NCBI RefSeq assembly: GCF_011320225.1
Contig: NZ_JAAOEN010000003.1
Location: forward strand, 1 to 64,000
Direction: 5' to 3'
Length of the DNA: 64,000 bases
Origin: Phytoactinopolyspora limicola
Lineage (GTDB): Bacteria; Actinomycetota; Actinomycetes; Jiangellales; Jiangellaceae
Positions 1 to 64,000 of this stretch are shown one piece after another (position 1 is the stretch's first letter; each line of letters opens with the position of its first letter). The notes beneath the pieces are model-generated. The model saw nothing but the letters and a program-made list of their open reading frames with translations. It was not told the origin of the DNA and did no database searches. The position numbers and the translations under genes are program-made.

Positions 1-2
1 AT

Positions 3-1115
3 CAGTCGGCGTATTGCTCGAATGTGGTGTTGCGTGATTTGGTGTGTGATAACAACCGGCGCAACGCGCTTAGTGTGATCTCGGTTGATGGGCTGGTTGT
101 TGAAGGGTGTCAGTTCTCGCAGACGCAAGGGACGCTTCCGGAGTCGGGTGTGGATTTTGAACCGAATTTCGCGGATGAGCGTATATCCAATATTACGATG
201 ACGGATTGTGTGTTCGAGGGGAATATCACGCGGGGTGTGTCGGCGATCTTGAGTGCGCTGGATCAGACATCGGCGCCGGTATCCGTTCTGATTGACCGGG
301 CTACGGTTTCTCATCACATGGGGGAGTCGCGGCAGCTTCCGAGTGCGGTGTTCATGACCAGTGCCCGGAACGGCGTCACAGGTCAGATCGAGGTCCGGGA
401 CTCCCTACTCAACGTCGAACCAGCCTCAAGCGCCATTGGTAGTTTCAACAACGACGCCAACGGCGTCGAGATGCACTTCACCCGCAACACCGTCTGGAAC
501 TGGGGCAACGCAGCCCAAGATCTCAAACCCATCGATATCCAGGCGGGCACCCAGCAGGCGTTCGGTGGATTGATATTTGACGACCTCGTTTTCGTCACCG
601 ACCAGCCACCGTTACTCCTGCGGGCGCGGAGTTCGCCTGCGCATGACCCAGGCGGAACGGCGACACTCGCCAACATCCACGGCACCATCACCGTCGTCAA
701 CCCCCACGGCGTCGACGTCGAGACTGGTGACAATCCGCCGGTCGACTACGATCTCACGGTGCAGACGGAGAGTGTCGGGCTGCGGGCCGACGTCACCGTC
801 ACCGCGCAGTCGTCGTCGGTTTCCGGTGGCGACGACGCGCAGCTGGTCTTCACCCGCGCCGGCGGAGACGCCTCGACCCCGCTCGCCATCGCCTACGACG
901 TCAGCGGCTCGGCCCGAGAACGATACGACTACGGAGGGCTCGGCCGGGTCGCAGTCATCCCGTCCGGCGCGAGTCAGGTCACGGTCCCGGTGCGAACCTT
1001 CGGGCGACGGCAAGCAACCGATCCTGTGCACCGGCAGATTGTTGTCATAGTTGAGACCGGCCACCGCTATGAAGTGTTGCCCAACAGCGTCGCGAGTGTA
1101 CTGATCACCGATTGA
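3..1115 (+). CDS. Right-handed beta-helix repeat protein, 5'-truncated by window edge
   Basis: The reading frame is open to the left edge, so the true start lies upstream; the first in-window GTG (24) is inside the fold. The visible part has beta-helix rungs of the type NxxxxVISVDGLVVEGCQF and ITMTDCVFEGN, typical of pectate-lyase-like or periplasmic polysaccharide-active proteins. The last 120 or so residues switch to a Calx-beta/Ig-like beta domain (VSGGDDAQLVFTRAGG, then ending ASVLITD). No signal peptide can be seen because the N-terminus is missing. It sits 13 nt upstream of an oxidoreductase gene and is probably in one transcript with it. The substrate is unknown; extracellular polysaccharide binding or cleavage is inferred from fold and context. 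Confidence 0.75.
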   Translation, partial: QSAYCSNVVLRDLVCDNNRRNALSVISVDGLVVEGCQFSQTQGTLPESGVDFEPNFADERISNITMTDCVFEGNITRGVSAILSALDQTSAPVSVLIDRATVSHHMGESRQLPSAVFMTSARNGVTGQIEVRDSLLNVEPASSAIGSFNNDANGVEMHFTRNTVWNWGNAAQDLKPIDIQAGTQQAFGGLIFDDLVFVTDQPPLLLRARSSPAHDPGGTATLANIHGTITVVNPHGVDVETGDNPPVDYDLTVQTESVGLRADVTVTAQSSSVSGGDDAQLVFTRAGGDASTPLAIAYDVSGSARERYDYGGLGRVAVIPSGASQVTVPVRTFGRRQATDPVHRQIVVIVETGHRYEVLPNSVASVLITD

Positions 1116-1128
1116 GTGGAGCGCTACT

Positions 1129-2481
1129 TTGTCCCGTCGAAGGTACGCCGTCTGTGGGTTGTCCAACCGCGGTGTGACGAGTTTCGTGTGCCCATTGCTG
1201 GGGGTTCGCGCGGGAGAAGACACGGAACTGGGCTTCGGTGCCAATCATGAGGACTACTCAAGCCATGGTGGCCTAGTGGCGGTGGTTGATCCGGACAAAG
1301 AACGGGTCGCGCAGTTCAACGCGGAGCTGATACCACCAGGGCACCCGCGGGTGCCCTGGTACCCGCCGGATCAGTTCGGCGCGATGATCGAGCAGGATCG
1401 GCCAGATACGGTGATCGTGGCATCGCCTGACCATACGCATACGGATTACATCCTCGCGGCGTTGGAGCGGGGCGTTGACGTGATCACCGAGAAGCCAATG
1501 GTGACAACGGCGGCTGACGCAAGGCGGGTGCTGGCCGCCGAGCGGGCGTCGCCGGCGAACGTCCTGGTCACTCACAACCTGCGGTATGTGCGGCGGCATC
1601 AGCAGATCAAGCGGCTGGTGCGCGACGGCGCGGTCGGTCGGCCCACCTATGTGACCTTGGAGTATCACGTAGACATACGGCATGGCGCTAGCTATTTCCT
1701 GCGGTGGAACCGGCGCCGCGCGCTATCTGGTGGGTTGTCTGTGCACAAGGGTGCGCATCACCTGGATCTGGTGTCGTGGTGGCTGGACGACGTGCCAGAG
1801 CGGGTCTATGCCGTAGGCGGGCGGAGCTACTACGGTCCGGATAGCCCGCACCGACCTCGTTCCGCCGACGGGACCACCTACAGTGGCCGGGAACTACGGG
1901 CGCGCGATCCGTATTTTCGGGCGCAGGTAGGTAGTGGCGCCTTTCCTGACGATGCCGCTACTGACCGGGTCGGATTCCTCGGGCTCACCTACCCGCATCA
2001 GTATCCAGCCGGCCGAGAAATGTACCTGTACGACGACGAGATAGACATCGAGGACACCTACTCCTCGCTGCTTTCATATTCGAACGGTGCCAGCCTGAGC
2101 TACACGATCGACTTCTCGTCGCCGTGGGAGGGGTATCGGTTGGTGATCAATGGCACGCACGGTCAGCTGGAGACCATGAGTGGACGCCTCCCTGACGGGA
2201 CGCCACTGGGCGATTCGTCTTCGATCATCTATCGGCCGCTTTTTGGTGAACCCGAGACCATCGAGGTTCAGACGGTGACGGGCGGGCATGGTGGAGCTGA
2301 TCCGTTGATGCGTCGGGATATCTTCGTCGAACCCAGCGCGGCGTCCCGTGAACTCGGGCTGGCGGCCTCCTCTCTCGAGGGAGCGGTGGCGGTGGCTGCT
2401 GGTGAGGCGATCTGGCGCTCGTCCGCCGAGGGGCGCGTGATCGAGTTGCGTGAGCTTCTCGGCGAAGAGTTAGACGGCTGA
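1129..2481 (+). CDS. Gfo/Idh/MocA family oxidoreductase
   Basis: 450 aa with a TTG start. An N-terminal Rossmann segment (YAVCGLSNRG, then GGLVAVVDPDKER) is followed by DTVIVASPDHTHTDYI and the family signature EKPMVTT, whose Lys is the usual catalytic residue. The C-terminal alpha/beta domain contains GGLSVHKGAHHLDLVSWW, where Asp/His normally complete the sugar-oxidoreductase site. The family catalyses NAD(P)-dependent oxidation of sugars and cyclitols or oxidative glycoside opening. The dinucleotide motif is atypical (CGLSNRG rather than GxGxxG), and an acidic insert precedes the second strand. It follows the beta-helix gene by 13 nt and precedes a sugar esterase, suggesting breakdown of a modified sugar. 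Confidence 0.9.
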   Translation: MSRRRYAVCGLSNRGVTSFVCPLLGVRAGEDTELGFGANHEDYSSHGGLVAVVDPDKERVAQFNAELIPPGHPRVPWYPPDQFGAMIEQDRPDTVIVASPDHTHTDYILAALERGVDVITEKPMVTTAADARRVLAAERASPANVLVTHNLRYVRRHQQIKRLVRDGAVGRPTYVTLEYHVDIRHGASYFLRWNRRRALSGGLSVHKGAHHLDLVSWWLDDVPERVYAVGGRSYYGPDSPHRPRSADGTTYSGRELRARDPYFRAQVGSGAFPDDAATDRVGFLGLTYPHQYPAGREMYLYDDEIDIEDTYSSLLSYSNGASLSYTIDFSSPWEGYRLVINGTHGQLETMSGRLPDGTPLGDSSSIIYRPLFGEPETIEVQTVTGGHGGADPLMRRDIFVEPSAASRELGLAASSLEGAVAVAAGEAIWRSSAEGRVIELRELLGEELDG

Positions 2482-2624
2482 ACCGAGCACTCGAGCGGGG
2501 CCATGCTGGACATCGGGCTGGCTTCTTACCGGCCTGCCGCATCTTCCTGCGACGGATAAAACGCTATGTCGCTGGAAATGCCGGCGCCGTTTGCCCTTGG
2601 TGTCGGCAATCAGTGCAGCTAAAC

Positions 2625-2638
2625 TGCATGCGCTTGCA
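2625..2638. promoter_or_regulatory. LacI-type operator upstream of esterase gene
   Basis: TGCATGCGCTTGCA differs from the palindrome TGCAAGCGCTTGCA at one position, and CG is at the centre as in LacI/GalR-family sites. It lies 26 nt before the start codon at 2664, so binding would cover the promoter or initial transcribed region. The LacI-family gene at 9131-10129 is the natural candidate regulator. Confidence 0.55.
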
Positions 2639-2663
2639 CAATAGATGACGGAGGTCTGCGATC

Positions 2664-3671
2664 ATGGCCCGTTCCTTCTCCCTCGATCCTGGCCGCAGGC
2701 CGTGGGCCTGGATGGGGATGGCCGAATGGTGTGAGGAGGACGGTGCTGCGCAACCGTGGCGCATCAACCGGGATCTAGCCATGACCTCGGCTTCAGCTGA
2801 ATTCGTCGCAGGTGCGCGTGAGCCGTGCGGCGTGCGGGCGCGGGTGTTTACCGATGCGCGGAGGCTGGAGCTCGTGACGCGGCGCACCAACCGACCTGGG
2901 GGTGTGTGCGATGTATTGGTGGACGACGTCCTTGTGTATCGGTGGCGTGCAGGTGTGGGCGACAGCCGGATGGCATGTGACCTGCCCGGGCGTGGCATGC
3001 GCACGGTCGAAGTCTGGTTGCCTCAACAAGGGCAAGCAGCCTTGGTGGAAATCGCTCTGCATGACGCCAGCCAGGTTCAGGCGGCCCCGGCCGCAGACCT
3101 TTCCTGGGTGACTTACGGGAGCTCGATCACCCAGTGCGCGGCCGCGGAAGGCCCGTCAGAGACGTGGCCGGCGTTGATCGCGCGCCAGCATGACTGGCAG
3201 CTGAGATCGCTCGGCCTTGGTGGTCAGTGTCACCTTGATACAGCAGCTGCCCGCACCATTAGAGACGAACCGGCTGACCTGATTTCGCTGTGCCTCGGAA
3301 TCAACATCTACGGACAATGTACGTTCAACGCGCGAAGCCTGCCGTCCGCCGTGACGGGGTTTATCCAGACAGTCCGGGACGGCCATCCCAAGACGCCGAT
3401 CGTGGTGATCTCGCCGATTAGTTCGCCGTTGCGCGAAGCTCAGGCGAACGGGGTAGGGATGACCTTGCAGGACGTCCGCGGTGTTGTGCATGGGGCCGTA
3501 GACCTCCTGATCAACTGCGGAGACACCGGACTGTACCCCGTCGACGGTCGAGATGTGCTCGCCGATGGCGAAGCGGGCCTGCTCTTCGACGGAGTGCATC
3601 CAAGGGCGGAGGGCTACCGGCTGATGGCCGAGCGGCTCGCGCCACTATTGGCGAGCGTGATTGCCACCTGA
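2664..3671 (+). CDS. SGNH/GDSL hydrolase with N-terminal CE2-like domain
   Basis: 335 aa; ATG preceded by GGAGGT at 2650. Residues 1-140 or so form a jelly-roll-like domain as in carbohydrate esterase family 2. The SGNH domain follows: YGSSIT holds the probable nucleophile Ser154 (block I, Ser replacing the usual Asp of GDS), then GLGGQ (block II Gly), LCLGIN (block III Asn) and FDGVHPRAEGY with Asp309/His312 (block V). No signal peptide is evident, so it probably de-esterifies imported sugars or oligosaccharides in the cytoplasm. A LacI-type site lies just upstream. Acetyl-sugar deacetylation is inferred from the family. Confidence 0.85.
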   Translation: MARSFSLDPGRRPWAWMGMAEWCEEDGAAQPWRINRDLAMTSASAEFVAGAREPCGVRARVFTDARRLELVTRRTNRPGGVCDVLVDDVLVYRWRAGVGDSRMACDLPGRGMRTVEVWLPQQGQAALVEIALHDASQVQAAPAADLSWVTYGSSITQCAAAEGPSETWPALIARQHDWQLRSLGLGGQCHLDTAAARTIRDEPADLISLCLGINIYGQCTFNARSLPSAVTGFIQTVRDGHPKTPIVVISPISSPLREAQANGVGMTLQDVRGVVHGAVDLLINCGDTGLYPVDGRDVLADGEAGLLFDGVHPRAEGYRLMAERLAPLLASVIAT

Positions 3672-3686
3672 GGTTGCTGCTATTGC

Positions 3687-3700
3687 AGCAAGCGCTTGTA
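3687..3700. promoter_or_regulatory. LacI-type operator upstream of beta-helix gene
   Basis: The core CAAGCGCTTG (3689-3698) is a perfect 10-bp palindrome, and the 14-mer AGCAAGCGCTTGTA matches the LacI consensus closely. It lies just after the esterase stop codon and about 262 nt before the start at 3962, within a 290-nt gap that otherwise shows no gene. It shares GCGCTTG with the site at 2625. Confidence 0.55.
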
Positions 3701-3961
3701 TAGCGTAGGATCCTCGAATGCGAGAACCACTCTCGTGACCGCGCCGCACACGAATACTCCACTAGTTGCTCAGCTCAGTCCTCGGCGTCACCTCCAACGA
3801 ACGTGGGAGTGACGTCAGCAAAGGAGGCGGCACCGAGAAGGTTCCTCTACGCCGCGACGGCGACGTATGCAGGGAAAATTGGTCCGATTCCGGAAAGCAA
3901 GCCAGGGATTCCATGAGGTCATAGTCGCGCTTTCGGGCGCGCTCTTCTAGGAGGTACTGGG

Positions 3962-5788
3962 ATGACGCTAGATGCCGATGTGACCAGTCTCATCGTGGAT
4001 ACCGACGGTCCGAGCGACACCCGGCTGACCCTTGGTCGGACGTTCCGGGAGCATGTGAGCCTTTTCAACGGCCTGGCGTCGGATCCTCCGGCAATACCAA
4101 GTTCGGTTACCTGCGTCGAAACGCTGGGATACTTGCTGGAAGGTAGCGGACGGGCGACGTACCGCTTTTCGTCTTCAATAGACGGAGCTTATGTCTCGGC
4201 CAACCCTAGAACGTCCTTCCTGGCGGCAGATGGCCGGGGGTTCGGACTAGTGGCGGACAAAGGGATCAGCCCGTTCACTTTCGGGGCCGCAGGCGATGGG
4301 TCTACGGATGACAGCGACGCCGTGGAAACCTTCCTTGGATACATCTCCGAGAACAATGTCGGACTGGCAGATGCAAGTGGACACTTCGCAGTCTCTCGAG
4401 CACTATTCTTTGGTGACGGCGTAGCTTCACCGAGTACCAAATCGGTGCAAGGAGAAATGCAGCTATCCGCAACCCCTGGAAGTTCCGGTCAAGCGATCCT
4501 CACCATAAGAAAGTGGGACGGAGGGTACTGGGAATCACTCAGGGTGACCGGAACCGGATCGGTTAGCACATTTAGCACTCGCACATGGCAGACTGGCCTG
4601 GCGCTCGACGGTGCGGGTCGGATAAAATTTGAACGGATACATTGCGCCCTATTCAGCTATGCGGGAATCGCCCGAATAGGTGGCAATGTTACCGGCTGCC
4701 ACTTCGGCGAAGTAAGGGCGTATGACTGCGGCCCAGGGGCTCGTGGCGCGTCGGCGAATTTCGGAATCTCCGCAGCTTGGTCAGTCCGGGTCGATTCCGG
4801 ATCAAGCGGCTCATTGGCGCAACGTACGACTATAAGTGTCGACACGTTGCCGCCTGAGTTTGTGTCGGACGGAGTATGGGGCGCGGTGGGCGATGCGCCG
4901 TACCTCGTAAGAATCAACGACAGTGGCGGCGAACCGAGGCTCTACTTCATCTACGGAATAGATCGTGGCAGTAGCACCCTCACGATCTTTCCGTGGATTG
5001 ATCCGAGTTTGACCAGTGGCACTCTGGACTATGTGTACGGTGGTGGCCTGTTCATTCACGGTAGTGATAACAATGTCATAGGTTTCGACATGATCGATGC
5101 GATGCGCTGTGGTGTAGCTCTCAGCTGCGGCAGTCCATATGGCCCCGTCGGGCGGCGTCTCATTAGTCAGGTCTGCGGAATCGCAGTGAGTGTAGGGCGG
5201 CATCCAGCGGGAGCAGCGCTCGGGACCCACGTTGATGGGCTCTATTGTGAGAACAACATTCATGACATCGTATCGGTCAGCATGTCCACGAGCGATGGCG
5301 TGTACGCCTGGTTTGGGTCAGAGTACGCATTGAATCTGGCGAAATGTGCGACAGTAGCGGCGCCGAGGCTGTCCAGTGGGGAATTCTCTTCCCGTTTTAT
5401 GGGTCTGCGTGGTTTCACTATCGCGTATCGCGGCTCGTTCCTGGTAGGCGAGAAGGCCCCGCACAATAGCGTGAGTTCAACTCACCTGGTTGAAATCGCT
5501 AGGCCTGACCAACGCTTGGTGCTGAAGAAGGATTCCCATGAACTGAATCTATCTCTGGACAAGGATGTTCATAGGCTCATGGGCTATGACAGTCTTGAGC
5601 TCATCTATCTCGGAAGCGGCCCTAGTCAGGAACCAACCGGCACCATCACAATAAACGCACCTTCCGGATATGAGCTCGACGATGGCAGTGTGACGCGGCA
5701 CTATTCATCGATGTCTGGAGTCCTTCGTGTTCTGGTATGGGTTGACGTTAAGGAACAGATAGTGACGCTGATCAAGCTAAGCGGATAA
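3962..5788 (+). CDS. Pectate-lyase-3-type right-handed beta-helix protein
   Basis: 608 aa, ATG with a strong AGGAGGT site. Near residue 105 it has FGAAGDGSTDDSDAVETFL, the N-cap signature of the pectate lyase superfamily 3 / GH55 / tailspike beta-helix fold (the fold often starts VKDFGAKGDGxTDDT). The rest is low-complexity beta-strand rungs rich in Gly, Ser and Asn. No signal peptide or TM segment is visible. Codons are clearly less GC-rich than in later regions of the window, suggesting acquisition. It sits between esterase and DUF4838 genes and behind a LacI-type operator. A polysaccharide lyase or hydrolase role is plausible, but a phage-tailspike-like origin is the alternative; no catalytic residues were assigned. 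Confidence 0.7.
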   Translation: MTLDADVTSLIVDTDGPSDTRLTLGRTFREHVSLFNGLASDPPAIPSSVTCVETLGYLLEGSGRATYRFSSSIDGAYVSANPRTSFLAADGRGFGLVADKGISPFTFGAAGDGSTDDSDAVETFLGYISENNVGLADASGHFAVSRALFFGDGVASPSTKSVQGEMQLSATPGSSGQAILTIRKWDGGYWESLRVTGTGSVSTFSTRTWQTGLALDGAGRIKFERIHCALFSYAGIARIGGNVTGCHFGEVRAYDCGPGARGASANFGISAAWSVRVDSGSSGSLAQRTTISVDTLPPEFVSDGVWGAVGDAPYLVRINDSGGEPRLYFIYGIDRGSSTLTIFPWIDPSLTSGTLDYVYGGGLFIHGSDNNVIGFDMIDAMRCGVALSCGSPYGPVGRRLISQVCGIAVSVGRHPAGAALGTHVDGLYCENNIHDIVSVSMSTSDGVYAWFGSEYALNLAKCATVAAPRLSSGEFSSRFMGLRGFTIAYRGSFLVGEKAPHNSVSSTHLVEIARPDQRLVLKKDSHELNLSLDKDVHRLMGYDSLELIYLGSGPSQEPTGTITINAPSGYELDDGSVTRHYSSMSGVLRVLVWVDVKEQIVTLIKLSG

Positions 5789-5940
5789 CCGGATTTAAAC
5801 GTATAGCCGACGCAGCACTGGGGTGAAGTCCATCCCGTCACCGCCCCACTGAGAGTTGGGCCGGGTATCGAGCGGTGCCATGTCCCTTAGGGGCCAGAGG
5901 TAGGTATCGAGCTAGCACGCGATGTGAGAGGCAGGTAAAG

Positions 5941-8814
5941 ATGTCCGAACGATCCGCGCAAGGCACCAACAGGCGGTCCGTGTCCGTACCGGAAGGACTG
6001 ACACGTCGAACGTTCCTAGCTGGCGCTGCGGTGGCCGGCCTGCAGATTGTGGCTCCATCCGTTGTCAACGCGGCACCCGGCCGCCAAGTGGTATTGGCGA
6101 CCAACGGTCGCCCGCGGGCGACGATCGTGGTTCCGAAAAACGCAACCGGGTTCGAGTCCCAGGCGGCTGATGAACTTCGTCACCACGTCGAACTCATTGC
6201 TGGCGCGACCCTTCCTCGAACGGAAGTTGGCGGGAAGTCGAGAACGCCGATAACGATCTATATAGGCCGTGCGTGCCCGGACCCCGTCAGTTTCGTTCCG
6301 GGATTCGATGGAGAGAGCGATGCGTTTCGGCTCCAGATTACCGATGACACGATCCAACTGGCATCGAACCCTGGGAGCCGTGGAGTCCTCAATGCGGCTT
6401 ATGAACTTCTCGAGCAGGCGGGGGTTCAGTGGCTGATCCCCGGTCCGTCTGGTACGGCGGTGCCACCAGGCAAGATTGCCAAGGTATCCGTCCAGGACGA
6501 AAGTGTTATACCGGCTTATGAGAGTCGAATCTTGCAGCCTACGAGATACAACGGTGCGATGCCGGAGGGCGTTGATCCTTTAGAGGCTGCGGCTTGGATG
6601 CGGCGCAATAGACTTGCGGGCTCGCTGCTCGGCAGGCATGGCATCCCAATGTTGCCACCTGCCGACAAAGCGACCGAGCCCGAGTTGTTTATGCATGACA
6701 CCGATGGCAGAGTGCTGAACCAGCTTGATGTCTCTCATCCAGAAGTGCTCAGGCGTGCGATAGCCGCTGCGCGTGAACTTCTTGCTGGCGAGCCGGATAC
6801 GAAGTATCTAAGCATGGGGCCAGTGGATGGTCTTGGGTTCGGAGAGTCGGAGTGGGATGCTGGAGACATTGATCCCCTTGGCGGGATTCTCAGTGTCACC
6901 GATCGTTATGTGAAGTTCTATAACCTTATTCTTGAGGACATTCAGGCTGATTATCCTGATGTTGGAATAGCCTTCTATGCCTATATTGCCCTCGATCGAC
7001 CTCCGGTGAGAGAGATTCCGAATCCGCGCCTGTTGCCGCTATTCGCGCCCATTCTTGTGGATCGTGTGCATTCGATGGGCGATCGAGATGGTTACGAGCG
7101 GCGGTACTTCAAGAGGCAAGTCGAGCGTTGGCGGGACCTAGGTCTCCAATGGGGGTACCGGGGGTATTCGTATAATCTCGCGGATCCCGGGGTGCCGTTC
7201 TCCCCGCTTCCTCAGATCGCCGAAGAGCACCCGTTGCTCCGAGAGTTGGGCGCATCGATATCTATTCGTATCGAGGGCCTTCATAGCTGGGGGCATGATG
7301 CACCTGGCTATTACCTGTTGGCCAAGTTGATGTGGGATCCGACGCTTGTGGTTGAACCCATAGTGGACGAGTTCTTCGACGCGTCTTATGGCCCTTCGGC
7401 AAACGACATGCGTCGGTACTTTTCCAGGCTGGAAAGTGCGATCTCATCCGCGGCCATAACAGCGGGGAACATCTATGACTTTCCCGCCATCCTCGATGAG
7501 GATTTGATCGATAAACTAGATGCTGACTTGGCGGATGCTGAATCGACTGCGCGTGATAGCGGTAGAGCGGATGTGAGTGACCGGATCCTGATCACGCGCA
7601 AAGCGTTCGAGTTTGGCCGGCACCTCCTGGACGCGATTCGCGCGTGGCGGTCCTTTGAGTTCGCTGAGGCTAAGCGTCTTTATGACCTCGCAGTTGGCCT
7701 GGCCGATGAGGCCGCGGCCTCAAGTCCGGTGGCGATCTATCCGAATCGGCGCAACTATCTCGGCCGGTTCTGGGGCGATCAGATGAACCAAGCCGCAGAG
7801 TTGACGGAGGGCGGCAGGGAGATTGTTGCGCGATTGCCGCAGGAGTGGATGATTCTGCTCGATTCCAATGATGTGGCGTCGAATGATGAGGTGTGGGCTG
7901 CTGGCGTCGACACGCGTACGTGGCGGTCGGCAGATACTGTTGAGAAGTCGTGGACTAGGCAAGGACTGAGGTACTACAAGGGGACCGCCTGGTATCAATG
8001 CAAGGTGCATGTGCCTGACGAGTATCGCGATCGGGAACTCTTTCTGTGGCTCGGGACTGTCGACGAAACGGCGCGCGCCTGGGTAAATGGCCATGAGCTC
8101 GAGGTCACCCGCGGTGGTGGCTCATTAAAGCCCCAGGAGTTCAATGCGACTGGCCGGGTGGTAGCCGGTGACGTGAATGAGATCACGATCAAGGTCGCGA
8201 ATGCGTCACTGAATGAGATCGGCACTGGCGGGATTATGGGTCCTTCGCTGTTGTGGGCAGGAGGAAATGTTTCGGCTGACGATGTACGCCTGATGCCGAG
8301 AAAGCGTCTGGTTGAACCAATACGTTTGTCCCAGCCGAAGGTTCAAAAAAGTCCGCCTGATGCGGAGTGGATGGCGCAGCTTCCGGATATGTGGAAGGCA
8401 TATGCCGATCCATATGGTAAAGCGGTGTCGGAGTTGGGACTTTGGGAGGCGGGATTGTCCACGGATGGTTGGCTCGATGTGGATGTCGTGAACTCGCCCT
8501 TAGAGGAGCAGGGATTCGCCTACTATCGCGGGGGAATGGCGTATCGGATGACCACCTTACCCGCGTCGGTTGATGATCTAGATGGTTGCCGGCTATGGAT
8601 CGCGGGCGCCTACGGTGAGGTTCGGGTCTGGGCGAATGATGAGGAGCTAACCGTCGTAGGTGCTGGGAACATGGGGACGCCGTGGGAGTTTGACCTCAGC
8701 GGTACTCCTGTGCGTGAGGATTCTAACGCGATTGTCATTTCGGCTACCGGTTCGTTCGATGGTGATCGTCCAGGTTCCATCACAGGTCCGGTCTATATCT
8801 ACAAACCAAGTTGA
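5941..8814 (+). CDS. Tat-exported DUF4838 (alpha-glucuronidase-like) protein
   Basis: 957 aa. The ATG at 5941 is chosen because it puts a twin-arginine signal (TRRTFLAGAAVAG, residues 21-33, cleavage likely after VVNA) near the N-terminus; an upstream start at 5875 would add 22 unlikely residues. An N-terminal domain resembling alpha-glucuronidase domain 2 (ATIVVPKNATGFESQAADEL) precedes a DUF4838-type TIM-barrel region (about 200-560). Two C-terminal jelly-roll segments resemble GH2 sugar-binding domains (GTAWYQCKVHVP, then LWLGTVDETARAWVNG). It is probably an extracellular glycoside hydrolase. Catalytic acids were not assigned. A strong terminator hairpin follows. Confidence 0.8.
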   Translation: MSERSAQGTNRRSVSVPEGLTRRTFLAGAAVAGLQIVAPSVVNAAPGRQVVLATNGRPRATIVVPKNATGFESQAADELRHHVELIAGATLPRTEVGGKSRTPITIYIGRACPDPVSFVPGFDGESDAFRLQITDDTIQLASNPGSRGVLNAAYELLEQAGVQWLIPGPSGTAVPPGKIAKVSVQDESVIPAYESRILQPTRYNGAMPEGVDPLEAAAWMRRNRLAGSLLGRHGIPMLPPADKATEPELFMHDTDGRVLNQLDVSHPEVLRRAIAAARELLAGEPDTKYLSMGPVDGLGFGESEWDAGDIDPLGGILSVTDRYVKFYNLILEDIQADYPDVGIAFYAYIALDRPPVREIPNPRLLPLFAPILVDRVHSMGDRDGYERRYFKRQVERWRDLGLQWGYRGYSYNLADPGVPFSPLPQIAEEHPLLRELGASISIRIEGLHSWGHDAPGYYLLAKLMWDPTLVVEPIVDEFFDASYGPSANDMRRYFSRLESAISSAAITAGNIYDFPAILDEDLIDKLDADLADAESTARDSGRADVSDRILITRKAFEFGRHLLDAIRAWRSFEFAEAKRLYDLAVGLADEAAASSPVAIYPNRRNYLGRFWGDQMNQAAELTEGGREIVARLPQEWMILLDSNDVASNDEVWAAGVDTRTWRSADTVEKSWTRQGLRYYKGTAWYQCKVHVPDEYRDRELFLWLGTVDETARAWVNGHELEVTRGGGSLKPQEFNATGRVVAGDVNEITIKVANASLNEIGTGGIMGPSLLWAGGNVSADDVRLMPRKRLVEPIRLSQPKVQKSPPDAEWMAQLPDMWKAYADPYGKAVSELGLWEAGLSTDGWLDVDVVNSPLEEQGFAYYRGGMAYRMTTLPASVDDLDGCRLWIAGAYGEVRVWANDEELTVVGAGNMGTPWEFDLSGTPVREDSNAIVISATGSFDGDRPGSITGPVYIYKPS

Positions 8815-8872
8815 GCTCGCAGTAGGCCGGCAGGCTTAGAAAGCATAACGGCGGGGTTTATAGGTCGATATT

Positions 8873-8910
8873 GCGGGGCTTGGGTGTTGAATGCTGCACC
8901 CGAGCTCCGC
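8873..8910 (+). terminator. Terminator hairpin after DUF4838 gene
   Basis: Arms GCGGGGCTTGGGTG (8873-8886) and CACCCGAGCTCCGC (8897-8910) pair over all 14 positions with two G-U wobbles and a 10-nt loop. No T-tract follows, as is common in actinobacteria. The rest of 8815-9130 shows no credible gene; it separates two convergent genes. Confidence 0.6.
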
Positions 8911-9130
8911 TATCGACGTCGCGACGATGAGATAGCGGGCGACACGGAGAGGTCCGATATCTGCTGTGTGGCCTGATGGTCGCCGAGGGTGCGTGTTGCC
9001 TGTTCACCTGCTTCTTTATGGTTGGCGCTGTCGTACCGTGAGTTTCCTTGTTGGCGCCGGGGCAGCAACGGGCTCCTTGTGCCGAGACGGGGGATGGGGT
9101 AAGCCTCGTTGTGGCCGGGGGAGGGGGAGC

Positions 9131-10129
9131 TCAGGCGGCCGGATGGGGGTTTGGCACGGGGCTCGTCGAACCCCGAACGATGAGCCGGGTTTCTAGCTGC
9201 ACGAGAGACGGTGCAGCGTCGCTGGTATTGGCGAGGTCGAGCACTAGGTCGACCGCCGCCGCGCCCGCCTCCGCGCCGGGTACATGGATTGACGTGAGAG
9301 TCGGGTAAGCCATGCTGGACATCGGACTGTCGTCGATACCGATGACACTGATGTCCTGACCCACCTTGACACCGCGTTCGTTCAGCCTGGCCATGAGGCC
9401 GAGGGCGATCATGTCGTCGTAGGCGATAACCGCGGTGATGTTGGCGGCGCTGACCAGGTCCGCGGCCCGGACACCGGCCTGGATCTGCGGTTCGAATGGC
9501 CCGAACTCGACCAGTTCGACGCCGACATCGGAGCATGCCTTCCGTACCGCGGTCTGGCGCTGGGTGTTGGACCAGGAGCGGCGCGGACCGTTGAGGTAGC
9601 CGATAGCGGGATGGCCGAGTGCGGCGAGATGTTCAACTGCTTCGAACATGCCGTCGTCGTTGTCGACGAGGACACTCGCCGCCCCGGGGACCTCGCGGTT
9701 GACGAAGACGATCGGGGTCAGCGCAGCGAGCTCGCCGAGGCGGTCGTCGGGAGTGCGAGGCGAGACCACGATCAGCCCGTCCACTCGTTTACGCATCACT
9801 TCCGCCCGGCGGATCTCGTCCGCCGCGTGCTCGTCGACGTCAGCGATCAACACGGTTTTGCCCCGGGCGGTGGCACGCGCCTGGACCGCCTTGATGATGG
9901 GCGGAAAGAACGGGTTGGCGATGTCCGGCACGATCAAACCGATGAGATCGCTCTGTCCCGACGTCAGAGACCGTGCCACCTGGTTAGGGACGTAGCCCAT
10001 GTCTCGGGCAACCTTGCGCACCCGCTCACGGGTTTGAGCGTTCACCTTGTCTGGATCGGACAAGGCTCGGGACACCGTGGACGGGGACAGGCCGGTGGCA
10101 CGTGCGATGTCGGCAAGGGTGACGCTCAT
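9131..10129 (-). CDS. LacI family transcriptional regulator
   Basis: 332 aa. The N-terminal LacI HTH is clear: VTLADIARATGLSPSTVSRAL followed by the hinge helix region YVPNQVARSLTSGQS. A periplasmic-binding-protein-like sensor domain follows (LIGLIVPDIANPFF, VSPRTPDDRL, VIAYDDMIALGLM, VIGIDDSPMSSMAYPTLTSI). Such proteins bind a sugar or sugar acid and release CG-centred palindromic operators. It is convergent with the carbohydrate locus. Two matching operators at 2625 and 3687 make local control likely. The ligand is not predictable. Confidence 0.95.
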   Translation of the reverse strand: MSVTLADIARATGLSPSTVSRALSDPDKVNAQTRERVRKVARDMGYVPNQVARSLTSGQSDLIGLIVPDIANPFFPPIIKAVQARATARGKTVLIADVDEHAADEIRRAEVMRKRVDGLIVVSPRTPDDRLGELAALTPIVFVNREVPGAASVLVDNDDGMFEAVEHLAALGHPAIGYLNGPRRSWSNTQRQTAVRKACSDVGVELVEFGPFEPQIQAGVRAADLVSAANITAVIAYDDMIALGLMARLNERGVKVGQDISVIGIDDSPMSSMAYPTLTSIHVPGAEAGAAAVDLVLDLANTSDAAPSLVQLETRLIVRGSTSPVPNPHPAA

Positions 10130-10659
10130 TGGAGCCTTCCTGAAATCATTGCTGCATGTTCCTGCGATGATACAAACCGTATATCGTCGACGCCCTCTTC
10201 GCTAGTGTGATACCGGCAAGACACGCCGCCAAGAGTGTTGTGACTAGTGTGCACTCGCTTGCTGAACTGTTGCACTTGGCTGCAATGGTGTGCGGGCAGC
10301 AGGAGATGGGTGCCGCTGACAGGGCTGGGTGTCCTGGCGTACCTGGCGGTGGGTCATGGGCACATGGTGCGGGCCCGGGAGGACAATAGCGGGGCGTCTC
10401 AAAACCAGCGCGGTCGACCTGCCCCCGCACATCGACTCTTTTTGGTTAAGTCAATTCCCGGACCCGCGCTGGTGATCATACAAGTGATCCGGCTGTAAGG
10501 GGAACCCTCCACCGGGAGTGTCGCAAGGCGCAGACCCGAAGGACCAGCCGCTCACAAGGGTGTCCGTCCCCGTGCTGCGCTTGATCGTGCGGGCCATCGG
10601 GGCGGAGCCAGTAGGGTGGCTACCAAGATCCACGACAGTGGAGAGGACGACCAATTCCA
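10130..10659. other. 530-nt intergenic region with spaced inverted repeat
   Basis: Divergent promoter region between the LacI regulator and the nitroreductase. No credible coding sequence was seen. A perfect 10-bp inverted repeat, ACCAGCGCGG (10404-10413) and CCGCGCTGGT (10464-10473), is separated by 50 nt that include a CTTTTTGG stretch. It could be a loop-forming or structured leader element; the function is unknown. Confidence 0.4.
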
Positions 10660-11442
10660 ATGCCCACGACGCCAACTGTTGACCCGCGTGATCCGCTGGA
10701 TGGCGAATACTGCCCGGTTCCCTTGGAGTTCGACCGGCTCGACCCGGCCACCGCGCTCCAGAGGTCTCGTGAGTTCCGGGACGACATGGCCAGGCGTCGC
10801 ACGGTGCGGGCCTTCTCGACGGAAGACGTGCCGTACGAGCTGATCGAGAACGCCGTGGCCACGGCCGCGACGGCGCCGAGCGGCGCACATGCGCAGCCGT
10901 GGACCTTCGTCGTCGTCTCCGACCCCGACGTCAAAGCGGAGGTGCGGGCCGCCGCGGAGGAGGAAGAACGTCGTTCGTACGAGTCACGGATGCCCGATGA
11001 ATGGCTGCGAGCTCTACGCCGTCTGGGTACCGACGACGTCAAGACACATCTGACCGACGCTCCCTACGTCATCGTCGCGTTCGCCCAGGCGCACTATGTG
11101 GGCCCGGACGGCTACACCCGAAAGCACTACTACGTGCAGGAATCCATGGGGATCGCCTGCGGACTGCTGCTGGCGTCGTTGCACCGGGCCGGGCTGGCCA
11201 CGCTGACCCATACCCCGAGCCCGATGGGGTTCCTGCGGACCATCCTCGGCCGTCCGCGCAACGAGCGGCCGTACCTCGTGGTGCCCGTGGGATATCCCGC
11301 GCCGGATGCCACCGTTCCGGACATCACCCGCAAGGATCTACGCGACGTACTCGTCACCGTCGCTCCGCAGCACCCGCCAGCCGCTCGGGGCGAGGCGGTG
11401 CGTGGCCGCGGCGATACCGCCCGTAGTTCGACGAGAGGGTAG
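10660..11442 (+). CDS. Nitroreductase family protein, iodotyrosine deiodinase-like
   Basis: 260 aa. FMN-binding family pattern: RRRTVRAFS (phosphate-binding Arg), PSGAHAQPW (flavin-contacting loop), HYYVQESMGIACGLLLASLH and THTPSPMGFLRTILGRP, which is characteristic of the IYD/BluB-like branch of bacterial homologues. Family members reduce halogenated phenols or nitro compounds with NAD(P)H via FMN. The C-terminal 20 residues are Arg-rich and probably disordered. It stands alone between divergent and convergent neighbours. Reductive dehalogenation is possible, but the substrate cannot be fixed from sequence. Confidence 0.88.
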   Translation: MPTTPTVDPRDPLDGEYCPVPLEFDRLDPATALQRSREFRDDMARRRTVRAFSTEDVPYELIENAVATAATAPSGAHAQPWTFVVVSDPDVKAEVRAAAEEEERRSYESRMPDEWLRALRRLGTDDVKTHLTDAPYVIVAFAQAHYVGPDGYTRKHYYVQESMGIACGLLLASLHRAGLATLTHTPSPMGFLRTILGRPRNERPYLVVPVGYPAPDATVPDITRKDLRDVLVTVAPQHPPAARGEAVRGRGDTARSSTRG

Positions 11443-11504
11443 AGCCGATCCGTCCGGTTCATACCCGGCACTGACACCCGGCACTGACACCCGGTCCGCA
11501 CCGT

Positions 11505-12380
11505 TCAGAGTTGGCGCAGAAGTGCTTGTTTGGCGGTGGTGAACTCGTCGTCGGTCAGCACACCGTCGCGATGCAGATCGCCGAGTTCTCGTAACCGCCG
11601 CAGAAGGGCGTCGTGATCGCCGTCCCCGGGCGCGGGGGTCGCCGGTGCCGCGGCGAGCGCGGGGGAGTCGTCGCCGCCGGCCGCTCCCGGATGAGGGAGC
11701 CGAGCGGCGACGGCCGCCGCCAGCATGGCCGTCGTCCCGCCGAGGCGGCGCATTCCCCATGTGATGCAGTTCGGATCGTGTTTCGGCATCAGCGCCGACG
11801 CGGCGGTCAGGCGGAAGCGGAGGAAGCCATTCGTCCAGCCGACGATCGGCACCCATTCGACACCGAGGACGTCGTCCAGGGAGATCTGTCTGGGGCCGCC
11901 GGCCTTTTTGCCATCTTCGGCCCACTCGGTCCACTCGATGTGGATCCGGGTGCCGTCGAACGAGGCGGTGCCGTCGCCGGCGCTGGCGGTCAATGGGACG
12001 GCCGGTCCGGGCATGAGAAAACGATCACACGGACCGGGCGGGACCTGTTCGAGCATGAGGGCGTTGCGGACTTCGTCGACGAAATACTCGGCCATACCCG
12101 CGGTGGTGGAGTCGATGGCGAGCCGGTACGGATCGGCGTCGTCGCCGAGTTTGCCACCGGCTACCTGGAGGAACGGGTCGGCCCCGTCGCGTAGGCGCAA
12201 CCGTAGCCGACCGCCCTTGCGGCCGGGCTCGTACGTGATGCCCGCCATCGCCCGCAGCGGAACGGTGAGTTCGCCCAGGGCTTGGCGCAGCGCGTCCACC
12301 CGCCGGTCCTGCCCCGGCACGATACGCACGAGTTCGCCATCGAACGTCCATGTGCCATCGCGCACGATCACCTCGGCCAT
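11505..12380 (-). CDS. DUF4429 domain protein with C-terminal SHOCT
   Basis: 291 aa with ATG at 12380; a longer frame to 12461 exists but lacks family similarity. Two tandem DUF4429-like beta domains can be seen, starting VIVRDGTWTFDGELVRI and TASFDGTRIHIEWTEW. Each is a PH-like fold module common in actinobacteria. An Ala/Pro linker leads to a SHOCT motif at the C-terminus (LLRRLRELGDLHRDGVLTDDEF). SHOCT helices are short oligomerisation-type segments. The cellular role is unknown. It is convergent with the nitroreductase gene. Confidence 0.85.
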   Translation of the reverse strand: MAEVIVRDGTWTFDGELVRIVPGQDRRVDALRQALGELTVPLRAMAGITYEPGRKGGRLRLRLRDGADPFLQVAGGKLGDDADPYRLAIDSTTAGMAEYFVDEVRNALMLEQVPPGPCDRFLMPGPAVPLTASAGDGTASFDGTRIHIEWTEWAEDGKKAGGPRQISLDDVLGVEWVPIVGWTNGFLRFRLTAASALMPKHDPNCITWGMRRLGGTTAMLAAAVAARLPHPGAAGGDDSPALAAAPATPAPGDGDHDALLRRLRELGDLHRDGVLTDDEFTTAKQALLRQL

Positions 12381-13514
12381 GAGTCCGATCGTAGCGACGG
12401 ACGCGGAGCGGAGCATGACGCACACCCAGGCACGGGCGGGGCCGCCGTGACCGGCACCCACCTACCCCGGAGACCGGTTGCCTTGTCCCGCTTCTGAATC
12501 CAGTTCTCTCTGGTGGGCGCCTGGAGGTGAGGTTTCGGATTCTTTCGTCGATAAGAAAGCGCGCCAGACGGGAAATGAATCCACGAATTAGGTATCGGCG
12601 CCTAGCAGGGGGGACTTCATATCGGCGTCCGATATGGCGATATTTACATCTCGTCAAGAGGCGTTTGGGAATGTCCTTTTTACATAAACGTCCCTTGACG
12701 TATCTTGGCTGGTCTCTTTGAGGAGCAGTGATCGAGGTCGAGCGGCGATCGCGATAGGCCTGATGGTGAGGGAAGAGATGGTTCATCAAAGACCTCACCG
12801 AGTATGGAGAGAACGGGCCTCGCTGGACGCCATCCTCAACGAATGGCGACCTTCACTCGTAGGCGATGTGACCGACGTCGGTGTGGTGAGAGCCACTATG
12901 ATGTCGGTCGGCAAGGCCGGCGACGCCGAGCTATGTCGCCACCCGCGTCGCACTTCGGGCACGGGCCGCCGCACGGAGCCGATCGAGACAGCGAGTTCGG
13001 CGATCAGCATGCGTTCGCCGCCTGGGCGGGAAGTGTGGGCTCCGGGTGGGGCGCAGCTGGTGCTTTCCTGGCAGCGTCGGCCCTGGGGCGACAGTGGTGA
13101 TCTCTGAGTCCTGCCGGGCGGTCGAGCGTCACCAGGTGACATACAGAATGGGCAGGTCCGCACCCGTCTGCCGAGCGGTACCGGCACACCGCTCCCCATG
13201 ACGTAGGGAAAGAATCTGGACAGCTATTATCCCGCGATGAGCGGGGTGGCTGCAGCGTCTCCCAAGCCCGGTCGGAGACGGTTTCCGGGTGCCGATGTGC
13301 TCAAATGACAGGACATATCGGCCAGGAGGAGAAGTTGATATATCACTAACTGCACTACGCTGAGTTCAGCACGTCATAGGCGTATTTCAGTAGCGATAAC
13401 AGGCGACCGGCAAAGAGCACTCCGACGCTCCTTGGATGGCGTCATGAAATCACGGCGCAAAAAAGGCGCCACTTCTGTCTAGTATTGCCGACGACTGCCC
13501 GATAGGATCAAGTT
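12381..13514. other. 1.1-kb gene-poor region with inverted repeats
   Basis: No convincing protein was found on either strand; the short open frames have poor codon structure. Notable elements are a perfect palindrome ATATCGGcgtCCGATAT (12619-12635), an imperfect 16-bp inverted repeat 12650-12665 / 12687-12702 around CGTCAAG/CTTGACG, and a GC hairpin GGCGC-A6G-GCGCC (13454-13470). Local AT content is higher than in neighbouring genes (12520-12720 and 13300-13500). It may contain regulatory sites or decayed genes. Confidence 0.4.
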
Positions 13515-13598
13515 ATGAAAGGCTCTTTCGAATGGGTGAAGCGCCTGAAGACTTCTGGGGGAATCGTCGCGGGGCCCATGGCTATCGCGCAGGGGTAG
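13515..13598 (+). CDS. Possible 27-residue peptide upstream of response regulator
   Basis: ATG-to-TAG frame of 27 codons starting MKGSFEWVKRLK and ending AGPMAIAQG, 15 nt before the response regulator start. A weak AGGA precedes the ATG. The order is a basic amphipathic start, a GG pair, then a small hydrophobic tail. It could be a signalling peptide, a leader peptide that couples translation, or chance. Conservation is needed to decide. Confidence 0.25.
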   Translation: MKGSFEWVKRLKTSGGIVAGPMAIAQG

Positions 13599-13613
13599 GG
13601 AGTAGAACGGCGA

Positions 13614-14240
13614 ATGACGGGGCACGAGGGGATTATGATCGTCGACGGCCATCCATCGATGTGCTGGGCGTTGACGGCGCTGATCAGCGAGCATCTCGGG
13701 CAGCACGCCGTCAGTGCTGTGCCGAACGTCAAGCAGGCGGTATCGGACATGGCCACGACCGCACCGCGCGTCGTGATCACCGAGCTATGGTTCGACGGCC
13801 CTGGGCACGGAAGCGATCTGTGCCGGTTCGTCAAAGGGCTGCCGCAATGCCCACATGTGATGGTCTTTTCGGCCAACACAGAGGCTCAGGAGGTGGCCGC
13901 CATGGTGGCCGCTGGTGCGGATAGCTTTGTCCACAAGAGCACACCCGTCGCCGGGGTGATCGATGCCATCGAGCGGACCATACAGGGAGAACGGGTCTGG
14001 AAGGTCGACGAGAGGTACCTGAACAGCCAGCATTCTTCTCCCATATCGCGCTCCTTCTCACCGTTCACAGCACGTGAGGAAGAAGTGCTCAAGCTGATTC
14101 TCGACCGGCGGACGAACGCAGAGATCGCCGAGGAGTTGACACTCGCGCGCCAGACAGTGAAGAACCACGTGAGTAGGGTGCTTCAGAAAACCGGGGTCAA
14201 CAGTCGGCAGGAATTGTTCAGCAAGAGCGCTGCTAGATGA
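13614..14240 (+). CDS. Orphan NarL/LuxR-type response regulator, atypical receiver
   Basis: 208 aa. The receiver domain (1-125) starts IMIVDGHPSM, keeping only one of the usual acidic pair (Asp11). The phosphoacceptor position has Glu57 (VVITELWFDG) instead of Asp. The conserved Ser/Thr (VMVFSAN) and Lys (SFVHKS) remain. The C-terminal LuxR HTH (about 145-205) is intact: FTAREEEVLKLILDRRTNAEIAEEL, with NHVSRVLQKTGV. No histidine kinase is adjacent. The Glu suggests phosphorylation-independent, perhaps constitutively active or ligand-controlled, DNA binding. It ends close to the large minus-strand cluster, and a regulatory link is possible but unproven. Confidence 0.9.
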   Translation: MTGHEGIMIVDGHPSMCWALTALISEHLGQHAVSAVPNVKQAVSDMATTAPRVVITELWFDGPGHGSDLCRFVKGLPQCPHVMVFSANTEAQEVAAMVAAGADSFVHKSTPVAGVIDAIERTIQGERVWKVDERYLNSQHSSPISRSFSPFTAREEEVLKLILDRRTNAEIAEELTLARQTVKNHVSRVLQKTGVNSRQELFSKSAAR

Positions 14241-14263
14241 CTAATTCCCACGCAGCGAGGCGC

Positions 14264-14286
14264 CGCCTGAGCGCCACATTCAGGCG
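14264..14286. terminator. Hairpin between convergent genes
   Basis: CGCCTGA (14264-14270) and TCAGGCG (14280-14286) form a 7-bp stem with a 9-nt loop between the convergent ends of the response regulator and the 13-gene cluster. It could terminate either strand. There is no T-tract. Confidence 0.35.
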
Positions 14287-14346
14287 CACGGATTTCGGTG
14301 CACAACACCTAGCCGGCGGTGAACCGGGCTGACGTGGTGGTGGTGC

Positions 14347-15486
14347 TCAGGTTTCCTCAACCCACTCGGCGATGAGTTGCGCAGCCCATGACCCCAAAGG
14401 TGTAGCCGAACGCGGAACGGCGCAAGGGGTGCCGGAGAACCGAGGCGCGGGGGCTGGTTGTGGTACATCGTCCACTGAGATCACCGTGTCCCGAGTGGCC
14501 GCTCGAGAGCTGGTGGTCACCTCCGGCAGAGTGGCCACCGGGCTCACGCACGCATCCGTGCCGGCGAAGATAGCAGCCCATTCCCGCTGGGAGCGGCGGC
14601 GGAATGCGTTCGTGAACACCCGCCGCATCTCATCCCAGACGGAAGGATCACGGTGCCGGGGAACGGCATGCGCTACACCGAGCAACCGGACGAACTCCCA
14701 GTAGAACTTGGGTTCAAGGGCGCCAACGGCCATGTGTCGCCGATCAGATGTCTCATAGACATCGTAGAAGGGACAACCGGAGTCCAGGAGGTTCGTCCCG
14801 GGTTCAGCCCGCCATTCGCCGGCCGCGTACATGCCGAAGATCATCGTACTCAGATGGGTGACCCCGTCGACGACCGCAGCATCGACGACCTGGCCAGGAC
14901 CGCCGCGCAGGACGTGCTGCCGGGCCGCCAGCACACCGATGACCAGATACAGCGCACCGCCACCGAAGTCACCCAGCAGGTTGAGTGGAACCGGCGGTGG
15001 GCATCCCTGTCGGCCTAGAGCGCCGAGCACACCGGAGGCGGCGAGGTAGGTGATGTCGTGTCCTGCGGTGCCGGCCAGCGGCCCGCTCTGGCCCCACCCC
15101 GTCATCCGGCCGTAGACGAGGGAAGGATGTGCCTGTAGGCAGATGTCGGGGCCGATCCCCAGCCGCTCGGCGACACCTGGACGGAAGCCTTCGAGCAGTA
15201 CGTCGGCGTGGCTGGCCAGCGTCCGGACCAGCGCGCGGCCATCGTTGTCCTTGAGGTCGACGGTCAGGGTGCGTTTACCTCGGTCGAGTATCTGCTGTCC
15301 CTGGGTGGGCAGATCAGCCGGCAGATGCGGCCGGGGCCCGCCTGGTTCGCCTGGCCGCATCACCTTGACCACATCAGCGCCCAGATCCGCCAGCAACATT
15401 CCACCGAACGGCACCGGACCCAGCGCCTCGATCTCCAGTACTCGCAGGCCGGCCAATGGCCCGTTTCCCTGCGCCGAGTTACCCAC
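14347..15486 (-). CDS. CaiB/BaiF-type alpha-methylacyl-CoA racemase homologue
   Basis: 379 aa, GTG start with GGAGG seven nt upstream, overlapping the preceding SDR stop. The order LAGLRVLEIEALGPVPFGGMLLADLGADV, then FRPGVAERLGIGP, is typical of the family. The racemase catalytic pair is present: His143 in GHDITY and Asp173 in GDFGGG, 30 residues apart as in mycobacterial MCR (His126/Asp156). CaiB-type CoA-transferases would instead use an Asp of a different context. I therefore favour epimerisation of 2-methylacyl-CoA thioesters over CoA transfer. It is the last gene of the 13-gene operon and implies a CoA-bound, alpha-methyl-branched intermediate. Confidence 0.85.
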   Translation of the reverse strand: MGNSAQGNGPLAGLRVLEIEALGPVPFGGMLLADLGADVVKVMRPGEPGGPRPHLPADLPTQGQQILDRGKRTLTVDLKDNDGRALVRTLASHADVLLEGFRPGVAERLGIGPDICLQAHPSLVYGRMTGWGQSGPLAGTAGHDITYLAASGVLGALGRQGCPPPVPLNLLGDFGGGALYLVIGVLAARQHVLRGGPGQVVDAAVVDGVTHLSTMIFGMYAAGEWRAEPGTNLLDSGCPFYDVYETSDRRHMAVGALEPKFYWEFVRLLGVAHAVPRHRDPSVWDEMRRVFTNAFRRRSQREWAAIFAGTDACVSPVATLPEVTTSSRAATRDTVISVDDVPQPAPAPRFSGTPCAVPRSATPLGSWAAQLIAEWVEET

Positions 15487-16336
15487 TTGGAGCCTCCGTC
15501 ATGCGGCTGAGTCGGTCGATGGCCTGGGCCATGTCGGCGTGCGGGCTGGTCGGGCCAAGCGGTACGACAGGGCCGACGCTCATGTGTGGCGGGCGGGTCA
15601 CCACCCAGAGCACCGCCGCCGCCACATCATCGGCGGAGAGAAGCTCGTCCGGCGTCGCACCGAGCGAGTCCGGCGGCGGGGAGAGTGGCGTGTGCACCCA
15701 TCCTGGGCATAGCGCGACGGCACGGACCCCGTGTTCGCGGTTCTCCAGCGCTACGGATTCGGTCAGGGCGTTCAACGCACGTTTGCTGGCCGCGTAGCCG
15801 GCTGTGTGGCCGACGGTGCTCATGGCGACAGCCGAACCGATGTTGACGATGGTGCCGGAGCGCTGGCTGCGCATGTGCGGAAGAACGGCTCGGATGATCA
15901 GAAACGGCGCCGTCACGTTCAATCGGAACATCAGATCCCAGTGCCGTGGGCGCAGCTCGTGCACTTGTTGATAGCGAACCACGCCTGCACAGTTGACCAG
16001 CACTTCGGGGGTTCCCACCTGCTGCACGGTCTGTGCGACGACCCGTTCGGGGCCTTCGTCACACGCCAGGTCCATGGCCAGGACGGAGGCTGTCGCACCG
16101 GCCGCACGGATGCCGTCGGCGATCCCGGCGAGCACGTCGGCTCTGCGTGCCACCATGACGACGTGGTAGCCGGCGGCGGCGAGCGTCCTGGCCGTCGCGG
16201 CGCCGATCCCTGAGGAAGCTCCGGTGACGAGTGCGACCGCAGGGTTGGGCGCACCGTCCCGCTCCACCAACGCCGCCCCCGGGGAGACAACGGGCGCACA
16301 GTCGGCAGCCCTGGCCATCGGCCGGCCGGCGGTCAC
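15479..16336 (-). CDS. Short-chain dehydrogenase/reductase
   Basis: 285 aa, GTG start sharing GTGA with the preceding stop. Classical SDR: TGASSGIG cofactor loop, NCAG, NIGSA (catalytic Ser) and YAASK (Tyr/Lys). ARR after the second strand suggests NADP(H). A likely role is 3-ketoacyl thioester reduction in the cluster pathway. The C-terminus lacks the usual GG-rich substrate loop and instead reads VTRPPHMSVGPVVPLGP. Some 25 extra residues precede the Rossmann strand, so an internal start (Met7) is possible. It overlaps the racemase gene by 8 nt. Confidence 0.88.
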   Translation of the reverse strand: MTAGRPMARAADCAPVVSPGAALVERDGAPNPAVALVTGASSGIGAATARTLAAAGYHVVMVARRADVLAGIADGIRAAGATASVLAMDLACDEGPERVVAQTVQQVGTPEVLVNCAGVVRYQQVHELRPRHWDLMFRLNVTAPFLIIRAVLPHMRSQRSGTIVNIGSAVAMSTVGHTAGYAASKRALNALTESVALENREHGVRAVALCPGWVHTPLSPPPDSLGATPDELLSADDVAAAVLWVVTRPPHMSVGPVVPLGPTSPHADMAQAIDRLSRMTEAPSG

Positions 16337-17820
16337 ACCACACCACCGGCCGCCAGTGGGGGCAGACCACCGAGCGCGTACCCGCCATCCGCATGGAGCA
16401 GTGCGCCGGTTACATATGCCGATGCGTCGGATGCCAGGTACGCGGCCAGGGCAGCCACGTCCTGAGGGGCTCCGGCTCGGCCTGCGGGAATCCGGGCCAG
16501 CCAGGCCCGGTGGAAGTCAGTCGACACCACGTCGGCCATCGGCGTATCCACGATGCCGGGGGCCACGCAGTTCGCCCGGACGCCGAAGCGCCCAGCGGTC
16601 GCGGCCACGCAGCGGGTGTACTGGGCCATGGCCGCCTTGCTGGCACCGTAGCTCTCCATCCGCGGGATAGGTACGTTCTGAGCGCCGACCGAACAGATCC
16701 CCACGACCGAACCGCCCCGGTGGTCGCGTGCCCACCGGCGGACGAGTGCCGCGGTCAGCTCCGCGTAGGCGTGATAGTTCACGTCGAGCGACTGGTTTCG
16801 CAACTCCGCCTCCCGGCCCGGGGCGTCGACAGCGAACAGCCCGGTGGCGTACACCATCGTGTCGATTCGGCCTTGCTTCTCCCAGCAACGATCGACGAGG
16901 CCCGCGAGGTCGGACAACCGGCTCACGTCCTGACACCGGACCCACGCACCCTGGCCTAGGGCACGTACCTCGTCGGCGGCGTCTTCGAGTGCCTTCACGC
17001 GCCGGGCGACCAGGGTGATGTCGGCGCCGCGCCGCGCCAGCTCAATGGCCGTCGCCCGGCCGATGCCGCTGCTCGCGCCCACGACGAGAGCATGCCGACC
17101 GCGAAGGTCGTACAGCCGCCCGGCCGCAGCCGACACAGGCTCAGTCGGTTCAGGATCATGGTCGGCACCGTCGGCATGGGTGGCGGAGTCCTTCGACCCG
17201 CCAGTATGCAGCGGGGGTATGAGGGACAGATCCATGCCACCGTCGATCGGGATCGTCTCCGCGACGGTGTAGGAGCAACCTTCCGAGGACAAGAGAAGAA
17301 CCCCGGCGGCCAGATCGATGGGTCGGGCGACTCGACGTAGCGGAAGGTGGCGGACGATCGCGGCGGCACGGTCGGGGCTCGGCCGATGCCCTAGGCTCGG
17401 CGCGAGCCCCACCCGCATCTGGTTGGCGACGACGCCGGACGGCGCTACCTGGGCTGCCATGTGTCGCCACCAGGCGAGGTCCGCTGCACGGGAGGCGACT
17501 TCGTCAAGGGGTACACCTGAGTGCACGCCGCCCTGTCCATCGATCACGAGGACAAGTCGGCCCGAGCCGCGCTCGACCATCCGTTGGGCGAGGCTCGCCA
17601 CCCGTGCGCGGGGTAGCGGTGGCGCCGTTGTGGCCGCATTGAGGACGCTGGTTCCCGTGAGCAGGACGCAGCAGACGTCCGGAACCTCTGCGCCGTCCTC
17701 GTCGACAAGCTTCAGACCCGCGCCCACGAATGCGGCCGAGACCACAGGGTAGCCGGGGCGGTTGTGGTCGAGGATCAACCCGGTCGATCCGTGTGGGCGG
17801 TGCGAATTCAACTCGTTCAC
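16333..17820 (-). CDS. Didomain SDR with degenerate N-terminal half
   Basis: 495 aa. The GTG at 17820 forms a GTGA overlap with the upstream ketosynthase stop; longer upstream starts would lie inside that gene. Residues 1-210 or so look like an SDR lacking its TGxxxGIG loop and YxxxK (the equivalent reads EVASRAADL) but keeping the C-terminal pattern LRRVARPIDLAAGVLLLSSEG with ETIPIDGGMDL. After an acidic linker, the second domain is a complete SDR: VGASSGIG, GICSVGA, YGASK, NCVAPGIVDTPM and ALLHADGGYAL. I read this as a pseudo-SDR fused to an active ketoreductase, analogous in layout to high-molecular-weight FabG. The dead half may bind partner or substrate. Confidence 0.8.
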   Translation of the reverse strand: MNELNSHRPHGSTGLILDHNRPGYPVVSAAFVGAGLKLVDEDGAEVPDVCCVLLTGTSVLNAATTAPPLPRARVASLAQRMVERGSGRLVLVIDGQGGVHSGVPLDEVASRAADLAWWRHMAAQVAPSGVVANQMRVGLAPSLGHRPSPDRAAAIVRHLPLRRVARPIDLAAGVLLLSSEGCSYTVAETIPIDGGMDLSLIPPLHTGGSKDSATHADGADHDPEPTEPVSAAAGRLYDLRGRHALVVGASSGIGRATAIELARRGADITLVARRVKALEDAADEVRALGQGAWVRCQDVSRLSDLAGLVDRCWEKQGRIDTMVYATGLFAVDAPGREAELRNQSLDVNYHAYAELTAALVRRWARDHRGGSVVGICSVGAQNVPIPRMESYGASKAAMAQYTRCVAATAGRFGVRANCVAPGIVDTPMADVVSTDFHRAWLARIPAGRAGAPQDVAALAAYLASDASAYVTGALLHADGGYALGGLPPLAAGGVV

Positions 17821-19115
17821 CGGTCTCCCTCGTGGTATTCCATCAGGACGGACGTTGCGTCGCCGCCGGCGCCGGAGCTGATCAGCAGCGCGTGCCGGCC
17901 CACTATCGGAACGCCGCGGCCGGTGACCGGGGAGGCCGGGAGACGGGAGTACGGCGTACGGCAACCGGTCACCGGCGTGATAGCACCGTTGCGGAACATC
18001 AGCGCCGACGACAGGAACTTGAGGAGGCCGGCGCACCCGGAGATGTGCCCGAACACAGCCTCTTGGTTGCTCAGCAGGAGGTTGCCGTCGTAGCCGAACG
18101 AGGTGCGCAGCGCGGTGAGGACGTCACAGAACAGGTCCTCGATATTGCGGGTTCCCTCTGCGAAGCCGTTGACGAACGCCAGGTCGGCGAGGGTGACTCC
18201 GGACCGATCCAGCAGGTGGCGCACGTCGTGCACGAAGTTGTCCGCGGTCCCCGAGTCGACGGGATTCTGCCCGTTGTTGCGGGACGAGCGGAACCAGAGC
18301 CGCACGCCCGTGCCGTCAGCCGGGGCGCGGGCTCGCTCGGATTCCAGCACGACGGCGAGAGCGCCCTCCCCGGGAGCGTTGCCGTCCTGATGTTCGTCGT
18401 GAGGACGCACGGCCCAGGGATCGCTGGAGAGTGTGGAGGCACGGAAGCCGCGCTTGCCTTCGTGGACGGTGCTGGCGAGGAAGATGGGATCGAGGGTGGC
18501 GTCGGCTCCGACGACCACCGCCCGATCGATGGTGCGAGCCTCGATCATGGTCGTGGCGATCTCTAGCGCACGCATCGAGCAGTTGCAGCCACCAGTGATA
18601 CTCAGCGTCTGAGCGTGGATGCCGAGAAGTGAGCAGATGCCGCTCGCGACGCTGCCGGGCGTTCCCGTGAGCCAGTAGTCCATGCCCAATGTCGCGGGGC
18701 CGCCCTGGTTGTACGCGGCGAAGTACCGGCCGGCCTCCTGGAACGCGTACTGCATGGACGCGATGATCAGAGCCGACCGATCGTCGTTGAGATCAGTCGG
18801 CTCGAGCCCAGCATCAGCGAGAGCGTTCTGCACCGCGCCCATGGACAGCGCGGTGACCCGCGCCATGCGCCGGGCGATCCGCTCGGGCACGCCTGTCTCC
18901 GCCGTGACATCCCAGTCTTGGACCTGTCCGGCGATCCGGAGTGGCAGCGCAGCATGAGAGAACGGCGAGAGCTGGGTTTGCCCGCTACGCAACACGTCCC
19001 ACAAGTCATGCCGGGTGCGGCAGGTACGGCCTTGGCCCGGCAGAACGCTACCCGCGCCGACGAGCCGCAGCGGGTGGGGGCCGGACCCAGTGACCTGAGC
19101 CGGTTCAGGTGCCAT
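17817..19115 (-). CDS. FabF-type ketosynthase with lost HGTxT histidine
   Basis: 432 aa. KAS I/II fold: the active-site Cys is kept in SITGGCNCSMRALEIA, but the first catalytic His motif (normally HGTxT) reads NGFAEGTRNIED, with no His. The Lys-containing motif (normally KxxxGH) reads SNQEAVFGHISGCAG, with Glu for Lys and the second His retained. A PHDEHQDGNAPGEGA segment matches the family PFDxxRDGFxxGEGA region. Loss of His should impair decarboxylation. It overlaps the next ketosynthase by 11 nt and probably pairs with it as a heterodimer. Its role could be acyl transfer, chain-length control or non-decarboxylative condensation. Confidence 0.85.
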   Translation of the reverse strand: MAPEPAQVTGSGPHPLRLVGAGSVLPGQGRTCRTRHDLWDVLRSGQTQLSPFSHAALPLRIAGQVQDWDVTAETGVPERIARRMARVTALSMGAVQNALADAGLEPTDLNDDRSALIIASMQYAFQEAGRYFAAYNQGGPATLGMDYWLTGTPGSVASGICSLLGIHAQTLSITGGCNCSMRALEIATTMIEARTIDRAVVVGADATLDPIFLASTVHEGKRGFRASTLSSDPWAVRPHDEHQDGNAPGEGALAVVLESERARAPADGTGVRLWFRSSRNNGQNPVDSGTADNFVHDVRHLLDRSGVTLADLAFVNGFAEGTRNIEDLFCDVLTALRTSFGYDGNLLLSNQEAVFGHISGCAGLLKFLSSALMFRNGAITPVTGCRTPYSRLPASPVTGRGVPIVGRHALLISSGAGGDATSVLMEYHEGDR

Positions 19116-20469
19116 GCCGGCCTCCCGGCTGTGCGCCGTGTTGGCCGGGGCCGGTCAGTAGGAGGGCACTCACCACACCGCCCATCTGGTAGTTGAAGCT
19201 GAAGGCCAGATCGGTAGGCAACGGTGCCGGATGGTCTCCAACGACCACGGTGAACGGGCAGTCCTCGGCGACCTCCCCGCACCTGGCCGTCGGACAGATC
19301 TCTCCCCGGCGCATCATGAGCAGTGTCGCCGCAGCTCCCACCGCCCCCAGCGGCGCCGCGTTGTGCCCGAAACACGCCTCCTGGTTGCTCACCACCAGGT
19401 CCCCGCAGTCCTGCCCATACAACGTGCGCATGGCGTTGAACTCGGTGACGTTGAACAGTGGATCGCCCTGGGCGCCTCCGTTGACGTAGCGGACCTCCCT
19501 GGGCTCGATGCGCCGGTGGCTCGGGCGGGCCCGCAGACACGTCCGGGCCGCCCGGACGAGGGAGTCGCCGCTCTCGTCGGAGCTCACCGCGCTGGCCAGC
19601 GTGCCCCGCGCCGATCCGTGCGCCAGGACACGGCCGTAGGCCTCGCGGCCACGACGTTCGGCATGCTCGCGGCTTTCGAGCACGAGCGTGGCAGAGCCCT
19701 CGCCGATGTTGAACCCATCGGCATGCTGATCGTAGGGGCGCATCGATCGGTCGAACCGCAGCTTGGTCGGCGGGGAGTCGAACGACGGCCGGTGATCGGT
19801 GCGTTCGGCCACCTCCCGCAGCTCTTCGAAGTGTGCGACCCGATCAAGGTTGAACGAGTCGACCCCGGTGACGACGGCCACGTCGAGCTCGCCGCAGGCG
19901 ATCTGGTTGGCTGCCGTGCCGAGTAGCGCGGCCGACGACGCGCAGCCACACGAGAGGGTGTAGTTGGGGCCGCCGCTGCGCAGGAGCGACGCCTGTACGT
20001 TCGCCACGTCGGTAGCGGTCACGGACACCGCCAGTCTGATGAAGAGCGATCGAGCCGCGGCTGGGCTGACGGTTCCGGGATCGGCCCGCACGCACTCCAG
20101 ATAGGTGTCGAAGGAGTTGTCGACGCCGACGCGTCCGGTGAGCACCCCGGCATCGGCACAGTCGGTGCCCCGCCAGTCGAGCCCAGAGTCGTCACAGGCC
20201 TCCACCAGGGAGAGCAGTCCGAACCGGTGAACATTGGCGTAGTTCTTGAGGTAGCGCTGCGGGATCTCGGGCACTGCCTTGGTGAACTCTTCGTCGTCCA
20301 GAAACACCCGGCCGTAAAAGAAGCCGTCGTTGTCCAGGTTGGACAGCCCGCGGGCCACCGTTGCCCACAGATCGTCAGATGTCCGGACGACGGTCTGCCG
20401 TGGGCCGGGAAGGCAGAAACCCATTCCGGTCACGAGAACGTCGCGTGGCCCAGTGTCGATCTCAAGCAC
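19105..20469 (-). CDS. FabF-type ketosynthase, second member of atypical pair
   Basis: 454 aa, GTG start with GGAGG upstream. The Cys motif is kept (YTLSCGCASSAALL). The HGTxT position reads NGGAQGDPLFN and lacks His. The last motif is SNQEACFGHNAAPLGAVGA, again with Glu in place of Lys and His kept. The shared NQEAxFGH deviation with the downstream ketosynthase shows both belong to one divergent clade, not to classical KS-alpha/CLF pairs, where CLF loses the Cys instead. PYDQHADGFNIGEGSATLVLE is well conserved. No ACP gene is adjacent. It likely forms a complex with the product of 17817-19115. Confidence 0.85.
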   Translation of the reverse strand: MLEIDTGPRDVLVTGMGFCLPGPRQTVVRTSDDLWATVARGLSNLDNDGFFYGRVFLDDEEFTKAVPEIPQRYLKNYANVHRFGLLSLVEACDDSGLDWRGTDCADAGVLTGRVGVDNSFDTYLECVRADPGTVSPAAARSLFIRLAVSVTATDVANVQASLLRSGGPNYTLSCGCASSAALLGTAANQIACGELDVAVVTGVDSFNLDRVAHFEELREVAERTDHRPSFDSPPTKLRFDRSMRPYDQHADGFNIGEGSATLVLESREHAERRGREAYGRVLAHGSARGTLASAVSSDESGDSLVRAARTCLRARPSHRRIEPREVRYVNGGAQGDPLFNVTEFNAMRTLYGQDCGDLVVSNQEACFGHNAAPLGAVGAAATLLMMRRGEICPTARCGEVAEDCPFTVVVGDHPAPLPTDLAFSFNYQMGGVVSALLLTGPGQHGAQPGGRHGT

Positions 20470-20496
20470 AGTGTCCTCCGTCGACTAGACATGTGT

Positions 20497-21324
20497 TCAT
20501 ATGGCGCCGCCGTCGATGCCCACCGACTGGCCGGTGATCCCGGAGGAAAAGTCGGACAAGAGGTACGCGATGAGATGGGCTACCTCGGTCGCGGAGAGCA
20601 GTCGCCGCAGAGCTGTGTTGCGCACGGCGTGCCGCACGTAGCGCTCCCAGGTCAGGCCATCGAGTCCATGGTGTTCGGCCAGGCTGGCGATGAAGTCGCG
20701 GCCATATCGCTCGCCCTCGTCCAGGCCGGGGGTGTCGACGAGGCCGGGGAGGACGGCGTTCACCCGCACACCGAACGGGCCGAGCTCGAGGGCGAGCGAC
20801 TCGGCCAGTCCGCGCAAGCCGAACTTCGACGCACAGTAGGCCGTGTTGGCCGGTATCCCGCGTCGGCCAGCGACGGAGGACACGATGACGATGCTGCCCG
20901 ATGCACGTTCCATCATGGTCGGCACCACCAAGCGGCAGACGCGGAATGCTCCGGTGAGATTGACGTCCAGGGTGTGCTGCCAGTTCTCTTCGGTCTGATC
21001 GACGAGGAATGCCTGCCGCATTCCGTATCCGGCGTTGCTGACCAAGAGGTCAACCGGTCCGAACCTGTCGACACACCGTGCGACCGCACTCTCGACGGCG
21101 TCGGGGTCACGGAGATCCGCGGGTGCGACGCAGGCACGACCGCCGGCGTCGGCGATCTCCTTGCGGACTGCTTCGAGCGCGGGCTCGTTGCGGCTCAACA
21201 GGGCCACGGCAGCCCCTTCACCGGCGATCACCCGAGCCGTCTCGGCGCCGATGCCGCTGCTGGCGCCGGTGACGAGGGCCGTTCGTCCGGTCAAGGACTG
21301 TCTCGTCGCAGGTGGCACGTTCAC
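20497..21324 (-). CDS. Short-chain dehydrogenase/reductase (FabG-like)
   Basis: 275 aa, GTG start. Complete classical SDR: TGASSGIG, SNAG, SSVAG with catalytic Ser, YCASK with Tyr/Lys, VNAVLPGLVDTPG, and the C-terminal SSGITGQSVGIDGGAI typical of FabG-like ketoreductases. SRNE after strand two favours NADPH. An insertion (GERYGRDFIASLAEHHGLDGL) lengthens the substrate lid, suggesting a bulky acyl substrate. It lies 27 nt downstream of the ketosynthase pair in the sense of shared transcription, so 3-ketoacyl thioester reduction is the most likely job. Confidence 0.9.
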   Translation of the reverse strand: MNVPPATRQSLTGRTALVTGASSGIGAETARVIAGEGAAVALLSRNEPALEAVRKEIADAGGRACVAPADLRDPDAVESAVARCVDRFGPVDLLVSNAGYGMRQAFLVDQTEENWQHTLDVNLTGAFRVCRLVVPTMMERASGSIVIVSSVAGRRGIPANTAYCASKFGLRGLAESLALELGPFGVRVNAVLPGLVDTPGLDEGERYGRDFIASLAEHHGLDGLTWERYVRHAVRNTALRRLLSATEVAHLIAYLLSDFSSGITGQSVGIDGGAI

Positions 21325-21360
21325 TGTTGGTCAGCCTTTCCAGGGATGGCGCACGTGGGA

Positions 21361-22356
21361 TCACAACCGGAAGAGCAAGGCGCCCTCGAAGAACCCGGAG
21401 CCGATAGCCGGGGTGAGGTAGAGCTGACCCGGCCGGGTTCGCCCACTCAGAAGTAGCTCGGATAGCGCGACGGGGATGGAGGCGCTCGAGGTATTGGCGC
21501 GGCTTTCGATCGTCACGACGAACCGGGCCTGATCGATGCCGACCTTCTCTTGGACGGCGTGGTGAATTGGATCCGTCGCCGGGTGCGGCAGGACCCAGTC
21601 GACGTCGTCGATCGTCAAGCCGTTGCGGGCGAGCATCTCCTCGACGACGCGTACGTTGCCATCGATCGCGCGTTCGACGATCTCGGGTCTGCTGGTGATC
21701 CAGCCGTCCGGCTTGCGCGCCCAAATCATCTGAGCACTCTCCCCGTCGCTGATCAGCAGTGAGTCGATGAGCCCAGCGGCGCCGTGGCCGGCGTCCTGGA
21801 GGTCGTGCCGTTCGAGAACTACGGCCCCGGCAGCGTCGCCGGCGACCAACTCGCCTTTGCTGCCGGGGCGGGTCCGCCTGGAGAACTGCTCGGAGCATGT
21901 GATCACCGCGACGTGCCAGCTACGCATGGCGATCAACATCGCGGCGGCGGTCTGTACCCCGTGCACGAAACCGGTGCAGGCGCCGCAGAGATCGAAGCCG
22001 AGGGCGTTGGAGGCACCGAGCCGGCTGGCCACGGTCGGTCCCAGCTCTGGCACCCACTGCCGCTCGGTCCAGTTGGTGACGATGACGAGGTCGATGTCTT
22101 CCGGGGCTCGTCCGGCACTCCGCAAGGCATGGTGAGCGGCGTGCACGGCCATGTAGTCGACGGTCTCTTGCTCGTTGGCGATGTGTCGGGACTTGACGCC
22201 GAGCCTTCCGATCACCGCCTGATCGACCGGGTTGAACCGGCCTTCGGTCGCCGCGGGGGTGTTGTGTTCGACGTGTTTGGGGAAGTAGTGGCCGATTCCC
22301 GTCAGCCGGAGTCCAGAGTGCGTCCATATGCCGCCGACCCGTTCCGTCACGGTCAT
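21361..22356 (-). CDS. FabH-like 3-oxoacyl synthase III
   Basis: 331 aa, ATG with AAGGAGACGGAT upstream. The thiolase-fold KAS III triad is intact: Cys in LCGACTGFVHG, His in VLPHPATDP and Asn in SRANTSSASIP. The end GSGFFEGALLFRL resembles the family end GGGLTWGA. Such enzymes condense acyl-CoA with malonyl thioester or perform acyl transfer. It is a close paralogue of the product of 24141-25154 (same N-terminal GIGHYFPK/GFGHYYPE start and same SRxTRPGSK/SRRARPGSK loop). It lacks the usual partner ACP gene nearby, so CoA thioesters or the housekeeping ACP must serve. Confidence 0.9.
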   Translation of the reverse strand: MTVTERVGGIWTHSGLRLTGIGHYFPKHVEHNTPAATEGRFNPVDQAVIGRLGVKSRHIANEQETVDYMAVHAAHHALRSAGRAPEDIDLVIVTNWTERQWVPELGPTVASRLGASNALGFDLCGACTGFVHGVQTAAAMLIAMRSWHVAVITCSEQFSRRTRPGSKGELVAGDAAGAVVLERHDLQDAGHGAAGLIDSLLISDGESAQMIWARKPDGWITSRPEIVERAIDGNVRVVEEMLARNGLTIDDVDWVLPHPATDPIHHAVQEKVGIDQARFVVTIESRANTSSASIPVALSELLLSGRTRPGQLYLTPAIGSGFFEGALLFRL

Positions 22357-22386
22357 ATCCGTCTCCTTTGCGCTGAAAGCGATGTG

Positions 22387-23196
22387 TCATCGACCGGTGA
22401 ACTGTGGCTCGCGCCGCTCGAGATAGGCGGCCGGGCCTTCGGTTCCGTCCTCGGTCTCGGTGCAGGCACGCACGTGGTAGAGGTCCTGCATACGCAGGCC
22501 ATACTCGATCGGCTGCCCCCAGGTCCTCTCACGCAGCTCTTTGAATAGGGCGATGGCCTTCGTTGGGGCGTGCGCGAGCCGCCGACCCAGGTCCGCCGCC
22601 GCGCGATCGAAGGAGTCGTTGGCGACAACCCGGTCCACGAGACCGATCCGCAGTGCCTCGTCCGCCTCGACGAGCCGTCCGGTCAGAAAGATCTCGGTGG
22701 CTCTGGCTGGCCCCACGACTCGGGCCAGCATGACCGCGTTGCCAAGGTGACCGAGGTGAATGAGGCCGCTACCGATGCGTGCCCGCCCACTAGCCAGCCG
22801 GTAGTCAGCCGCGCAGGCGATCTCCGCTCCGGCTCCGACCGCGGCGCCGTCGATCGCCGCGATGGTGGGTTTCGGTGCTTGGATCATCGCTTCGCAGATT
22901 CTGAGATAGAAGGCGTCTCCGGTTTCGGGGAAGGAGGGAGTGTGCGCTCGTTCGCCCTCGACCAGCTCACGTAACCCCGAGATGTCGTCGCCAGCGCAGA
23001 AACAGTGGTCGGTGCCGGTGAGCAGCACTGCCCGCACGGCCGAGTCGTGAGATGCTCGCACCACCGCTTCCAACAGGCGCGTGCCTAGCTCCCGGTCGAG
23101 TCCGTGCCGCCGGTGCGGCCGGTTCAGCCGAAGGGTGGTCAATCCGTCGGCGTGTTCTTCGTGGAGCACGGCGCCGGTTTGGTCGAGAGGGTCCAT
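22387..23196 (-). CDS. Enoyl-CoA hydratase/isomerase (crotonase) family protein
   Basis: 269 aa, ATG start. The crotonase oxyanion-hole segment is FCAGDDISGL, followed by AAIDGAAVGAGAEIACAADYRLAS, which keeps the first acidic residue (Glu of AGAEI). The second canonical Glu (usually PEIxLG) is replaced: the segment reads IGSGLIHLGHLGNA. With one Glu missing, simple hydration is less likely than isomerisation, decarboxylation or dehydration with an altered mechanism. It sits mid-operon between KAS III and SDR genes; a role in removing the 3-hydroxy group or shifting a double bond is inferred. Confidence 0.88.
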   Translation of the reverse strand: MDPLDQTGAVLHEEHADGLTTLRLNRPHRRHGLDRELGTRLLEAVVRASHDSAVRAVLLTGTDHCFCAGDDISGLRELVEGERAHTPSFPETGDAFYLRICEAMIQAPKPTIAAIDGAAVGAGAEIACAADYRLASGRARIGSGLIHLGHLGNAVMLARVVGPARATEIFLTGRLVEADEALRIGLVDRVVANDSFDRAAADLGRRLAHAPTKAIALFKELRERTWGQPIEYGLRMQDLYHVRACTETEDGTEGPAAYLERREPQFTGR

Positions 23197-23295
23197 GGGT
23201 CTTCCGTTCGTTAGCTGACGGGTGTCGTCGTCGGGGCGAGGCCGGGGCGGGGGACCGACAGCTGCCAGCCCGTCAGAACCCGGGGCCGGTCTGCG

Positions 23296-24093
23296 TCACG
23301 TGATCCGGGCAGGGAAACCACCTCCGGACACCTCGAGCACCGTGCCGGTGAGATAGGTGTTGTCAACGGCGTGTTGTACCGCCGCCGCGATCTCGCTCTC
23401 CTCGGCGAATCGTCGTAGCGGCACCTGATGGCGAAGTCGCTCGATGAATCGACCGTGTGCGGGATTGTCGGCGCTCTTCTCCCGCAGCGCTTGTCCGTTG
23501 ACGACTCCGGGTGCAACGGCGACGACGCGTACTCCGAACTCAGCTAACTCGAGCGCCCAGCTGCGAGTGAGCGACACTACGCCCGCCTTGGCGGCGGCGT
23601 ATGCGGATTGCCCCCACGAGCCTGGCCACGTGGAACTGGCGATCGGCACGATCACTCCTGGTGTGCCGGCCTGCGCCATGGTGAGGGCAGCGTGCCGGCC
23701 CACCAGGAAAGTCCCAGTGAGGCAAAGGTCGATGATCTCTTGCCATTCCCCGGTACCGTGCATCGACCACGCGTCGCCGTCGTGCCGCGGCGCGCGGATC
23801 AGCTGCTTCGACAGGTTCCGGCCGGCGGCCATGACACACACTCCGAGTGGGCCGCCCTGAGCGATGTCGGTGAACAGGCGGGCAACGCTGCTCGGGCTGG
23901 TGACGTCGACCTCGGCGGCGGCTAGGTGCCGGCCCTGAGCGGCCGCCTGCCCAATGGAGTGGTCGAGCTGGGTCCGGCGCCGGGCCGCTATAGTCGTCGG
24001 CCACCCCGCCTCGGCAAGGGTCTGTGCCACCGCCGCGCCGATACCTCGGCTGCCGCCGACGACGAGCGCCCGCGCTTGGTGTTGCGGCGTCAC
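23296..24093 (-). CDS. Short-chain dehydrogenase/reductase
   Basis: 265 aa, GTG start with GGAGGAGG just upstream. GGSRGIG cofactor loop, MAAG (for NNAG), IASSTW with catalytic Ser, YAAAK with Tyr/Lys, VVAVAPGVVNG and YLTGTVLEVSGGGF at the end. AARRR favours NADPH. An insertion between strands four and five (LIRAPRHDGDAWSMHGTGEW) is unusual. A ketoreductase role is inferred from its position between KAS III and crotonase genes. A 99-nt gap separates it from the crotonase gene, the largest inside the operon. Confidence 0.88.
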   Translation of the reverse strand: MTPQHQARALVVGGSRGIGAAVAQTLAEAGWPTTIAARRRTQLDHSIGQAAAQGRHLAAAEVDVTSPSSVARLFTDIAQGGPLGVCVMAAGRNLSKQLIRAPRHDGDAWSMHGTGEWQEIIDLCLTGTFLVGRHAALTMAQAGTPGVIVPIASSTWPGSWGQSAYAAAKAGVVSLTRSWALELAEFGVRVVAVAPGVVNGQALREKSADNPAHGRFIERLRHQVPLRRFAEESEIAAAVQHAVDNTYLTGTVLEVSGGGFPARIT

Positions 24094-24140
24094 CTAGACC
24101 TCCTCCATCTCTGCGTCGGGTTGGTTGTCGTGTCTTCTCG

Positions 24141-25154
24141 TCACAGGCGGAACAGGAGGGCACCGTGGTACCAGCCGGCGCCGATGGCCGGGCTGAGGAC
24201 GAGGTCCTCTGGGCGGAACATGCCGGCATCGCTGAACTCCGACAGCACCACCGGTATCGAGGCGCTCGCGGTGTTGCCACGGTCATGGAAGTTGACCAAG
24301 AAGCGCTCGTCCGCTACCCCGAGCTTGTCGCGCAGTCTCTCGTTGACGGCGTCGGTTCCCGGATGTGGAACCACCCAGTCGACGTCGTCGACGGTGTATC
24401 CGGAGCGTTCCAGGACGTGACGGCAGGCATCCACCATGTCAGCCGCCGCATGGTCGGCCAGCTCCGCGCGGCTGGTGATCCACGCGTCCGGGGTCCGCAC
24501 GGTCACCAGGTCCGCGCGGCTCCCGTCGCTGCGAACGATCGAGTCGAGCAGTCCGCCGCGGCCGCTGGCTGTGCGCTCGAGCACAACCGCGCCAGCTGCG
24601 TCGCCGCAGATGAGCTCGCTCTTACTGCCTGGACGTGCCCGTCGGCTGAACCGTTCGGAGGACACGACGACGGCGTATCGGAGCTCGGGCATCGCAACCA
24701 GAGAGGCAGCGGCCAGTTGGACACCATGAACGAAACCCACACAGGCCGCCGAAACATCGAAGGCGAACGCCGACGTGGCACCGAGCAGTTCGGCGACCTG
24801 CGGTGCGTGATCGGGCAGGTAGGGCGGGTCCGTCCAGTTGCTGACGACGAGAAGGTCGAGGTCGTCGGCGGCCAGCCCGGCATGGCCGAGGGCCGCGCGG
24901 GCCGCATGGCTGGCCATGAACGCGACGCTCTCGTGATCACCGGCGACGTGGCGCGAGCTGACGGTCACCCGGCCGAGGACGGCGGTGTCGACGACGTTGC
25001 CCGGTCGCCGATATGAGTGGACGTCGTTTCGGACGAGGCGCTCGGGGTAGTAGTGGCCGAAGCCGGTAATCGCCAGGCCCGCGGCGATCCACCGGGGCGT
25101 GCTGCCGGGGCCCCGCTGCGGGTAAGAGAGCGCCGCTGTGGTGGACCTACTCAT
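24141..25154 (-). CDS. FabH-like 3-oxoacyl synthase III
   Basis: 337 aa; ATG start overlapping the preceding KAS III stop by 8 nt. Intact triad: Cys in VSAACVGFVHG, His in VVPHPGTDAV and Asn in RGNTASASIP. Paralogue of the 21361-22356 protein, also ending GALLFRL. An N-terminal extension of some 25 residues precedes the first strand. The family either primes chains from acyl-CoA or transfers acyl groups to other nucleophiles. Tight overlap with the next KAS III suggests equimolar synthesis, perhaps a heteromeric complex. Confidence 0.9.
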   Translation of the reverse strand: MSRSTTAALSYPQRGPGSTPRWIAAGLAITGFGHYYPERLVRNDVHSYRRPGNVVDTAVLGRVTVSSRHVAGDHESVAFMASHAARAALGHAGLAADDLDLLVVSNWTDPPYLPDHAPQVAELLGATSAFAFDVSAACVGFVHGVQLAAASLVAMPELRYAVVVSSERFSRRARPGSKSELICGDAAGAVVLERTASGRGGLLDSIVRSDGSRADLVTVRTPDAWITSRAELADHAAADMVDACRHVLERSGYTVDDVDWVVPHPGTDAVNERLRDKLGVADERFLVNFHDRGNTASASIPVVLSEFSDAGMFRPEDLVLSPAIGAGWYHGALLFRL

Positions 25155-26220
25155 GGTCGCCTCCTCGCGGGCGGCCGTAGCTGAAGAGCATCGCCCCCCA
25201 GCTGAATCCCCGCCCGATGGCCATGCTGAGGATGCGGTCGCCGCGTTGCACGCGACCGCCGTGGACGTATTCCGATAGGCAGCCGGGCACGCTGACGCTC
25301 GACGTGTTGCCGCGGCGGTCGATGTTGAGAAGAACCCGTGGGTCCTCGGTGATCCCGAGCCCTTCCTGCACCTGGCGGATGAGATTGAGATTTCCCTGGT
25401 GCGGCACTATCCAATCGACGTTCTGCGGCCTCAGGCCAGTGTTGCCCAGCACCCGGCGTGCCGCGTCGATGAGCATGCCGGGGGCGACGTCGCCCACGAG
25501 CCGCCCTTTCATCAGCATCTTGTCCTGCGAGTCGATGTCGAACGCGTCGTAGTGGGTCGCGTCGGAGGACAAGGTCAAGGCGTGTAGGCCGTCTGACAGC
25601 TGGCCGGGCTCTTGGAGTGCGACGTCGGCACGCCACACAGCGGCTGCGGCGCCCCCTCCGAAGAGCACCGAGTTGCGAAAGGAGAAGTTCAGAATCGGCC
25701 GGGGGTTCTCGGCGCAGACGACGAGCACGTTGCGTGCTTGAGCGGTGGCGATGAGACCACGAGCCACCAGGCTCGCATGCATGAACCCGGCGCAGGCCAC
25801 CCCCATCACATCCAGGCACATCGCCGTCCCCGCACCAATACGGCGTTGTACCGGCAACGCCACGTCCATGTAGTTGTTGCCCGGACTCGTCGGGTTGACG
25901 CGCGGCCTCGACGTCGCACTGGTGCCGATGATGGCGTCGATGCTGGAAGGCTCGACGCCCGCGTCGTCCAGGGCCATCCACACCGCACGCTCCGCGGTGT
26001 CGACATGCCGCTCGCCATCGGGGAGCCAGTGCCGAGTGTGCACCCCGGTGTTGCGAACGATCCAGTCGTCGTCGACGTCGAGCCCGAGCTCTCGGGAGAA
26101 ATAGCCGTTCTCGATCGGCTCGCCCGGGAAGTCATGTCCGATCCCGTCGAGGACCATCAGGACTCCCGGCCGGGCCGATGTGCCAACTGCGGGCGAGACC
26201 TGACCTGTCCGTGTCGTCAT
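25147..26220 (-). CDS. FabH-like 3-oxoacyl synthase III
   Basis: 357 aa with ATG at 26220, chosen for its ATGA overlap with the CoA-transferase stop; a much longer open frame to 27366 is antisense-frame noise over that gene. Triad: Cys in GVACAGFMHA, His in VPHQGNLNLI and Asn in RRGNTSSVSVP. It is closer to canonical FabH than its two neighbours (WIVRNTGVHTRHW near residue 50). Being first of the three synthases after the CoA-transferase, it may accept the newly made acyl-CoA as starter. That order-based role is inference. Confidence 0.9.
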   Translation of the reverse strand: MTTRTGQVSPAVGTSARPGVLMVLDGIGHDFPGEPIENGYFSRELGLDVDDDWIVRNTGVHTRHWLPDGERHVDTAERAVWMALDDAGVEPSSIDAIIGTSATSRPRVNPTSPGNNYMDVALPVQRRIGAGTAMCLDVMGVACAGFMHASLVARGLIATAQARNVLVVCAENPRPILNFSFRNSVLFGGGAAAAVWRADVALQEPGQLSDGLHALTLSSDATHYDAFDIDSQDKMLMKGRLVGDVAPGMLIDAARRVLGNTGLRPQNVDWIVPHQGNLNLIRQVQEGLGITEDPRVLLNIDRRGNTSSVSVPGCLSEYVHGGRVQRGDRILSMAIGRGFSWGAMLFSYGRPRGGDHE

Positions 26221-27944
26221 CGGTAGACCCCCTCGGGGTCGATGGATCGCAGCAGTGCCAGCTCGGGGGTGGTGAGCGGCGGCTCGTGGCGCAGGCGTCG
26301 CGCGACCCCGGAGCCCCACGCGGTGAGTTGTGCCACGGCGTCGACCGGTGCCAGGCCGGCGACCCGCGGCGCGGGGAACCAGGTCGTGAGCGTGAATGGC
26401 TCCGTGCCGCCGTCCCGCTCGAACTCGCCAAAGTCGGCGACGACCCAGCGCACAGTCCGTCCGGGTGAGGTGATGAAGTCGACGGCCGGCACGTACCGGG
26501 CGGGTGAGGCAGGTGCCACGATCATGGTGTCGACATGGCTCGCCACGTCGTTGGCGCCGCCCGAGCCGACGAGGAAAGCACCGCTGGACGTCCGGCTGGT
26601 GTTGACGTTGCCGAGCACGTCGATCTGAGCCGCCGACAGGACGCCGAGGGTGCGCCCGCGGTCGCCCGCGACCAGGCCGCCGAGCACGTCGAGAGTGCCA
26701 GCCAGCAGACGGGCTCGGGCGACGTGCCGCTGGGAGAAGAGAAAGGTGTCTCCCGGCTCCGGCGTGAAGTCGATCATGCCGAGCTCGTTCACCAGGTCGA
26801 CATGCACCCCGGATGTCTCGAGCTGGTGCGCCGCTAGCCAGCACGCGAGGTGGGAGACTCCAAGACCAGCGAGCACGGTTCGATACCCACGGCTCTCGAC
26901 GGCCCTGGCGATCGCTCGGGCGGCCATGACGACGTGCCATTCCCGGTCTGAGGCGGCGCCTGAAGCCACCTTGGTCGGGCCTCGGGCGCGTACGGCCGCC
27001 GGCGGCGAGGCAAGCGTCGCGGCCGGCACGTCGACGGTCAACGCGGCGAGCCTGGTCGGGCCGAGCCGGTCGAGATAGCCATCGTGGCCTCCAGATCCGG
27101 AGACCCATTGCCGAAACCACTCCCGGCAGGTGGCCGGGTGGACGCAGGCGGCCGCGAGGTCGGTGAGAAAGGCGTAGTCGTCCAGGTAACCAACGACGTC
27201 CGTGCCGGGCATTGGCGACAGACCCTGGGGATGTGCACCGAACGGACAAACGGCGACACCCAGGACACGCTCGGCCGGCACCACGGTGACGGCCCCGGGA
27301 GGTGCCTGGTCGCATACCGCCTCCACGGTCGCGAGCACGCCTTGCCGGGCGGCCAGGGCGCCCCACCAGCCTTCACCGGCCGGGCCGCTCAGGTAGAGAT
27401 TCCCGAGCTGGTCGGCGTAGTGGGCATGGAGCAGGGTGACGTCTGGGGTGAGCGGCGGGACCAGGACGGCCGGGCGGGCGCCGCTCGTGTCGGTGGACAC
27501 GACGGGGAGCGGGGCGGCGCGTCCGGTCGGAAGCGACGAGCCGACGAGCGAGCCGGTGACGGCGCCTGGTGTCTGGGTGGCCCCGGCCACGAGCCGCTGA
27601 AGGAGAGACAACAGGCTCCACTCCTCGACGGGGAACGGTACTCCCTCGGGAAGCCGCGCGTAGAGGGGATTGGGCCGCGCGGATGGCACCGTGTCGCCGG
27701 CGAAGCAGGTCACCGCCCTCGAGATGACGCCGGCCATGACCAGGGCATGCATGGATGCGTGCATCGCGTTGACGCTGACCTCGAACGTTCCGCGTCTTGC
27801 GAAGCTCCGGGCTACGGCCAGGACGAGGGCGTTGGGGCGCGACATGGTCGATGCGACATGCAGATGCAGACCCGAGGTCAGGTGGTCAGCACACAACTCG
27901 TCGACGTTGCGAGCGAGACGAATGCCAGGCGCTGGAGTGGTCAT
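26217..27944 (-). CDS. Fused alpha/beta family-I CoA-transferase
   Basis: 575 aa. The N-terminal half (to about 330) resembles alpha subunits of glutaconate/3-oxoacid CoA-transferases (LVGSSLPTG, DVTLLHAHYADQLGNLYL). The C-terminal half resembles beta subunits (GLGVSHLACWLA, VNELGMIDFTPEPGD, QIDVLGNVNTS, VGSGGANDVASHVDTMIV). Separate subunits are the family norm, so this is a natural fusion. The Glu in VNELG is in the place expected for the catalytic Glu, but IpdAB-type relatives act as hydrolases, so transferase versus ring-opening hydrolase is unresolved. In this operon it probably loads CoA on a carboxylic acid. It is 52 nt after the first ketosynthase gene. Confidence 0.8.
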   Translation of the reverse strand: MTTPAPGIRLARNVDELCADHLTSGLHLHVASTMSRPNALVLAVARSFARRGTFEVSVNAMHASMHALVMAGVISRAVTCFAGDTVPSARPNPLYARLPEGVPFPVEEWSLLSLLQRLVAGATQTPGAVTGSLVGSSLPTGRAAPLPVVSTDTSGARPAVLVPPLTPDVTLLHAHYADQLGNLYLSGPAGEGWWGALAARQGVLATVEAVCDQAPPGAVTVVPAERVLGVAVCPFGAHPQGLSPMPGTDVVGYLDDYAFLTDLAAACVHPATCREWFRQWVSGSGGHDGYLDRLGPTRLAALTVDVPAATLASPPAAVRARGPTKVASGAASDREWHVVMAARAIARAVESRGYRTVLAGLGVSHLACWLAAHQLETSGVHVDLVNELGMIDFTPEPGDTFLFSQRHVARARLLAGTLDVLGGLVAGDRGRTLGVLSAAQIDVLGNVNTSRTSSGAFLVGSGGANDVASHVDTMIVAPASPARYVPAVDFITSPGRTVRWVVADFGEFERDGGTEPFTLTTWFPAPRVAGLAPVDAVAQLTAWGSGVARRLRHEPPLTTPELALLRSIDPEGVYR

Positions 27945-27996
27945 CCGGTACCGCCCGCCACGTCGCGGGGCCCAGCGTGGCTACGTCGCCCGCCGG

Positions 27997-29280
27997 TCAT
28001 GCCGCGGCCTCGAGGACCACGGCCGAGCTCTGGCTGCCGATGGCGAAGGACAGGGACAACGCCAGCTGAACCTTTCCCGGACGGGGCCCTTCGGTGACGT
28101 GGTCATGATCACATTCAGGTTCGGCGATCTCGCAGTTGATGGTCGGGGCCAGGCACTGGTGGCGAAGCATCAGCGCGATGGCGGCGCAGTTCATCAGTCC
28201 GGCCGCCCCGAGGAGATGCCCGTAGATCGGCTTGATGGAGCCTAGGGGCGCCCAGGTAGAGCGCCGTGGCCCGAAGAGGTGTGACAGCGCACGGCTCTCG
28301 GCGACGTCGTTGTATCGCGTAGCGGTGCCATGGCCACAGATGTAGTCGAGATCGTGCGGAGCCCGGCCGGTCGCGTCGAGCGCCTGGTTCATCATGGTGG
28401 CCGATGTCCGGCCCGAGAGGTCCATCCGAGTGGCGTGAGCAGCCTCGTTGATGCTGTGGTAGGCACGTAGCGACGCATATGGCCGCGCGCCTCGGGCGAG
28501 TGCGTGAGGCGCCCGCTCTAGCACCATCACCACGGCACCTTCGCCCAGCGCAAATCCGTCGCGATGGACGTCGTACGGTCGGATGGCCCGTTGCGGCTCG
28601 GTCTCCCGAGTCAAAACGCTGCTGCCGGGTGAGGAGTACAGCTGCAACAGTTCGGGAACGAGCGGGAGCTCGTGGCCGACGACGAACATGACGTCGGCGC
28701 GGCTCTCCTGGAGCTCGTGGGCGGCGATGCCTAGCGCCTGGTGTCCGCCTACGCAGGCGTTGGCGATCGTAGTGACCAGGCCGCGGGCGCCCAGCTGCAC
28801 GGCGCTCAATGCCGCGGGTGTCCCCGGCAGGGACGCGAAGATGGACTGGGTCACGGAGATCGGTGGCACGTCGGGGTTGAACGTCCGGCCCGAGGCCGTC
28901 TGTGACCACCACTCGACGGGCCCGCGGGCGCTGGAGGCGACCACTCCGGTGCGGTCAGGGGTGATGTGGTCGAGCCCGGCGTCCAGGGCGGCGTTCCGTA
29001 CGGCGGACAGCACGATCAAGATGTCACGGCTGTACCGTTTCGCGAAGCCGTCGGGCAGCCCGGGCACGTAGCGCTGGTGGTGGAAGACGTGGATTCGCCC
29101 TGCGCTGTGGACTCCGGTCTGGCCACGCAAGGTCGCTGGCAGCTGGCTCAGTTGGGATAGCCCGCTGCCGAGGTGGTGCCAGACGTCGTCCGGGGTGTCC
29201 GCGTGCGGCAAGATGAATCCGAGCCCACTGATGACGACATCGCGAAATGCGGCCGCTTGTGCATGATTGCGCCCCACCAT
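27997..29280 (-). CDS. Canonical FabF-type ketosynthase, first gene of the operon
   Basis: 427 aa. The ATG at 29280 has AGGGGA seven nt upstream; longer frames extend into the promoter. All catalytic motifs are present: Cys in TIANACVGGHQALGIA, His in CGHGTATRYND, and Lys/His in GSIKPIYGHLLGAAG, plus RPYDVHRDGFALGEGA. It is therefore the one FabF-type enzyme in the cluster expected to perform normal decarboxylative elongation. It is the promoter-proximal gene of the 13-gene minus-strand operon, divergent from a crotonase-exporter operon. Confidence 0.92.
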   Translation of the reverse strand: MVGRNHAQAAAFRDVVISGLGFILPHADTPDDVWHHLGSGLSQLSQLPATLRGQTGVHSAGRIHVFHHQRYVPGLPDGFAKRYSRDILIVLSAVRNAALDAGLDHITPDRTGVVASSARGPVEWWSQTASGRTFNPDVPPISVTQSIFASLPGTPAALSAVQLGARGLVTTIANACVGGHQALGIAAHELQESRADVMFVVGHELPLVPELLQLYSSPGSSVLTRETEPQRAIRPYDVHRDGFALGEGAVVMVLERAPHALARGARPYASLRAYHSINEAAHATRMDLSGRTSATMMNQALDATGRAPHDLDYICGHGTATRYNDVAESRALSHLFGPRRSTWAPLGSIKPIYGHLLGAAGLMNCAAIALMLRHQCLAPTINCEIAEPECDHDHVTEGPRPGKVQLALSLSFAIGSQSSAVVLEAAA

Positions 29281-29655
29281 GATGTCCCCTATATGCCGGT
29301 ATTCCCCTTCTGTGCTTGCGGTTCCTAACTCCACCGCATGGCGGGCGGATCGGCGAGGGCCGAGGAGTACCCCTTCTCGATGGCGTGAGGGACCATTAGT
29401 ACCGGTTTGTCCGGGTGCGGCGAGGAGCAGATCGAGACCACTGGTCCACCTGCTGGTACCGCGGGTACCTATTCGGTGCGCGCTTGAGTACTTCAAGGCC
29501 GATGTCCCCGTTCCTGCCGGAGATTAGTGTGAGTCGCGAGCCGTGAAGGCGCTCGTGGTGCACAAGGGGGAGCCGGCTGTGCGTTGTAGCGCCGTGGCTT
29601 CACCGGTCTAGGTGTTGTTCCGTCATCCCACACAGCCAGGGAGCTGCCACAACCG
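29281..29655. promoter_or_regulatory. Divergent promoter region of the ketosynthase cluster
   Basis: 375 nt between two divergent operons. It contains the duplicated element GGTACC-GCG-GGTACC (29455-29469), symmetric about its centre and a candidate operator, and a near-palindrome TTGAGTACTTCAA at about 29484. The MarR/GbsR-type protein encoded at 30417 is the local candidate binder. No clear consensus promoter was identified. Confidence 0.4.
29543..29611 (+). pseudogene. Possible remnant of a zinc-type alcohol dehydrogenase N-terminus
   Basis: A GTG-to-TAG frame of 22 residues begins MKALVVHKGEPAV, which matches the usual first strand of medium-chain alcohol dehydrogenases and quinone reductases (MKALVVxxxG). 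It then stops. It lies in the divergent promoter region and may be a leftover of a deleted enoyl-reductase-like gene, or chance. Confidence 0.25.
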
Positions 29656-30420
29656 ATGGTCGACAGCGTGAGCCTCGAGTGCATCGACCACATCCTGGTG
29701 GTGACGATCGATCGGCCGGAGCGGCGCAACGCCATCGACGTAGCCACCGCGGAAGCGATCGCCAGGGGAGTGGACCTTCTGGACGCCGATCCACATCTGC
29801 GGGCCGGTGTTCTGACGGGATCTGGTTCTTGGTTCTCGGCCGGGATGGACCTGGCCGAGCTCGTGGCAGGCCGTGGAGGTTCGGTACCGGGACGGGGATT
29901 CGCCGGCCTGGCCGAATCGCCGTCGGACAAGCCGCTGGTGGCCGCCGTCGAAGGCGGGGCGTACGGCGGTGGGCTGGAACTGCTCCTCTGTTGCGATCTC
30001 GTCGTCGCCGCCAGTAACGCGCGGCTCTGCCTACCGGAAGTACGTCGCGGTCTGATCCCGGCGGCCGGAGGGCTGTTCCGCCTGCCAGGCCGGTTGCCAC
30101 ACCACGTCGCCATGGAGGTCATACTCACCGGCGAGCCACTCACCGCCGCGCGCGCCGAGAGGTACGGATTGGTCAACCAGTTGTGTGAACCAGGCAAGGC
30201 GCGGGACGCCGCGATCGAACTCGCCAGGCGGATAGCGGCGGCGGCGCCGTTGGCCGTGCGGACCGCCAAGCAGGTCGTGACCGAAGCCTACCGGTGGCCG
30301 CGGGGCGAGGAATTCGCCCGCCAGCGCCCGTTCGTCGATCGTGTGCGTGGCTCGCGGGACGCGCGGGAGGGTTCGCAGGCCTTCCTGGAACGACGAGACC
30401 CGATCTGGACGGGCTCATGA
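29656..30420 (+). CDS. Enoyl-CoA hydratase/isomerase (crotonase) family protein
   Basis: 254 aa, ATG with GGGAG upstream. Both acidic catalytic residues of hydratases appear: Glu in YGGGLELLLCCDLV and Glu in CLPEVRRGLIPAAGG; the oxyanion loop is SWFSAGMDLAEL. The end RDPIWTG is typical. Unlike the crotonase at 22387-23196, it should be competent for hydration/dehydration of enoyl-CoA. It is first in a four-gene operon whose genes overlap by ATGA/GTGA, with a regulator and an ABC exporter, divergent from the synthase operon. It may supply the missing dehydratase step. Confidence 0.9.
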   Translation: MVDSVSLECIDHILVVTIDRPERRNAIDVATAEAIARGVDLLDADPHLRAGVLTGSGSWFSAGMDLAELVAGRGGSVPGRGFAGLAESPSDKPLVAAVEGGAYGGGLELLLCCDLVVAASNARLCLPEVRRGLIPAAGGLFRLPGRLPHHVAMEVILTGEPLTAARAERYGLVNQLCEPGKARDAAIELARRIAAAAPLAVRTAKQVVTEAYRWPRGEEFARQRPFVDRVRGSRDAREGSQAFLERRDPIWTGS

Positions 30421-31025
30421 CGTCCCCGCACCTGGGCCTCACCAGTGGTACCGGGCCCGCGGTGGACGAGACCTGGCAGCCACCGGAATGTGGGTGCATT
30501 CTCATGATTGACCACAGCGAGCCGAATGACCTGCAAAGACACCCTGACGAGAAACGGGTGGCGGCCTGGGTGGACACCATCTGCGATCGGCTCGCTCATC
30601 ATGGGCTCACGCCGATCGCTGGACGAATCGTCGGACATCTCCTGGTGTGCGAACCGCCATATCGCACGGCCAAGGAGCTTGCGGCCGAGGTGAGCGCCAG
30701 CCGCGCTGCCATCAGCATCAGCACCCGGCAGCTGGTCGAGGCGGGGTGGCTGCACCGGTGGACCCGCCGCGATGACCGCGCCGCGGTGTACGGGATCAAC
30801 TGTGCTCAGTGGGCTCAGCTGATCCGACGCCAGCTTGCCAGCACCACGGAGCTGCGGGAGCTCTTCGACGAAGGAATAGCGCTGGTGGGTCACGACAATC
30901 CCCGGGCCCGACGGTTGTGCGCGGCCCGGGATCCCTACGTCTGGATGGAATGGGAGTTCGCCGAGGTGTGGAAGCGCTGGGAAGCCAGGAGATGGGCACA
31001 TCACGCAGAGGAGGAAACACCATGA
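30417..31025 (+). CDS. MarR/GbsR-type winged-helix regulator
   Basis: 202 aa from the ATG that overlaps the crotonase stop (ATGA); a start at 30504 (MIDHSEPND) would also give a normal-length protein. The helix-turn-helix is at TPIAGRIVGHLLVCEPPYRTAKELAAEVSASRAAISISTRQLVEAGWLHRW, with a wing rich in Arg/Asp. The GbsR-like branch senses small molecules and represses neighbouring operons. The C-terminal helix (RARRLCAARDPYVWMEWEFAEVW) is a dimerisation segment. Coupled to the ABC exporter, it likely controls export or synthesis of the cluster product. Confidence 0.85.
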   Translation: MTSPHLGLTSGTGPAVDETWQPPECGCILMIDHSEPNDLQRHPDEKRVAAWVDTICDRLAHHGLTPIAGRIVGHLLVCEPPYRTAKELAAEVSASRAAISISTRQLVEAGWLHRWTRRDDRAAVYGINCAQWAQLIRRQLASTTELRELFDEGIALVGHDNPRARRLCAARDPYVWMEWEFAEVWKRWEARRWAHHAEEETP

Positions 31026-31957
31026 GCGCCGTCCCGGTCGTCTCATGCGTGGGCGTCACCAAGAGATTCGAGAGTCTCACCGCGGTCGACCGCCTCGATC
31101 TGGACATTCCCGCCGGGATCGTCTTCGGTTATCTCGGCCCCAATGGCGCAGGCAAGACGACGACGATCAGAATGATCATGGGGCTTGCGCGCCCGACGTC
31201 CGGGAGCCTAGCCCTGTTCGGGGTCGATCCGGCATCGCCGCGCAACGCCGACGTGCGCATGCGGGTCGGCTACCTACCGGGCGAGCTGCGCCTGGATGAA
31301 AAGCTGACGTCCGGTGAGCAGTTGGAGCACTGGGCTCGGCTGCGTGGCCCCACGAGTGTCGACGCCACCTACCGAGACGCGCTCGTCGATCGTCTCGGGC
31401 TCGCGCTCGATCGCCCGGTCCGCACCTTGTCGACGGGCAATCGACGGAAGGTCGGATTGGTCGGCGCCTTCATGTCTCGCCCGGAACTCCTCGTACTCGA
31501 CGAGCCGACCAGCGGCCTCGACCCGCTGATGCAACAAGAATTCTTGAGCATGGTGGACGAGGTGAGGGCCGAGGGTCGAACCGTTCTGCTCTCCTCACAT
31601 GTGTTGTCGGAGGTCGAACGGCTGGCGGACCGGGTGGTGGTGCTCCGTGCTGGGCAGATGGTGCTCGACGGAGCCGTGCCCGAACTTCAGCGGCAGGCGC
31701 TGCAGAAGTTGACCGCGACGTTCAACGGTGCGCCTCCGGTCGCGGAGCTCGAAGGACTGGCCGCGGTAACCGACGTCACCGTCGACGGAGCCACCGTCAC
31801 CTGCCGCATCACCGGCCCGGTACATCCGGTGCTCGACGTCCTGGCCCGGCACCGTGTCGAGGCGATCACCGCTCCTCAGCGTGAAATCGAGGACGCTTTC
31901 TTGGACCTATACGACACCTCGGGTTCACCCGAGCAGCCGAATGGAGCGGACACGTGA
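31022..31957 (+). CDS. ABC transporter ATP-binding protein (ABC-2 exporter type)
   Basis: 311 aa; ATG overlaps the regulator stop (ATGA) and has AGGAGG upstream. Walker A GPNGAGKTT, Q-loop replaced by YLPGE (as in drug and polyether exporters), signature LSTGNRRKVGL (degenerate LSGGQ), Walker B LLVLDEPTSGLDP and the H-loop SSHVLSEVE. The C-terminal 90 residues are a small accessory domain usual in DrrA/CcmA-like proteins. With the adjacent membrane protein it forms a minimal exporter, probably for the product of the divergent biosynthetic operon. Confidence 0.95.
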   Translation: MSAVPVVSCVGVTKRFESLTAVDRLDLDIPAGIVFGYLGPNGAGKTTTIRMIMGLARPTSGSLALFGVDPASPRNADVRMRVGYLPGELRLDEKLTSGEQLEHWARLRGPTSVDATYRDALVDRLGLALDRPVRTLSTGNRRKVGLVGAFMSRPELLVLDEPTSGLDPLMQQEFLSMVDEVRAEGRTVLLSSHVLSEVERLADRVVVLRAGQMVLDGAVPELQRQALQKLTATFNGAPPVAELEGLAAVTDVTVDGATVTCRITGPVHPVLDVLARHRVEAITAPQREIEDAFLDLYDTSGSPEQPNGADT

Positions 31958-32754
31958 TCGGCGGCAAAGAGGTCGTGGTCCACGCACACAGACGCTTGCG
32001 CCGTGGGGCGCTGATCTGGGCGGGAGTCCTGCTCGCCCTCATCTTCAGCGTGATGGCGGCCTGGCCCGGGTTCCGGGACTCCGAGACCGGCGTGTTGACC
32101 GACGACTTACCTACGGCCGTCACCCGTGCGTTTGGCCTGTCCGACCTCGGCGATCCGGCCGGCTTCCTGGACTCCAACTTGTTCTCCCTCGTTCTGCCGC
32201 TCCTGCTGATCTGTGTGGCCGTCGCATGGGCCAACGGCCTGACGGCTGGAGACGAGGATGCCGGCCGGCTCGAGGTGGAGTTGTCGTTGCCCGTCACCCG
32301 CGCGGGGCTGATGGTCCGCCGCTTCATCGTCGCCGCAGGGTGGCTGGTGGGGCTTGGAGTGGTCGTCGTCCTTGGGCTCCTTGTTGCCATGCCGGCCTTG
32401 GATCTCGACGCTTCACTGGCGCGGACAATGGGTGCGACAGCAGCTGTTGTCCTGCTGGCGATACTCCATGGGGCGGTGTACTACTGTGCAGCAGGCCTGG
32501 GTGCCCCGCGCAACCAGGCACTCGGCATCGCTGGTGGCGTGGCCGGGGCCGGTTATGTCCTGCGCTCGCTGCTGCCACTCAGTGAGCCACTTGAACCCGT
32601 CGAAGTGGTATCGCCGTGGTACTGGTTGCTCGGGGATGGCCCGGTGCAACACGGGGTCCCCATCGGGGGCGCGGTGCTCGCACTGGTGATGGTTGGTGTC
32701 CTGCTCATGGTGGGCAACTGGGGGCTGACGCGCAGGGACATCCGCCCCGCGTAG
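31954..32754 (+). CDS. ABC-2 type transporter permease
   Basis: 266 aa, GTG start overlapping the ATPase stop (GTGA). About six hydrophobic segments are visible: LIWAGVLLALIFSVMAAW, LVLPLLLICVAVAWANGL, VGLGVVVVLGLLVAMPAL, GATAAVVLLAILHGAVYY, an AGGVAGAGYVL segment and LALVMVGVLLMVGNWGL. The GDEDAGRLEVELSLPVTR motif between segments two and three is typical of ABC-2 permeases. It is last in the four-gene operon. Export of a lipid-like or polyketide-like product is inferred. Confidence 0.9.
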   Translation: MIGGKEVVVHAHRRLRRGALIWAGVLLALIFSVMAAWPGFRDSETGVLTDDLPTAVTRAFGLSDLGDPAGFLDSNLFSLVLPLLLICVAVAWANGLTAGDEDAGRLEVELSLPVTRAGLMVRRFIVAAGWLVGLGVVVVLGLLVAMPALDLDASLARTMGATAAVVLLAILHGAVYYCAAGLGAPRNQALGIAGGVAGAGYVLRSLLPLSEPLEPVEVVSPWYWLLGDGPVQHGVPIGGAVLALVMVGVLLMVGNWGLTRRDIRPA

Positions 32755-32919
32755 CGTTTGGTCCGTCCGACGCCGTCGTACAGCGCGGTCATCCAGAACA
32801 CCACCCGATGCTGGCGCAGCTGACTTGCTGGCTTCAAATGACGGATAGATGCTCCGCAGAGGGCTCTATGCGCCATAGAAAGCCAGGAAGTGGCATGCGG
32901 GTTGGTCGGGTGCGGAGCC

Positions 32920-34068
32920 TCAGAGCCGGGCGACGGGTTGTCGCAGGATGGTCTTGAGTTTGGCGGGTTCGGTTTTGCGGGGATCACCGAGGTAGATCTC
33001 GTGGTGCCGGCCACGCAGCGTGAGGCCGTTCGCGGGCAGGTAGTCGTCGTGCAGGCGCTGCAGGGTGGCGGCCTCGTCGTCGTACGGACCGATGTGCATG
33101 ATCTGCGCGGCCGGGCCTTCGGTGTAGCGCTCGAAACGCAGCCGTCCGAGTGCCGGTAGATCCTTCTTGCTGGCCGTGGTCTGGATGGCGTCGTCCACCA
33201 TGGACTGGGTGATCCATTCGGGCTGGTTGATCATCATCGTCCATTGCCACTTGTTTTTGTCGCGGCTCTTGAAGACCGCGTAGTCCTCAGCCCACCAGAG
33301 CCCTTCGAGTGGGGCGACGACGTAGTCGCGGCCGAGCTGGTTCTTGCTGGCGAATTTCAGCGTGTACGCCACGGCGTAGAGTGCCTCGACGGCTTCCCGG
33401 TACAACTCCGACGTGTTGGGATCGCCGTCGCCGTCGACCATCAGAAAGGCCATCTCGGGGACCTCGACGAGTTGGAAGTCGCGGGCGTGTGGGGCGTAGA
33501 GGTCCTTGCGGTCTTTCTTGACGTCGAACTTGTCCATGGTTCCTTCCAAGGTGCGGATAGTGGTGTCGAGCCAGGCCAGTTCGGTCTCCATATGTGCCTG
33601 GCTGTAATGGAAGATGGCGGCGACGAATGGAGGGACCATCTCCTGCGTGGCCCGCGCTGTCAGCACGGTGGTGAGTTGCTCGCTGAGTCGAGCACGCCGC
33701 TCGCGCAACGCGGCGACGACCTCCGGGGTCGGTAGCGCTGGACTGTTGGCGAGGCCGACGAGCACCGACGGGTGTGCCGGCCGGAGTTCGGCGAGCGCTG
33801 CGCGGGTAGCAGCCGCCAGCCTGTCGGCACCGGCGGTGGTGACCGCGTAGGTGCGTCGGCCCTTGCCGCCACCAGCGGGGGACTGGCTGGAAACCAGTCC
33901 TCGTGACGCCAACCGGTTGAGAACGTAGTAGATGGACGAGAAACCCAACGCCGTCCACTCCCGGATGCCGCGTGCCTCGATGACGGCTTCCAGCTCGTAG
34001 CCATGCCGGGGGTGTTCGGCGACGAGGCCCAGGATGGTCAGTTCGGCGTCGGTGAGTGTGTCGGCCAC
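32920..34068 (-). CDS. PadR winged-helix regulator fused to GyrI-like ligand domain
   Basis: 382 aa, GTG start. Residues 1-180 or so are PadR: LTDAELTILGLVAEHPRHGYELEAVI, IYYVLNRLASRGLVSS, then the C-terminal helical dimer region. Residues 185-382 are a GyrI-like small-molecule-binding domain (KFDVKKDRKDLYAPHARDF, MAFLMVDGDGDPNTSELYREAV, IMHIGPYDDEAATLQRLHDDYL). These domains usually occur as separate proteins. The fusion gives a one-component sensor with a defined ligand pocket. A 12-bp inverted repeat ends at the base before the start codon, indicating autoregulation. The next gene on the same strand upstream is not in an operon with it. Confidence 0.92.
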   Translation of the reverse strand: MADTLTDAELTILGLVAEHPRHGYELEAVIEARGIREWTALGFSSIYYVLNRLASRGLVSSQSPAGGGKGRRTYAVTTAGADRLAAATRAALAELRPAHPSVLVGLANSPALPTPEVVAALRERRARLSEQLTTVLTARATQEMVPPFVAAIFHYSQAHMETELAWLDTTIRTLEGTMDKFDVKKDRKDLYAPHARDFQLVEVPEMAFLMVDGDGDPNTSELYREAVEALYAVAYTLKFASKNQLGRDYVVAPLEGLWWAEDYAVFKSRDKNKWQWTMMINQPEWITQSMVDDAIQTTASKKDLPALGRLRFERYTEGPAAQIMHIGPYDDEAATLQRLHDDYLPANGLTLRGRHHEIYLGDPRKTEPAKLKTILRQPVARL

Positions 34069-34096
34069 GGGTCTATTCTAGCACTAGAATAGACCC
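34069..34096 (-). promoter_or_regulatory. Perfect inverted repeat and -10 box abutting PadR start codon
   Basis: Arms GGGTCTATTCTA and TAGAATAGACCC with a 4-nt spacer form a perfect 12-bp inverted repeat directly next to the GTG. On the minus strand TAGAAT is a good -10 box ending six nt before the start codon, and no Shine-Dalgarno is present, so the mRNA is probably leaderless. Bound repressor would block RNA polymerase. Confidence 0.75.
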
Positions 34097-34176
34097 GGCG
34101 GCTCACCTCATCTTGGGCCGCTCCGAATGGAAGTCATGGCCGGTTCAACGGCGGCGGCGCTGGGCCCGGTGGTTGC

Positions 34177-34989
34177 TCAGCGGATCTGTTCGACACCCTC
34201 GAGTTTGTGTCGCAAGGTCAGGAGAATGCGGGTGAGTAGCCGTGAGACCTGCATCTGGGTCACGCCGATCTCCTGGGCGATGTGCTGTTGTGTCCACCCC
34301 CGGAAGAACCGCAGGAGGAGGATCTGGCGGTCTCGTTCGGGCAACTCCCGGCACAACGGCGCCAAAGCGACCCGGGCCTCCGACCGGGCGAACCCGCCGT
34401 CGGTCTCACCCAGCGTGTCGGACAGCCGGACACCGTCGTCGGTCCGGCTGGGCGCGTCGATGGACGCCGGTGTGTAGCAACTGCGGCACGACACGGCTTC
34501 GTCGACCTCGTCGACGGGGATCCCCAGCTCATCGGCGATCTCCGTGGTTGTCGGCGTATGTCCCAGTTCCTGGGACAGCTCGGAGCTGGTGGCGGTGATC
34601 TGGCGGTGCAGGTCTTGAATCCGGCGCGGTGGGCGGATCGTCCAGCCGTGGTCGCGGAAATACCGTTTGATCTCACCGGAGATGGTAGGGACGGCGAACG
34701 ATGCGAAGTCGACACCACGGTCCGGGGAATATCGCCGGACCGCATTCACCAGGCCCAGCTGTGCCACCTGAATCACGTCGGACAACTCAACCGAACGGTT
34801 GGCGTACCGCCGAGCGATCGACTCCGCCCATCGACGGTTGACCAGAATCGCCTCGTCCTGCAACCGACGACGCTCGTCGGGGTCGATGCACGCGGCAGCC
34901 TCGCTCAGTAGCCGATGGGTCAACTCCCACCGATCCTGCGAGTCGTGATTGCGCTCCTTGACATTCTGTAGGTCACTCTGACCAGGCAT
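34177..34989 (-). CDS. SigB/SigF-family RNA polymerase sigma factor
   Basis: 270 aa with ATG at 34989; a further 25 residues upstream are not family-like. Region 2: NRRWAESIARRYANRSVELSDVIQVAQLGLVNAVRRYSPDRGVDFASFAVPTISGEIKRYFRDHGW. Region 3: PPRRIQDLHRQI. Region 4 HTH: LPERDRQILLLRFFRGWTQQHIAQEIGVTQMQVSRLLTRIL. These are group 3 (stress/sporulation type) signatures. No anti-sigma or anti-anti-sigma gene is adjacent, which is unusual for this group. Targets in the window are not evident. Confidence 0.95.
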   Translation of the reverse strand: MPGQSDLQNVKERNHDSQDRWELTHRLLSEAAACIDPDERRRLQDEAILVNRRWAESIARRYANRSVELSDVIQVAQLGLVNAVRRYSPDRGVDFASFAVPTISGEIKRYFRDHGWTIRPPRRIQDLHRQITATSSELSQELGHTPTTTEIADELGIPVDEVDEAVSCRSCYTPASIDAPSRTDDGVRLSDTLGETDGGFARSEARVALAPLCRELPERDRQILLLRFFRGWTQQHIAQEIGVTQMQVSRLLTRILLTLRHKLEGVEQIR

Positions 34990-35239
34990 AACCCAACACC
35001 TACTCAACATTCGAGTGGACGTAGCTGCCTGCTCAACCACGACAAACGCCGGGACGGCCACCAATCCCGCGACGATCGCCCCGGTTTTGGTGCCCCTCCC
35101 ACCAGAGCCTCTACCCGTGTTGCCAGATCACAAACAAACGTAGGTGCCGGGTAGGCGTAGAGCGCACCGAGGTGGGTACCGGTGACGAGTGGCGCCTCGT
35201 AACCCCGGGGCGTGCCAAAACGAGGGAAGCGAGCAGACG

Positions 35240-35560
35240 ATGATGCTGACTCTGACAGACGAGGCGGTCACGGCGATTCGGGCGCTCACGGCGCGGCCCG
35301 ACGTGTCGGAGGGGGCCGGCCTGCGGATCTCGTCGGCGGCGGCGGAGAACGGTTCGGTGGAGGTGGTCGCCGCCTTGTCGGCCGGCCCGGCCCCGAGCGA
35401 CCACGTCGTCGAGGCTGCCGACGTGACGGTCTACGTCGATGTGATGGTTGTTCCGGTCGTCGAAGACAAGATCCTCGATGCGGAGACCACCAACGAAGGA
35501 CAGGTGCGGTTCGACCTGCTCAGCGTCCGTGGCATCGACGACGGAACAAGCGGGATATAG
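35240..35560 (+). CDS. HesB/IscA-like protein lacking cysteines
   Basis: 106 aa. The ATG at 35240 is preceded by GGGAAGCGAG. The order MLTLTDEAVTAIRALTA, GAGLRISS, and VVPVVEDKILDAETTNEGQVRFDL follows the A-type iron-sulfur carrier fold, but all three metal-binding cysteines are absent and there is no Cys in the whole protein. Similar cysteine-free homologues are common in actinobacteria. It probably does not carry an Fe-S cluster; the role is unknown. It stands alone between a divergent sigma factor and a secreted SH3b protein. Confidence 0.8.
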   Translation: MMLTLTDEAVTAIRALTARPDVSEGAGLRISSAAAENGSVEVVAALSAGPAPSDHVVEAADVTVYVDVMVVPVVEDKILDAETTNEGQVRFDLLSVRGIDDGTSGI

Positions 35561-35671
35561 GGCAGGACGAGGCGCAGCCCGGTAGGCAACCGGGATCGGC
35601 CGTCGCGCGTCATGGTGGTCAAGAACCCAAGCCCGGCCAGGTCACCCGGCCGGCGACCCCAGGAGGTCACC

Positions 35672-36250
35672 ATGACCATCAAGCATCGCGCCCGCCGGGC
35701 CGCGGTGGCGATCGGCCTCGCCACCATCGTTCCACTGGGCTTGATGGCCGCGGCACCCGCGGCTCATGCGTCCAGTGGCTCGTACGACGGAAAGGTCGTC
35801 GCGTCGACGTCGTTGAACGTGCGTGCGGCGCCGACGTCGGCAGCACCCAAGGTGGGGTCGCTCGCCCGCGGGGCCAAGGTGAAGATCCAATGTAAGGTCT
35901 TCGGGCCCTCGGTTGGTGGCAACGACCTCTGGTACAAGCTGTCGAGTGGGAAGTGGGTCACCGCCCGGTACGTGTCCAACGTGGGGGCCGCGCCGCACTT
36001 CTGCGGCAAGGGCAAAACCTACGTCGGCAAGGTGCTGCCCTCGACCCTGAACGTGCGCACCGGGCCGCACACGTCGAACGCGAAGACCAGTTCGGCGCCG
36101 CGCGGCATCGAGTTGGTGCTGGTGTGCAAGGTCGACAGCAAGAAGGTCGACGGCAACCCGCGCTGGTACCAGTTGGTCGGAGACGGCGGCGGCCAGTGGG
36201 TGGCGGCCCGCTACGTGTCCAATGTTGGTGCCGCACCACCCTATTGCTGA
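35672..36250 (+). CDS. Secreted protein with two bacterial SH3 domains
   Basis: 192 aa from the ATG with AGGAGGT upstream. Signal peptide: basic start (TIKHRARRAAV), hydrophobic core (AIGLATIVPLGLMAAAPA), cleavage near AHA-SS. Two SH3b repeats follow, each with LNVRxxP/LNVRTGP, a KVKIQC or ELVLVC strand, WYKL/WYQL and WVxARYVSNVGAAP ending in Cys. Such domains bind peptidoglycan or cell-wall peptides. No catalytic domain is present, so it is probably a wall-binding accessory protein. The repeats resemble those at the C-terminus of the 39691-41076 product. Confidence 0.88.
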   Translation: MTIKHRARRAAVAIGLATIVPLGLMAAAPAAHASSGSYDGKVVASTSLNVRAAPTSAAPKVGSLARGAKVKIQCKVFGPSVGGNDLWYKLSSGKWVTARYVSNVGAAPHFCGKGKTYVGKVLPSTLNVRTGPHTSNAKTSSAPRGIELVLVCKVDSKKVDGNPRWYQLVGDGGGQWVAARYVSNVGAAPPYC

Positions 36251-36278
36251 GGTGCTGAGCTTCAGGCAGCCGGCACGC

Positions 36279-36315
36279 GGGGGTCAGGCGACGCTCCGAG
36301 CAGCGCCTGACTCCC
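36279..36315 (+). terminator. Hairpin terminator after SH3 protein gene
   Basis: GGGGGTCAGGCG (36279-36290) and CGCCTGACTCCC (36304-36315) pair over 12 positions with one G-U and a 13-nt loop, 28 nt after the stop at 36250. It overlaps the last codons of the convergent oxidoreductase gene. Confidence 0.5.
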
Positions 36316-37255
36316 GGAGCCCTTCGATGATGCGTTCCGTGGCGGCAGTACCGAAACCAGCCGCCACCTGCTGGTCGACCAGCGCCTTCACCGCGTTCAG
36401 CAGCACTGGGCTGACCCCGGCGTCCTGGCCGGCCCGGTGGATGGCGTCGACGGCGGACTTGGTGAAGTTGAGGTCCTGCCCGGCGGCGTGGTAGTCGCCG
36501 CGGTCGATCGGGCCGGCGAAGGCCGGTAGCTGCTGGGCCATGGCGGTCAGCCACGGGACCGCACGAGTGGAGAAATCCTCGGCCGATATCCCTGCGTCGC
36601 GTACCATGGCGGCGCCTTGGAAGAATCCGGCGAACATGAGGTACATGCCGGCGAGCAAGGCGAAGTCTTGCAACGCCGCGACGCCAGGGTCGGCGCCGAC
36701 GTAGTCGGCCGTGCCGAGTAGCTCCAACGTCTGGCGGTGGGTGTCGAACACCGTGCGGTCGCCGCTGTAGAGAATCGATGCGTCCGGCTGGCCGATCATG
36801 TCGGGGACAGCCATGATGCCGCCATCGAGGTACCCGGCGCCGTGGGGTGTCGCCCAGGCGGCCAGCTCGCGCGATTCCGTCGGTGTGGTGCTGGTGAGGT
36901 TCACCAGAACGCGGCCGGTCAGGCCAGCGGCGATGGGGTCCAACACGTCGTGGACGGACGAGTGGTCGAGCAGGCACACGATCACGAGATCAGCGGACGC
37001 CATGGCCTCCTGAGGCTGCTGCGCGTGGATGGCTCCGGCCGCGACGAGTGACGTTGCGCGGCCCGGCGTGCGGTTCCAGACGGTGGTGGGGTGTCCGCCT
37101 TGGAGGAACGTGCGGGCGAGCGCCTGCCCCATGGCCCCTAAACCGAGGACGGTGATCGCAGGGAGGTCGGTGTTGGTAGCCGCAGAGCCGCTGGCGATGG
37201 TGTTGACCCCGGTGGCGGTCTTGGTCGCAGGTGACGTGTGCTGTTCTGGTGCCAT
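36284..37255 (-). CDS. Imine reductase-like NADPH oxidoreductase
   Basis: 323 aa. Rossmann motif VLGLGAMGQALARTF and NADPH-type WNRTPGRA, then NLTSTTPTESRELAAWA and DGGIMAVPDMIGQPDASILYSG, which is the imine reductase fingerprint rather than 3-hydroxyisobutyrate dehydrogenase (no DAPVSGG). A QDFALLAGMY helix follows, in the region where the proton donor (Asp or Tyr) of imine reductases lies. These enzymes reduce cyclic imines as homodimers with swapped C-terminal domains. It is divergent from an HxlR regulator with a shared operator. The natural substrate is unknown. Confidence 0.88.
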   Translation of the reverse strand: MAPEQHTSPATKTATGVNTIASGSAATNTDLPAITVLGLGAMGQALARTFLQGGHPTTVWNRTPGRATSLVAAGAIHAQQPQEAMASADLVIVCLLDHSSVHDVLDPIAAGLTGRVLVNLTSTTPTESRELAAWATPHGAGYLDGGIMAVPDMIGQPDASILYSGDRTVFDTHRQTLELLGTADYVGADPGVAALQDFALLAGMYLMFAGFFQGAAMVRDAGISAEDFSTRAVPWLTAMAQQLPAFAGPIDRGDYHAAGQDLNFTKSAVDAIHRAGQDAGVSPVLLNAVKALVDQQVAAGFGTAATERIIEGLRESGAARSVA

Positions 37256-37288
37256 ACCGTCATGGTTGCCGGATACCGCCTGAGCGGC

Positions 37289-37315
37289 AAGTACCTACTA
37301 TAATGTGGGGTACTT
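37289..37315. promoter_or_regulatory. HxlR operator with embedded -10 box
   Basis: AAGTACC (37289-37295) and GGTACTT (37309-37315) form an inverted repeat with 13-nt spacing, typical of HxlR-family sites (GTAC half-sites). A perfect TATAAT (37299-37304) for the plus-strand regulator gene lies between the arms. It is in the 105-nt gap between the imine reductase and HxlR genes, so binding should control both. Confidence 0.7.
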
Positions 37316-37360
37316 ACCTTCTGGTTTGTCAGCAGGTCAGCTAGGTTCGCCGGAGGCGAG

Positions 37361-37711
37361 ATGAGAGACGGGCCATACTTCTGTGGGATCGACGCCGCCA
37401 TGGACGTGGTGGGCGGCAAATGGAAAGCACTCATCCTCTGGGAGCTGCACAACAGCGGGATACGCCGCTTCGGCGAACTCCGTCGGGGTTTACCAGGGGT
37501 GTCGGAGAAGGTGCTCATTCAGCAGCTGCGGGAGCTGGAGCAGGACGGCATCGTCTACCGGCAGGTCTACGCCGAGGTTCCGCCGCGCGTGGAGTACTCG
37601 TTGACCGACCATGGCCGGGCGTTGAACGACGCGTTAGGGCCCCTGGGAGAGTGGGGCAGTCAGCGCATCGAACGGATCGGCGCTGAGCGGATACCACACC
37701 ACTCTGGCTGA
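37361..37711 (+). CDS. HxlR family transcriptional regulator
   Basis: 116 aa. Family pattern: FCGIDAAMDVVGGKWKALILWELHNSGIRRFGELRRGLPGVSEKVLIQQLRELEQDGIVYRQVY, then VEYSLTDHGRALNDAL. The single Cys near the N-terminus (Cys8) is where redox- or electrophile-sensing HxlR proteins have their reactive thiol. It is divergent from the imine reductase gene and a GTAC inverted repeat lies between them. It probably induces that enzyme in response to a reactive small molecule. Confidence 0.93.
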   Translation: MRDGPYFCGIDAAMDVVGGKWKALILWELHNSGIRRFGELRRGLPGVSEKVLIQQLRELEQDGIVYRQVYAEVPPRVEYSLTDHGRALNDALGPLGEWGSQRIERIGAERIPHHSG

Positions 37712-37813
37712 CCCGCCGGTGTAGAGGCGCTCTGATATCGTCGGTGCCTGTACCGCACAGGTGGCGGCCTCCCTATTCTTTGTGTGCCGGTGAGGCACTG
37801 GTGGAGGTCATCC

Positions 37814-38755
37814 ATGTCTACGATCCACGTACGCCCGTTTCGGCGTGAAGACCGCGATCAACTCACCGCCTTGGTCAACGCACACGTCCAAGCGGTTGTC
37901 CCGGGTGCGTCGGTACCGGTCAACGCGGTGCTGAGCCAGCTCGAACGCGAACCCGGCGAGTTCGTCGTCGACCCATGGGTCAACCAGCGGGTCACCCTCG
38001 TCGCCGAGCAAGATCGTCGCGTCGTCGCGGCAGCACACCTGACCCGGTACGGTCCGGGCGACGACGTCGGTGCCGAGTATCGTGACGCCGCCGAGATCAA
38101 CTGGATGCTGTTCTGGCCGGAGACGCCGTCGAAGCACCGGTATACCAACGCGGCCGACACCCTGCTTGCCGCCTGCCTGAGACAGATGGACAGGTGGGCG
38201 GCCCGTCGCTGGTACGCCGACGGTGCCCTGCCCGCGCCCGGTGTGTACGGCGTACCTGAGCAGTGGCCACACGTGCGTTCCAGCTATGAGCGGGCCGGAT
38301 TCGTCCACAACGGGCACACCGAGGTCGTGCTCCTCGCCACCATCGACGACCTGCGGGTTCCCGCAGCTCCGCTGTCCGGCCTGGTGAGCAGGCGGGCGGT
38401 CGGTCCGCTCGGCACTCGGATCACCGCTACCCGAGAAGGCCGGTTCGTCGGGTACATCGAAGTGGACACCAACCTGGACCACGCCGGGCGGCTGGTCCGC
38501 TTCGGCGCGTGGGCCGACATCTGCGATCTTCACGTCGCTGAACCACACCGGCACGACGGTGTCGCCGGCTGGCTGATCGGGACGGCGGCGCAGTGGCTGC
38601 GCCTAGCGGGGGTGGCACGTGTCCTGGCCTACGCCTGGGCCGAGCACGACGACGAACTCGCTACGCTACGGGCCGCCGGTTTCGGTGACCTCACCAGCAC
38701 GGCGCGGGGTTGGGAGCACCCGTCGAGGCGTACTTCGGCCGGCGTCCACTCCTGA
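37814..38755 (+). CDS. Tandem GNAT acetyltransferase
   Basis: 313 aa; ATG at 37814 has GGAGGT upstream. The first GNAT-like domain runs from TIHVRPFRREDRDQLTALVN to YERAGFVHNGHTEV. The second has TREGRFVGYIEVD, ICDLHVAEPHRHDGVAGWLIGTAAQWLRLAGVARVLAYAWAEHD and LRAAGFGDL, with a recognisable acetyl-CoA-binding loop (RHDGVAGWL, a variant of Q/RxxGxG/A). One of the domains may be inactive, as in mycothiol synthase-like tandem proteins. The substrate is unknown. It is monocistronic. Confidence 0.85.
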   Translation: MSTIHVRPFRREDRDQLTALVNAHVQAVVPGASVPVNAVLSQLEREPGEFVVDPWVNQRVTLVAEQDRRVVAAAHLTRYGPGDDVGAEYRDAAEINWMLFWPETPSKHRYTNAADTLLAACLRQMDRWAARRWYADGALPAPGVYGVPEQWPHVRSSYERAGFVHNGHTEVVLLATIDDLRVPAAPLSGLVSRRAVGPLGTRITATREGRFVGYIEVDTNLDHAGRLVRFGAWADICDLHVAEPHRHDGVAGWLIGTAAQWLRLAGVARVLAYAWAEHDDELATLRAAGFGDLTSTARGWEHPSRRTSAGVHS

Positions 38756-38891
38756 TGCACCCGACCATCGAGGTGCGCCGGCGTGGGGTGTCCGGTGTGC
38801 CCGGATGTGGCGGACGGCGCCGATATGTCCGGCACACTACGATGGCGGGGAACGGTGGGTCGCTTGGTGGGGCGCAGGGAGGTTCGTGATC

Positions 38892-39554
38892 ATGACATAT
38901 CCGCATGGAGCCGACGACGCCGGACGTCCGGGCTCGGTTGGAGAGCACGCTCTCCAGGAAGCCTCAGGCAGCCGCGATCGGGCTGATCGTTTCTATCGGG
39001 AGCAGATGTCCACGCAGCTCAACGAGGAGATGCAGGAGTTCATCGCGCGGATGGAGATGGTATTCGTCGGCACGGCCGACGGCCAGGGGGAATGCGACGT
39101 CACTTTCCGGGCCGGCCCCGCGGGTTTCGTGCGGATCCTCGACCCGCGGACGATCAGCTGGCCCGAGTATCGCGGCAACGGCGTGCTGGCCAGCACGGGC
39201 AACATCACCGAGAACGCTCACGTCGGGCTTCTGTTCATGGACTTCGTGCAGGACCTCGTGGGTTTGCATGTCAACGGTGCGGCGGCGTTGCTGGCCGCCG
39301 ACGAGTTCGAGCAGCGATACCCGACCGAGCACGTCGCCGTCGACATACCGGGTCGCCAGCCGGAGCGGTGGGTGGTGGTCGACGTGCACGAGGCGTACAT
39401 CCATTGCTCCAAACACGTCCCGCGTCTGGTGCCGGTGCCGCGGAATCGGGCGTGGGGTACCGACGACCGCAAGAAGAAGGGCGGCGACTACTTCGGCGTG
39501 GCCGCCGAGCGAGGACTGGCGCCGCATCAACGCAGTGGCGCGTCGGGTCGGTAA
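38892..39554 (+). CDS. Pyridoxamine 5'-phosphate oxidase-like flavoprotein
   Basis: 220 aa from the ATG preceded by GGGAGG. Split-barrel signatures: FVGTADGQGECDVTFRAGPAGFVRILDP, RTISWPEYRGNGVLASTGNI, HVGLLFMDF and VVVDVHEAYIHCSKHVPRL. The YIHCSKH motif is typical of the PNPOx-like stress-type or F420/FMN-binding group (alkylphosphonate-pocket Cys). The first 35 residues are polar and probably disordered. It likely binds FMN and reduces or oxidises a small molecule; true PNPOx activity is unlikely. Confidence 0.85.
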   Translation: MTYPHGADDAGRPGSVGEHALQEASGSRDRADRFYREQMSTQLNEEMQEFIARMEMVFVGTADGQGECDVTFRAGPAGFVRILDPRTISWPEYRGNGVLASTGNITENAHVGLLFMDFVQDLVGLHVNGAAALLAADEFEQRYPTEHVAVDIPGRQPERWVVVDVHEAYIHCSKHVPRLVPVPRNRAWGTDDRKKKGGDYFGVAAERGLAPHQRSGASGR

Positions 39555-39690
39555 CACTTTTTCGCCGATACCTGGGCAACAGCCGCCGCACCCGGGCCGA
39601 CAGGGGACTTTCGGCCCTAGCCACAGAGGTGTCTCGGGCGGACACTGATGGTGGGTTGGGGCCGGCAGGCCGCCTAGAGGAAGGCACGCC

Positions 39691-41076
39691 ATGACCACGT
39701 CGACGGCGAGCGGCAGGACGGTCGGGCGCCCACGGGCCAGGCATCAGGCGGCAGGGCGGACCGGCAAGGCCCTCCGGATGCTCCTCGCTACCGCGGCGAG
39801 CGGCGTGCTGCTGGTTGGCCTCGGCGTCACCGCGTCGGCTGAGCCGGACACGCCGGTGCGCTACCCCACGGGGGCGTCGGCCACGCGGGCCGACCGGCTG
39901 GCGTTCGACACGTGTACCGCGCCGTCGCTGGACGCGTTGCGGGCGTGGAAGAGTGCCTCGCCGTACCGGGCGGTCAATATCTATTTCGGTGGCAACAACC
40001 GTGGGTGTACCCAACCGAACCTCACCGCGTCGTGGGTGCGGCAGGCGACCGCCCAAGGCTGGCGATTGCTGCCGACGTACTTCGGTTACCAGCCATCGTG
40101 TATGTACGGCAACAAGCCGAACCGGTATACCGCGTCGAACGCGACCGCCCGTGGCACGTCCGATGCGAAAGACGCCGTGGCGCGGGCGAAGGACCTGGGC
40201 CTCTTGCCCGGGAGCGCGTTGTACGCCGACGTCGAGCATTACAACCGCGCCGACACGTCCTGCCGGACCTCGGTGCGCCGTTACGTGTCGGCGTGGACGA
40301 AGACACTCCATGAGGCCGGCTACCTGGCCGGCGTCTATGTCCACCAGGACTCCGGCCTGCGGGACCTGTCGGCCAGCTACGATTCCACGACGTACGCCCG
40401 GCCGGACGCGGTGTGGATGGCCCGGTGGGACGGCAATCGATCCCTGACCGGCTGGCCGACCTCCCCGAACAACCACTGGGCGATCTGGCAGCGGGCGAAG
40501 CAGTACCGCGGCGACCACGACGAGACGTGGGGTGGCGTCACCATCAACATCGACAGCGACGTGATCAAGGCGCCGGTGGCCACGGTGGCCCGCCGGTACA
40601 CCGTGACGAGCGGTACGCCGTTGAACGCTCGCACCGGTCCAGCCACGTCGTACGCACTGGTACGGACGTACCAGCCGGGCAGCACGTTGTCGGTGGTGTG
40701 TCAGACGACGGGCCAGCAGGTGGGGTCGACGAAGGTGTGGAATCGGCTGAGCACCGGAGCGTGGGTAACCGACCGCTACGTGTCGACACCGTCGACGACG
40801 GGTTTCACGTCCGGCCTGCCGCGGTGTATGTATCCGGGCCAGGTCACGGCGAACGTGGCACTGAACGCACGGACCGGGCCGGGATCGTCGTATCCGACGA
40901 AGGGGAATCCGTTACCCCGTGGCTCGCTGGCCTACGTCATGTGCCAAGCCCCGGGTAACAAGGTCGGCACGACGTCGGTGTGGAACAAACTCCGCGACGG
41001 CCGTTGGGTGAGCGACTACTACGTGTCCAGTCGGTCCAACACGTCGTGGAGCACACCGGTGCCACGGTGTCCGTGA
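39691..41076 (+). CDS. Secreted DUF1906 glycoside hydrolase-like protein with two SH3b domains
   Basis: 461 aa, ATG with GAGGAAGGC upstream. Long basic N-region, hydrophobic core (LLATAASGVLLVGLGVTAS) and cleavage near ASA-EP. A DUF1906 TIM-barrel (Rv2525c-type) covers about 70-290: YRAVNIYFGGNNRGC, LLPTYFGYQPSC, GSALYADVEHY, AGVYVHQDSGL and HWAIWQRAKQ. Two C-terminal SH3b repeats (LNARTGPATSY, LNARTGPGSSY) should bind the wall. The Asp/Glu in YADVEHY is in the expected active site. It probably cleaves or modifies cell-wall glycans. Confidence 0.88.
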   Translation: MTTSTASGRTVGRPRARHQAAGRTGKALRMLLATAASGVLLVGLGVTASAEPDTPVRYPTGASATRADRLAFDTCTAPSLDALRAWKSASPYRAVNIYFGGNNRGCTQPNLTASWVRQATAQGWRLLPTYFGYQPSCMYGNKPNRYTASNATARGTSDAKDAVARAKDLGLLPGSALYADVEHYNRADTSCRTSVRRYVSAWTKTLHEAGYLAGVYVHQDSGLRDLSASYDSTTYARPDAVWMARWDGNRSLTGWPTSPNNHWAIWQRAKQYRGDHDETWGGVTINIDSDVIKAPVATVARRYTVTSGTPLNARTGPATSYALVRTYQPGSTLSVVCQTTGQQVGSTKVWNRLSTGAWVTDRYVSTPSTTGFTSGLPRCMYPGQVTANVALNARTGPGSSYPTKGNPLPRGSLAYVMCQAPGNKVGTTSVWNKLRDGRWVSDYYVSSRSNTSWSTPVPRCP

Positions 41077-41082
41077 CTCCCG

Positions 41083-41529
41083 TCACCGGGGGTGGGGGAG
41101 ACGTACGAGGGCTCGGGCTCTGGTGAGCACCCGGCTATCGCCGGCCCTGGCTTCCAGCGCGATCTCGACGACGCCGTGGTCGGGCAGGGCCGCGATGGTC
41201 GCCGTCATGGCGATGCTGACGCCGGTGTCGTCGTCCGGAACGACAACGGGCTGGGAGAACCGGACGCCGTATTCGACGACGGCGCCCGGGTCCCGCAGCC
41301 AGTCGGTGAGCAGGCGGCTACCCAGCGCCATGGTGAGCATTCCGTGCCCGATGACATCGGGCATACCAACCGCCACCGCGACCCGTTGACTCCAGTGGAT
41401 GGGGTTGAAGTCGCCGGACGCCCCGGCGTAGCGGATGAGGTTGTCCCTGGTGAGCTGGTACGTACGCTCAGCCACGATGTCACCGACGGCGAGGTCGGTG
41501 AGCGGGCGTGGTGAACGTGCGGTGGCCAC
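41083..41529 (-). CDS. MaoC-like dehydratase
   Basis: 148 aa with GTG at 41529 behind GGAGG. Hot-dog fold hydratase 2 motif: RYAGASGDFNPIHWSQRVAVAVGMPDVIGHGMLTMALGSRLL, with Asp and His of DFNPIH as catalytic residues. Small single-domain members act on enoyl-CoA or hydroxyacyl-CoA. It lies 52 nt downstream of the alkyl-DHAP synthase gene in the same operon. What it hydrates or dehydrates in an ether-lipid context is unclear. Confidence 0.9.
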   Translation of the reverse strand: MATARSPRPLTDLAVGDIVAERTYQLTRDNLIRYAGASGDFNPIHWSQRVAVAVGMPDVIGHGMLTMALGSRLLTDWLRDPGAVVEYGVRFSQPVVVPDDDTGVSIAMTATIAALPDHGVVEIALEARAGDSRVLTRARALVRLPHPR

Positions 41530-41581
41530 GGATCCTCCGGGTGAGGTGATGGTGCTCGGGCGGCGACGTGCCGCGGGCAGG

Positions 41582-43255
41582 TCAGGGGCCCGCGGTCGGG
41601 ATGATCTTGTCCGGGTTGAAGTTGCCGTTCGGATCGGCGCTGTCGAGCAGGCCACGCATGAGCGCCACCCCTTCGGGAGAGATGTCCTGGGCCAGCCACG
41701 GTGCGTGTTCGACCCCGACCGCGTGGTGATGGGACAACGTTCCACCGGCGTCGATGAACGACTGCTGGATCGCCGATTTGACGTGGTCGTATTGCTTGAT
41801 GGGTTCGTCGCCGTGGACGAAGGCGAAGGTGAAGTACAGGCATGCTCCGCTGTGGTAGGAGTGCGACAGGTGGCACATGATCCAGCCCTGCACCCCGAGG
41901 TCGTCATAGGCGCGGCGGGCGGCCGCCATCGTGGTGTCGTACAGCGGACGTAGGGCGGACCAGGGGGCAGCGGTCTCGGAGACGTCGGCGGCGGCGCCAC
42001 GGTCGAGCAGGAAGTCGCGGATGTACGGGGTGTCGAACTTCTTCTGGTCGTACAACGCCCCGGGCCCTTCACCGACGTAGACCCCGCCGTGCCGGCGGAC
42101 GATCCGCCGGACCAGCCGCTTCTCGTACCGCACGTGTGCGGCGCTGCCTTCGTAGCCGATGAACGACAGGCACATCTGGGACAGATCCCAGCCACGTTTG
42201 CGCAGGAACGTGGTGAGTGCCTTGGTGCCCAGCGACTTCAGGCCGGAGCTGGGGGTGCGGGTGGCGAAGGAGAACGCGCTCTCCGGGGCATCGGACACCC
42301 GGGTGACCGACGGGCTGGCGTCGCTGGCGGCGATGTCGCGCATGGCGGCGAGGCCGGCGTCCCAGCTCGGGAAGAGATACCCCAGGATCTGGCGGACCGG
42401 TGGGATGCGGTGCACCTGCACGGTGGCCTCGGTGATCACGCCGAGCCGGCCTTCACTCCCAACGATCATCTCGCGCACGCTGGGACCGGTGGACGCGCTG
42501 GGGATGGCCCGGATGTTGACGACGCCGTCCGGCCGGGCCAGCCGCACGCCACGGACGATGTCGGCGATGTCGCCGTATTTGTCGGACTGCATACCCGAGG
42601 AGCGGGTGGCGATCCAGCCGCCCAGGGTGGAGTGAGCGAAGCTGTCAGGGAAGTGGCCGAGAGTCCAGCCGCGTGCGGCCAGGGCGCGTTCGAGGTCAGG
42701 GCCTTGGGCGCCGGCTTGGATGCGGGCCAGGCCGGAGGCGTCGTCGACGTCGAGTAGTTGGTCGAGCCGGCCGAGGTCGAGGGAGATGACGACCCGCTGT
42801 TCGTCGGTGGCGGGTTCGAGGCTGCCGGAGATGTTGGTGCCGCCGCCGAAGGGAATGAGGACGGCGTCGGCGTCGACGGCGGCTCGTACGAGCGCCCGCA
42901 CCTGGGCTTCGTCGGCGGGGTACACGACGACGTCGGGACAGCGTTCGATGGCGCCGGAGCGCACCCGTAGGAGGTCGCGGATGCTCTTGCCGTAGGTGTG
43001 CACGACGCGGCGCATGTCGTCGACGTGGACGTGCTCGGCGCCGACGATGTCGGTGAGCTGCTCCCGCAGGCTGTCGTGGAGCCGCGAGGGCGGGACGTCG
43101 AGCGACTCGAACGACTGCGGAGGCGCCGGGGGTGCCGAGACGTCGAGGCCGATAGCCGCCTGCACGAACGGCGCGAACTCAGGTTTGTTGTGGTGCTCGA
43201 AGCTGACGCCGTCGTCGCCCCATCCCCACCACTTCATGTGTTTGACGTGGGTCAT
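41582..43255 (-). CDS. Alkyldihydroxyacetonephosphate synthase-like FAD enzyme
   Basis: 557 aa. N-terminal MKWWGWGDDGVSF and EFAPFV match the AGPS family. The FAD PP-loop is at about 140 (PFGGGTNISGSLE); FAD-contacting DSFAHSTLGGWIATRSSGMQSDKYGDI follows. The cap domain has SHSYHSGACLYFTFAF, and the C-terminus has the AGPS HHH motif (His509-511 in LSHHHAVG). The enzyme replaces the acyl group of acyl-DHAP with a fatty alcohol to form the ether bond. D-lactate-type oxidases of the same fold lack the HHH motif. ATGA overlap with the acyltransferase gene and the acyl reductase gene nearby support the ether-lipid role. Confidence 0.9.
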   Translation of the reverse strand: MTHVKHMKWWGWGDDGVSFEHHNKPEFAPFVQAAIGLDVSAPPAPPQSFESLDVPPSRLHDSLREQLTDIVGAEHVHVDDMRRVVHTYGKSIRDLLRVRSGAIERCPDVVVYPADEAQVRALVRAAVDADAVLIPFGGGTNISGSLEPATDEQRVVISLDLGRLDQLLDVDDASGLARIQAGAQGPDLERALAARGWTLGHFPDSFAHSTLGGWIATRSSGMQSDKYGDIADIVRGVRLARPDGVVNIRAIPSASTGPSVREMIVGSEGRLGVITEATVQVHRIPPVRQILGYLFPSWDAGLAAMRDIAASDASPSVTRVSDAPESAFSFATRTPSSGLKSLGTKALTTFLRKRGWDLSQMCLSFIGYEGSAAHVRYEKRLVRRIVRRHGGVYVGEGPGALYDQKKFDTPYIRDFLLDRGAAADVSETAAPWSALRPLYDTTMAAARRAYDDLGVQGWIMCHLSHSYHSGACLYFTFAFVHGDEPIKQYDHVKSAIQQSFIDAGGTLSHHHAVGVEHAPWLAQDISPEGVALMRGLLDSADPNGNFNPDKIIPTAGP

Positions 43256-44007
43256 GACATCTCCCTTGGATCGCCGGCGGGGCCGTTCGGGCGGGCGCCG
43301 TCCGAGCTGTTCTTGTCATATAGTCGCCGCACTTCGTCGGCCAGACGTTCGGTGAACGCCGTGGGGGACTCGTCGGGTTCGGGCCGCAGGGGGGTGCCGA
43401 TGGCGACGATGACGTGCGGCCGGCCCCGCACCGGCCAGTTCTTGCCGCGCGGCATGGCTTCGTAGGCACCAACGAGGGCGACCGGAAGGCACGGAACGTC
43501 GCAGGCGATGGCGAGGGCGGCCGCGCCGGGTTTGAACGGGCCGATGGTGCCGCTCGGGGAGCGTCCACCCTCGGGGAAGATCAGCAGCGGGACGCCGCGC
43601 TGGAGGAGTTTCTTGGATACGCCGGAGTGCACCCGGGTACCCGTGCGGTCGACGGGGAAGGTGTTGAAGACCAGCGACGTCAGCCATTTGCGCCAGCGCA
43701 CCTCGAAGAAGTAGTCGGCCGCGGCGCCGGTGGCGAGGTAACGCGTCAACCGGCGTGGCAGCGCGCCGATGATGAGCGGGGCGTCGAGGTGGCTGGCGTG
43801 GTTGGCGGCGACGATGAACGGGCGCGTGACGTGGTCGAGGTCGGTGTAGGCGCGGACCTCGACCGTGGTGAGGGTCCACACCAGGGGTTTGAGCATCATG
43901 CGCTGGAGGATGAACCGTGGCACGGCCAGGCCACGGGAGGTGAAGCGCCGGTAGCGCTTCTCCTTGGACGCTGCGCGCGTACCCCGCGGGACCATCTTGA
44001 GAATCAC
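43252..44007 (-). CDS. PlsC-type 1-acylglycerol-3-phosphate acyltransferase
   Basis: 251 aa from GTG at 44007, preceded by GAGGAGG and overlapping the SDR stop by GTGA. Acyltransferase motif I is NHASHLDAP (HX4D), with FPVDRTGT (motif II region), FPEGGRSPSG (motif III, Gly for Thr) and a VPCLPVAL strand (motif IV). A hydrophobic N-terminal segment may associate with the membrane. It should acylate lyso-type glycerophosphate: either DHAP at sn-1 to feed the alkyl synthase, or alkyl-glycerol-3-phosphate at sn-2. Confidence 0.9.
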   Translation of the reverse strand: MILKMVPRGTRAASKEKRYRRFTSRGLAVPRFILQRMMLKPLVWTLTTVEVRAYTDLDHVTRPFIVAANHASHLDAPLIIGALPRRLTRYLATGAAADYFFEVRWRKWLTSLVFNTFPVDRTGTRVHSGVSKKLLQRGVPLLIFPEGGRSPSGTIGPFKPGAAALAIACDVPCLPVALVGAYEAMPRGKNWPVRGRPHVIVAIGTPLRPEPDESPTAFTERLADEVRRLYDKNSSDGARPNGPAGDPREMS

Positions 44008-44825
44008 CGGACCTCCTCGTCCCCTGGATCTGGAGTCCCCCGTCGAGATGTGATTCTCCCCGATACGGAGCGGACGGCGCCTCGGGGTAGGTGTCGGACC
44101 GCCCACATCAGTGCACGGTACCGGGCGGAAGGGATGGAGACGACCTTGCCGCGGGCGACATCGCGCAGGCAGGTGGTGACGACGTCGTCGGTGTCGGTCC
44201 ACAACCACGAGGGGATAGACGAGGTGGAGATGCCGGCGCGCTGATGGAACTCGGTGTGGACCCAGCCTGGGCACAGAGCGGTGGCCTGAACACCGGTGCC
44301 GCGCAGCTCAACGGCGAGGCTCTCGGTGTAGACAGTGACCCAGGCCTTGATGGCGGAGTACATACCCATGGTCATGTATCCGGCGGTGCTGGACACGTTG
44401 ATGATGGCCCCGCGGCCACGGGGGAGCATGGCGCGCGCGGCGGCCCCGCCCAGAACGAGGACGGCGCGGCACATGACGTCGAGGGCGGTGTCGAACGGGT
44501 CCGGGTCGGGGTCGGTCAAGCGCTGGCGTACGGCCATGCCGGCGTTGTTGACGAGTATCCCGATGGGCTCGTCGACGGCGGCCAGGCGGTCGGCGACGCG
44601 CTGGACGTCGGCGGCTTGGGCGAGGTCGGCGCGGAGGATGGTGGTGCGCCGGCCGGTCTCGGCGGTGATGGTGTCGGCGGTCTGGTGCAGCCGCGCTTCG
44701 TCGCGGGCGACGAGCACGATGTCGTATCCTCGTCGGGCGAGATGCTGGGCGAATGCCAGCCCGATGCCTGACGTCGCCCCGGTGACCATCGCGCTGGTAG
44801 GGGGCTGGCTCGCCGGATCGGCCAC
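44004..44825 (-). CDS. SDR, candidate acyl/alkyl-DHAP reductase
   Basis: 273 aa from GTG at 44825, which has AAGGAG at the right distance; an upstream TTG at 44861 is less likely. TGATSGIG cofactor loop, NNAG, NVSSTAGY (Ser) and YSAIK (Tyr/Lys). ARDE after strand two fits NADPH. The C-terminal extension (RYRALMWAVRHLPRGAVRSVSG) is basic and amphipathic, as in membrane-associated reductases. In ether-lipid synthesis an SDR reduces 1-alkyl-DHAP to 1-alkyl-glycerol-3-phosphate, and this gene leads the operon with acyltransferase and alkyl synthase. Confidence 0.85.
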   Translation of the reverse strand: MADPASQPPTSAMVTGATSGIGLAFAQHLARRGYDIVLVARDEARLHQTADTITAETGRRTTILRADLAQAADVQRVADRLAAVDEPIGILVNNAGMAVRQRLTDPDPDPFDTALDVMCRAVLVLGGAAARAMLPRGRGAIINVSSTAGYMTMGMYSAIKAWVTVYTESLAVELRGTGVQATALCPGWVHTEFHQRAGISTSSIPSWLWTDTDDVVTTCLRDVARGKVVSIPSARYRALMWAVRHLPRGAVRSVSGRITSRRGTPDPGDEEVR

Positions 44826-44861
44826 CGCGCTATCACTCCTTATGGTGTCATCTCGGCCCAA

Positions 44862-44875
44862 AACGAACCCTCGTT
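44862..44875. promoter_or_regulatory. Candidate TetR operator (AACG-N6-CGTT), SDR/TetR divergent region
   Basis: AACG-AACCCT-CGTT lies 36 nt upstream of the SDR start in the 130-nt gap shared with the TetR gene. A related, tighter AACG-TC-CGTT is at 44932-44941, just before the TetR start. The same AACG-N6-CGTT geometry recurs at 45603-45616. Confidence 0.45.
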
Positions 44876-44955
44876 CTCTTAATTTGCCACATCCCCTTGT
44901 ACTTGTCGACGCCGCCTCCTTGTAAAGAAGGAACGTCCGTTTTACGGTTCGAGGT

Positions 44956-45555
44956 ATGCCTCGGGTGTCGCAAGAGCATAGCGACTTACGTCGTCAACAG
45001 ATCCTGGGTGCCGCGCGCCGTTGCTTCGTCCGTGAGGGGTTCCACCAAACCTCCATGGCCGACATCTTCGCCGAGTCCGGACTGTCGGCCGGGTCGGTGT
45101 ACGGGTACTTCAAGAGCAAGAACGACATCATCGGCGCTATCGCGGGCGACGTCGTAGCCGAGATCGTCCGGCTCCTCGAGCCGATCATGGCGGCGGAGCC
45201 GCTACCCACCTGGGAGGAGGCCATCGAGCGGGGACTGGTCTCGGCCAGCCAGGTCGCGTTCGGTGACGAGGGATTCGGCCGCCTGGCGCCGCAGGTATGG
45301 GCCGAGGCGATGCGGGACGAGGCGCTGCGCGACGTGCTGGGGGAGCGCTACCGGCGGATCCATGAGCTGATCGCCGGCCTGGTGGCGGCCGAGCAACGGG
45401 CCGGCCGAATCGCCGCCGACCGGGACCCCGTCGATGTCGCGAAGGTCTTGTTGTCAGTGGTGGTTGGATACATGTTGCAACGGCTGTTGCTGGGCGACAT
45501 CGAACCAGTGGTCTACGCCAGGGCGCTGTCCGCGCTGGCGAGGCCGGGCGATTAG
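44956..45555 (+). CDS. TetR family transcriptional regulator
   Basis: 199 aa. N-terminal HTH: RRQQILGAARRCFVREGFHQTSMADIFAESGLSAGSVYGYFKSKNDIIGAIA, all TetR hallmarks. The C-terminal ligand domain contains WAEAMRDEALRDVLGERYRRIHELIAGLV, a common dimer helix. It sits between the two arms of the ether-lipid island. Repeated AACG/CGTT sites in front of both arms and of its own gene suggest it represses the whole island, perhaps released by acyl-CoA. Confidence 0.93.
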   Translation: MPRVSQEHSDLRRQQILGAARRCFVREGFHQTSMADIFAESGLSAGSVYGYFKSKNDIIGAIAGDVVAEIVRLLEPIMAAEPLPTWEEAIERGLVSASQVAFGDEGFGRLAPQVWAEAMRDEALRDVLGERYRRIHELIAGLVAAEQRAGRIAADRDPVDVAKVLLSVVVGYMLQRLLLGDIEPVVYARALSALARPGD

Positions 45556-45602
45556 GTGGGTGTGAAGTTGCCGAGCGGCGCCGGTGTGTGGCAAGTTAAA
45601 AG

Positions 45603-45616
45603 AACGGATATTCGTT
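45603..45616. promoter_or_regulatory. Candidate TetR operator (AACG-N6-CGTT) before plus-strand arm
   Basis: AACG-GATATT-CGTT, near-palindromic, with AT-rich flanks (TTAAAAG before, TTAG after), in the 130-nt gap between the TetR gene and the ferritin-like gene at 45686. It matches the site at 44862 in arm sequence and spacing. Confidence 0.45.
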
Positions 45617-45685
45617 TTAGCGGCCTGATGATCCTCCTGTCAGGGGGTAATGGAAGACTGGGCCGAGCCGAGTTGAGGAGGTGTT

Positions 45686-46615
45686 GTGTCCGGATCTCAC
45701 CCGAGATCACCCATGCTCGCCATGGGTGGCGGACCGACCACCAGCTCCTCGATCCCATTCGACGTGCGGGCCTTCGCCCACGGTGCTACCGGCTCGCACC
45801 GCGATGAGCTAGGCCTCGCGGAGTACCAAACCCGAGCCTTGCCTCCGGATACCCTGCGCAACCTGCAACACCTGCGCCATCTGGAGAGTGCCACCATGCG
45901 TTACCTGAGGCAGGTACTGGTCACGCCCACCCACAAAGACGCCAGGATCACCGCGTTCCTCACCACATGGGCGTTCGAGAAGTACTGGATGGCCGACGGA
46001 CTGGCCGCCATCCTCGAGCACCACGGCTGGTCACCCAACTCCACCCAGGCGCAGACCCCGGCACCTCCGGCCGACCGGTGGCGCCGGCTGCAAGACCGCT
46101 TCGCGCCGATCGGACGGTCGCTGGTCGACAACGCCGTCGGCGACGACATCATCGCCGTGCACATGGCCGTCGGCGCTATCGACGAATGGATCATGCACGC
46201 GGCGTACCGGCGGGTCGCCGAACTCGACGACCACCCACGGCTGCGACGCACCGTCGCCACCTTCGTCGAGATCAAGACGCGGCACCTGGAGTTCTTCGAG
46301 GCCGAGGCGCGGGAACGGCTGGCCGGCTCGCAGCGCGCGCGCCGGCTGACCCGGAGCCGGCTGCCCCGCGCGTCGTGGCCACCACACGCCCGGCGCCGCC
46401 CGGGCTCCGCCGACGCCGGATTCTTCGGCCACCTGTTCGCCGCCACGCCGGTCGTCGTCAACCAACTCGACCGACAGATCAGGACGCTACCCGGACTGGA
46501 ATCGCTTGCGCTGGTTCGGGCAACAGTGGCAGCGTCAACCATGCCGCGGCGGTCGACCCCAACGACGGCCGGCCGGCACCGATCCACCCCCTTCCCGTAC
46601 CGGAGTGACACATGA
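45686..46615 (+). CDS. Ferritin-like protein with degenerate di-iron site
   Basis: 309 aa, GTG with AGGAGG upstream. Paralogue of the protein at 48935: LPPDTLRNLQHLRHLESATMRYLRQVLVTPTHKD aligns with that protein without gaps. Of six expected carboxylate/His ligands, Glu67, Glu167 and His200 remain. The first ExxH is replaced by Lys99-x-x-Met102, and the Glu of the second ExxH is Lys197. It is therefore probably unable to bind two irons and may be a structural or regulatory partner of its intact paralogue. About 40 N-terminal and 50 C-terminal residues are extra and likely disordered. ATGA overlap with the acyl reductase gene. Confidence 0.8.
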   Translation: MSGSHPRSPMLAMGGGPTTSSSIPFDVRAFAHGATGSHRDELGLAEYQTRALPPDTLRNLQHLRHLESATMRYLRQVLVTPTHKDARITAFLTTWAFEKYWMADGLAAILEHHGWSPNSTQAQTPAPPADRWRRLQDRFAPIGRSLVDNAVGDDIIAVHMAVGAIDEWIMHAAYRRVAELDDHPRLRRTVATFVEIKTRHLEFFEAEARERLAGSQRARRLTRSRLPRASWPPHARRRPGSADAGFFGHLFAATPVVVNQLDRQIRTLPGLESLALVRATVAASTMPRRSTPTTAGRHRSTPFPYRSDT

Positions 46616-48945
46616 CAACGCCAGGGCACACCCTGTCAGGCGCCCACGTGCTGCTGACCGGCGGCACGGGATTCGTCGGGCAGGCCGTGCTGGAACGGTT
46701 GCTCTCGCGGTATCCGGACACCCGCGTCAGCGTGGTCATCCGGCCGAAAGGCAGCATGTCCGCCGACGACCGGCTGGTCCGGCTGCTCCGCAAGCCGGTC
46801 TTCCGCACCTGGCGACGCAGCGTTGGTGCCGCCGAGGCCGAACGGCAGGCCAGGGAGCGGATCGACGTCGTCGCCGGAGACCTCGCCGACGGCGTGGAAC
46901 TGCCAGCGGACCTTCACACCGTGATCCACGGCGCGTCGGCGGTGAAGTTCGACCCACCCATCGACGAAGCGTTCGACACCAACATCGGTGGCGCCACCGG
47001 GCTGTACGGAGCGCTGCGCGCCAGCGGTGCCACACCCCATGTGATCCACGTGTCGACGGCCTACGTCGGCGGGCTGCGCAAGGGCATCACACCGGAGCGT
47101 TCGCTGAGCCACGAGGTCGACTGGCGCGCCGAGGCCGCGGCGGCGACCACCGCTCGGCAACGCATCGACCTCGCCTCACGCCAGCCGGAGGTGCTGCGCC
47201 GGTTGCTGGCCCAAGCCCGGGCCGAACACGGCAAGGTCGGCCCGCAGGCGGTCACCCGGGCCACCGAGGCGGCCAGGGCGGAATGGGTCGACGAACATCT
47301 GGTCGAGCAGGGCCGGCTGCGGGCCCAGAGCCTCGGCTGGACCGACGTCTACACCTTCACCAAGGCCCTGGCCGAGCGGGCCGCCGAAGACCTCTGGGCC
47401 GGGTCCGGCCAGCGGTTGTCCGTCCTGCGGCCCACCGTCATCGAAAGTGCGCTGCGGCATCCGTTCCCGGGCTGGATCGACGGCTTCAAGGTGGCCGACC
47501 CGCTGATCTTGGCTTATGGCCGCGGTCAGCTGCCCGACTTCCCGGCGTTGCCGGACAGCGTGCTCGACATCATCCCGGTCGACTTCGTCGTCAACGCCAT
47601 CCTGGCCGCGGCCGAGACCCCGCCGGAGCCTGCGTCGGCGCCCCGCTACTTCCACATCGGCTCGGGGGCATCCAACCCGCTGGCGTTCCACGAGATGTAC
47701 CGGAACGTGCGGGAGTTCTTCGTCGCCTCGCCGCTGCCCAAGGAGGACGGGCACGTGCAGGTGCCGTCGTGGCGGCTGGCCGGCGGGCGTCGGGTCGAGC
47801 GGTCCATGCGCCAGCGGGAGGCGGTGGTGGCCGGCGCCGACTGGGTGCTCACGAGGCTGCCGATGACAGCCCGGTCGCGCGGCTGGGCCGACCGCGTCCA
47901 CGGCTTGCAGCGCGATCTACGCTCGCTGCGCACACTCACCGAGCTGTACCGGCCCTACGTGCAGACCGAGATGGTGTTCGACGACACCCGGGCCCGCGAG
48001 CTACACGAGTCCGTTCCCGCGGCGCTGCGCGACGAGCATGGGTTCGACGTCGCGGAGATCGACTGGGTCGACTACCTGCAGCGGGTCCACATCCCGGCGA
48101 TCACCACCCTCAGCCGGGCGTTTAGCAGTAGGCCAACCACCACTCCACGCCCCACGCGGATGTTGTCGGTGCGCTCGGACGCGCTGGCGGTGTTCGACCT
48201 CGAAGGCACCGTGCTGGACTGGAACCTCATCGAGCAGTACCTCTGGTTGTGTCGCTCGCTGGGGCCGGTGTCGCGCTGGCCGCGCGAGTTGGGCAGCCTG
48301 GCGGTGGCTCTACCCGGATACGTACGGGCGGAGCTGCGCGACCGAGGTGAGTTCATCCGGGCGTTCGCTCGCCGGTACGAGGGCCTGCCGGCCGAGGAGA
48401 TCCAGAGCATCGCCCAGGGGGCGTTCGGCCGGGCGTTGCGCCAGCGGGTCCTTCCGGACGCCGTGGCCTCCGCGCAGGCACATCGAGCCGCCGGTCACCG
48501 CACCGTGCTCGTCACCGGGTCGATCGACATGCTCGTCGATCCCATCGCGCACCTGTTCGACGACGTCGTCGCCGGCCGTATGCACCAGGCCGACGGAGTG
48601 CTGACCGGCTACCTCGACGCACCACCGCTGGTGGACGAGGCCCGAGCGGCCTGGCTGACGCAGTATGCCGACCGGCACGGGCTGGACCTGCGCCACTCGT
48701 ACGGCTACGGCGACAGCCACGCCGACGTCGCCTGGCTTCAGCAGGTAGGGCACCCCGCCGTGGTCAACCCGGACGGCAAACTGTATAGGCACGCGCGGCG
48801 GCAAGGCTGGGCGGTGTACCAGTGGAGCCGTTCGGCCGGGGCACCAACACCCGGCCTCCGCGCGGAAGCCGGCCACCCGGCCGTCGACGCGCGGTGGCCC
48901 GATGGTCGCGACGAGCGGAAGGACACCACGTCGCATGGCGTTTGA
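46612..48945 (+). CDS. Fatty acyl-CoA reductase (NAD-binding 4) fused to HAD-IB phosphatase
   Basis: 777 aa, ATGA overlap with the preceding gene. Residues 10-500 or so are an extended SDR of the male-sterility/FAR type: TGGTGFVG (16-23), VIHGASAVKFD, HVSTAYVGG, and the catalytic Tyr247-x-x-x-Lys251 (YTFTK), then RPTVIESA. Residues 520-740 are a HAD-IB hydrolase: DLEGT with nucleophile Asp529 (Glu531 replaces the usual second Asp), TGS and GYGDSHADVAWL. FAR activity would yield the fatty alcohol used by alkyl-DHAP synthase. The HAD part may dephosphorylate a lipid phosphate. The combination is known from lipid enzymes of actinobacteria and myxobacteria. Confidence 0.88.
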   Translation: MTTPGHTLSGAHVLLTGGTGFVGQAVLERLLSRYPDTRVSVVIRPKGSMSADDRLVRLLRKPVFRTWRRSVGAAEAERQARERIDVVAGDLADGVELPADLHTVIHGASAVKFDPPIDEAFDTNIGGATGLYGALRASGATPHVIHVSTAYVGGLRKGITPERSLSHEVDWRAEAAAATTARQRIDLASRQPEVLRRLLAQARAEHGKVGPQAVTRATEAARAEWVDEHLVEQGRLRAQSLGWTDVYTFTKALAERAAEDLWAGSGQRLSVLRPTVIESALRHPFPGWIDGFKVADPLILAYGRGQLPDFPALPDSVLDIIPVDFVVNAILAAAETPPEPASAPRYFHIGSGASNPLAFHEMYRNVREFFVASPLPKEDGHVQVPSWRLAGGRRVERSMRQREAVVAGADWVLTRLPMTARSRGWADRVHGLQRDLRSLRTLTELYRPYVQTEMVFDDTRARELHESVPAALRDEHGFDVAEIDWVDYLQRVHIPAITTLSRAFSSRPTTTPRPTRMLSVRSDALAVFDLEGTVLDWNLIEQYLWLCRSLGPVSRWPRELGSLAVALPGYVRAELRDRGEFIRAFARRYEGLPAEEIQSIAQGAFGRALRQRVLPDAVASAQAHRAAGHRTVLVTGSIDMLVDPIAHLFDDVVAGRMHQADGVLTGYLDAPPLVDEARAAWLTQYADRHGLDLRHSYGYGDSHADVAWLQQVGHPAVVNPDGKLYRHARRQGWAVYQWSRSAGAPTPGLRAEAGHPAVDARWPDGRDERKDTTSHGV

Positions 48946-49729
48946 CATCGAGCGGTTCGCGACGAAGTCCGAACGGGTGCAATGGAAAGACCTGTCGTTC
49001 GACGACTTCCGGGAGAAACCCCTACCTCCGCACACGTTGCGCAGCCTGCGGTACATGTGCGACGTCGAGTACCACACGGTGTGTTACCTGCGTGACCTGC
49101 TCGTCACACCCGCGCACGAAGACGAAGACGTCAACACCTTCTTCACCATCTGGAACCGTGAGGAGTTCTGGCACGGGGAGGCGCTGGCCGAGGTGCTGGG
49201 CTGGCACGGCATCACCGTGAACTTCGACGCGTTGAAGGCCAAACGGCTGAAGGTCGGATGGAAAGACCGCCTGGACCCGGTGAAGCAGTCCGTTCTCGGC
49301 AACGTCATCGGCGCCGACTTCATCGCCACCCACATGATCTGGGGCGCTATCAACGAATGGTCGGCCAGCGCCGCGTACACCCGGCTGGCCGACCTCGAAG
49401 GCCACCCCGCCCTGGCCGAGCTGCTGCGCCGGATCGCCCGGCAAGAGGCGCGGCACGTCGCCTTCTATGCCACGCAGGCCCGCAAGCGGCTGGAGGCCAG
49501 CAAGAAGGCGCGAGTGGTCGCCCGGTTCGCGCTTCGGAAGGCGTGGGCGCCGGTGGGCTCCGGGGTGATGCCGGAAGACGAAGTTGTGCACGTCATGACC
49601 CATCTGTTCAGCGGCCCGGACGGAATGGCCGAGATCCGCCGGATCGATGAACATGTGGGGCGGATGCCCGGCCTGGACGGATTGACCATCGTCGAAGATG
49701 CGATGCGTGCTCGTGGGGTAGCCGCCTGA
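48935..49729 (+). CDS. Ferritin-like di-iron protein
   Basis: 264 aa; ATG at 48935 overlaps the reductase stop by 11 nt. A four-helix di-iron ligand set is visible: Glu45, Glu77 and His80 (EFWH), Glu141 (INEW), Glu171 and His174 (EARH). This E/ExxH/E/ExxH pattern is shared by acyl-ACP desaturases and related oxygenases. Placement after an acyl reductase and near an alkyl-DHAP synthase suggests oxidation or desaturation of an acyl, aldehyde or ether-linked chain; vinyl-ether formation is an attractive but untested possibility. No membrane segment is present. Its degenerate paralogue is encoded two genes upstream. Confidence 0.82.
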   Translation: MAFDIERFATKSERVQWKDLSFDDFREKPLPPHTLRSLRYMCDVEYHTVCYLRDLLVTPAHEDEDVNTFFTIWNREEFWHGEALAEVLGWHGITVNFDALKAKRLKVGWKDRLDPVKQSVLGNVIGADFIATHMIWGAINEWSASAAYTRLADLEGHPALAELLRRIARQEARHVAFYATQARKRLEASKKARVVARFALRKAWAPVGSGVMPEDEVVHVMTHLFSGPDGMAEIRRIDEHVGRMPGLDGLTIVEDAMRARGVAA

Positions 49730-49820
49730 GCGGAGCACCCGGGTGCTCCGCTGGCATGCTGCAAGGAAAGGAACGTCATCGGGGCGTCGACCGGCCTCGG
49801 TGCGGTGGAGGTGGTTGACG

Positions 49821-50618
49821 GTGGCGGTCGGGGACTCCTACGCGGCCCAGGCTGGGCGGGCAGAACACCCTGAGTATTGGCATGACGTACCGGGACCACC
49901 CGGCGACGGCACGCGCCTGTTGCGTCCGGTGGCGGTCGGCGTGGTCCGAGGGGCCTGGCGGGTGCGGGTCCACGGCCACCACAACATCCCCGCTCGAGGT
50001 CCGGTGATCCTGGCATCGAACCACACCAACATCGTCGACGGTCCGCTGCTCTATGGTGTGGTCCGCCGACCAGTTCATGCGCTGGTCAAACAGGAGATGT
50101 TCGCGGGTGTGCTGGGCCCGGTGCTGCGTTACATCGGGCAGATACCGGTCGACCGGTTCGCCCCCGACCCGGCCGCGGTCAAAGATTGCCTGGCGGTGTT
50201 GCACCGCGGCGGTGTCGTGGCGATCTACCCCGAAGGCACCCGCGGCACGGGGTGGTTCGAGCAGACGAAACCGGGGGCGGCTTACCTGGCGTTGTGCACG
50301 GGAGCCCCCATCGTTCCGGTGGTGTGTATCGGTGCGGGGGCGCGAGGTTCCACCGGTCGGCTGCCGCGCTTGCGCAGCACTATCGACGTCGTCTTCGGAG
50401 CACCGATCGAGACCACCGCGGTGCGTTGGCCACGGCGCCGAACCGTGGTGGGCGAACGCGCCGACGACCTCGCCACCCGGCTGCGCGAGCACGTCCGCTG
50501 GGCCTGCGAGCTCACCGGCCGTGACCCGGCCGGCCGGCCGCTGGCTGGGCGCGAGTTCACCCGGCCGACGGCTCCGCGGCCCGGTGACGACAACGTCAAC
50601 CGCGCACAGGCAGGGTGA
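49821..50618 (+). CDS. PlsC-type acyltransferase
   Basis: 265 aa from GTG at 49821 with GGAGGTGG upstream; an ATG-type start at 49743 would add residues of poor character. Motif I NHTNIVDGP (HX4D), IGQIPVDR (motif II), YPEGTRGTG (motif III) and APIVPVVCIG (motif IV) are all canonical. It is the last gene of the plus-strand arm and a second acyltransferase for the island, so one enzyme may make acyl-DHAP and the other acylate the sn-2 position. Its last 23 nt overlap the end of the convergent glycosidase gene. Confidence 0.9.
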   Translation: MAVGDSYAAQAGRAEHPEYWHDVPGPPGDGTRLLRPVAVGVVRGAWRVRVHGHHNIPARGPVILASNHTNIVDGPLLYGVVRRPVHALVKQEMFAGVLGPVLRYIGQIPVDRFAPDPAAVKDCLAVLHRGGVVAIYPEGTRGTGWFEQTKPGAAYLALCTGAPIVPVVCIGAGARGSTGRLPRLRSTIDVVFGAPIETTAVRWPRRRTVVGERADDLATRLREHVRWACELTGRDPAGRPLAGREFTRPTAPRPGDDNVNRAQAG

Positions 50619-53178
50619 ACGATGCACCAGCGGTGATCGTCAACGGTTCGGCGAACACCTCCTGGGCCACGACCTCGGCGGCGGCCACCACCTCGATCGA
50701 CCGCAGCGTGAAGGCCCCGGAGGTACACTCCAGCCGGACCGCGCCACCGGACTCGACAGCCCGGCCCCAGCCGTGGTCCAACACCAACGGCCAGCCACCA
50801 CCTTCGGGTGGCCGGGCCAACCGCAGCGCGCCCGTGGCAGCGTTCCAGCGCACCCCGGTCAGCGCGTCGAGAACACTCCAGCCGGCCATCGCCCGCACGT
50901 AGTGATCACCACACTCGATTTCGTTGTACGGGTTGCGCCGACGGCCGTCGTAGCGGGCCCAGACACCGTCGAGGATCGCGTGTGCCTCGTCGGTTAGTCC
51001 CTCGTACAGGCAGTGCGCCGCCACCTGGTATTCGGTCCCGGTCCACACCTCGTCGCAATAACGTGTCGGTACTCCTGGACGTCCGCCGGCCGGCCACGAA
51101 CACATAAGGAGGCCGGTGTCGTCGCCGTCGGCGAATACCCGCTGTCCGTGGTCGACGTCGCGGAAGCCGCGGCGTAGGTTATGGCGGACCACGGCCCGCA
51201 GGGCGGACCGGACGTGGTCGGGCGGGAGAATGTGGCCAAGATCCAACTGGTGTGCCCACCACTGTCCGATCAGCTGATCCGACAGGCAGCCGGCACCCCA
51301 CTGGTAGTCCGTCGACTCATCGGGGTCGAGCACCTGGATGTAGTACTCGCCGTCGAACAGCAGCGTGTCGTAGGCGGCGCTACCTTTCTCGAAGCGCTCC
51401 CGGACCGCCTGCGCGGTGGCGTCGTCGTCCACGAGCCGCGCCATCTCCTCCGTCGCCCGGAGTGCGGCCAGCCACAGGCTGCCCATAAAGCTGTTCACCC
51501 CGTGCAGATCGATGTCGTGGGTGGACGGCTGCACGCCGCGCAACACCGCGGTGCCGTGCGGGTCCCAGCGCCCGGTGATGTGCTCCATCAGGCGCAGCAC
51601 GTGTGGCCAGTAGCCGGCCAGCCATCCCACCCCGGCCCCGTTGCGGACCTCGCGGTACGTCTTCAGCACCGCGCCGAGCATTCCGTCGAGGGCCGGTTCG
51701 TGTGGCCCGCCGATGCCCACGTCCCATAGCTGCCGCAGGTAGGTGGGCACGATCACGCGGTGCGGAATGGATCCGTCCGGTGCTTGCATGACATCGAGTT
51801 CGGTCTGGCGCATGTCGCGCTCCAACGTTGGGAACAGCGTGGCCATGGCCTGCGCGTAGTTCCACACATGGGTGCAGTTGAGCGGACACGAGCCGCCGAT
51901 GTCGCCGGACCACATAACCGTCGACGCCCCCAACACCCCTTCGAAGCCGAAGAAGGTGCCATCGGCGGTGCGGAAGCAGCTCGGGCTGCGCGGCGTGGAC
52001 GCCTGCGCGGCCAGGTGCTCGGTGGTGGTGGCGTCGAGGGCGGACTCGTCGAGCAGGTCGGTCCAGGCGGTGGTGGCGTCGACCAGGTCGGTCCACCGTT
52101 CGGTGACGTCCCGGGCAACATCCCGGGCATCCTCATACGCCTGGGTGTAGTGGTTGCCCAACCAGAAGCGGGTCGGTCCCCAGGCCGGCTGCGGCGGACC
52201 GAACTGCTGGAAGTTGACGTAGCGGTTGGGAAAGTGCCAAGCCAGTAGGTACCGGATGGAGACGTGGGCGCCGGGTTCGAGATGGAAGGGCGCGGCCAGG
52301 CCGCCGTTCCAGGTCTGCCCAGCCGGGCTGGCACCGCCGTGCACCGGTGGTGCACTGGACTGGAAGTCCGGGATGTGTGGCGCGGCTCGGCCGAACTCGG
52401 CCGGCAGGCGCGCGCCGCGTCCGCGGAGGAACGCCATGAACTCCGCGGGCTCAGACCACTGTGCCGATGCGGCGGCGGCCGGTGTGTCACAACCGAGGAG
52501 CATCTGGCCCGCACCCGCCGCGGCCGGATCGAGGGTGGAGTTCTCCAGCAGCAGGTGGGTCCATCCACCGGCGCGGACGGTGCGGTTGGTGTTGCCGCCG
52601 TATCCCGGAAACCGGGTGCCGTGGATCGGTGAGACCCCGTCGTAGCCGATGGCGTTCTGCAGCGCAGCCCCGAGCCAGCCGTGGACCGGGTAGGCGCCGG
52701 TGTTGGTGAGGCTGAACGTGAACATCGCCACCGGCAGGCCGGAGACGTCGGGGTCCAACGGCACCATCGGAGTCAGTGCGCGCAGCCGGACGTCGAGGGG
52801 AAGTGCACCATCGTGGAAGGTGACATCGGCGACGGGGTAAGTGGCGGCGAAGGTGGTGGCGTCGACCCCGTGCCGGCTGGCCAGTTGGTGTTGCCAGTCG
52901 GGGAGGGTGTCGTCGTTGACGAGGGGGGTTGGCAGCGGTGGGGTGGCCGGTGGGCGGGCCTGCAACACGCGCAACTCGTCGATGGGCGGCTCCCATTGGG
53001 TAGCCCGCAGCGCGAAGAACGATCCGGGCAGGTCGCCGAGGTGGTTGCCGATGTTGTGCAACTGCCACTGGCGCAAGCCCCCGTCGGCGCCCAGGGCGAG
53101 GTTGCCGGTGCCGATGCCACCCAGCGGCATCGCGACGTGCGGGCCGTCGACGGAGCGGATCTCACGTCTGGCTGCCAC
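50596..53178 (-). CDS. GH116 family beta-glucosidase/glucosylceramidase-like protein
   Basis: 860 aa from GTG at 53178 (GGGAGA seven nt upstream); an ATG at 53199 forming ATGA with the upstream gene is an alternative. The N-terminal beta domain starts HVAMPLGGIGTGNLALGADGGLRQWQLHNIGNH. The GH116 (alpha/alpha)6 domain has the hallmark LNCTHVWNYAQAMATLFPTLERDMRQTE and STHDIDLHGVNSFMGSLWLAALRA, whose Asp aligns with the acid/base; WTGTEYQVAAH and NEIECGDHYVRAMAGW also match. There is no signal peptide, so imported glucosides or glucolipids would be cleaved in the cytoplasm. It is last in the sugar ABC operon. Confidence 0.9.
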   Translation of the reverse strand: MAARREIRSVDGPHVAMPLGGIGTGNLALGADGGLRQWQLHNIGNHLGDLPGSFFALRATQWEPPIDELRVLQARPPATPPLPTPLVNDDTLPDWQHQLASRHGVDATTFAATYPVADVTFHDGALPLDVRLRALTPMVPLDPDVSGLPVAMFTFSLTNTGAYPVHGWLGAALQNAIGYDGVSPIHGTRFPGYGGNTNRTVRAGGWTHLLLENSTLDPAAAGAGQMLLGCDTPAAAASAQWSEPAEFMAFLRGRGARLPAEFGRAAPHIPDFQSSAPPVHGGASPAGQTWNGGLAAPFHLEPGAHVSIRYLLAWHFPNRYVNFQQFGPPQPAWGPTRFWLGNHYTQAYEDARDVARDVTERWTDLVDATTAWTDLLDESALDATTTEHLAAQASTPRSPSCFRTADGTFFGFEGVLGASTVMWSGDIGGSCPLNCTHVWNYAQAMATLFPTLERDMRQTELDVMQAPDGSIPHRVIVPTYLRQLWDVGIGGPHEPALDGMLGAVLKTYREVRNGAGVGWLAGYWPHVLRLMEHITGRWDPHGTAVLRGVQPSTHDIDLHGVNSFMGSLWLAALRATEEMARLVDDDATAQAVRERFEKGSAAYDTLLFDGEYYIQVLDPDESTDYQWGAGCLSDQLIGQWWAHQLDLGHILPPDHVRSALRAVVRHNLRRGFRDVDHGQRVFADGDDTGLLMCSWPAGGRPGVPTRYCDEVWTGTEYQVAAHCLYEGLTDEAHAILDGVWARYDGRRRNPYNEIECGDHYVRAMAGWSVLDALTGVRWNAATGALRLARPPEGGGWPLVLDHGWGRAVESGGAVRLECTSGAFTLRSIEVVAAAEVVAQEVFAEPLTITAGASFTLPVRG

Positions 53179-53195
53179 GGTTGAGTCTCCCTTGA

Positions 53196-53990
53196 TCATG
53201 GTCGGCGGGGTTGGATGGTTGGGTGCACGCCGAGCGTGGCCAGGCTGGTCCACGCGGCGGCGACGACGACGAGGGCACTCGCGGCGGGGACAACGGTGAG
53301 CGTGATCGGCCACCGGCCGGCCAGGTACCCCGATGCGGCGACGAACACCAGTGCCCCCAGCACCGGCACCGGGCGCCGGGCCACCGCGGCGAGGCTCACC
53401 CACCACAGATACCGCCAGCGGGCCTGCGGGTACTCGATACCGAGAGGTAGGGCCACCACGGCGCCCGCCGCGGCGAGAACGGTGACACAGCCGCTGAACA
53501 AGGCCGACCCGAAGAAGACGGGCGATCCGGTGGCGCCCCACGCGTCGAACCCGATCAGTGTGAGCAGGGCAGGCAGCATCACCGCGGCGGTGACGCCGGT
53601 CAGCCGGCGCCAGGCCACCCAGCGAGGGCTCGGCGCCGGGCGGCCCGACGGGGGCACCGGGGAGTCGTCGGAGTCCGGTTGGGTGGCGATCCGGTGGGCG
53701 ACGAGGACGAGGAGGGCCGTCGGTGCGGCCAGCACCAGGCCGGCCAGCCCGATCCGCGGCACCAGGACCGGTGGGGTTAGATTGGCCACGAGCCAGGCCA
53801 ACACCCCGAACGGCAGTGAGGCGGCCACCACGAGGTGAAAGTGTGGCCAGAACCGTCTCGCCACCCGGCGCACCCAGTCGATGTTGGAGCCAACACCGAC
53901 CCGGCCCTGGATGACCGTCGCGGGTGGTGCGGCATGGGGCGCCGGTGGTGTGGCGTGGACGGCCGGGTACGGCCCGGCTGTGGCGCTCAT
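53196..53990 (-). CDS. Polytopic membrane protein in sugar ABC operon
   Basis: 264 aa, ATGA overlap with the upstream permease. A 50-residue cytoplasmic N-region is followed by at least five hydrophobic segments (HLVVAASLPFGVLAWLVANL, GLAGLVLAAPTALLVLVAH, TAAVMLPALLTLIGF, CVTVLAAAGAVVALPLGI, LGALVFVAASGYLAG, LTVVPAASALVVVAAAW). I do not recognise the family with certainty. Position and topology resemble YesL/DUF624 proteins that accompany carbohydrate ABC operons. Confidence 0.75.
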   Translation of the reverse strand: MSATAGPYPAVHATPPAPHAAPPATVIQGRVGVGSNIDWVRRVARRFWPHFHLVVAASLPFGVLAWLVANLTPPVLVPRIGLAGLVLAAPTALLVLVAHRIATQPDSDDSPVPPSGRPAPSPRWVAWRRLTGVTAAVMLPALLTLIGFDAWGATGSPVFFGSALFSGCVTVLAAAGAVVALPLGIEYPQARWRYLWWVSLAAVARRPVPVLGALVFVAASGYLAGRWPITLTVVPAASALVVVAAAWTSLATLGVHPTIQPRRP

Positions 53991-54871
53991 CCGCGCATCC
54001 CGGCCGTGGCCACGCTGGCCACGAAATTGCGCTGGAAGACGATGAACAGGACGAGCATGGGGACCACCACCATCGTGATCGCGGCGAACACCACGGCGGC
54101 CGGTGCGCCGCCATGCCCGGCCTGCAACGTGACCAGGCCGAGGGGGAGGGTCATCTTGTCCGGGCTACTGATGAAGATGAGCGGACCGAAGTAGTTGTTC
54201 CACGATGCCTGAAATCCGAGGATCGCCAGCGCGGACAGGGCCGGTGCCGAGAGCGGAACCAGCATCCGGAACAGGATCCAGAGGTGACCGGCGCCGTCGA
54301 TCCGGGCGGCCTCGTCGAGTTCCCGGGGGATCGAGGTGAAGTACTGCCGCAGGAAGAAGATGGCGAAGACGTTGATCAGCGCGGGCAACCACAGGGCGGT
54401 CAGGGTGTCCACCAGCTGCAGGTTCCGCATCATGATGAACACCGGGATGATCACGAGCTGGGCCGGCACCATCAGCGCACTCAGCATGATGATCAGGATG
54501 GGTGTGCTACCCCGGAAGCTCAGCCGGGCGAAGGCGTACGCGGCCAGCACACTGACCAGCAGCGAACCCCCGACGCTGAGCACCGCCACGATCAGGCTGT
54601 TCAGCGCCATCCGGCCGATGGGAATCATCCGGTTGACGTCGACGAAGTTCTCCACCGAGAACGGATGTGGTACCCAGGTGGGCGGCACCGAGAACGCCGA
54701 TCCGGGGGCGGTCAGGCTGGCCGCGAACAGCCAGATCAATGGCGCCACCATCAGCACGCCGACGACGAGCAGGACGAGGTCTAGCAGGTAGGCACGGGCA
54801 CGGCGGCGGCGCCGGGTACGGCGCTTCGGCGCGGTGAGGAGGTCACGGGCGGGAACGCTGGTGATGGTCAT
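53987..54871 (-). CDS. Carbohydrate ABC transporter permease (MalG-type)
   Basis: 294 aa with ATG at 54871 (ATGA with the previous stop). A basic N-terminus precedes six TM segments, beginning YLLDLVLLVVGVLMVAPLIWLF. The EAA loop that docks the ATPase is PRELDEAARIDGAGHLWILFRMLVPLSAPAL. The C-terminal TM segment (AAITMVVVPMLVLFIVFQRNFV) is typical. It pairs with the MalF-type permease upstream. No ATPase gene is in the operon, so a shared MsiK-like ATPase is implied, as usual in actinobacteria. Confidence 0.95.
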   Translation of the reverse strand: MTITSVPARDLLTAPKRRTRRRRRARAYLLDLVLLVVGVLMVAPLIWLFAASLTAPGSAFSVPPTWVPHPFSVENFVDVNRMIPIGRMALNSLIVAVLSVGGSLLVSVLAAYAFARLSFRGSTPILIIMLSALMVPAQLVIIPVFIMMRNLQLVDTLTALWLPALINVFAIFFLRQYFTSIPRELDEAARIDGAGHLWILFRMLVPLSAPALSALAILGFQASWNNYFGPLIFISSPDKMTLPLGLVTLQAGHGGAPAAVVFAAITMVVVPMLVLFIVFQRNFVASVATAGMRG

Positions 54872-55809
54872 CGCTCGTGCACCCACTTCCGGGCGCCCCA
54901 GAATTGCAGCAGCGTGACTCCCATGATGACGAAGAAGATCAGGATGGCGATCGCGGAGGCGTAGCCGATCTGGAACGCCTGGAAACCGGTCTGGTAGAGG
55001 TACATCACGATGGTTCGGGTGGAGTTCTCCGGCCCGCCACCGGTGATGATGTGGATCGGGTCGAAGATCTGAAATGCCCCGATGAAGGTGATGATGGTGG
55101 CGAAGAACAACACCGGCGACATCATCGGGATGATCACGTTGAACAGGATCTGCCGGCTGTTCGCCCCGTCGGTACGGGCAGCCTCGACGAGTTCGGTGGG
55201 CACCGTCTGCAGGCCGGCCAGCAGGATGATGAAGGTGAATCCGATGGTGTACCAGAAGTCGATGCCGATGATCGCGGTCAGCGACCACGATGGATCGACG
55301 AACCAGTTGGGTGCGTCGATCCCGATCCGGCCCAGGTAATACGCCACCAGCCCGAAGCCGGGATCGAGGACGTATTTCCAGAGCAGTGCGACGGCGGCCC
55401 ACGAGAGCAGGAACGGGAAGAAGATGGCGCTGCGGGTGAAGTAGGAGAGCACCCGGTTCATCGGCCGGTTGACCGCTAGCGCCAGCAGGAGGCCGCCGCC
55501 GATATGGGTGGCGACCGACGCGAAGGCGAACAAGAAGGTGTTGGCCATCACCCGCGGCAGGAGCGGGTCGCTGAGCAGGCGGGTGAAGTTGTCGAGGCCG
55601 ACGAACTCGCGCGGCGTGAGCAGGTCCCACGAGTAGAGACTGAGCACCATGGCCGCCGCGAACGGACCGGCGATGAAGACGATGAACAACACCAGGCCCG
55701 GGCTGAGGAATAGGTAGCCGGCCAGCGCCTCACGGCGGCGCCGACGGCGCCGCGCAGTGGCGTCCGCCACTGGTGGCGCCGCCGCCGGGACCGGGAGGAG
55801 CGCGGTCAC
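54868..55809 (-). CDS. Carbohydrate ABC transporter permease (MalF-type)
   Basis: 313 aa from GTG at 55809, overlapping the binding-protein stop (GTGA). An RRRRRRRE stretch precedes TM1 (GYLFLSPGLVLFIVFIAGPF); the family pattern LSLYSWDLLTPREFVGLDNF is clear, and the EAA loop reads PTELVEAARTDGANSRQILFNVIIPMMSP. Partner of the MalG-type permease. The transporter probably imports an oligosaccharide or glucoside that the GH116 enzyme then cleaves. Confidence 0.95.
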   Translation of the reverse strand: MTALLPVPAAAPPVADATARRRRRRREALAGYLFLSPGLVLFIVFIAGPFAAAMVLSLYSWDLLTPREFVGLDNFTRLLSDPLLPRVMANTFLFAFASVATHIGGGLLLALAVNRPMNRVLSYFTRSAIFFPFLLSWAAVALLWKYVLDPGFGLVAYYLGRIGIDAPNWFVDPSWSLTAIIGIDFWYTIGFTFIILLAGLQTVPTELVEAARTDGANSRQILFNVIIPMMSPVLFFATIITFIGAFQIFDPIHIITGGGPENSTRTIVMYLYQTGFQAFQIGYASAIAILIFFVIMGVTLLQFWGARKWVHER

Positions 55810-57122
55810 AGCAACTCGGCCAGCTGCTGGTTGGCCTGGTCGAGCGCCTCGGAGGCACCGGCGGTTCCGGTGACCACCCGGCCCCAGGCCTCTTGGATGA
55901 CGGTCTGGGCCTCGGCGCCCCGTTCCGGTGACGGAATGGGGGTGGCATAGGAAACGGCCTCGGCCAGCTTCTCCGAACCCTCTGGTGCGTTGTCGAGGAA
56001 GTCCGGGCTGTTGGCCACGGAGAGCCGAGCGGGGACGATGGTGCCGCCGATGGACGCGTAGAAGGAGCTGGCCTCGGTGGAGGTCATGTATTTGATGAAC
56101 GTCCACGCGTCTTCTTTGTGCTCGGACCCCTTCGTGATTGGCCAGGCGTCCCAGCCGATGGGTGAGCCGTGGCCGGTGTTCTGCGGCATCGGCACGATCT
56201 TGACCTTGTCGACGATGTCGAGGCGGCGCATCTCCAGCACCGGCCACCGGCCCCCGGCCAGGGCGGCCAGCTCGCCGCGGCTGAATGCCTCGCCGACCTC
56301 GAAGGCACCCCCAGGCTCCGGTGCTAGTTCGCGGGCTACCATCTCCCGGCAGAACTCCACGGCCTCGATCGCGGCGGGAGTGTTGTAGGTGGGTTCGTCC
56401 CAGTCGTCATTGAAGGTGCTGGCGCCGTTGGTGAGCAGCCACGGCATGATGTCGGTGAAGTAGCCGCTGCCCATCGGCAGCATGTAGGCGCCGGTGTTGG
56501 CTTTGATCTGTTCAGCGGCCGACATGAACTCGTCCCACGTCCAGTCGTCGCCGGGCAGCGGGACCCCGGCTGCCTCGAAGGTCTCTTTGTTGATCCACAT
56601 ACACACGGTGTTGTAGCCGCCGGGCACGTAGTAGGTGCGACCGTCGTGGGAGGCATAGCGGGTGTTCCACTCGTGCAGGTTGGGGTCGATGTCGGCGAGG
56701 TAGTCCTCGATGACGTCGGCGTCGGCCTCCATGTAAGAGTCGAGTGGTTCGAGGATGTCACGGGCGGCGAGCAACCGCTGGCCTTCGGTGGCGATCTGGA
56801 TGATGTCCGGGCTCTGACCGCCGGCGACCCTGGTGGCGACCGTGTTGACGAAGCCGGCCCAGTCGTCGGCGGCGATACCCTGCGCTTCCAGGCCGACGTC
56901 GGGGTAAGACTCGTTGAACCGGTCGAAGAGCTGCTGGAATGCCTCTTGCTGGGTGGCGTCGCCGAAGTAGACGAAGGTGAGGCTGCTGGCTCCGCCGCCA
57001 CACGAGGCCGTCGATCCCACGACGGGGACGAGCAGGCCGGCGCCCATCAGATGCATGAAGCGCCGCCGCGACAGGCCGCCGCGGGTTGGCGCGTGGCCGG
57101 GTACCGCTGTGGGGTGAACCAT
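55806..57122 (-). CDS. Sugar ABC transporter substrate-binding lipoprotein
   Basis: 438 aa from ATG at 57122. Twin-arginine signal SRRRFMHLMGAGLLV with lipobox TASC (lipidated Cys41), so it is exported folded and anchored. Family 1 binding protein: LTFVYFGDATQQEAFQQLFDRFNESYPDV, NTVATRVAGGQSPDIIQIA, LPMGSGYFTDIMPWLLTNG and GWDAWPITKGSEHKEDAWTFIKYMTS. First gene of the operon; a LacI-like site lies 77 nt upstream of the start. The sugar is unknown; a beta-glucoside is suggested by the GH116 gene. Confidence 0.95.
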   Translation of the reverse strand: MVHPTAVPGHAPTRGGLSRRRFMHLMGAGLLVPVVGSTASCGGGASSLTFVYFGDATQQEAFQQLFDRFNESYPDVGLEAQGIAADDWAGFVNTVATRVAGGQSPDIIQIATEGQRLLAARDILEPLDSYMEADADVIEDYLADIDPNLHEWNTRYASHDGRTYYVPGGYNTVCMWINKETFEAAGVPLPGDDWTWDEFMSAAEQIKANTGAYMLPMGSGYFTDIMPWLLTNGASTFNDDWDEPTYNTPAAIEAVEFCREMVARELAPEPGGAFEVGEAFSRGELAALAGGRWPVLEMRRLDIVDKVKIVPMPQNTGHGSPIGWDAWPITKGSEHKEDAWTFIKYMTSTEASSFYASIGGTIVPARLSVANSPDFLDNAPEGSEKLAEAVSYATPIPSPERGAEAQTVIQEAWGRVVTGTAGASEALDQANQQLAELL

Positions 57123-57559
57123 GGTGTCGAGCCCTCCGTCCGGTCGGGTGACCGTCGAGACGAGATGGATGAGAGGCCAAGTACAGAGGGGAGCAGGTCT
57201 GAGCAATCGATTACTGCACCCTAGGACCAACGTGCCGGGGCGTCAAGAGCAGCCCCGGCGTGGCGGCCTCGGTCCTCACGTGCGGGGCTCCGGAGGGGTT
57301 CGATGACGTGGGCGTGGGCCGGGCGGCAATCGGCCGACGCCACGTGATGTGACGTGTGAGTGCTGGTCACGACCTGGTTCGAGGGATATCCGAGGCAGGG
57401 TGAGTGACGTGCGCGAGTGGCGGCTGGTATGGCGTCGCGGCGGTGGTGATGGCCGACGATCTGCCGGCGAACGACTCACATGTGGGGTGGTGGCGGGTGA
57501 CTCGATCAGGATGCCGACCGCCGTGGAGGCGACGTCCGTCGGCTAGGCTGAGCAATCGA
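57123..57559. promoter_or_regulatory. 437-nt upstream region of sugar ABC operon with two operator copies
   Basis: The region between the binding-protein start and the EamA transporter stop holds the operon promoter (minus strand) and two copies of CTGAGCAATCGATTAC, listed separately. No gene is evident in it. Confidence 0.6.
57199..57214. promoter_or_regulatory. LacI-like operator, promoter-proximal copy
   Basis: CTGAGCAATCGATTAC contains GCAATCGATTAC, one mismatch from the palindrome GTAATCGATTAC with central CG, a LacI-family pattern. It is 77 nt upstream of the binding-protein start, a suitable place for repression. Confidence 0.6.
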
Positions 57560-57563
57560 TTAC
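57548..57563. promoter_or_regulatory. LacI-like operator, distal copy overlapping EamA stop codon
   Basis: An identical 16-bp copy in the same orientation, 349 bp from the proximal copy. Its last bases include the TAA stop of the EamA gene. Two sites at this spacing could support DNA looping. Confidence 0.5.
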
Positions 57564-58516
57564 TTGCCTGAGGTGCGATGGCTGAGTGCCACACCGACCA
57601 GGCAGATCACCCCGCCGGCCAGCCCAAGGAGAGTGGGAATCTCGGACAGGAACAGCCAGGACATCGCTACGGACACGGCCGGCACAGCGTAGGTGGCCGT
57701 GCTCAGGCGGCCGGCGGTCATCCGGCGCAGCGCGTAGGCCCACAGGGTGAAGCCAAGGGCGGTGGGCACCAAGCCGAGGTAGACCGCACCGACAACCGCG
57801 GCCGCGGAGGCGTCGCGGAGTTCGTCCAGCAGTTGTGGCAGCCACGGTAGAAGCACGGTGGTGCCGACGGCGCACCCGATCCAGATCGCGGTCAAACCGT
57901 CCACGTAGCGCAGTGCGACCTTCTGGAGCAGGACGCCACTGGCGAACAGGCCGGCGGCCAGAAGGCACAGGGCCACGCCGACGCCATTGCGTTGGCCGGA
58001 CGAACCCATCGCGATGATCCCGACCCCGCCGAATGCCACGAGTGAGCCGATCACCAAGGCCCGCGGGAAACCTTCACCGAGCAGCCAGCCGGCCCCGAAG
58101 GCCACCAGGAGAGGGGCCACGTTGACCAGGAACGCGGCCGTGCCGGCGTCAACATGCTGCTCCGCGGCGTTCAAGGCGACGGTGTAACCCGCCAGCCACA
58201 TGATGCCGTAGCCGACGACCAGCGGAATAGCGCGCCGGGGAACCCGGCCGACCCCGGTGGCGCCGGCGCGGGTCCGGGTGGCCAGGGCGATCACGGTGAG
58301 GGCGAGGGTGGCGACGGCGAGCCGGATGAGTGCCATCGGGGCGGGGGAGAAGGTATGTCCGACGTCGCGGATGACAACGAAGGCCGATGCCCACACCACC
58401 ACGGTGACCGCGGCGGCGACGGCGGCCGGGCCAGGGCGGCGGATGTCACGCCGAACCGCGACCGGTGGGGGCGCGGTGATGTGTAACTGGCGTGGTGGCT
58501 CGTGGCGACTGGACAC
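57560..58516 (-). CDS. EamA (DMT) family transporter
   Basis: 318 aa from GTG at 58516; a TTG at 58543 is an alternative and no clear ribosome site supports either. Ten TM segments in two EamA repeats: AAAVTVVVWASAFVVIRD, ALIRLAVATLALTVIAL, then VDAGTAAFLVNVAPLLVAFGAGWLLGE, and in repeat two LCLLAAGLFASGVLLQKVAL with YAVPAVSVAMSWLFLSEIPTLLGLAGGVICLVGVAL. These export amino acids or metabolites. Divergent from a LysR regulator, which probably controls it. Confidence 0.92.
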   Translation of the reverse strand: MSSRHEPPRQLHITAPPPVAVRRDIRRPGPAAVAAAVTVVVWASAFVVIRDVGHTFSPAPMALIRLAVATLALTVIALATRTRAGATGVGRVPRRAIPLVVGYGIMWLAGYTVALNAAEQHVDAGTAAFLVNVAPLLVAFGAGWLLGEGFPRALVIGSLVAFGGVGIIAMGSSGQRNGVGVALCLLAAGLFASGVLLQKVALRYVDGLTAIWIGCAVGTTVLLPWLPQLLDELRDASAAAVVGAVYLGLVPTALGFTLWAYALRRMTAGRLSTATYAVPAVSVAMSWLFLSEIPTLLGLAGGVICLVGVALSHRTSGK

Positions 58517-58598
58517 GACCTCATCGTCGTCCCAATAAAACAAAAGAACAAGCGACTATTGATGGACGATCGTTAAGGAACGCTATACAATTTCCGGT

Positions 58599-59537
58599 AT
58601 GTTAGATGTGCCACGGTTGCGGTTGCTCCGCGCGGTCGTCGCCGCCGGGTCCATCCGGGCCGGAGCGGCCGCACTCGGATACACCCCGTCGGCGGTCAGC
58701 CAGCAACTTGCGCTGTTGCAGCGCGAAACCGGTCTTACGCTGCTGGAACGGGTCGGCCGCGGGATCGAACCAACGGCGGCCGGGCAGGTCCTGGCCGCCG
58801 AGTCCGAGGTGTTGTTCGCGGCGCTGGGCCGGATCGAGAGCGTCGTGAAGGATCTGCGAGCCGGCCGGATGGGCAGCCTGTCCATCGGCTACTTCGCCTC
58901 GGCCGGTGCCGCCTGGCTGCCCCCCATCGTGGCGGCTCTTCAGCACGAGTTTCCCGAGCTCCGCCTCGAGTTGCGGATGACGGAGGTGGAACGGATGCGC
59001 CCCGGCTACACCGCCCCGGACATCGACGTGTTCGTCCAAGGGCCGGGTACTGCCGATCCGGACGACGCGGAGATCATCAGGCTGACCGCCGACCCATACT
59101 TGGCCGTCATCCCGGCCGGGCACCGGCTCGACGGCGCCGACGAGGTTGCGCTGGCCGACCTTGCAGCCGAGCGGTGGGTCGACAACGACGTCCACGACGG
59201 CGCCTGCCGCCGCGTCTTGCTGGATGCCTGCGCCGAGGCCGGATTCGCACCACAGTTCGCCGTGGAAACACACGACTACCCGACGGCGGTGCGTTTCGTG
59301 GCCACCGGGGTCGGCATCACGGTGCTGCCCTCGTTAGGACTCCACCATCTGCCGCCCGGTCTCAGCGTCGTCCCGGTGGTCGATCCGACACCAGTGCGTC
59401 AGATCAGCGTCGCGATCAAGAAGGCCATCACCACCCACCCCGCGGCTCGGCGGGTGCGAGACCTCCTGACCACCGCGGTCACCGGTGTGGGCGCCACACC
59501 AGTACCGCCATCGGCAGTGGGCAGCAGCACCGTTTAG
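58599..59537 (+). CDS. LysR family transcriptional regulator
   Basis: 312 aa. N-terminal HTH: RLRLLRAVVAAGSIRAGAAALGYTPSAVSQQLALLQRETGLTLLERVGRGIEPTAAG. The effector domain starts LSIGYFASAGAAWLPPIV, with DIDVFVQGPG and VRFVATGVGITVLPSL. It is divergent from the EamA exporter with only about 80 nt between, holding TATACAAT close to the start codon and no ribosome site, so a very short leader is likely. Classic arrangement for a LysR-controlled exporter. Confidence 0.94.
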   Translation: MLDVPRLRLLRAVVAAGSIRAGAAALGYTPSAVSQQLALLQRETGLTLLERVGRGIEPTAAGQVLAAESEVLFAALGRIESVVKDLRAGRMGSLSIGYFASAGAAWLPPIVAALQHEFPELRLELRMTEVERMRPGYTAPDIDVFVQGPGTADPDDAEIIRLTADPYLAVIPAGHRLDGADEVALADLAAERWVDNDVHDGACRRVLLDACAEAGFAPQFAVETHDYPTAVRFVATGVGITVLPSLGLHHLPPGLSVVPVVDPTPVRQISVAIKKAITTHPAARRVRDLLTTAVTGVGATPVPPSAVGSSTV

Positions 59538-60127
59538 GAAGGCCCGGTGGGTGCTCGCGGCAGCGGGAGCGTCGGCATGAGGACGCTTTGGGGGGATCCC
59601 TTGAGGCGGACTCGGCTCTGAACCGTGAGTGTGGAGCCCCAGAAGTAGCACGGAACGCGACTCGCAGGCCCCCGGGACTCGGAGTGTTTGCCGCAGCGGT
59701 GCGCCGGGCGAGGTCCGTATCGACCCCCGGGTCCATCCGCATGCGGTCCAGCCGCATGCGCAGGACTGACACACCGCCTCAGCGCGGTCTGCGACGCGGC
59801 ACGGGACTGCTCAGCGTGTGTTGACTCGGCCCACTACGCCCAAGCAGCCTCATGGCTGCTGCCTCGGGGAGTTGGAGTTGGTGCACGGAGCGAAGTTCGT
59901 GCACGGAGCGAAGTTCGTGCACGGAGTGGAGTTAGTGGAGGGAGTGGAGATAGTGCAACAGCGGAGCGGCGCAGGTGTTGCTCTGGCGACACCGACGCCA
60001 CTCCGATCACGCACCAACTCCACTCCGTGCACCAACTCCACTCCGTGCACCAACTCCACTCCGTGGGCCGGCGTCGTTGTGTTGCCTGGGCTGTTTGGCC
60101 GGCACGACGCGGGGTAACCGGGACGAC
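59538..60127. other. 590-nt non-coding region containing 18-bp repeat array
   Basis: Between the LysR gene and the small membrane protein gene. Apart from the inverted 18-bp repeat array at 59863-60068 no gene is convincing; open frames here merely follow the 18-bp period. Confidence 0.5.
59863..60068. repeat. Inverted array of 18-bp repeats forming a long hairpin
   Basis: The left arm has units GTGCACGGAGCGAAGTTC at 59881 and 59899, GTGCACGGAGTGGAGTTA at 59917, then diverging units at 59935 and 59953, and a partial unit from 59863. The right arm has three units CAACTCCACTCCGTGCAC (60015, 60033, 60051; the last ends GGGC) and a diverged unit at 59997. These are the reverse complement of the left units. 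About 26 nt separates the arms. The whole forms an imperfect palindrome of some 200 nt. The function is unknown. Confidence 0.85.
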
Positions 60128-60301
60128 ATGTCCGAGCACAGCAGTCCAGACCGGCATGACGATGCACCACGCCATTCAGAGCGGCCGGACCGTGGCCGCC
60201 GTTCGCAGCTGTCGTGGCGGCCACGGTTCTTCGTCACTGCGGCGCTCGGCCTGGTGCTATTCGTCGCGTTCATGATGATCCTGTTGTGGGTCGTCTCATA
60301 G
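60128..60301 (+). CDS. Small single-span membrane protein
   Basis: 57 aa. The first 30 residues are charged (Arg/His/Asp-rich), followed by WRPRFFVTAALGLVLFVAFMMILLWVVS, a single TM segment at the C-terminus. The ribosome site is weak. It ends 15 nt before the Ku start, so the two may be cotranscribed. No family was recognised. Confidence 0.5.
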   Translation: MSEHSSPDRHDDAPRHSERPDRGRRSQLSWRPRFFVTAALGLVLFVAFMMILLWVVS

Positions 60302-60316
60302 ACACCTGAGACCACC

Positions 60317-61192
60317 ATGGCGCGACCGGTATGGACGGGAAGCATCAGCTTCGGGCTGGTGAACATCGGCGTGGCCCTGTACAGCGCCACGCAGAGCCGC
60401 GACGTATCGTTCCGCCAGCTCGAGCAGGGCACCGGCCGGCGGGTCCGCAACAAACGGGTAGCCGAGGGGACCAACCGCGAGGTCGAGTACGAGGACATCA
60501 CCAAGGGCTACGAGACCAACAGCGGCGACTACGTCGTCGTCACTCAGGACGAGTTAGACAGCGTCCGCCCGGACAAGTCGCGCAGCATCAGCGTGGACGA
60601 CTTCGTCCGCATCGACGAGGTCGATCCGATCTACTTCCAGCGCAGCTACTACGTCGCACCGCGGTCGGAAGACCAGGAGCACGCGTACGCGTTGTTGCGG
60701 GAGGCGATGAAGGAGGCCGGACTAGCCGGGGTAGCTGGGCTGGTGATGCGGAACAAGGAGCATCTGGTGGCCATCCGCCCGCGCGACGACGTCCTCGTGC
60801 TCTCCACCATGTTCTACGCCGACGAGATCCGCGCACCACACGACGTCGTCGACGGGCTGCCCGGCGACCAGGATCTGCCCAGCCGGGAGCTAGACACCGC
60901 GGTGCAGCTCATCGAGCAGTTGAGCACCGAGTGGAAGCCGGAGAAGTACCACGACACCCATCGTGAGCAGGTGCTGCGGTTGGTGGAGCAGAAGGCTCGC
61001 GGCAAGAAGATCGAGGTGGAGGAGCCGGAAGAGCCCGTCGACAACGTGATCGATCTGGTCGCCGCGCTGGAACAGAGCATCGAGCAGGCGAAAGGATCCT
61101 CGGCGCCGGTCGAAGGCGTCGTGACCACGGAGTCCGGAGGCGCCGTTATGGCCGCGGCATCACGGGTACCGGTGGGGGAGAGGCGTCTGTAG
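60317..61192 (+). CDS. ku: Non-homologous end joining protein Ku
   Basis: 291 aa. Bacterial Ku core: MARPVWTGSISFGLVNIGVALYSAT, then RVRNKRV, GYETNSGDYVVVTQDEL, IDEVDPIYFQRSYYVAP, AYALLREAMKEAGLAGVAG and VLVLSTMFYADEIR. It forms a homodimeric ring on broken DNA ends and recruits ligase D. The C-terminal tail after about 235 is acidic, not Lys-rich as in some actinobacterial Ku. No ligD gene is in the window. Confidence 0.97.
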   Translation: MARPVWTGSISFGLVNIGVALYSATQSRDVSFRQLEQGTGRRVRNKRVAEGTNREVEYEDITKGYETNSGDYVVVTQDELDSVRPDKSRSISVDDFVRIDEVDPIYFQRSYYVAPRSEDQEHAYALLREAMKEAGLAGVAGLVMRNKEHLVAIRPRDDVLVLSTMFYADEIRAPHDVVDGLPGDQDLPSRELDTAVQLIEQLSTEWKPEKYHDTHREQVLRLVEQKARGKKIEVEEPEEPVDNVIDLVAALEQSIEQAKGSSAPVEGVVTTESGGAVMAAASRVPVGERRL

Positions 61193-61219
61193 TAGGCGCC
61201 GACGTAGAAGGAGGACACG

Positions 61220-61678
61220 ATGACCACGGCTGAGAAGAGTATCGATGTGAACGTCGCGATCAGCACCGCGTACAACCAATGGACCCAGTTCGAGGACTTC
61301 CCAGCCTTTATGGCCGACGTCGAGTCGGTGACGCAGTTGGATGACCGTCGACTCCATTGGGAGGTGGAGATCGGTGGTGTACGTCGTGAGTTCGACGCCG
61401 AGATCACCGAGCAGCACCCCGAGGAGCGAGTCGCCTGGCGCTCGACCAGCGGGACGGAACAAGCCGGCGTCGTCACCTTTCACAAGCTGGACGACGCGAC
61501 GACCCGGGTGACTCTCCAGCTCGAGATGGAACCCACGGGGGTAGCCGAGACGGTCGGAGAGAAGACCGGGCTGATCTCGCGCATGGTGGAGCGCGACATG
61601 AAGAACTTCAAGGAGTTCATCGAAGGACGCGGGGTCGAGTCGGGTGCGTGGCGGGGGGATATCCCCCGCGAGGGATGA
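61220..61678 (+). CDS. SRPBCC family (polyketide cyclase/dehydrase-like) protein
   Basis: 152 aa, ATG behind GGAGGA. START-like fold pattern: SIDVNVAISTAYNQWTQFEDFPAFMADVESV, LHWEVEIGGVRREFDAEI, ERVAWRSTSGTEQAGVVTFHKLDD and the C-terminal helix RMVERDMKNFKEFIE. Many actinobacteria encode this type near stress genes. It binds a hydrophobic ligand in a cavity. Lies 27 nt after Ku, perhaps in one transcript, with a strong terminator behind it. Confidence 0.9.
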   Translation: MTTAEKSIDVNVAISTAYNQWTQFEDFPAFMADVESVTQLDDRRLHWEVEIGGVRREFDAEITEQHPEERVAWRSTSGTEQAGVVTFHKLDDATTRVTLQLEMEPTGVAETVGEKTGLISRMVERDMKNFKEFIEGRGVESGAWRGDIPREG

Positions 61679-61689
61679 CCGACCAGGCC

Positions 61690-61717
61690 AGGTGGCCGCC
61701 GAGACTGGCGGCCACCT
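61690..61717 (+). terminator. Strong hairpin terminator after SRPBCC gene
   Basis: AGGTGGCCGCC and GGCGGCCACCT form a perfect 11-bp stem with a 6-nt loop, 11 nt after the stop codon at 61678. It may also stop transcription of the convergent small gene. Confidence 0.75.
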
Positions 61718-61773
61718 CGCGCCGGTCACCATGGCGGGTCGGACGCCCGGTGCCTCGAGGTAGCCCCGTGCCC

Positions 61774-61959
61774 TCAAGGTAATGGTTCGTCGGGTGTGTC
61801 GGCGGGGCGCCGCTTGACCCGGCCCCACCAGCCGGTGACGGCGCTGACGAGCAGGAGCACTACGGCGATGATGAGCATCCAGCGAAGTGCTTCCACAGCC
61901 AGGCCCACGCCGCCAAGCAGCAGGGCAAGCAACAGCACGAGTAGGGCGATGGTGAGCAT
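61774..61959 (-). CDS. Small hydrophobic membrane protein
   Basis: 61 aa with ATG at 61959, behind GGAGG. Two short TM segments (LTIALLVLLLALLLGGVGLAV and WMLIIAVVLLLVSAVTGWW) end in a basic-then-acidic tail. Such proteins are common in actinobacteria and of unknown role, often stress-induced. Confidence 0.75.
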   Translation of the reverse strand: MLTIALLVLLLALLLGGVGLAVEALRWMLIIAVVLLLVSAVTGWWGRVKRRPADTPDEPLP

Positions 61960-62058
61960 GATGGTCCTCCGGACGGCGGAAAGGGACAACTGGAGGCCGC
62001 GTGATGCGGATCCGGCCGCGTCAACAGGCTGCTGGCGCCTTGATGGGCAGCCCGCGGC

Positions 62059-62385
62059 TCAACGACCGACGGCCTTCTCCAACTCTTTCTTGGTCATGGT
62101 CGACCGGCCTTTGACGTTCTTGCGTTTGGCCTCTTCGTAGAGCTGCTTCTTCGTGCGGCCGCCGGGCCCGCTGCCCGAGCGCAACCCACCACGCCGCCCC
62201 GATGAGATGTCTTGGGTCGACGAGCGGCTCTTCTGCTGCGACGTGCCCGAGCGGGCCCGCTCCTTGTTGACCGTACGAGCAGCGATCTCCTTGGCGGTCT
62301 CCTCGTCGTAGTCGCGGTCTTTCAAGCCGGACTTGATGTGTTCGTATTGGCGTTCGTCCTTCTTGCGCCACTGTTCCTGCGGCAT
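62059..62385 (-). CDS. Small basic protein, Rho_N-like C-terminus (plasmid stabilisation-type)
   Basis: 108 aa with ATG at 62385 behind GGAGGTGAG. Pattern QWRKKDERQYEHIKSGLKDRDYDEETAKEIAARTVNKERAR is the actinobacterial family often labelled plasmid stabilisation protein. A Gly-rich linker leads to TKKQLYEEAKRKNVKGRSTMTKKELEKAV, a Rho N-terminal/SAP-like helical motif that may bind nucleic acid. The annotation name is not evidence for plasmid origin. Upstream 62386-62801 holds little besides the possible small gene at 62584. Confidence 0.85.
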   Translation of the reverse strand: MPQEQWRKKDERQYEHIKSGLKDRDYDEETAKEIAARTVNKERARSGTSQQKSRSSTQDISSGRRGGLRSGSGPGGRTKKQLYEEAKRKNVKGRSTMTKKELEKAVGR

Positions 62386-62583
62386 GCGGCTCACCTCCAT
62401 CCGGCGTGATACCCCAACCGCTGCGGCGAAAACACCGCGTCGCTCCCGGGAGGCCCTGGACTGACGGTTGGATTCTGGGTGGGCGGAAGAGGGCACCAAC
62501 GTCGCGACCTGGACCTGGGGGTGGATGGCCGCGACGGCCCACCGGGTGGTGACATCCGGCGTTTCAACGAGCCGGGATTGGCT

Positions 62584-62760
62584 ATGTCGTTGACTAGACG
62601 CACCCAGGTGCGGCCGGACGTACCCGACGAGGCCGCGCCGGGTTCGGCGGCGCCTACTCGACGTGCCGAACATGGTGAGACCGAGGTCGACCGGCTGGAG
62701 ACCGCCGAGTTCCAGGTCGAGGAGCCTCAGGTCGAGGAGCCTCAGGTCGAAGAGCCGTAA
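62584..62760 (+). CDS. Possible small acidic protein with QVEEP repeat
   Basis: 58 aa from an ATG with weak GGGA upstream. The C-terminus has three tandem QVEEP pentapeptides encoded by a 15-bp direct repeat (CAGGTCGAGGAGCCT, from about 62713). The frame is plausible but there is no known family. The repeat could also be a non-coding expansion. Confidence 0.3.
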   Translation: MSLTRRTQVRPDVPDEAAPGSAAPTRRAEHGETEVDRLETAEFQVEEPQVEEPQVEEP

Positions 62761-62801
62761 GCGGCGAAGGCTGGGCTCGAGCCTGGCTGGTGGGTGGTGG
62801 T

Positions 62802-63104
62802 TCATTCGTCGGAGGACGACGCTCGGACCGATCGCCAGCGGATCGCGACGACGATCCCGTTGATCAGCGCGGTGAGCGCGACGACACCGAAGAGGATCGT
62901 CGCTGCGATGGCCGCGGCGTCGCCGTCGGTGGCGGCTTGGATGCCGAACACGGTGGCGGCGGCGCCGGCGACCACGAGTCCGAACGCTGCGAGCCCGAGC
63001 CGCGTGCGGTACATCGACCGTGCTTGGCGCGGCTCGGCGCCCGACGGCTGCGGCCGGTGCAGCCAGTTGTCACCGTCATCCTCGCCCTCGTCGTTCACGG
63101 TCAC
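62802..63104 (-). CDS. Small membrane protein with two TM segments
   Basis: 100 aa from GTG at 63104 (GGGGGT upstream). Acidic N-terminus (NDEGEDDGDNW), a basic stretch (PRQARSMYRTR), then LGLAAFGLVVAGAAATVFGI and ATILFGVVALTALINGIVVAI with a basic end. Resembles short DUF6343-type actinobacterial membrane proteins; the function is unknown. Confidence 0.7.
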   Translation of the reverse strand: MTVNDEGEDDGDNWLHRPQPSGAEPRQARSMYRTRLGLAAFGLVVAGAAATVFGIQAATDGDAAAIAATILFGVVALTALINGIVVAIRWRSVRASSSDE

Positions 63105-63186
63105 AGCATTACCCCCGGGCCGCCCACCAAAACCCGGTCGGGCGGCGTTGACAGGTGCCAGCTTGCCGCCCGTTACGATCCACGTG

Positions 63187-63744
63187 ATGAATGCCGCCAA
63201 CAGTCGACTCATCGACATGCTCTCGACGTATCAGCCCGATGGCCCCACCGAAACGGCCGACGTGGCTCGCACCCGCAACCTCGTTGAATCCACGGTCAAC
63301 CCGTGGGCGCGGTCGATTCCCCTGCACGTCACCGCATCGGCGTTGATCGTGCATCCGGAGAGCGGCCGGGTGCTGCTGCGTTGGCATCAGCGGCAACAAG
63401 CCTGGTTGCAGATCGGTGGGCACGCCGACCCAGGGGAGACCGACCCTCTGCAGGTGACGTGTCGGGAAGGGCGGGAAGAAACGGGGTTGACCGACCTTGC
63501 CCCCTGGCCGACGGCCGAGTTGATCCACGTCGTGATCGTGCCCGTGGCGGCCCGTGGTGATGAACCGGCACATCACCACGCCGATCTGCGGTTCGTGTTG
63601 GCGACGTCGACCCCCGAGCGGGCCCAGCCGGAGTCACCCGACGCGCCGCTGCGGTGGTTGTTGTTGCCGGAAGCGGTTGAGGCAACGAGTGAGGCGAACC
63701 TACGCGAGAGCCTGCGGCGGGTGGCGCCGATGCTGGAGGTGTGA
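63187..63744 (+). CDS. Nudix hydrolase
   Basis: 186 aa. Start at ATG 63187; GTG 63184 is adjacent. The Nudix box is complete: GGHADPGETDPLQVTCREGREETGL (Gx5Ex7REx2EExG). N-terminal helices and an ASALIVHPESGRVLLRWHQRQQAWLQIGG strand pair precede it; HHHADLRFVLAT follows. It hydrolyses a nucleoside diphosphate-linked compound; the substrate is not predictable. Divergent from the small membrane protein gene. Confidence 0.93.
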   Translation: MNAANSRLIDMLSTYQPDGPTETADVARTRNLVESTVNPWARSIPLHVTASALIVHPESGRVLLRWHQRQQAWLQIGGHADPGETDPLQVTCREGREETGLTDLAPWPTAELIHVVIVPVAARGDEPAHHHADLRFVLATSTPERAQPESPDAPLRWLLLPEAVEATSEANLRESLRRVAPMLEV

Positions 63745-63826
63745 GCCAGGGCGGCGGGGGCGTCGTGCTGGATCACCGCGGGGTTGCCGCGTCGGGGCGA
63801 GCGGTGGGCCGCTGCGTCGTCATTGG

Positions 63827-63895
63827 CCTGGCACGCTGAGGTGTTCCACAAACTGGTGCAAATGGGCCTCAGGGACGACGCTTCAGCGTGCCAGG
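63827..63895. repeat. 13-bp perfect inverted repeat near window end
   Basis: CCTGGCACGCTGA (63827-63839) and TCAGCGTGCCAGG (63883-63895) are exact inverse complements, 43 nt apart. A related TCACCGTGCCA follows at about 63906. No gene was recognised in 63745-64000. Confidence 0.6.
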
Positions 63896-64000
63896 GACTA
63901 CACCTCACCGTGCCACGCAGCGTTTCGCCGACCACGATTGCTCCGGCAGCCCTTGAGGCAGGTCCGTGATGCGGAGTGCCGACGGGTAGTCGAAGATTGG

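Follow-up and report, generated by a model that had tools for sequence, protein, structure and literature searches.

Gene content of the operon

How might six discrete synthases build a chain in a cluster that holds no ACP? The question is raised by an operon on the minus strand at positions 14347-29280 of the window, by which we mean the whole stretch of 64,000 nucleotides analysed here. Its 13 genes are all open (13/13 reading frames), and every one is backed by a Pfam or NCBIfam match. They encode three FabF-type and three FabH-type synthases, four SDR proteins, a crotonase, a fused CoA-transferase and a racemase; the Pfam tally (ketoacyl-synt three times, ACP_syn_III three times, one crotonase and one fused class-I CoA-transferase) agrees with the counts given in an earlier note on this DNA. 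Adjacent genes overlap by up to 11 bases or are separated by up to 99, and there is therefore no room for a hidden ACP gene, as that note had also held.

Four SDR genes lie in the operon, all on the minus strand: the ketoreductase-like SDR1 (23296..24093) and SDR2 (20497..21324), SDRd (16333..17820), in which an SDR-like first half that has no Pfam match precedes a full SDR, and SDR4 (15479..16336). All four were identified by Pfam/NCBIfam, and SDR1 and SDRd have homologues of 48-68% and 39-64% identity, respectively, in related clusters. No dedicated enoyl reductase was recognised in the operon by family search; one of the SDRs may fill this role, which such a search would not reveal. Promoter and terminator scans gave nothing informative.

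Judged by sequence comparison, the conserved locus is larger than the operon delimited earlier, since the operon is accompanied in other genomes by a response regulator (13614-14240) and an ABC transporter (30809-32754). The LuxR-type response regulator (13614..14240, plus strand) is convergent with the operon, and homologues adjoin the cluster in the Streptomyces-like genome G478 (48%) and in Streptomyces sp. GESEQ-4 (GES; 44%). The transporter, a candidate exporter or self-protection system, consists of an ATPase (30809..31957, plus strand; 60% in G478 and 53-60% in five of the seven nonactin-like clusters described below) and its ABC-2 membrane partner (31954..32754, plus strand; 60% in G478 and 35-39% in the same number of nonactin-like clusters). 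Between operon and transporter lies a divergent second crotonase gene (29656..30420, plus strand), with a 67% homologue adjoining the G731 cluster and a 49% homologue following the GES cluster; its membership of the cluster is uncertain.

Search for an ACP

A whole-genome search with PF00550 returned three places, none of them in the window. As read from the open reading frames, the first is flanked by FabH-like and FabF-like genes, the second adjoins genes resembling an aromatic type II PKS, and the third falls within a frame of 1081 aa; the sole place on the same contig is about 570 kb from the cluster. The window begins at the contig end, so that about 13.6 kb are seen on that flank, for which the genome-wide count makes up. 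A home-made ACP profile likewise found no match in the window, G478, GES, ALO or the seven nonactin-like loci (best E 0.063), and it did match all three pamamycin-like loci, although these had been kept out of its seed. The absence of an ACP from the operon, as first noted, is thus borne out by both searches. No local ACP was found near the cluster in two named relatives; for twelve other relatives the local absence is based on a crude motif scan together with the home-made profile. The scan gave two matches in G478 and one in G555, and their reading suggests that they lie inside SDR genes or antisense. An ACP just outside the operon and always conserved with it, which would have spoken against the earlier proposal, was found neither in the window nor in the nonactin-like loci. 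The pamamycin-like relatives do carry an ACP, and the cluster class is not uniformly ACP-free.

FabF-type synthases

The three FabF-type synthases, all on the minus strand and identified by Pfam/NCBIfam, differ in their active sites. KAS1 (27997..29280) has the Cys-His-His triad, which is found in 16/16 aligned rows of at least 39% identity, and it is predicted to be a C-C condensing enzyme. The first His is gone from KAS2 (19105..20469; Cys-Gly-His) and KAS3 (17817..19115; Cys-Phe-His). It is replaced in all 44 rows of the KAS2 family with at least 39% identity (CGH in 34, CAH in 10) and in all ten intact rows of the KAS3 family (CFH in three, CYH in seven). Because this loss is kept throughout both families as sampled, we favour ester (C-O) over C-C bond formation for the pair, which we predict to be C-O bond-forming KSs. 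NonJ and NonK of the nonactin pathway have been reported to form C-O bonds, and, in a comparison by position, the window pair sits at the matching place with the first His lost. Published work on CerJ ties an analogous loss of His to acyltransfer in place of condensation. Acyltransferases of the CerJ/Pau29 type resemble KAS2 and KAS3 in having a KS-type triad that lacks the first catalytic His, a loss reported to be tied to ester formation; they are, however, KAS III-like, whereas KAS2 and KAS3 are FabF-type.

In a KS tree that took in all seven nonactin-like and all three pamamycin-like clusters, the window KSs group with these relatives in single, strongly supported clades (support 100/98 for KAS1, 100/100 for KAS2 and 100/100 for KAS3); KAS3 was not found in the pamamycin-like three. 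The KS trees also joined KAS2 and KAS3 to each other via long branches, a grouping that was flagged as possibly false.

FabH-type synthases and enzymes acting on CoA thioesters

FabH1 (25147..26220), FabH2 (24141..25154) and FabH3 (21361..22356) are KAS III proteins on the minus strand, found by Pfam/NCBIfam, and their catalytic Cys-His-Asn residues are intact. The window carries both a FabH2-type and a FabH3-type protein, whereas G478, GES, ALO and the seven nonactin-like clusters carry one of the two. A FabH tree covering three of the seven nonactin-like and two of the three pamamycin-like loci grouped the window families with their relatives.

The crotonase, racemase and CoA-transferase families have CoA thioesters as substrates. 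The CoA-transferase (CoAT; 26217..27944, minus strand) is a fused A+B class-I enzyme, and a profile search placed it closest to glutaconate CoA-transferase. Consistent with the glutaconate type, it has both the A and B halves and a conserved Glu: Glu387 is invariant in 14/14 aligned rows (G399, matched in two pieces, was omitted) and aligns with the Glu of GctB that we take to be its catalytic residue. CoAT was found in 15/15 clusters, namely the seven nonactin-like and three pamamycin-like ones, G478, G731, GES, ALO and the window; it was not in the fetched portion of G500. An AlphaFold model of CoAT from three alignment rows had a mean pLDDT of 31.9.

The racemase (CAIB; 14347..15486, minus strand), annotated earlier as an alpha-methylacyl-CoA racemase, proved to be one: its best PDB scores, 317-331 bits, belong to racemases, and no family-III CoA-transferase exceeds 113 bits. 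In the two alignments examined, with chains 2g04 and 8rmw, it shares the GHDI and (A/G)DFGGG stretches, whose His and Asp we presume to be catalytic. The crotonase of the operon (ECH; 22387..23196, minus strand) is 54-69% identical to crotonases of related clusters, and 54-55% to those of five nonactin-like clusters. It is a candidate for a NonS-type ring-forming enzyme acting by oxa-Michael addition.

Related clusters

With CoAT, KAS3 and FabH3 as queries, order- and class-wide searches (22 genomes in the order and 393 in the class sample) returned only the genome's own copies. A KAS1 match of about 48% in the class search, G228, was rejected, as its neighbours (KASIII-like, AMP-binding, LuxC and MFS) belong to a different cluster. 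For the wider set of relatives, 36 of 44 positive genomes were fetched. The same gene set recurs in other genera, which argues against its chance assembly, and the distribution of the cluster is sporadic. A near-identical order, the outcome sought when a search of other actinobacterial genomes was first suggested, is found in G478 and GES (L040, L044-L046), whose core proteins, where present, are 57-74% identical to those of the window. The racemase, the ABC transporter and the response regulator are likewise found in G478. Unlike the window, both have an acyl-CoA ligase and a CocE-family hydrolase, which we take to correspond to NonD of nonactin, and both lack FabH2; in GES, moreover, ECH and SDR2 are missing at their places and the racemase is truncated.

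Nonactin-like clusters were present in seven of 392 Streptomyces-like genomes and pamamycin-like clusters in three of the genomes fetched; both labels were assigned by gene content and order. All seven nonactin-like clusters read KAS1-CoAT-FabH1-FabH3-SDR1-SDR2-KAS2-KAS3-SDRd-SDR4-NonD hydrolase (five KS, four KR); five read on through ligase and crotonase, and in two the stretch stops at the hydrolase. Window core genes are 42-63% identical to theirs. The pamamycin-like genomes have KAS1-CoAT-FabH-FabH1-SDR1-FabH-KAS2-SDRd-SDR4 and a divergent KAS2-FabH-ACP trio, with the ligase after SDR4 in both of the two whose stretch reaches there. Overall, the ligase is present in 12/15 related clusters fetched, and G665, G587 and G764 stop short of its place. 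Besides the seven nonactin-like clusters, G478, GES and ALO (where it is broken) have the hydrolase; none was seen in the pamamycin-like clusters, G731 or G500. Among the window genes scanned (3-48945) there is no NonL-type ligase, and the best match in the genome reaches only 31%; the window cluster has no CocE/NonD hydrolase either, the best genome match scoring 231 bits vs 469 bits for the GES protein. The racemase was considered as a stand-in for the missing ligase and ruled out, since G478 and G731 carry both.

The earlier note knew of no described pathway with this gene set and took ACP to be needed by type II systems. Neither statement holds in general, as the nonactin PKS has been published as an ACP-less, non-iterative type II system, and the window KSs, CoA-transferase and crotonase have homologues in nonactin-like loci. 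For the nonactin/macrotetrolide cluster, whose proteins are on deposit as MIBiG BGC0000243/BGC0000252, one source gives five KSs and four KRs; another paper gives two KSs and two KRs. The published din genes 4, 5, 9 and 10 are NonS, NonL, NonJ and NonK, and the nonactin-like loci, read backwards, have crotonase, ligase, KAS3 and KAS2 at these relative places, if the numbering follows the DNA. The window resembles the nonactin system (non; Streptomyces griseus) in its ACP-less, presumably non-iterative type II character, its multiple KSs, its four SDR genes matching the four KRs, a crotonase that may be of the NonS type and the adjacent KS pair where nonKJ sits. It differs in having six KSs, not five, an alpha-methylacyl-CoA racemase and another gene order. 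With pamamycin (pam; Streptomyces alboniger) it shares the KAS1-CoAT-KASIII-KASIII-SDR core, the His-less KAS2 family and the SDRd/SDR4 pair. It lacks three features of the pamamycin-like clusters, namely the ACP (pamC), the ligase and the second, divergent KAS2-KASIII pair. The pamamycin-like loci fit the published order pamA,B,D,E,O,K,J,M,N,L and pamF,G,C (pamH was left out of the comparison), in which the ACP gene pamC belongs to the divergent pamF,G,C operon. By Pfam, no aminotransferase or methyltransferase of the pamX/Y type was found in the genes covered, which extend to position 48945. Set against known BGCs, the class appears to be matched (macrotetrolide/pamamycin); no identical gene set turned up in the literature searches, and the window differs from nonactin-like clusters by the sixth KS, the racemase and the lack of ligase and hydrolase.

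A proposed route and its alternatives

With six discrete KSs of both types, no ACP in the cluster and shared KS clades, we read the locus, at a probability of roughly 0.78, as a member of the macrotetrolide/pamamycin class: a type II polyketide cluster, non-iterative and ACP-free, that acts on CoA thioesters and joins hydroxy acids through esters. Pamamycin is reported to use a succinyl-CoA starter and malonyl-type extenders. In the route we propose, each synthase would act a single time. The starter would probably be succinyl-CoA, as in nonactin and pamamycin, and KAS1 and the FabH proteins would form the C-C bonds from acyl-CoA and malonyl- or methylmalonyl-CoA. CoAT could shift CoA from one carboxylate of a dicarboxylic intermediate to the other, allowing extension from the succinate end too. 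Keto groups would be reduced by the SDRs, the NonS-like crotonase would close a tetrahydrofuran ring by oxa-Michael addition, and the racemase would epimerise the 2-methyl-acyl-CoA. KAS2 and KAS3 would then link hydroxy-acyl units via ester bonds, and the ABC transporter would export the product, probably consisting of tetrahydrofuran-containing esters of 2-methyl hydroxy acids. The CoA-tethered chain builder proposed in the earlier note remains the best reading, as a CoA-based, ACP-free line, and the racemase fits its methyl branch at position 2; the "partly unsaturated" product is unsupported, because the His-less KS pair and the crotonase point to cyclised, ester-joined hydroxy acids. The cluster has its own gene set and probably its own product. 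In a more speculative version, less likely than not, CoAT would flip CoA from end to end of a succinate-derived chain on a fully ACP-free line, so that the chain grows in both directions from its starter; a sixth synthase and a racemase would extend this line, which would need no ligase as intermediates stay on CoA, and the product would be an undescribed macro-ester.

It is unlikely that these are ordinary type II synthases served in trans by the housekeeping fatty-acid ACP or by the ACP of the other type II PKS locus. FabH enzymes normally use malonyl-ACP, ACPs are encoded in the genome between FabH-like and FabF-like genes and in its aromatic type II PKS-like locus, and the pamamycin-like relatives have their own. 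However, no ACP turned up close to the cluster in the window genome, in the two named relatives, in G478 or in the seven nonactin-like loci, three of the enzyme families work on CoA thioesters, and nonactin is described as ACP-less. We would give a similarly small chance to a decayed or incomplete cluster, non-functional after losing ligase and hydrolase. The ligase is indeed present in those 12 of 15 related clusters, the rest ending early, and decay or draft error does occur in the group, with both KAS3 and the hydrolase frame-broken in ALO and the racemase truncated in GES; against this, all 13 frames are open, the catalytic residues of the KAS, FabH and CoA-transferase proteins are intact, and the tight spacing is kept.

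Two other kinds of operon appear far less probable. The KAS, FabH, SDR, crotonase and racemase parts look like fatty-acid enzymes, but a lipid operon making methyl-branched fatty acids is hard to reconcile with the lack of an ACP and of a recognised dedicated enoyl reductase, with two KSs that have lost the decarboxylation His, with the accompanying ABC transporter and response regulator, and with the sporadic distribution. Slightly more improbable still is a catabolic CoA-thioester operon for ring or dicarboxylate degradation. Plasmids of Rhodococcus and Azoarcus do carry distant CoAT homologues (31-39%), of which the one examined sits amid beta-oxidation-like genes, and the CoAT profile search included chain 6coj (29.7 bits), presumably IpdA. 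Such an operon would not account for the six synthases, of which two are His-less, and neither a thiolase nor an acyl-CoA dehydrogenase was matched among the 13 genes. In a search of plasmids with KAS3, the 20 of 55 records listed reached only about 25-28% identity.

The locus adds another actinobacterial lineage to the range of a PKS class that is rare and has been little explored, and it offers a clean gene set with which to examine polyketide assembly without ACP. Two ideas become testable with it: that loss of the first His marks ester-forming ketosynthases, and that CoAT enables growth from both ends of succinyl-CoA. No paper on a methylacyl-CoA racemase in a type II PKS context was among the literature matches listed, and the main text of a type II PKS catalogue (PMC10132072) mentions neither nonactin, macrotetrolide nor pamamycin. 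One paper reports that antiSMASH at its default setting misses the nonactin cluster, and ACP-less loci may therefore be under-counted.

Results

Gene content and ACP search

The window is the start of one contig in the 6.59 Mb draft genome of Phytoactinopolyspora limicola. Its 13-gene cluster (14347-29280, minus strand) is transcribed in the order KAS1, CoAT, FabH1, FabH2, SDR1, ECH, FabH3, SDR2, KAS2, KAS3, SDRd, SDR4 and CAIB, in which KAS1-3 are FabF-type and FabH1-3 KAS III synthases, ECH a crotonase, SDRd a doubled SDR, CoAT a fused class-I CoA-transferase and CAIB, by a wide margin, an alpha-methylacyl-CoA racemase. Neighbouring genes overlap by up to 11 bases or lie at most 99 bases apart. 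Pfam and NCBIfam back each assignment. The synthase, SDR, crotonase, CoA-transferase and racemase genes had been correctly counted in the earlier note. The Pfam gene scan ran from the window start to 48945, and genome-wide searches covered the remainder. At 41582-48945 lie a FAD-linked oxidase, an SDR, a TetR gene and a HAD-domain protein of fatty-acyl-reductase-like (Male sterility) type, a lipid-type neighbourhood unrelated to the cluster. Positions 4001-8000 have about 57% GC (65-70% in the cluster) and include a DUF4838/glycosyl-hydrolase-type protein; the ARAGORN tRNA call at 6078-6170, with an undefined anticodon and within a long open frame, is probably false.

The observation of a 13-gene synthase cluster lacking an ACP was confirmed. 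A genome-wide PF00550 search found nothing in the window. It matched three places in the genome: one flanked by FabH-like and FabF-like genes and one adjoining aromatic type II PKS-like genes (both by ORF reading), and one on the same contig as the window, inside a frame of 1081 aa some 570 kb away from the cluster. Because the contig ends at the window start, the sequence shows no more than about 13.6 kb on that flank of the cluster, a doubt mostly removed by the genome-wide count. Nor did PF00550 match the 91.7 kb contig holding the cluster of Allosalinactinospora lopnorensis (ALO) or within about 840 kb of that of Streptomyces sp. GESEQ-4 (GES). A profile seeded with 25 ACP stretches, 23 of them taken from loci in which KAS2 has one homologue and two from the window genome, detected an ACP in all three group C loci described below, none of them in the seed; one was confirmed by PF00550 (52.9 bits). 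The profile had no match better than E 0.06 in the window, in G478, GES or ALO, or in any of the seven group B loci, and in the variant G500 a single match (8.6e-6) inside a long frame. Without the two own-genome ACPs it still recovered both, but reached the third place at no better than E 0.016.

Related clusters

The same gene order was sought in other actinobacterial genomes, and near-identical or related orders were found. A CoAT scan of genome contigs returned two loci, GES (61%) and ALO (52%). GES reads KAS1-CoAT-FabH1-SDR1-CocE/NonD hydrolase-acyl-CoA ligase-FabH3-KAS2-KAS3-SDRd-SDR4-truncated racemase, followed by a response regulator on the opposite strand, with a second hydrolase-ligase pair upstream. 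The GES racemase (L045 15230-15904) is 224 aa long and lacks the central stretch bearing the His and Asp motifs. ALO reads ECH-KAS1-CoAT-FabH1-FabH2-SDR1-SDR2-KAS2-KAS3-esterase-ligase-hydrolase-ECH, with no SDRd, SDR4 or racemase at the corresponding place; its broken hydrolase is 50-64% identical to that of GES. In ALO (L047/L048), both KAS3 and the CocE/NonD-like hydrolase are spread over more than one reading frame, through decay or draft errors.

Of 392 genomes in the genus to which G228 belongs, taken as Streptomyces, 44 were positive with a KAS2 profile (each best match at or below 3.6e-114), and regions from 36 of the 44 were compared with the window proteins. Group A, G478, has the window order at 60-74% identity for all except the response regulator (48%); it adds a hydrolase and a ligase and lacks FabH2, and both loci have an ABC transporter. 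Group B (G436, G555, G665, G399, G587, G514, G502) reads KAS1-CoAT-FabH1-FabH3-SDR1-SDR2-KAS2-KAS3-SDRd-SDR4-hydrolase, that is, five KS and four KR genes, with a ligase and then a crotonase in the five whose stretch extends that far. Group C, counted over three genomes read (G626, G764, G692; G482 shows the same double KAS2 match, its region left out), has KAS1-CoAT-FabH-FabH1-SDR1-FabH-KAS2-SDRd-SDR4 plus a divergent KAS2-FabH-ACP trio, and a ligase after SDR4 whose place in G764 lies past the stretch end. These loci hold seven KSs and one ACP, the numbers reportedly given in the abstract of the pamamycin paper. G731 and G500 are mixed variants.

Synthase families and CoA-transferase

In a KS tree of 63 rows (48 in an earlier version) with groups A, B and C complete, branches set apart from the FabF controls 16 KAS1 rows (100/98), 23 KAS2 rows (100/100) and 12 KAS3 rows (100/100; two are ALO pieces). 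Long branches join KAS2 to KAS3, a grouping on which we place no weight. The FabH tree (30 rows, with three of seven group B and two of three group C loci) places FabH1 in one family (100/99) and FabH2 and FabH3 in another (100/100). In the latter, the partners of FabH2 are the G731 and ALO proteins and those of FabH3 the G478 and GES proteins, so that both types are present in the window; the group B protein of this family may be of either type. Catalytic residues are CHH in 16/16 KAS1 and CGH (34) or CAH (10) in all 44 KAS2 rows of at least 39% identity, a count that leaves out 12 distant rows, 11 of them CHH. KAS3 has CFH in the window, G478 and GES and CYH in the seven group B loci; the ALO pieces, by eye, also carry Cys, Phe and His. 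Among 42 FabH rows, 38 are CHN, including the window's three, three CHQ (group C) and one CHH (G500).

CoAT, an A+B fusion, is present in all 15 clusters (groups A-C, G731, GES, ALO, window) and was not found in the G500 stretch read. A 14-row profile best matched glutaconate CoA-transferase A (68.5 bits) and B (43.7 bits) in the PDB, then 5mzw (40.1), presumably AibA, succinyl-CoA:3-ketoacid CoA-transferases (31.9) and 6coj (29.7), which we take to be IpdA; with the window protein as single query, 5mzw came first for the A half. Glu387, invariant in 14/14, aligns with a Glu of the glutaconate CoA-transferase B subunit. A KAS1-CoAT-KASIII block (49, 44, 48%) also occurs on an 88 kb plasmid of Streptomyces sp. 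NBC_00388 (L126 14733-18897), in a cluster that is otherwise different and shares this starter-like cassette; it adjoins an AfsA-related hotdog protein, a HAD hydrolase and an SDR. In G228 (L038/L039), a KAS1 relative (~47%) lies among KASIII-like, AMP-binding, LuxC-type reductase and MFS genes, with no CoA-transferase match in the 40 kb read.

Discussion

The suggestion that no pathway of this kind had been described does not hold: nonactin has been presented as an ACP-less, non-iterative type II PKS starting from succinyl-CoA and malonyl-CoA (PMC4979870). CoA-tethered chain building is the best reading, in a class already known, of which the window cluster is a variant with its own gene set. 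PMC10817512 gives a nonactin-type cluster five KSs, four KRs and no ACP, and describes a ten-gene cluster with homologues of NonS (gene 4), the NonL ligase (5), NonJ (9) and NonK (10); another account differs, with two KSs and two KRs (PMC8621525), and a reference title uses "nonKJ". Reversed, group B has its crotonase, ligase, KAS3 and KAS2 at the relative places of the NonS, NonL, NonJ and NonK genes in that description, provided that its gene numbers follow the DNA. Group C agrees, over the part read, with the published orders pamA,B,D,E,O,K,J,M,N,L,H and pamF,G,C (PMC10644645), pamC being the ACP (PMC8176718). Groups B and C fit nonactin-like and pamamycin-like clusters by gene order and content, and the pairing of single genes with non and pam names is tentative.

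Nonactate precursors are described as passing from succinyl-CoA and malonyl units through a 4,6-dioxo intermediate, with the enoyl-CoA hydratase homologue NonS closing the tetrahydrofuran ring (PMC4979870), and the pamamycin route as passing through 3-oxoadipyl-CoA (PMC10731712). If so, the free carboxylate of the succinate unit must become a thioester before the next extension. We infer that CoAT, as a glutaconate-type enzyme, may take CoA off the beta-keto thioester end and place it on the succinate end, and the beta-keto acid so freed could lose CO2; recurrence of the KAS1-CoAT-KASIII block in the plasmid cluster hints at such a move. Loss of the first His of the KS triad is tied to ester formation in CerJ and Pau29, and NonJ/NonK are cited as ester-forming (PMC4425429, also PMC10006239). 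The two His-less KSs of the window and of group B would form ester bonds and the full-triad KSs C-C bonds; with four of the latter in the window against three in group B, one further extension or another starter route is expected.

The window differs from group B in its sixth KS and intact racemase. Its cluster has no ligase (best match in the genome 31%) and no CocE/NonD hydrolase; the stretches read from group C, G731 and G500 likewise show no such hydrolase. Either the intermediates never leave CoA, or a ligase encoded far from the cluster supplies it, or the cluster is losing function; against this last reading, the frames are open and the catalytic residues intact, and we favour a functional cluster.

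In the other 23 of the 36 genomes KAS2 has just one homologue and the stretch gives a KAS1-type match of 24-31% (23/23), and 21 of the 23 loci carry a type I-like ACP end. These lone synthases (Cys-Gly-His or Cys-Ala-His) adjoin type I PKS-like sequence, for example at L096 8891-10399 (G723) and L108 9839-11311 (G756); in the two loci inspected the type I-like frame is about 2,100 aa. It would be worthwhile to identify a His-less KS that stands alone and acts together with a modular PKS.
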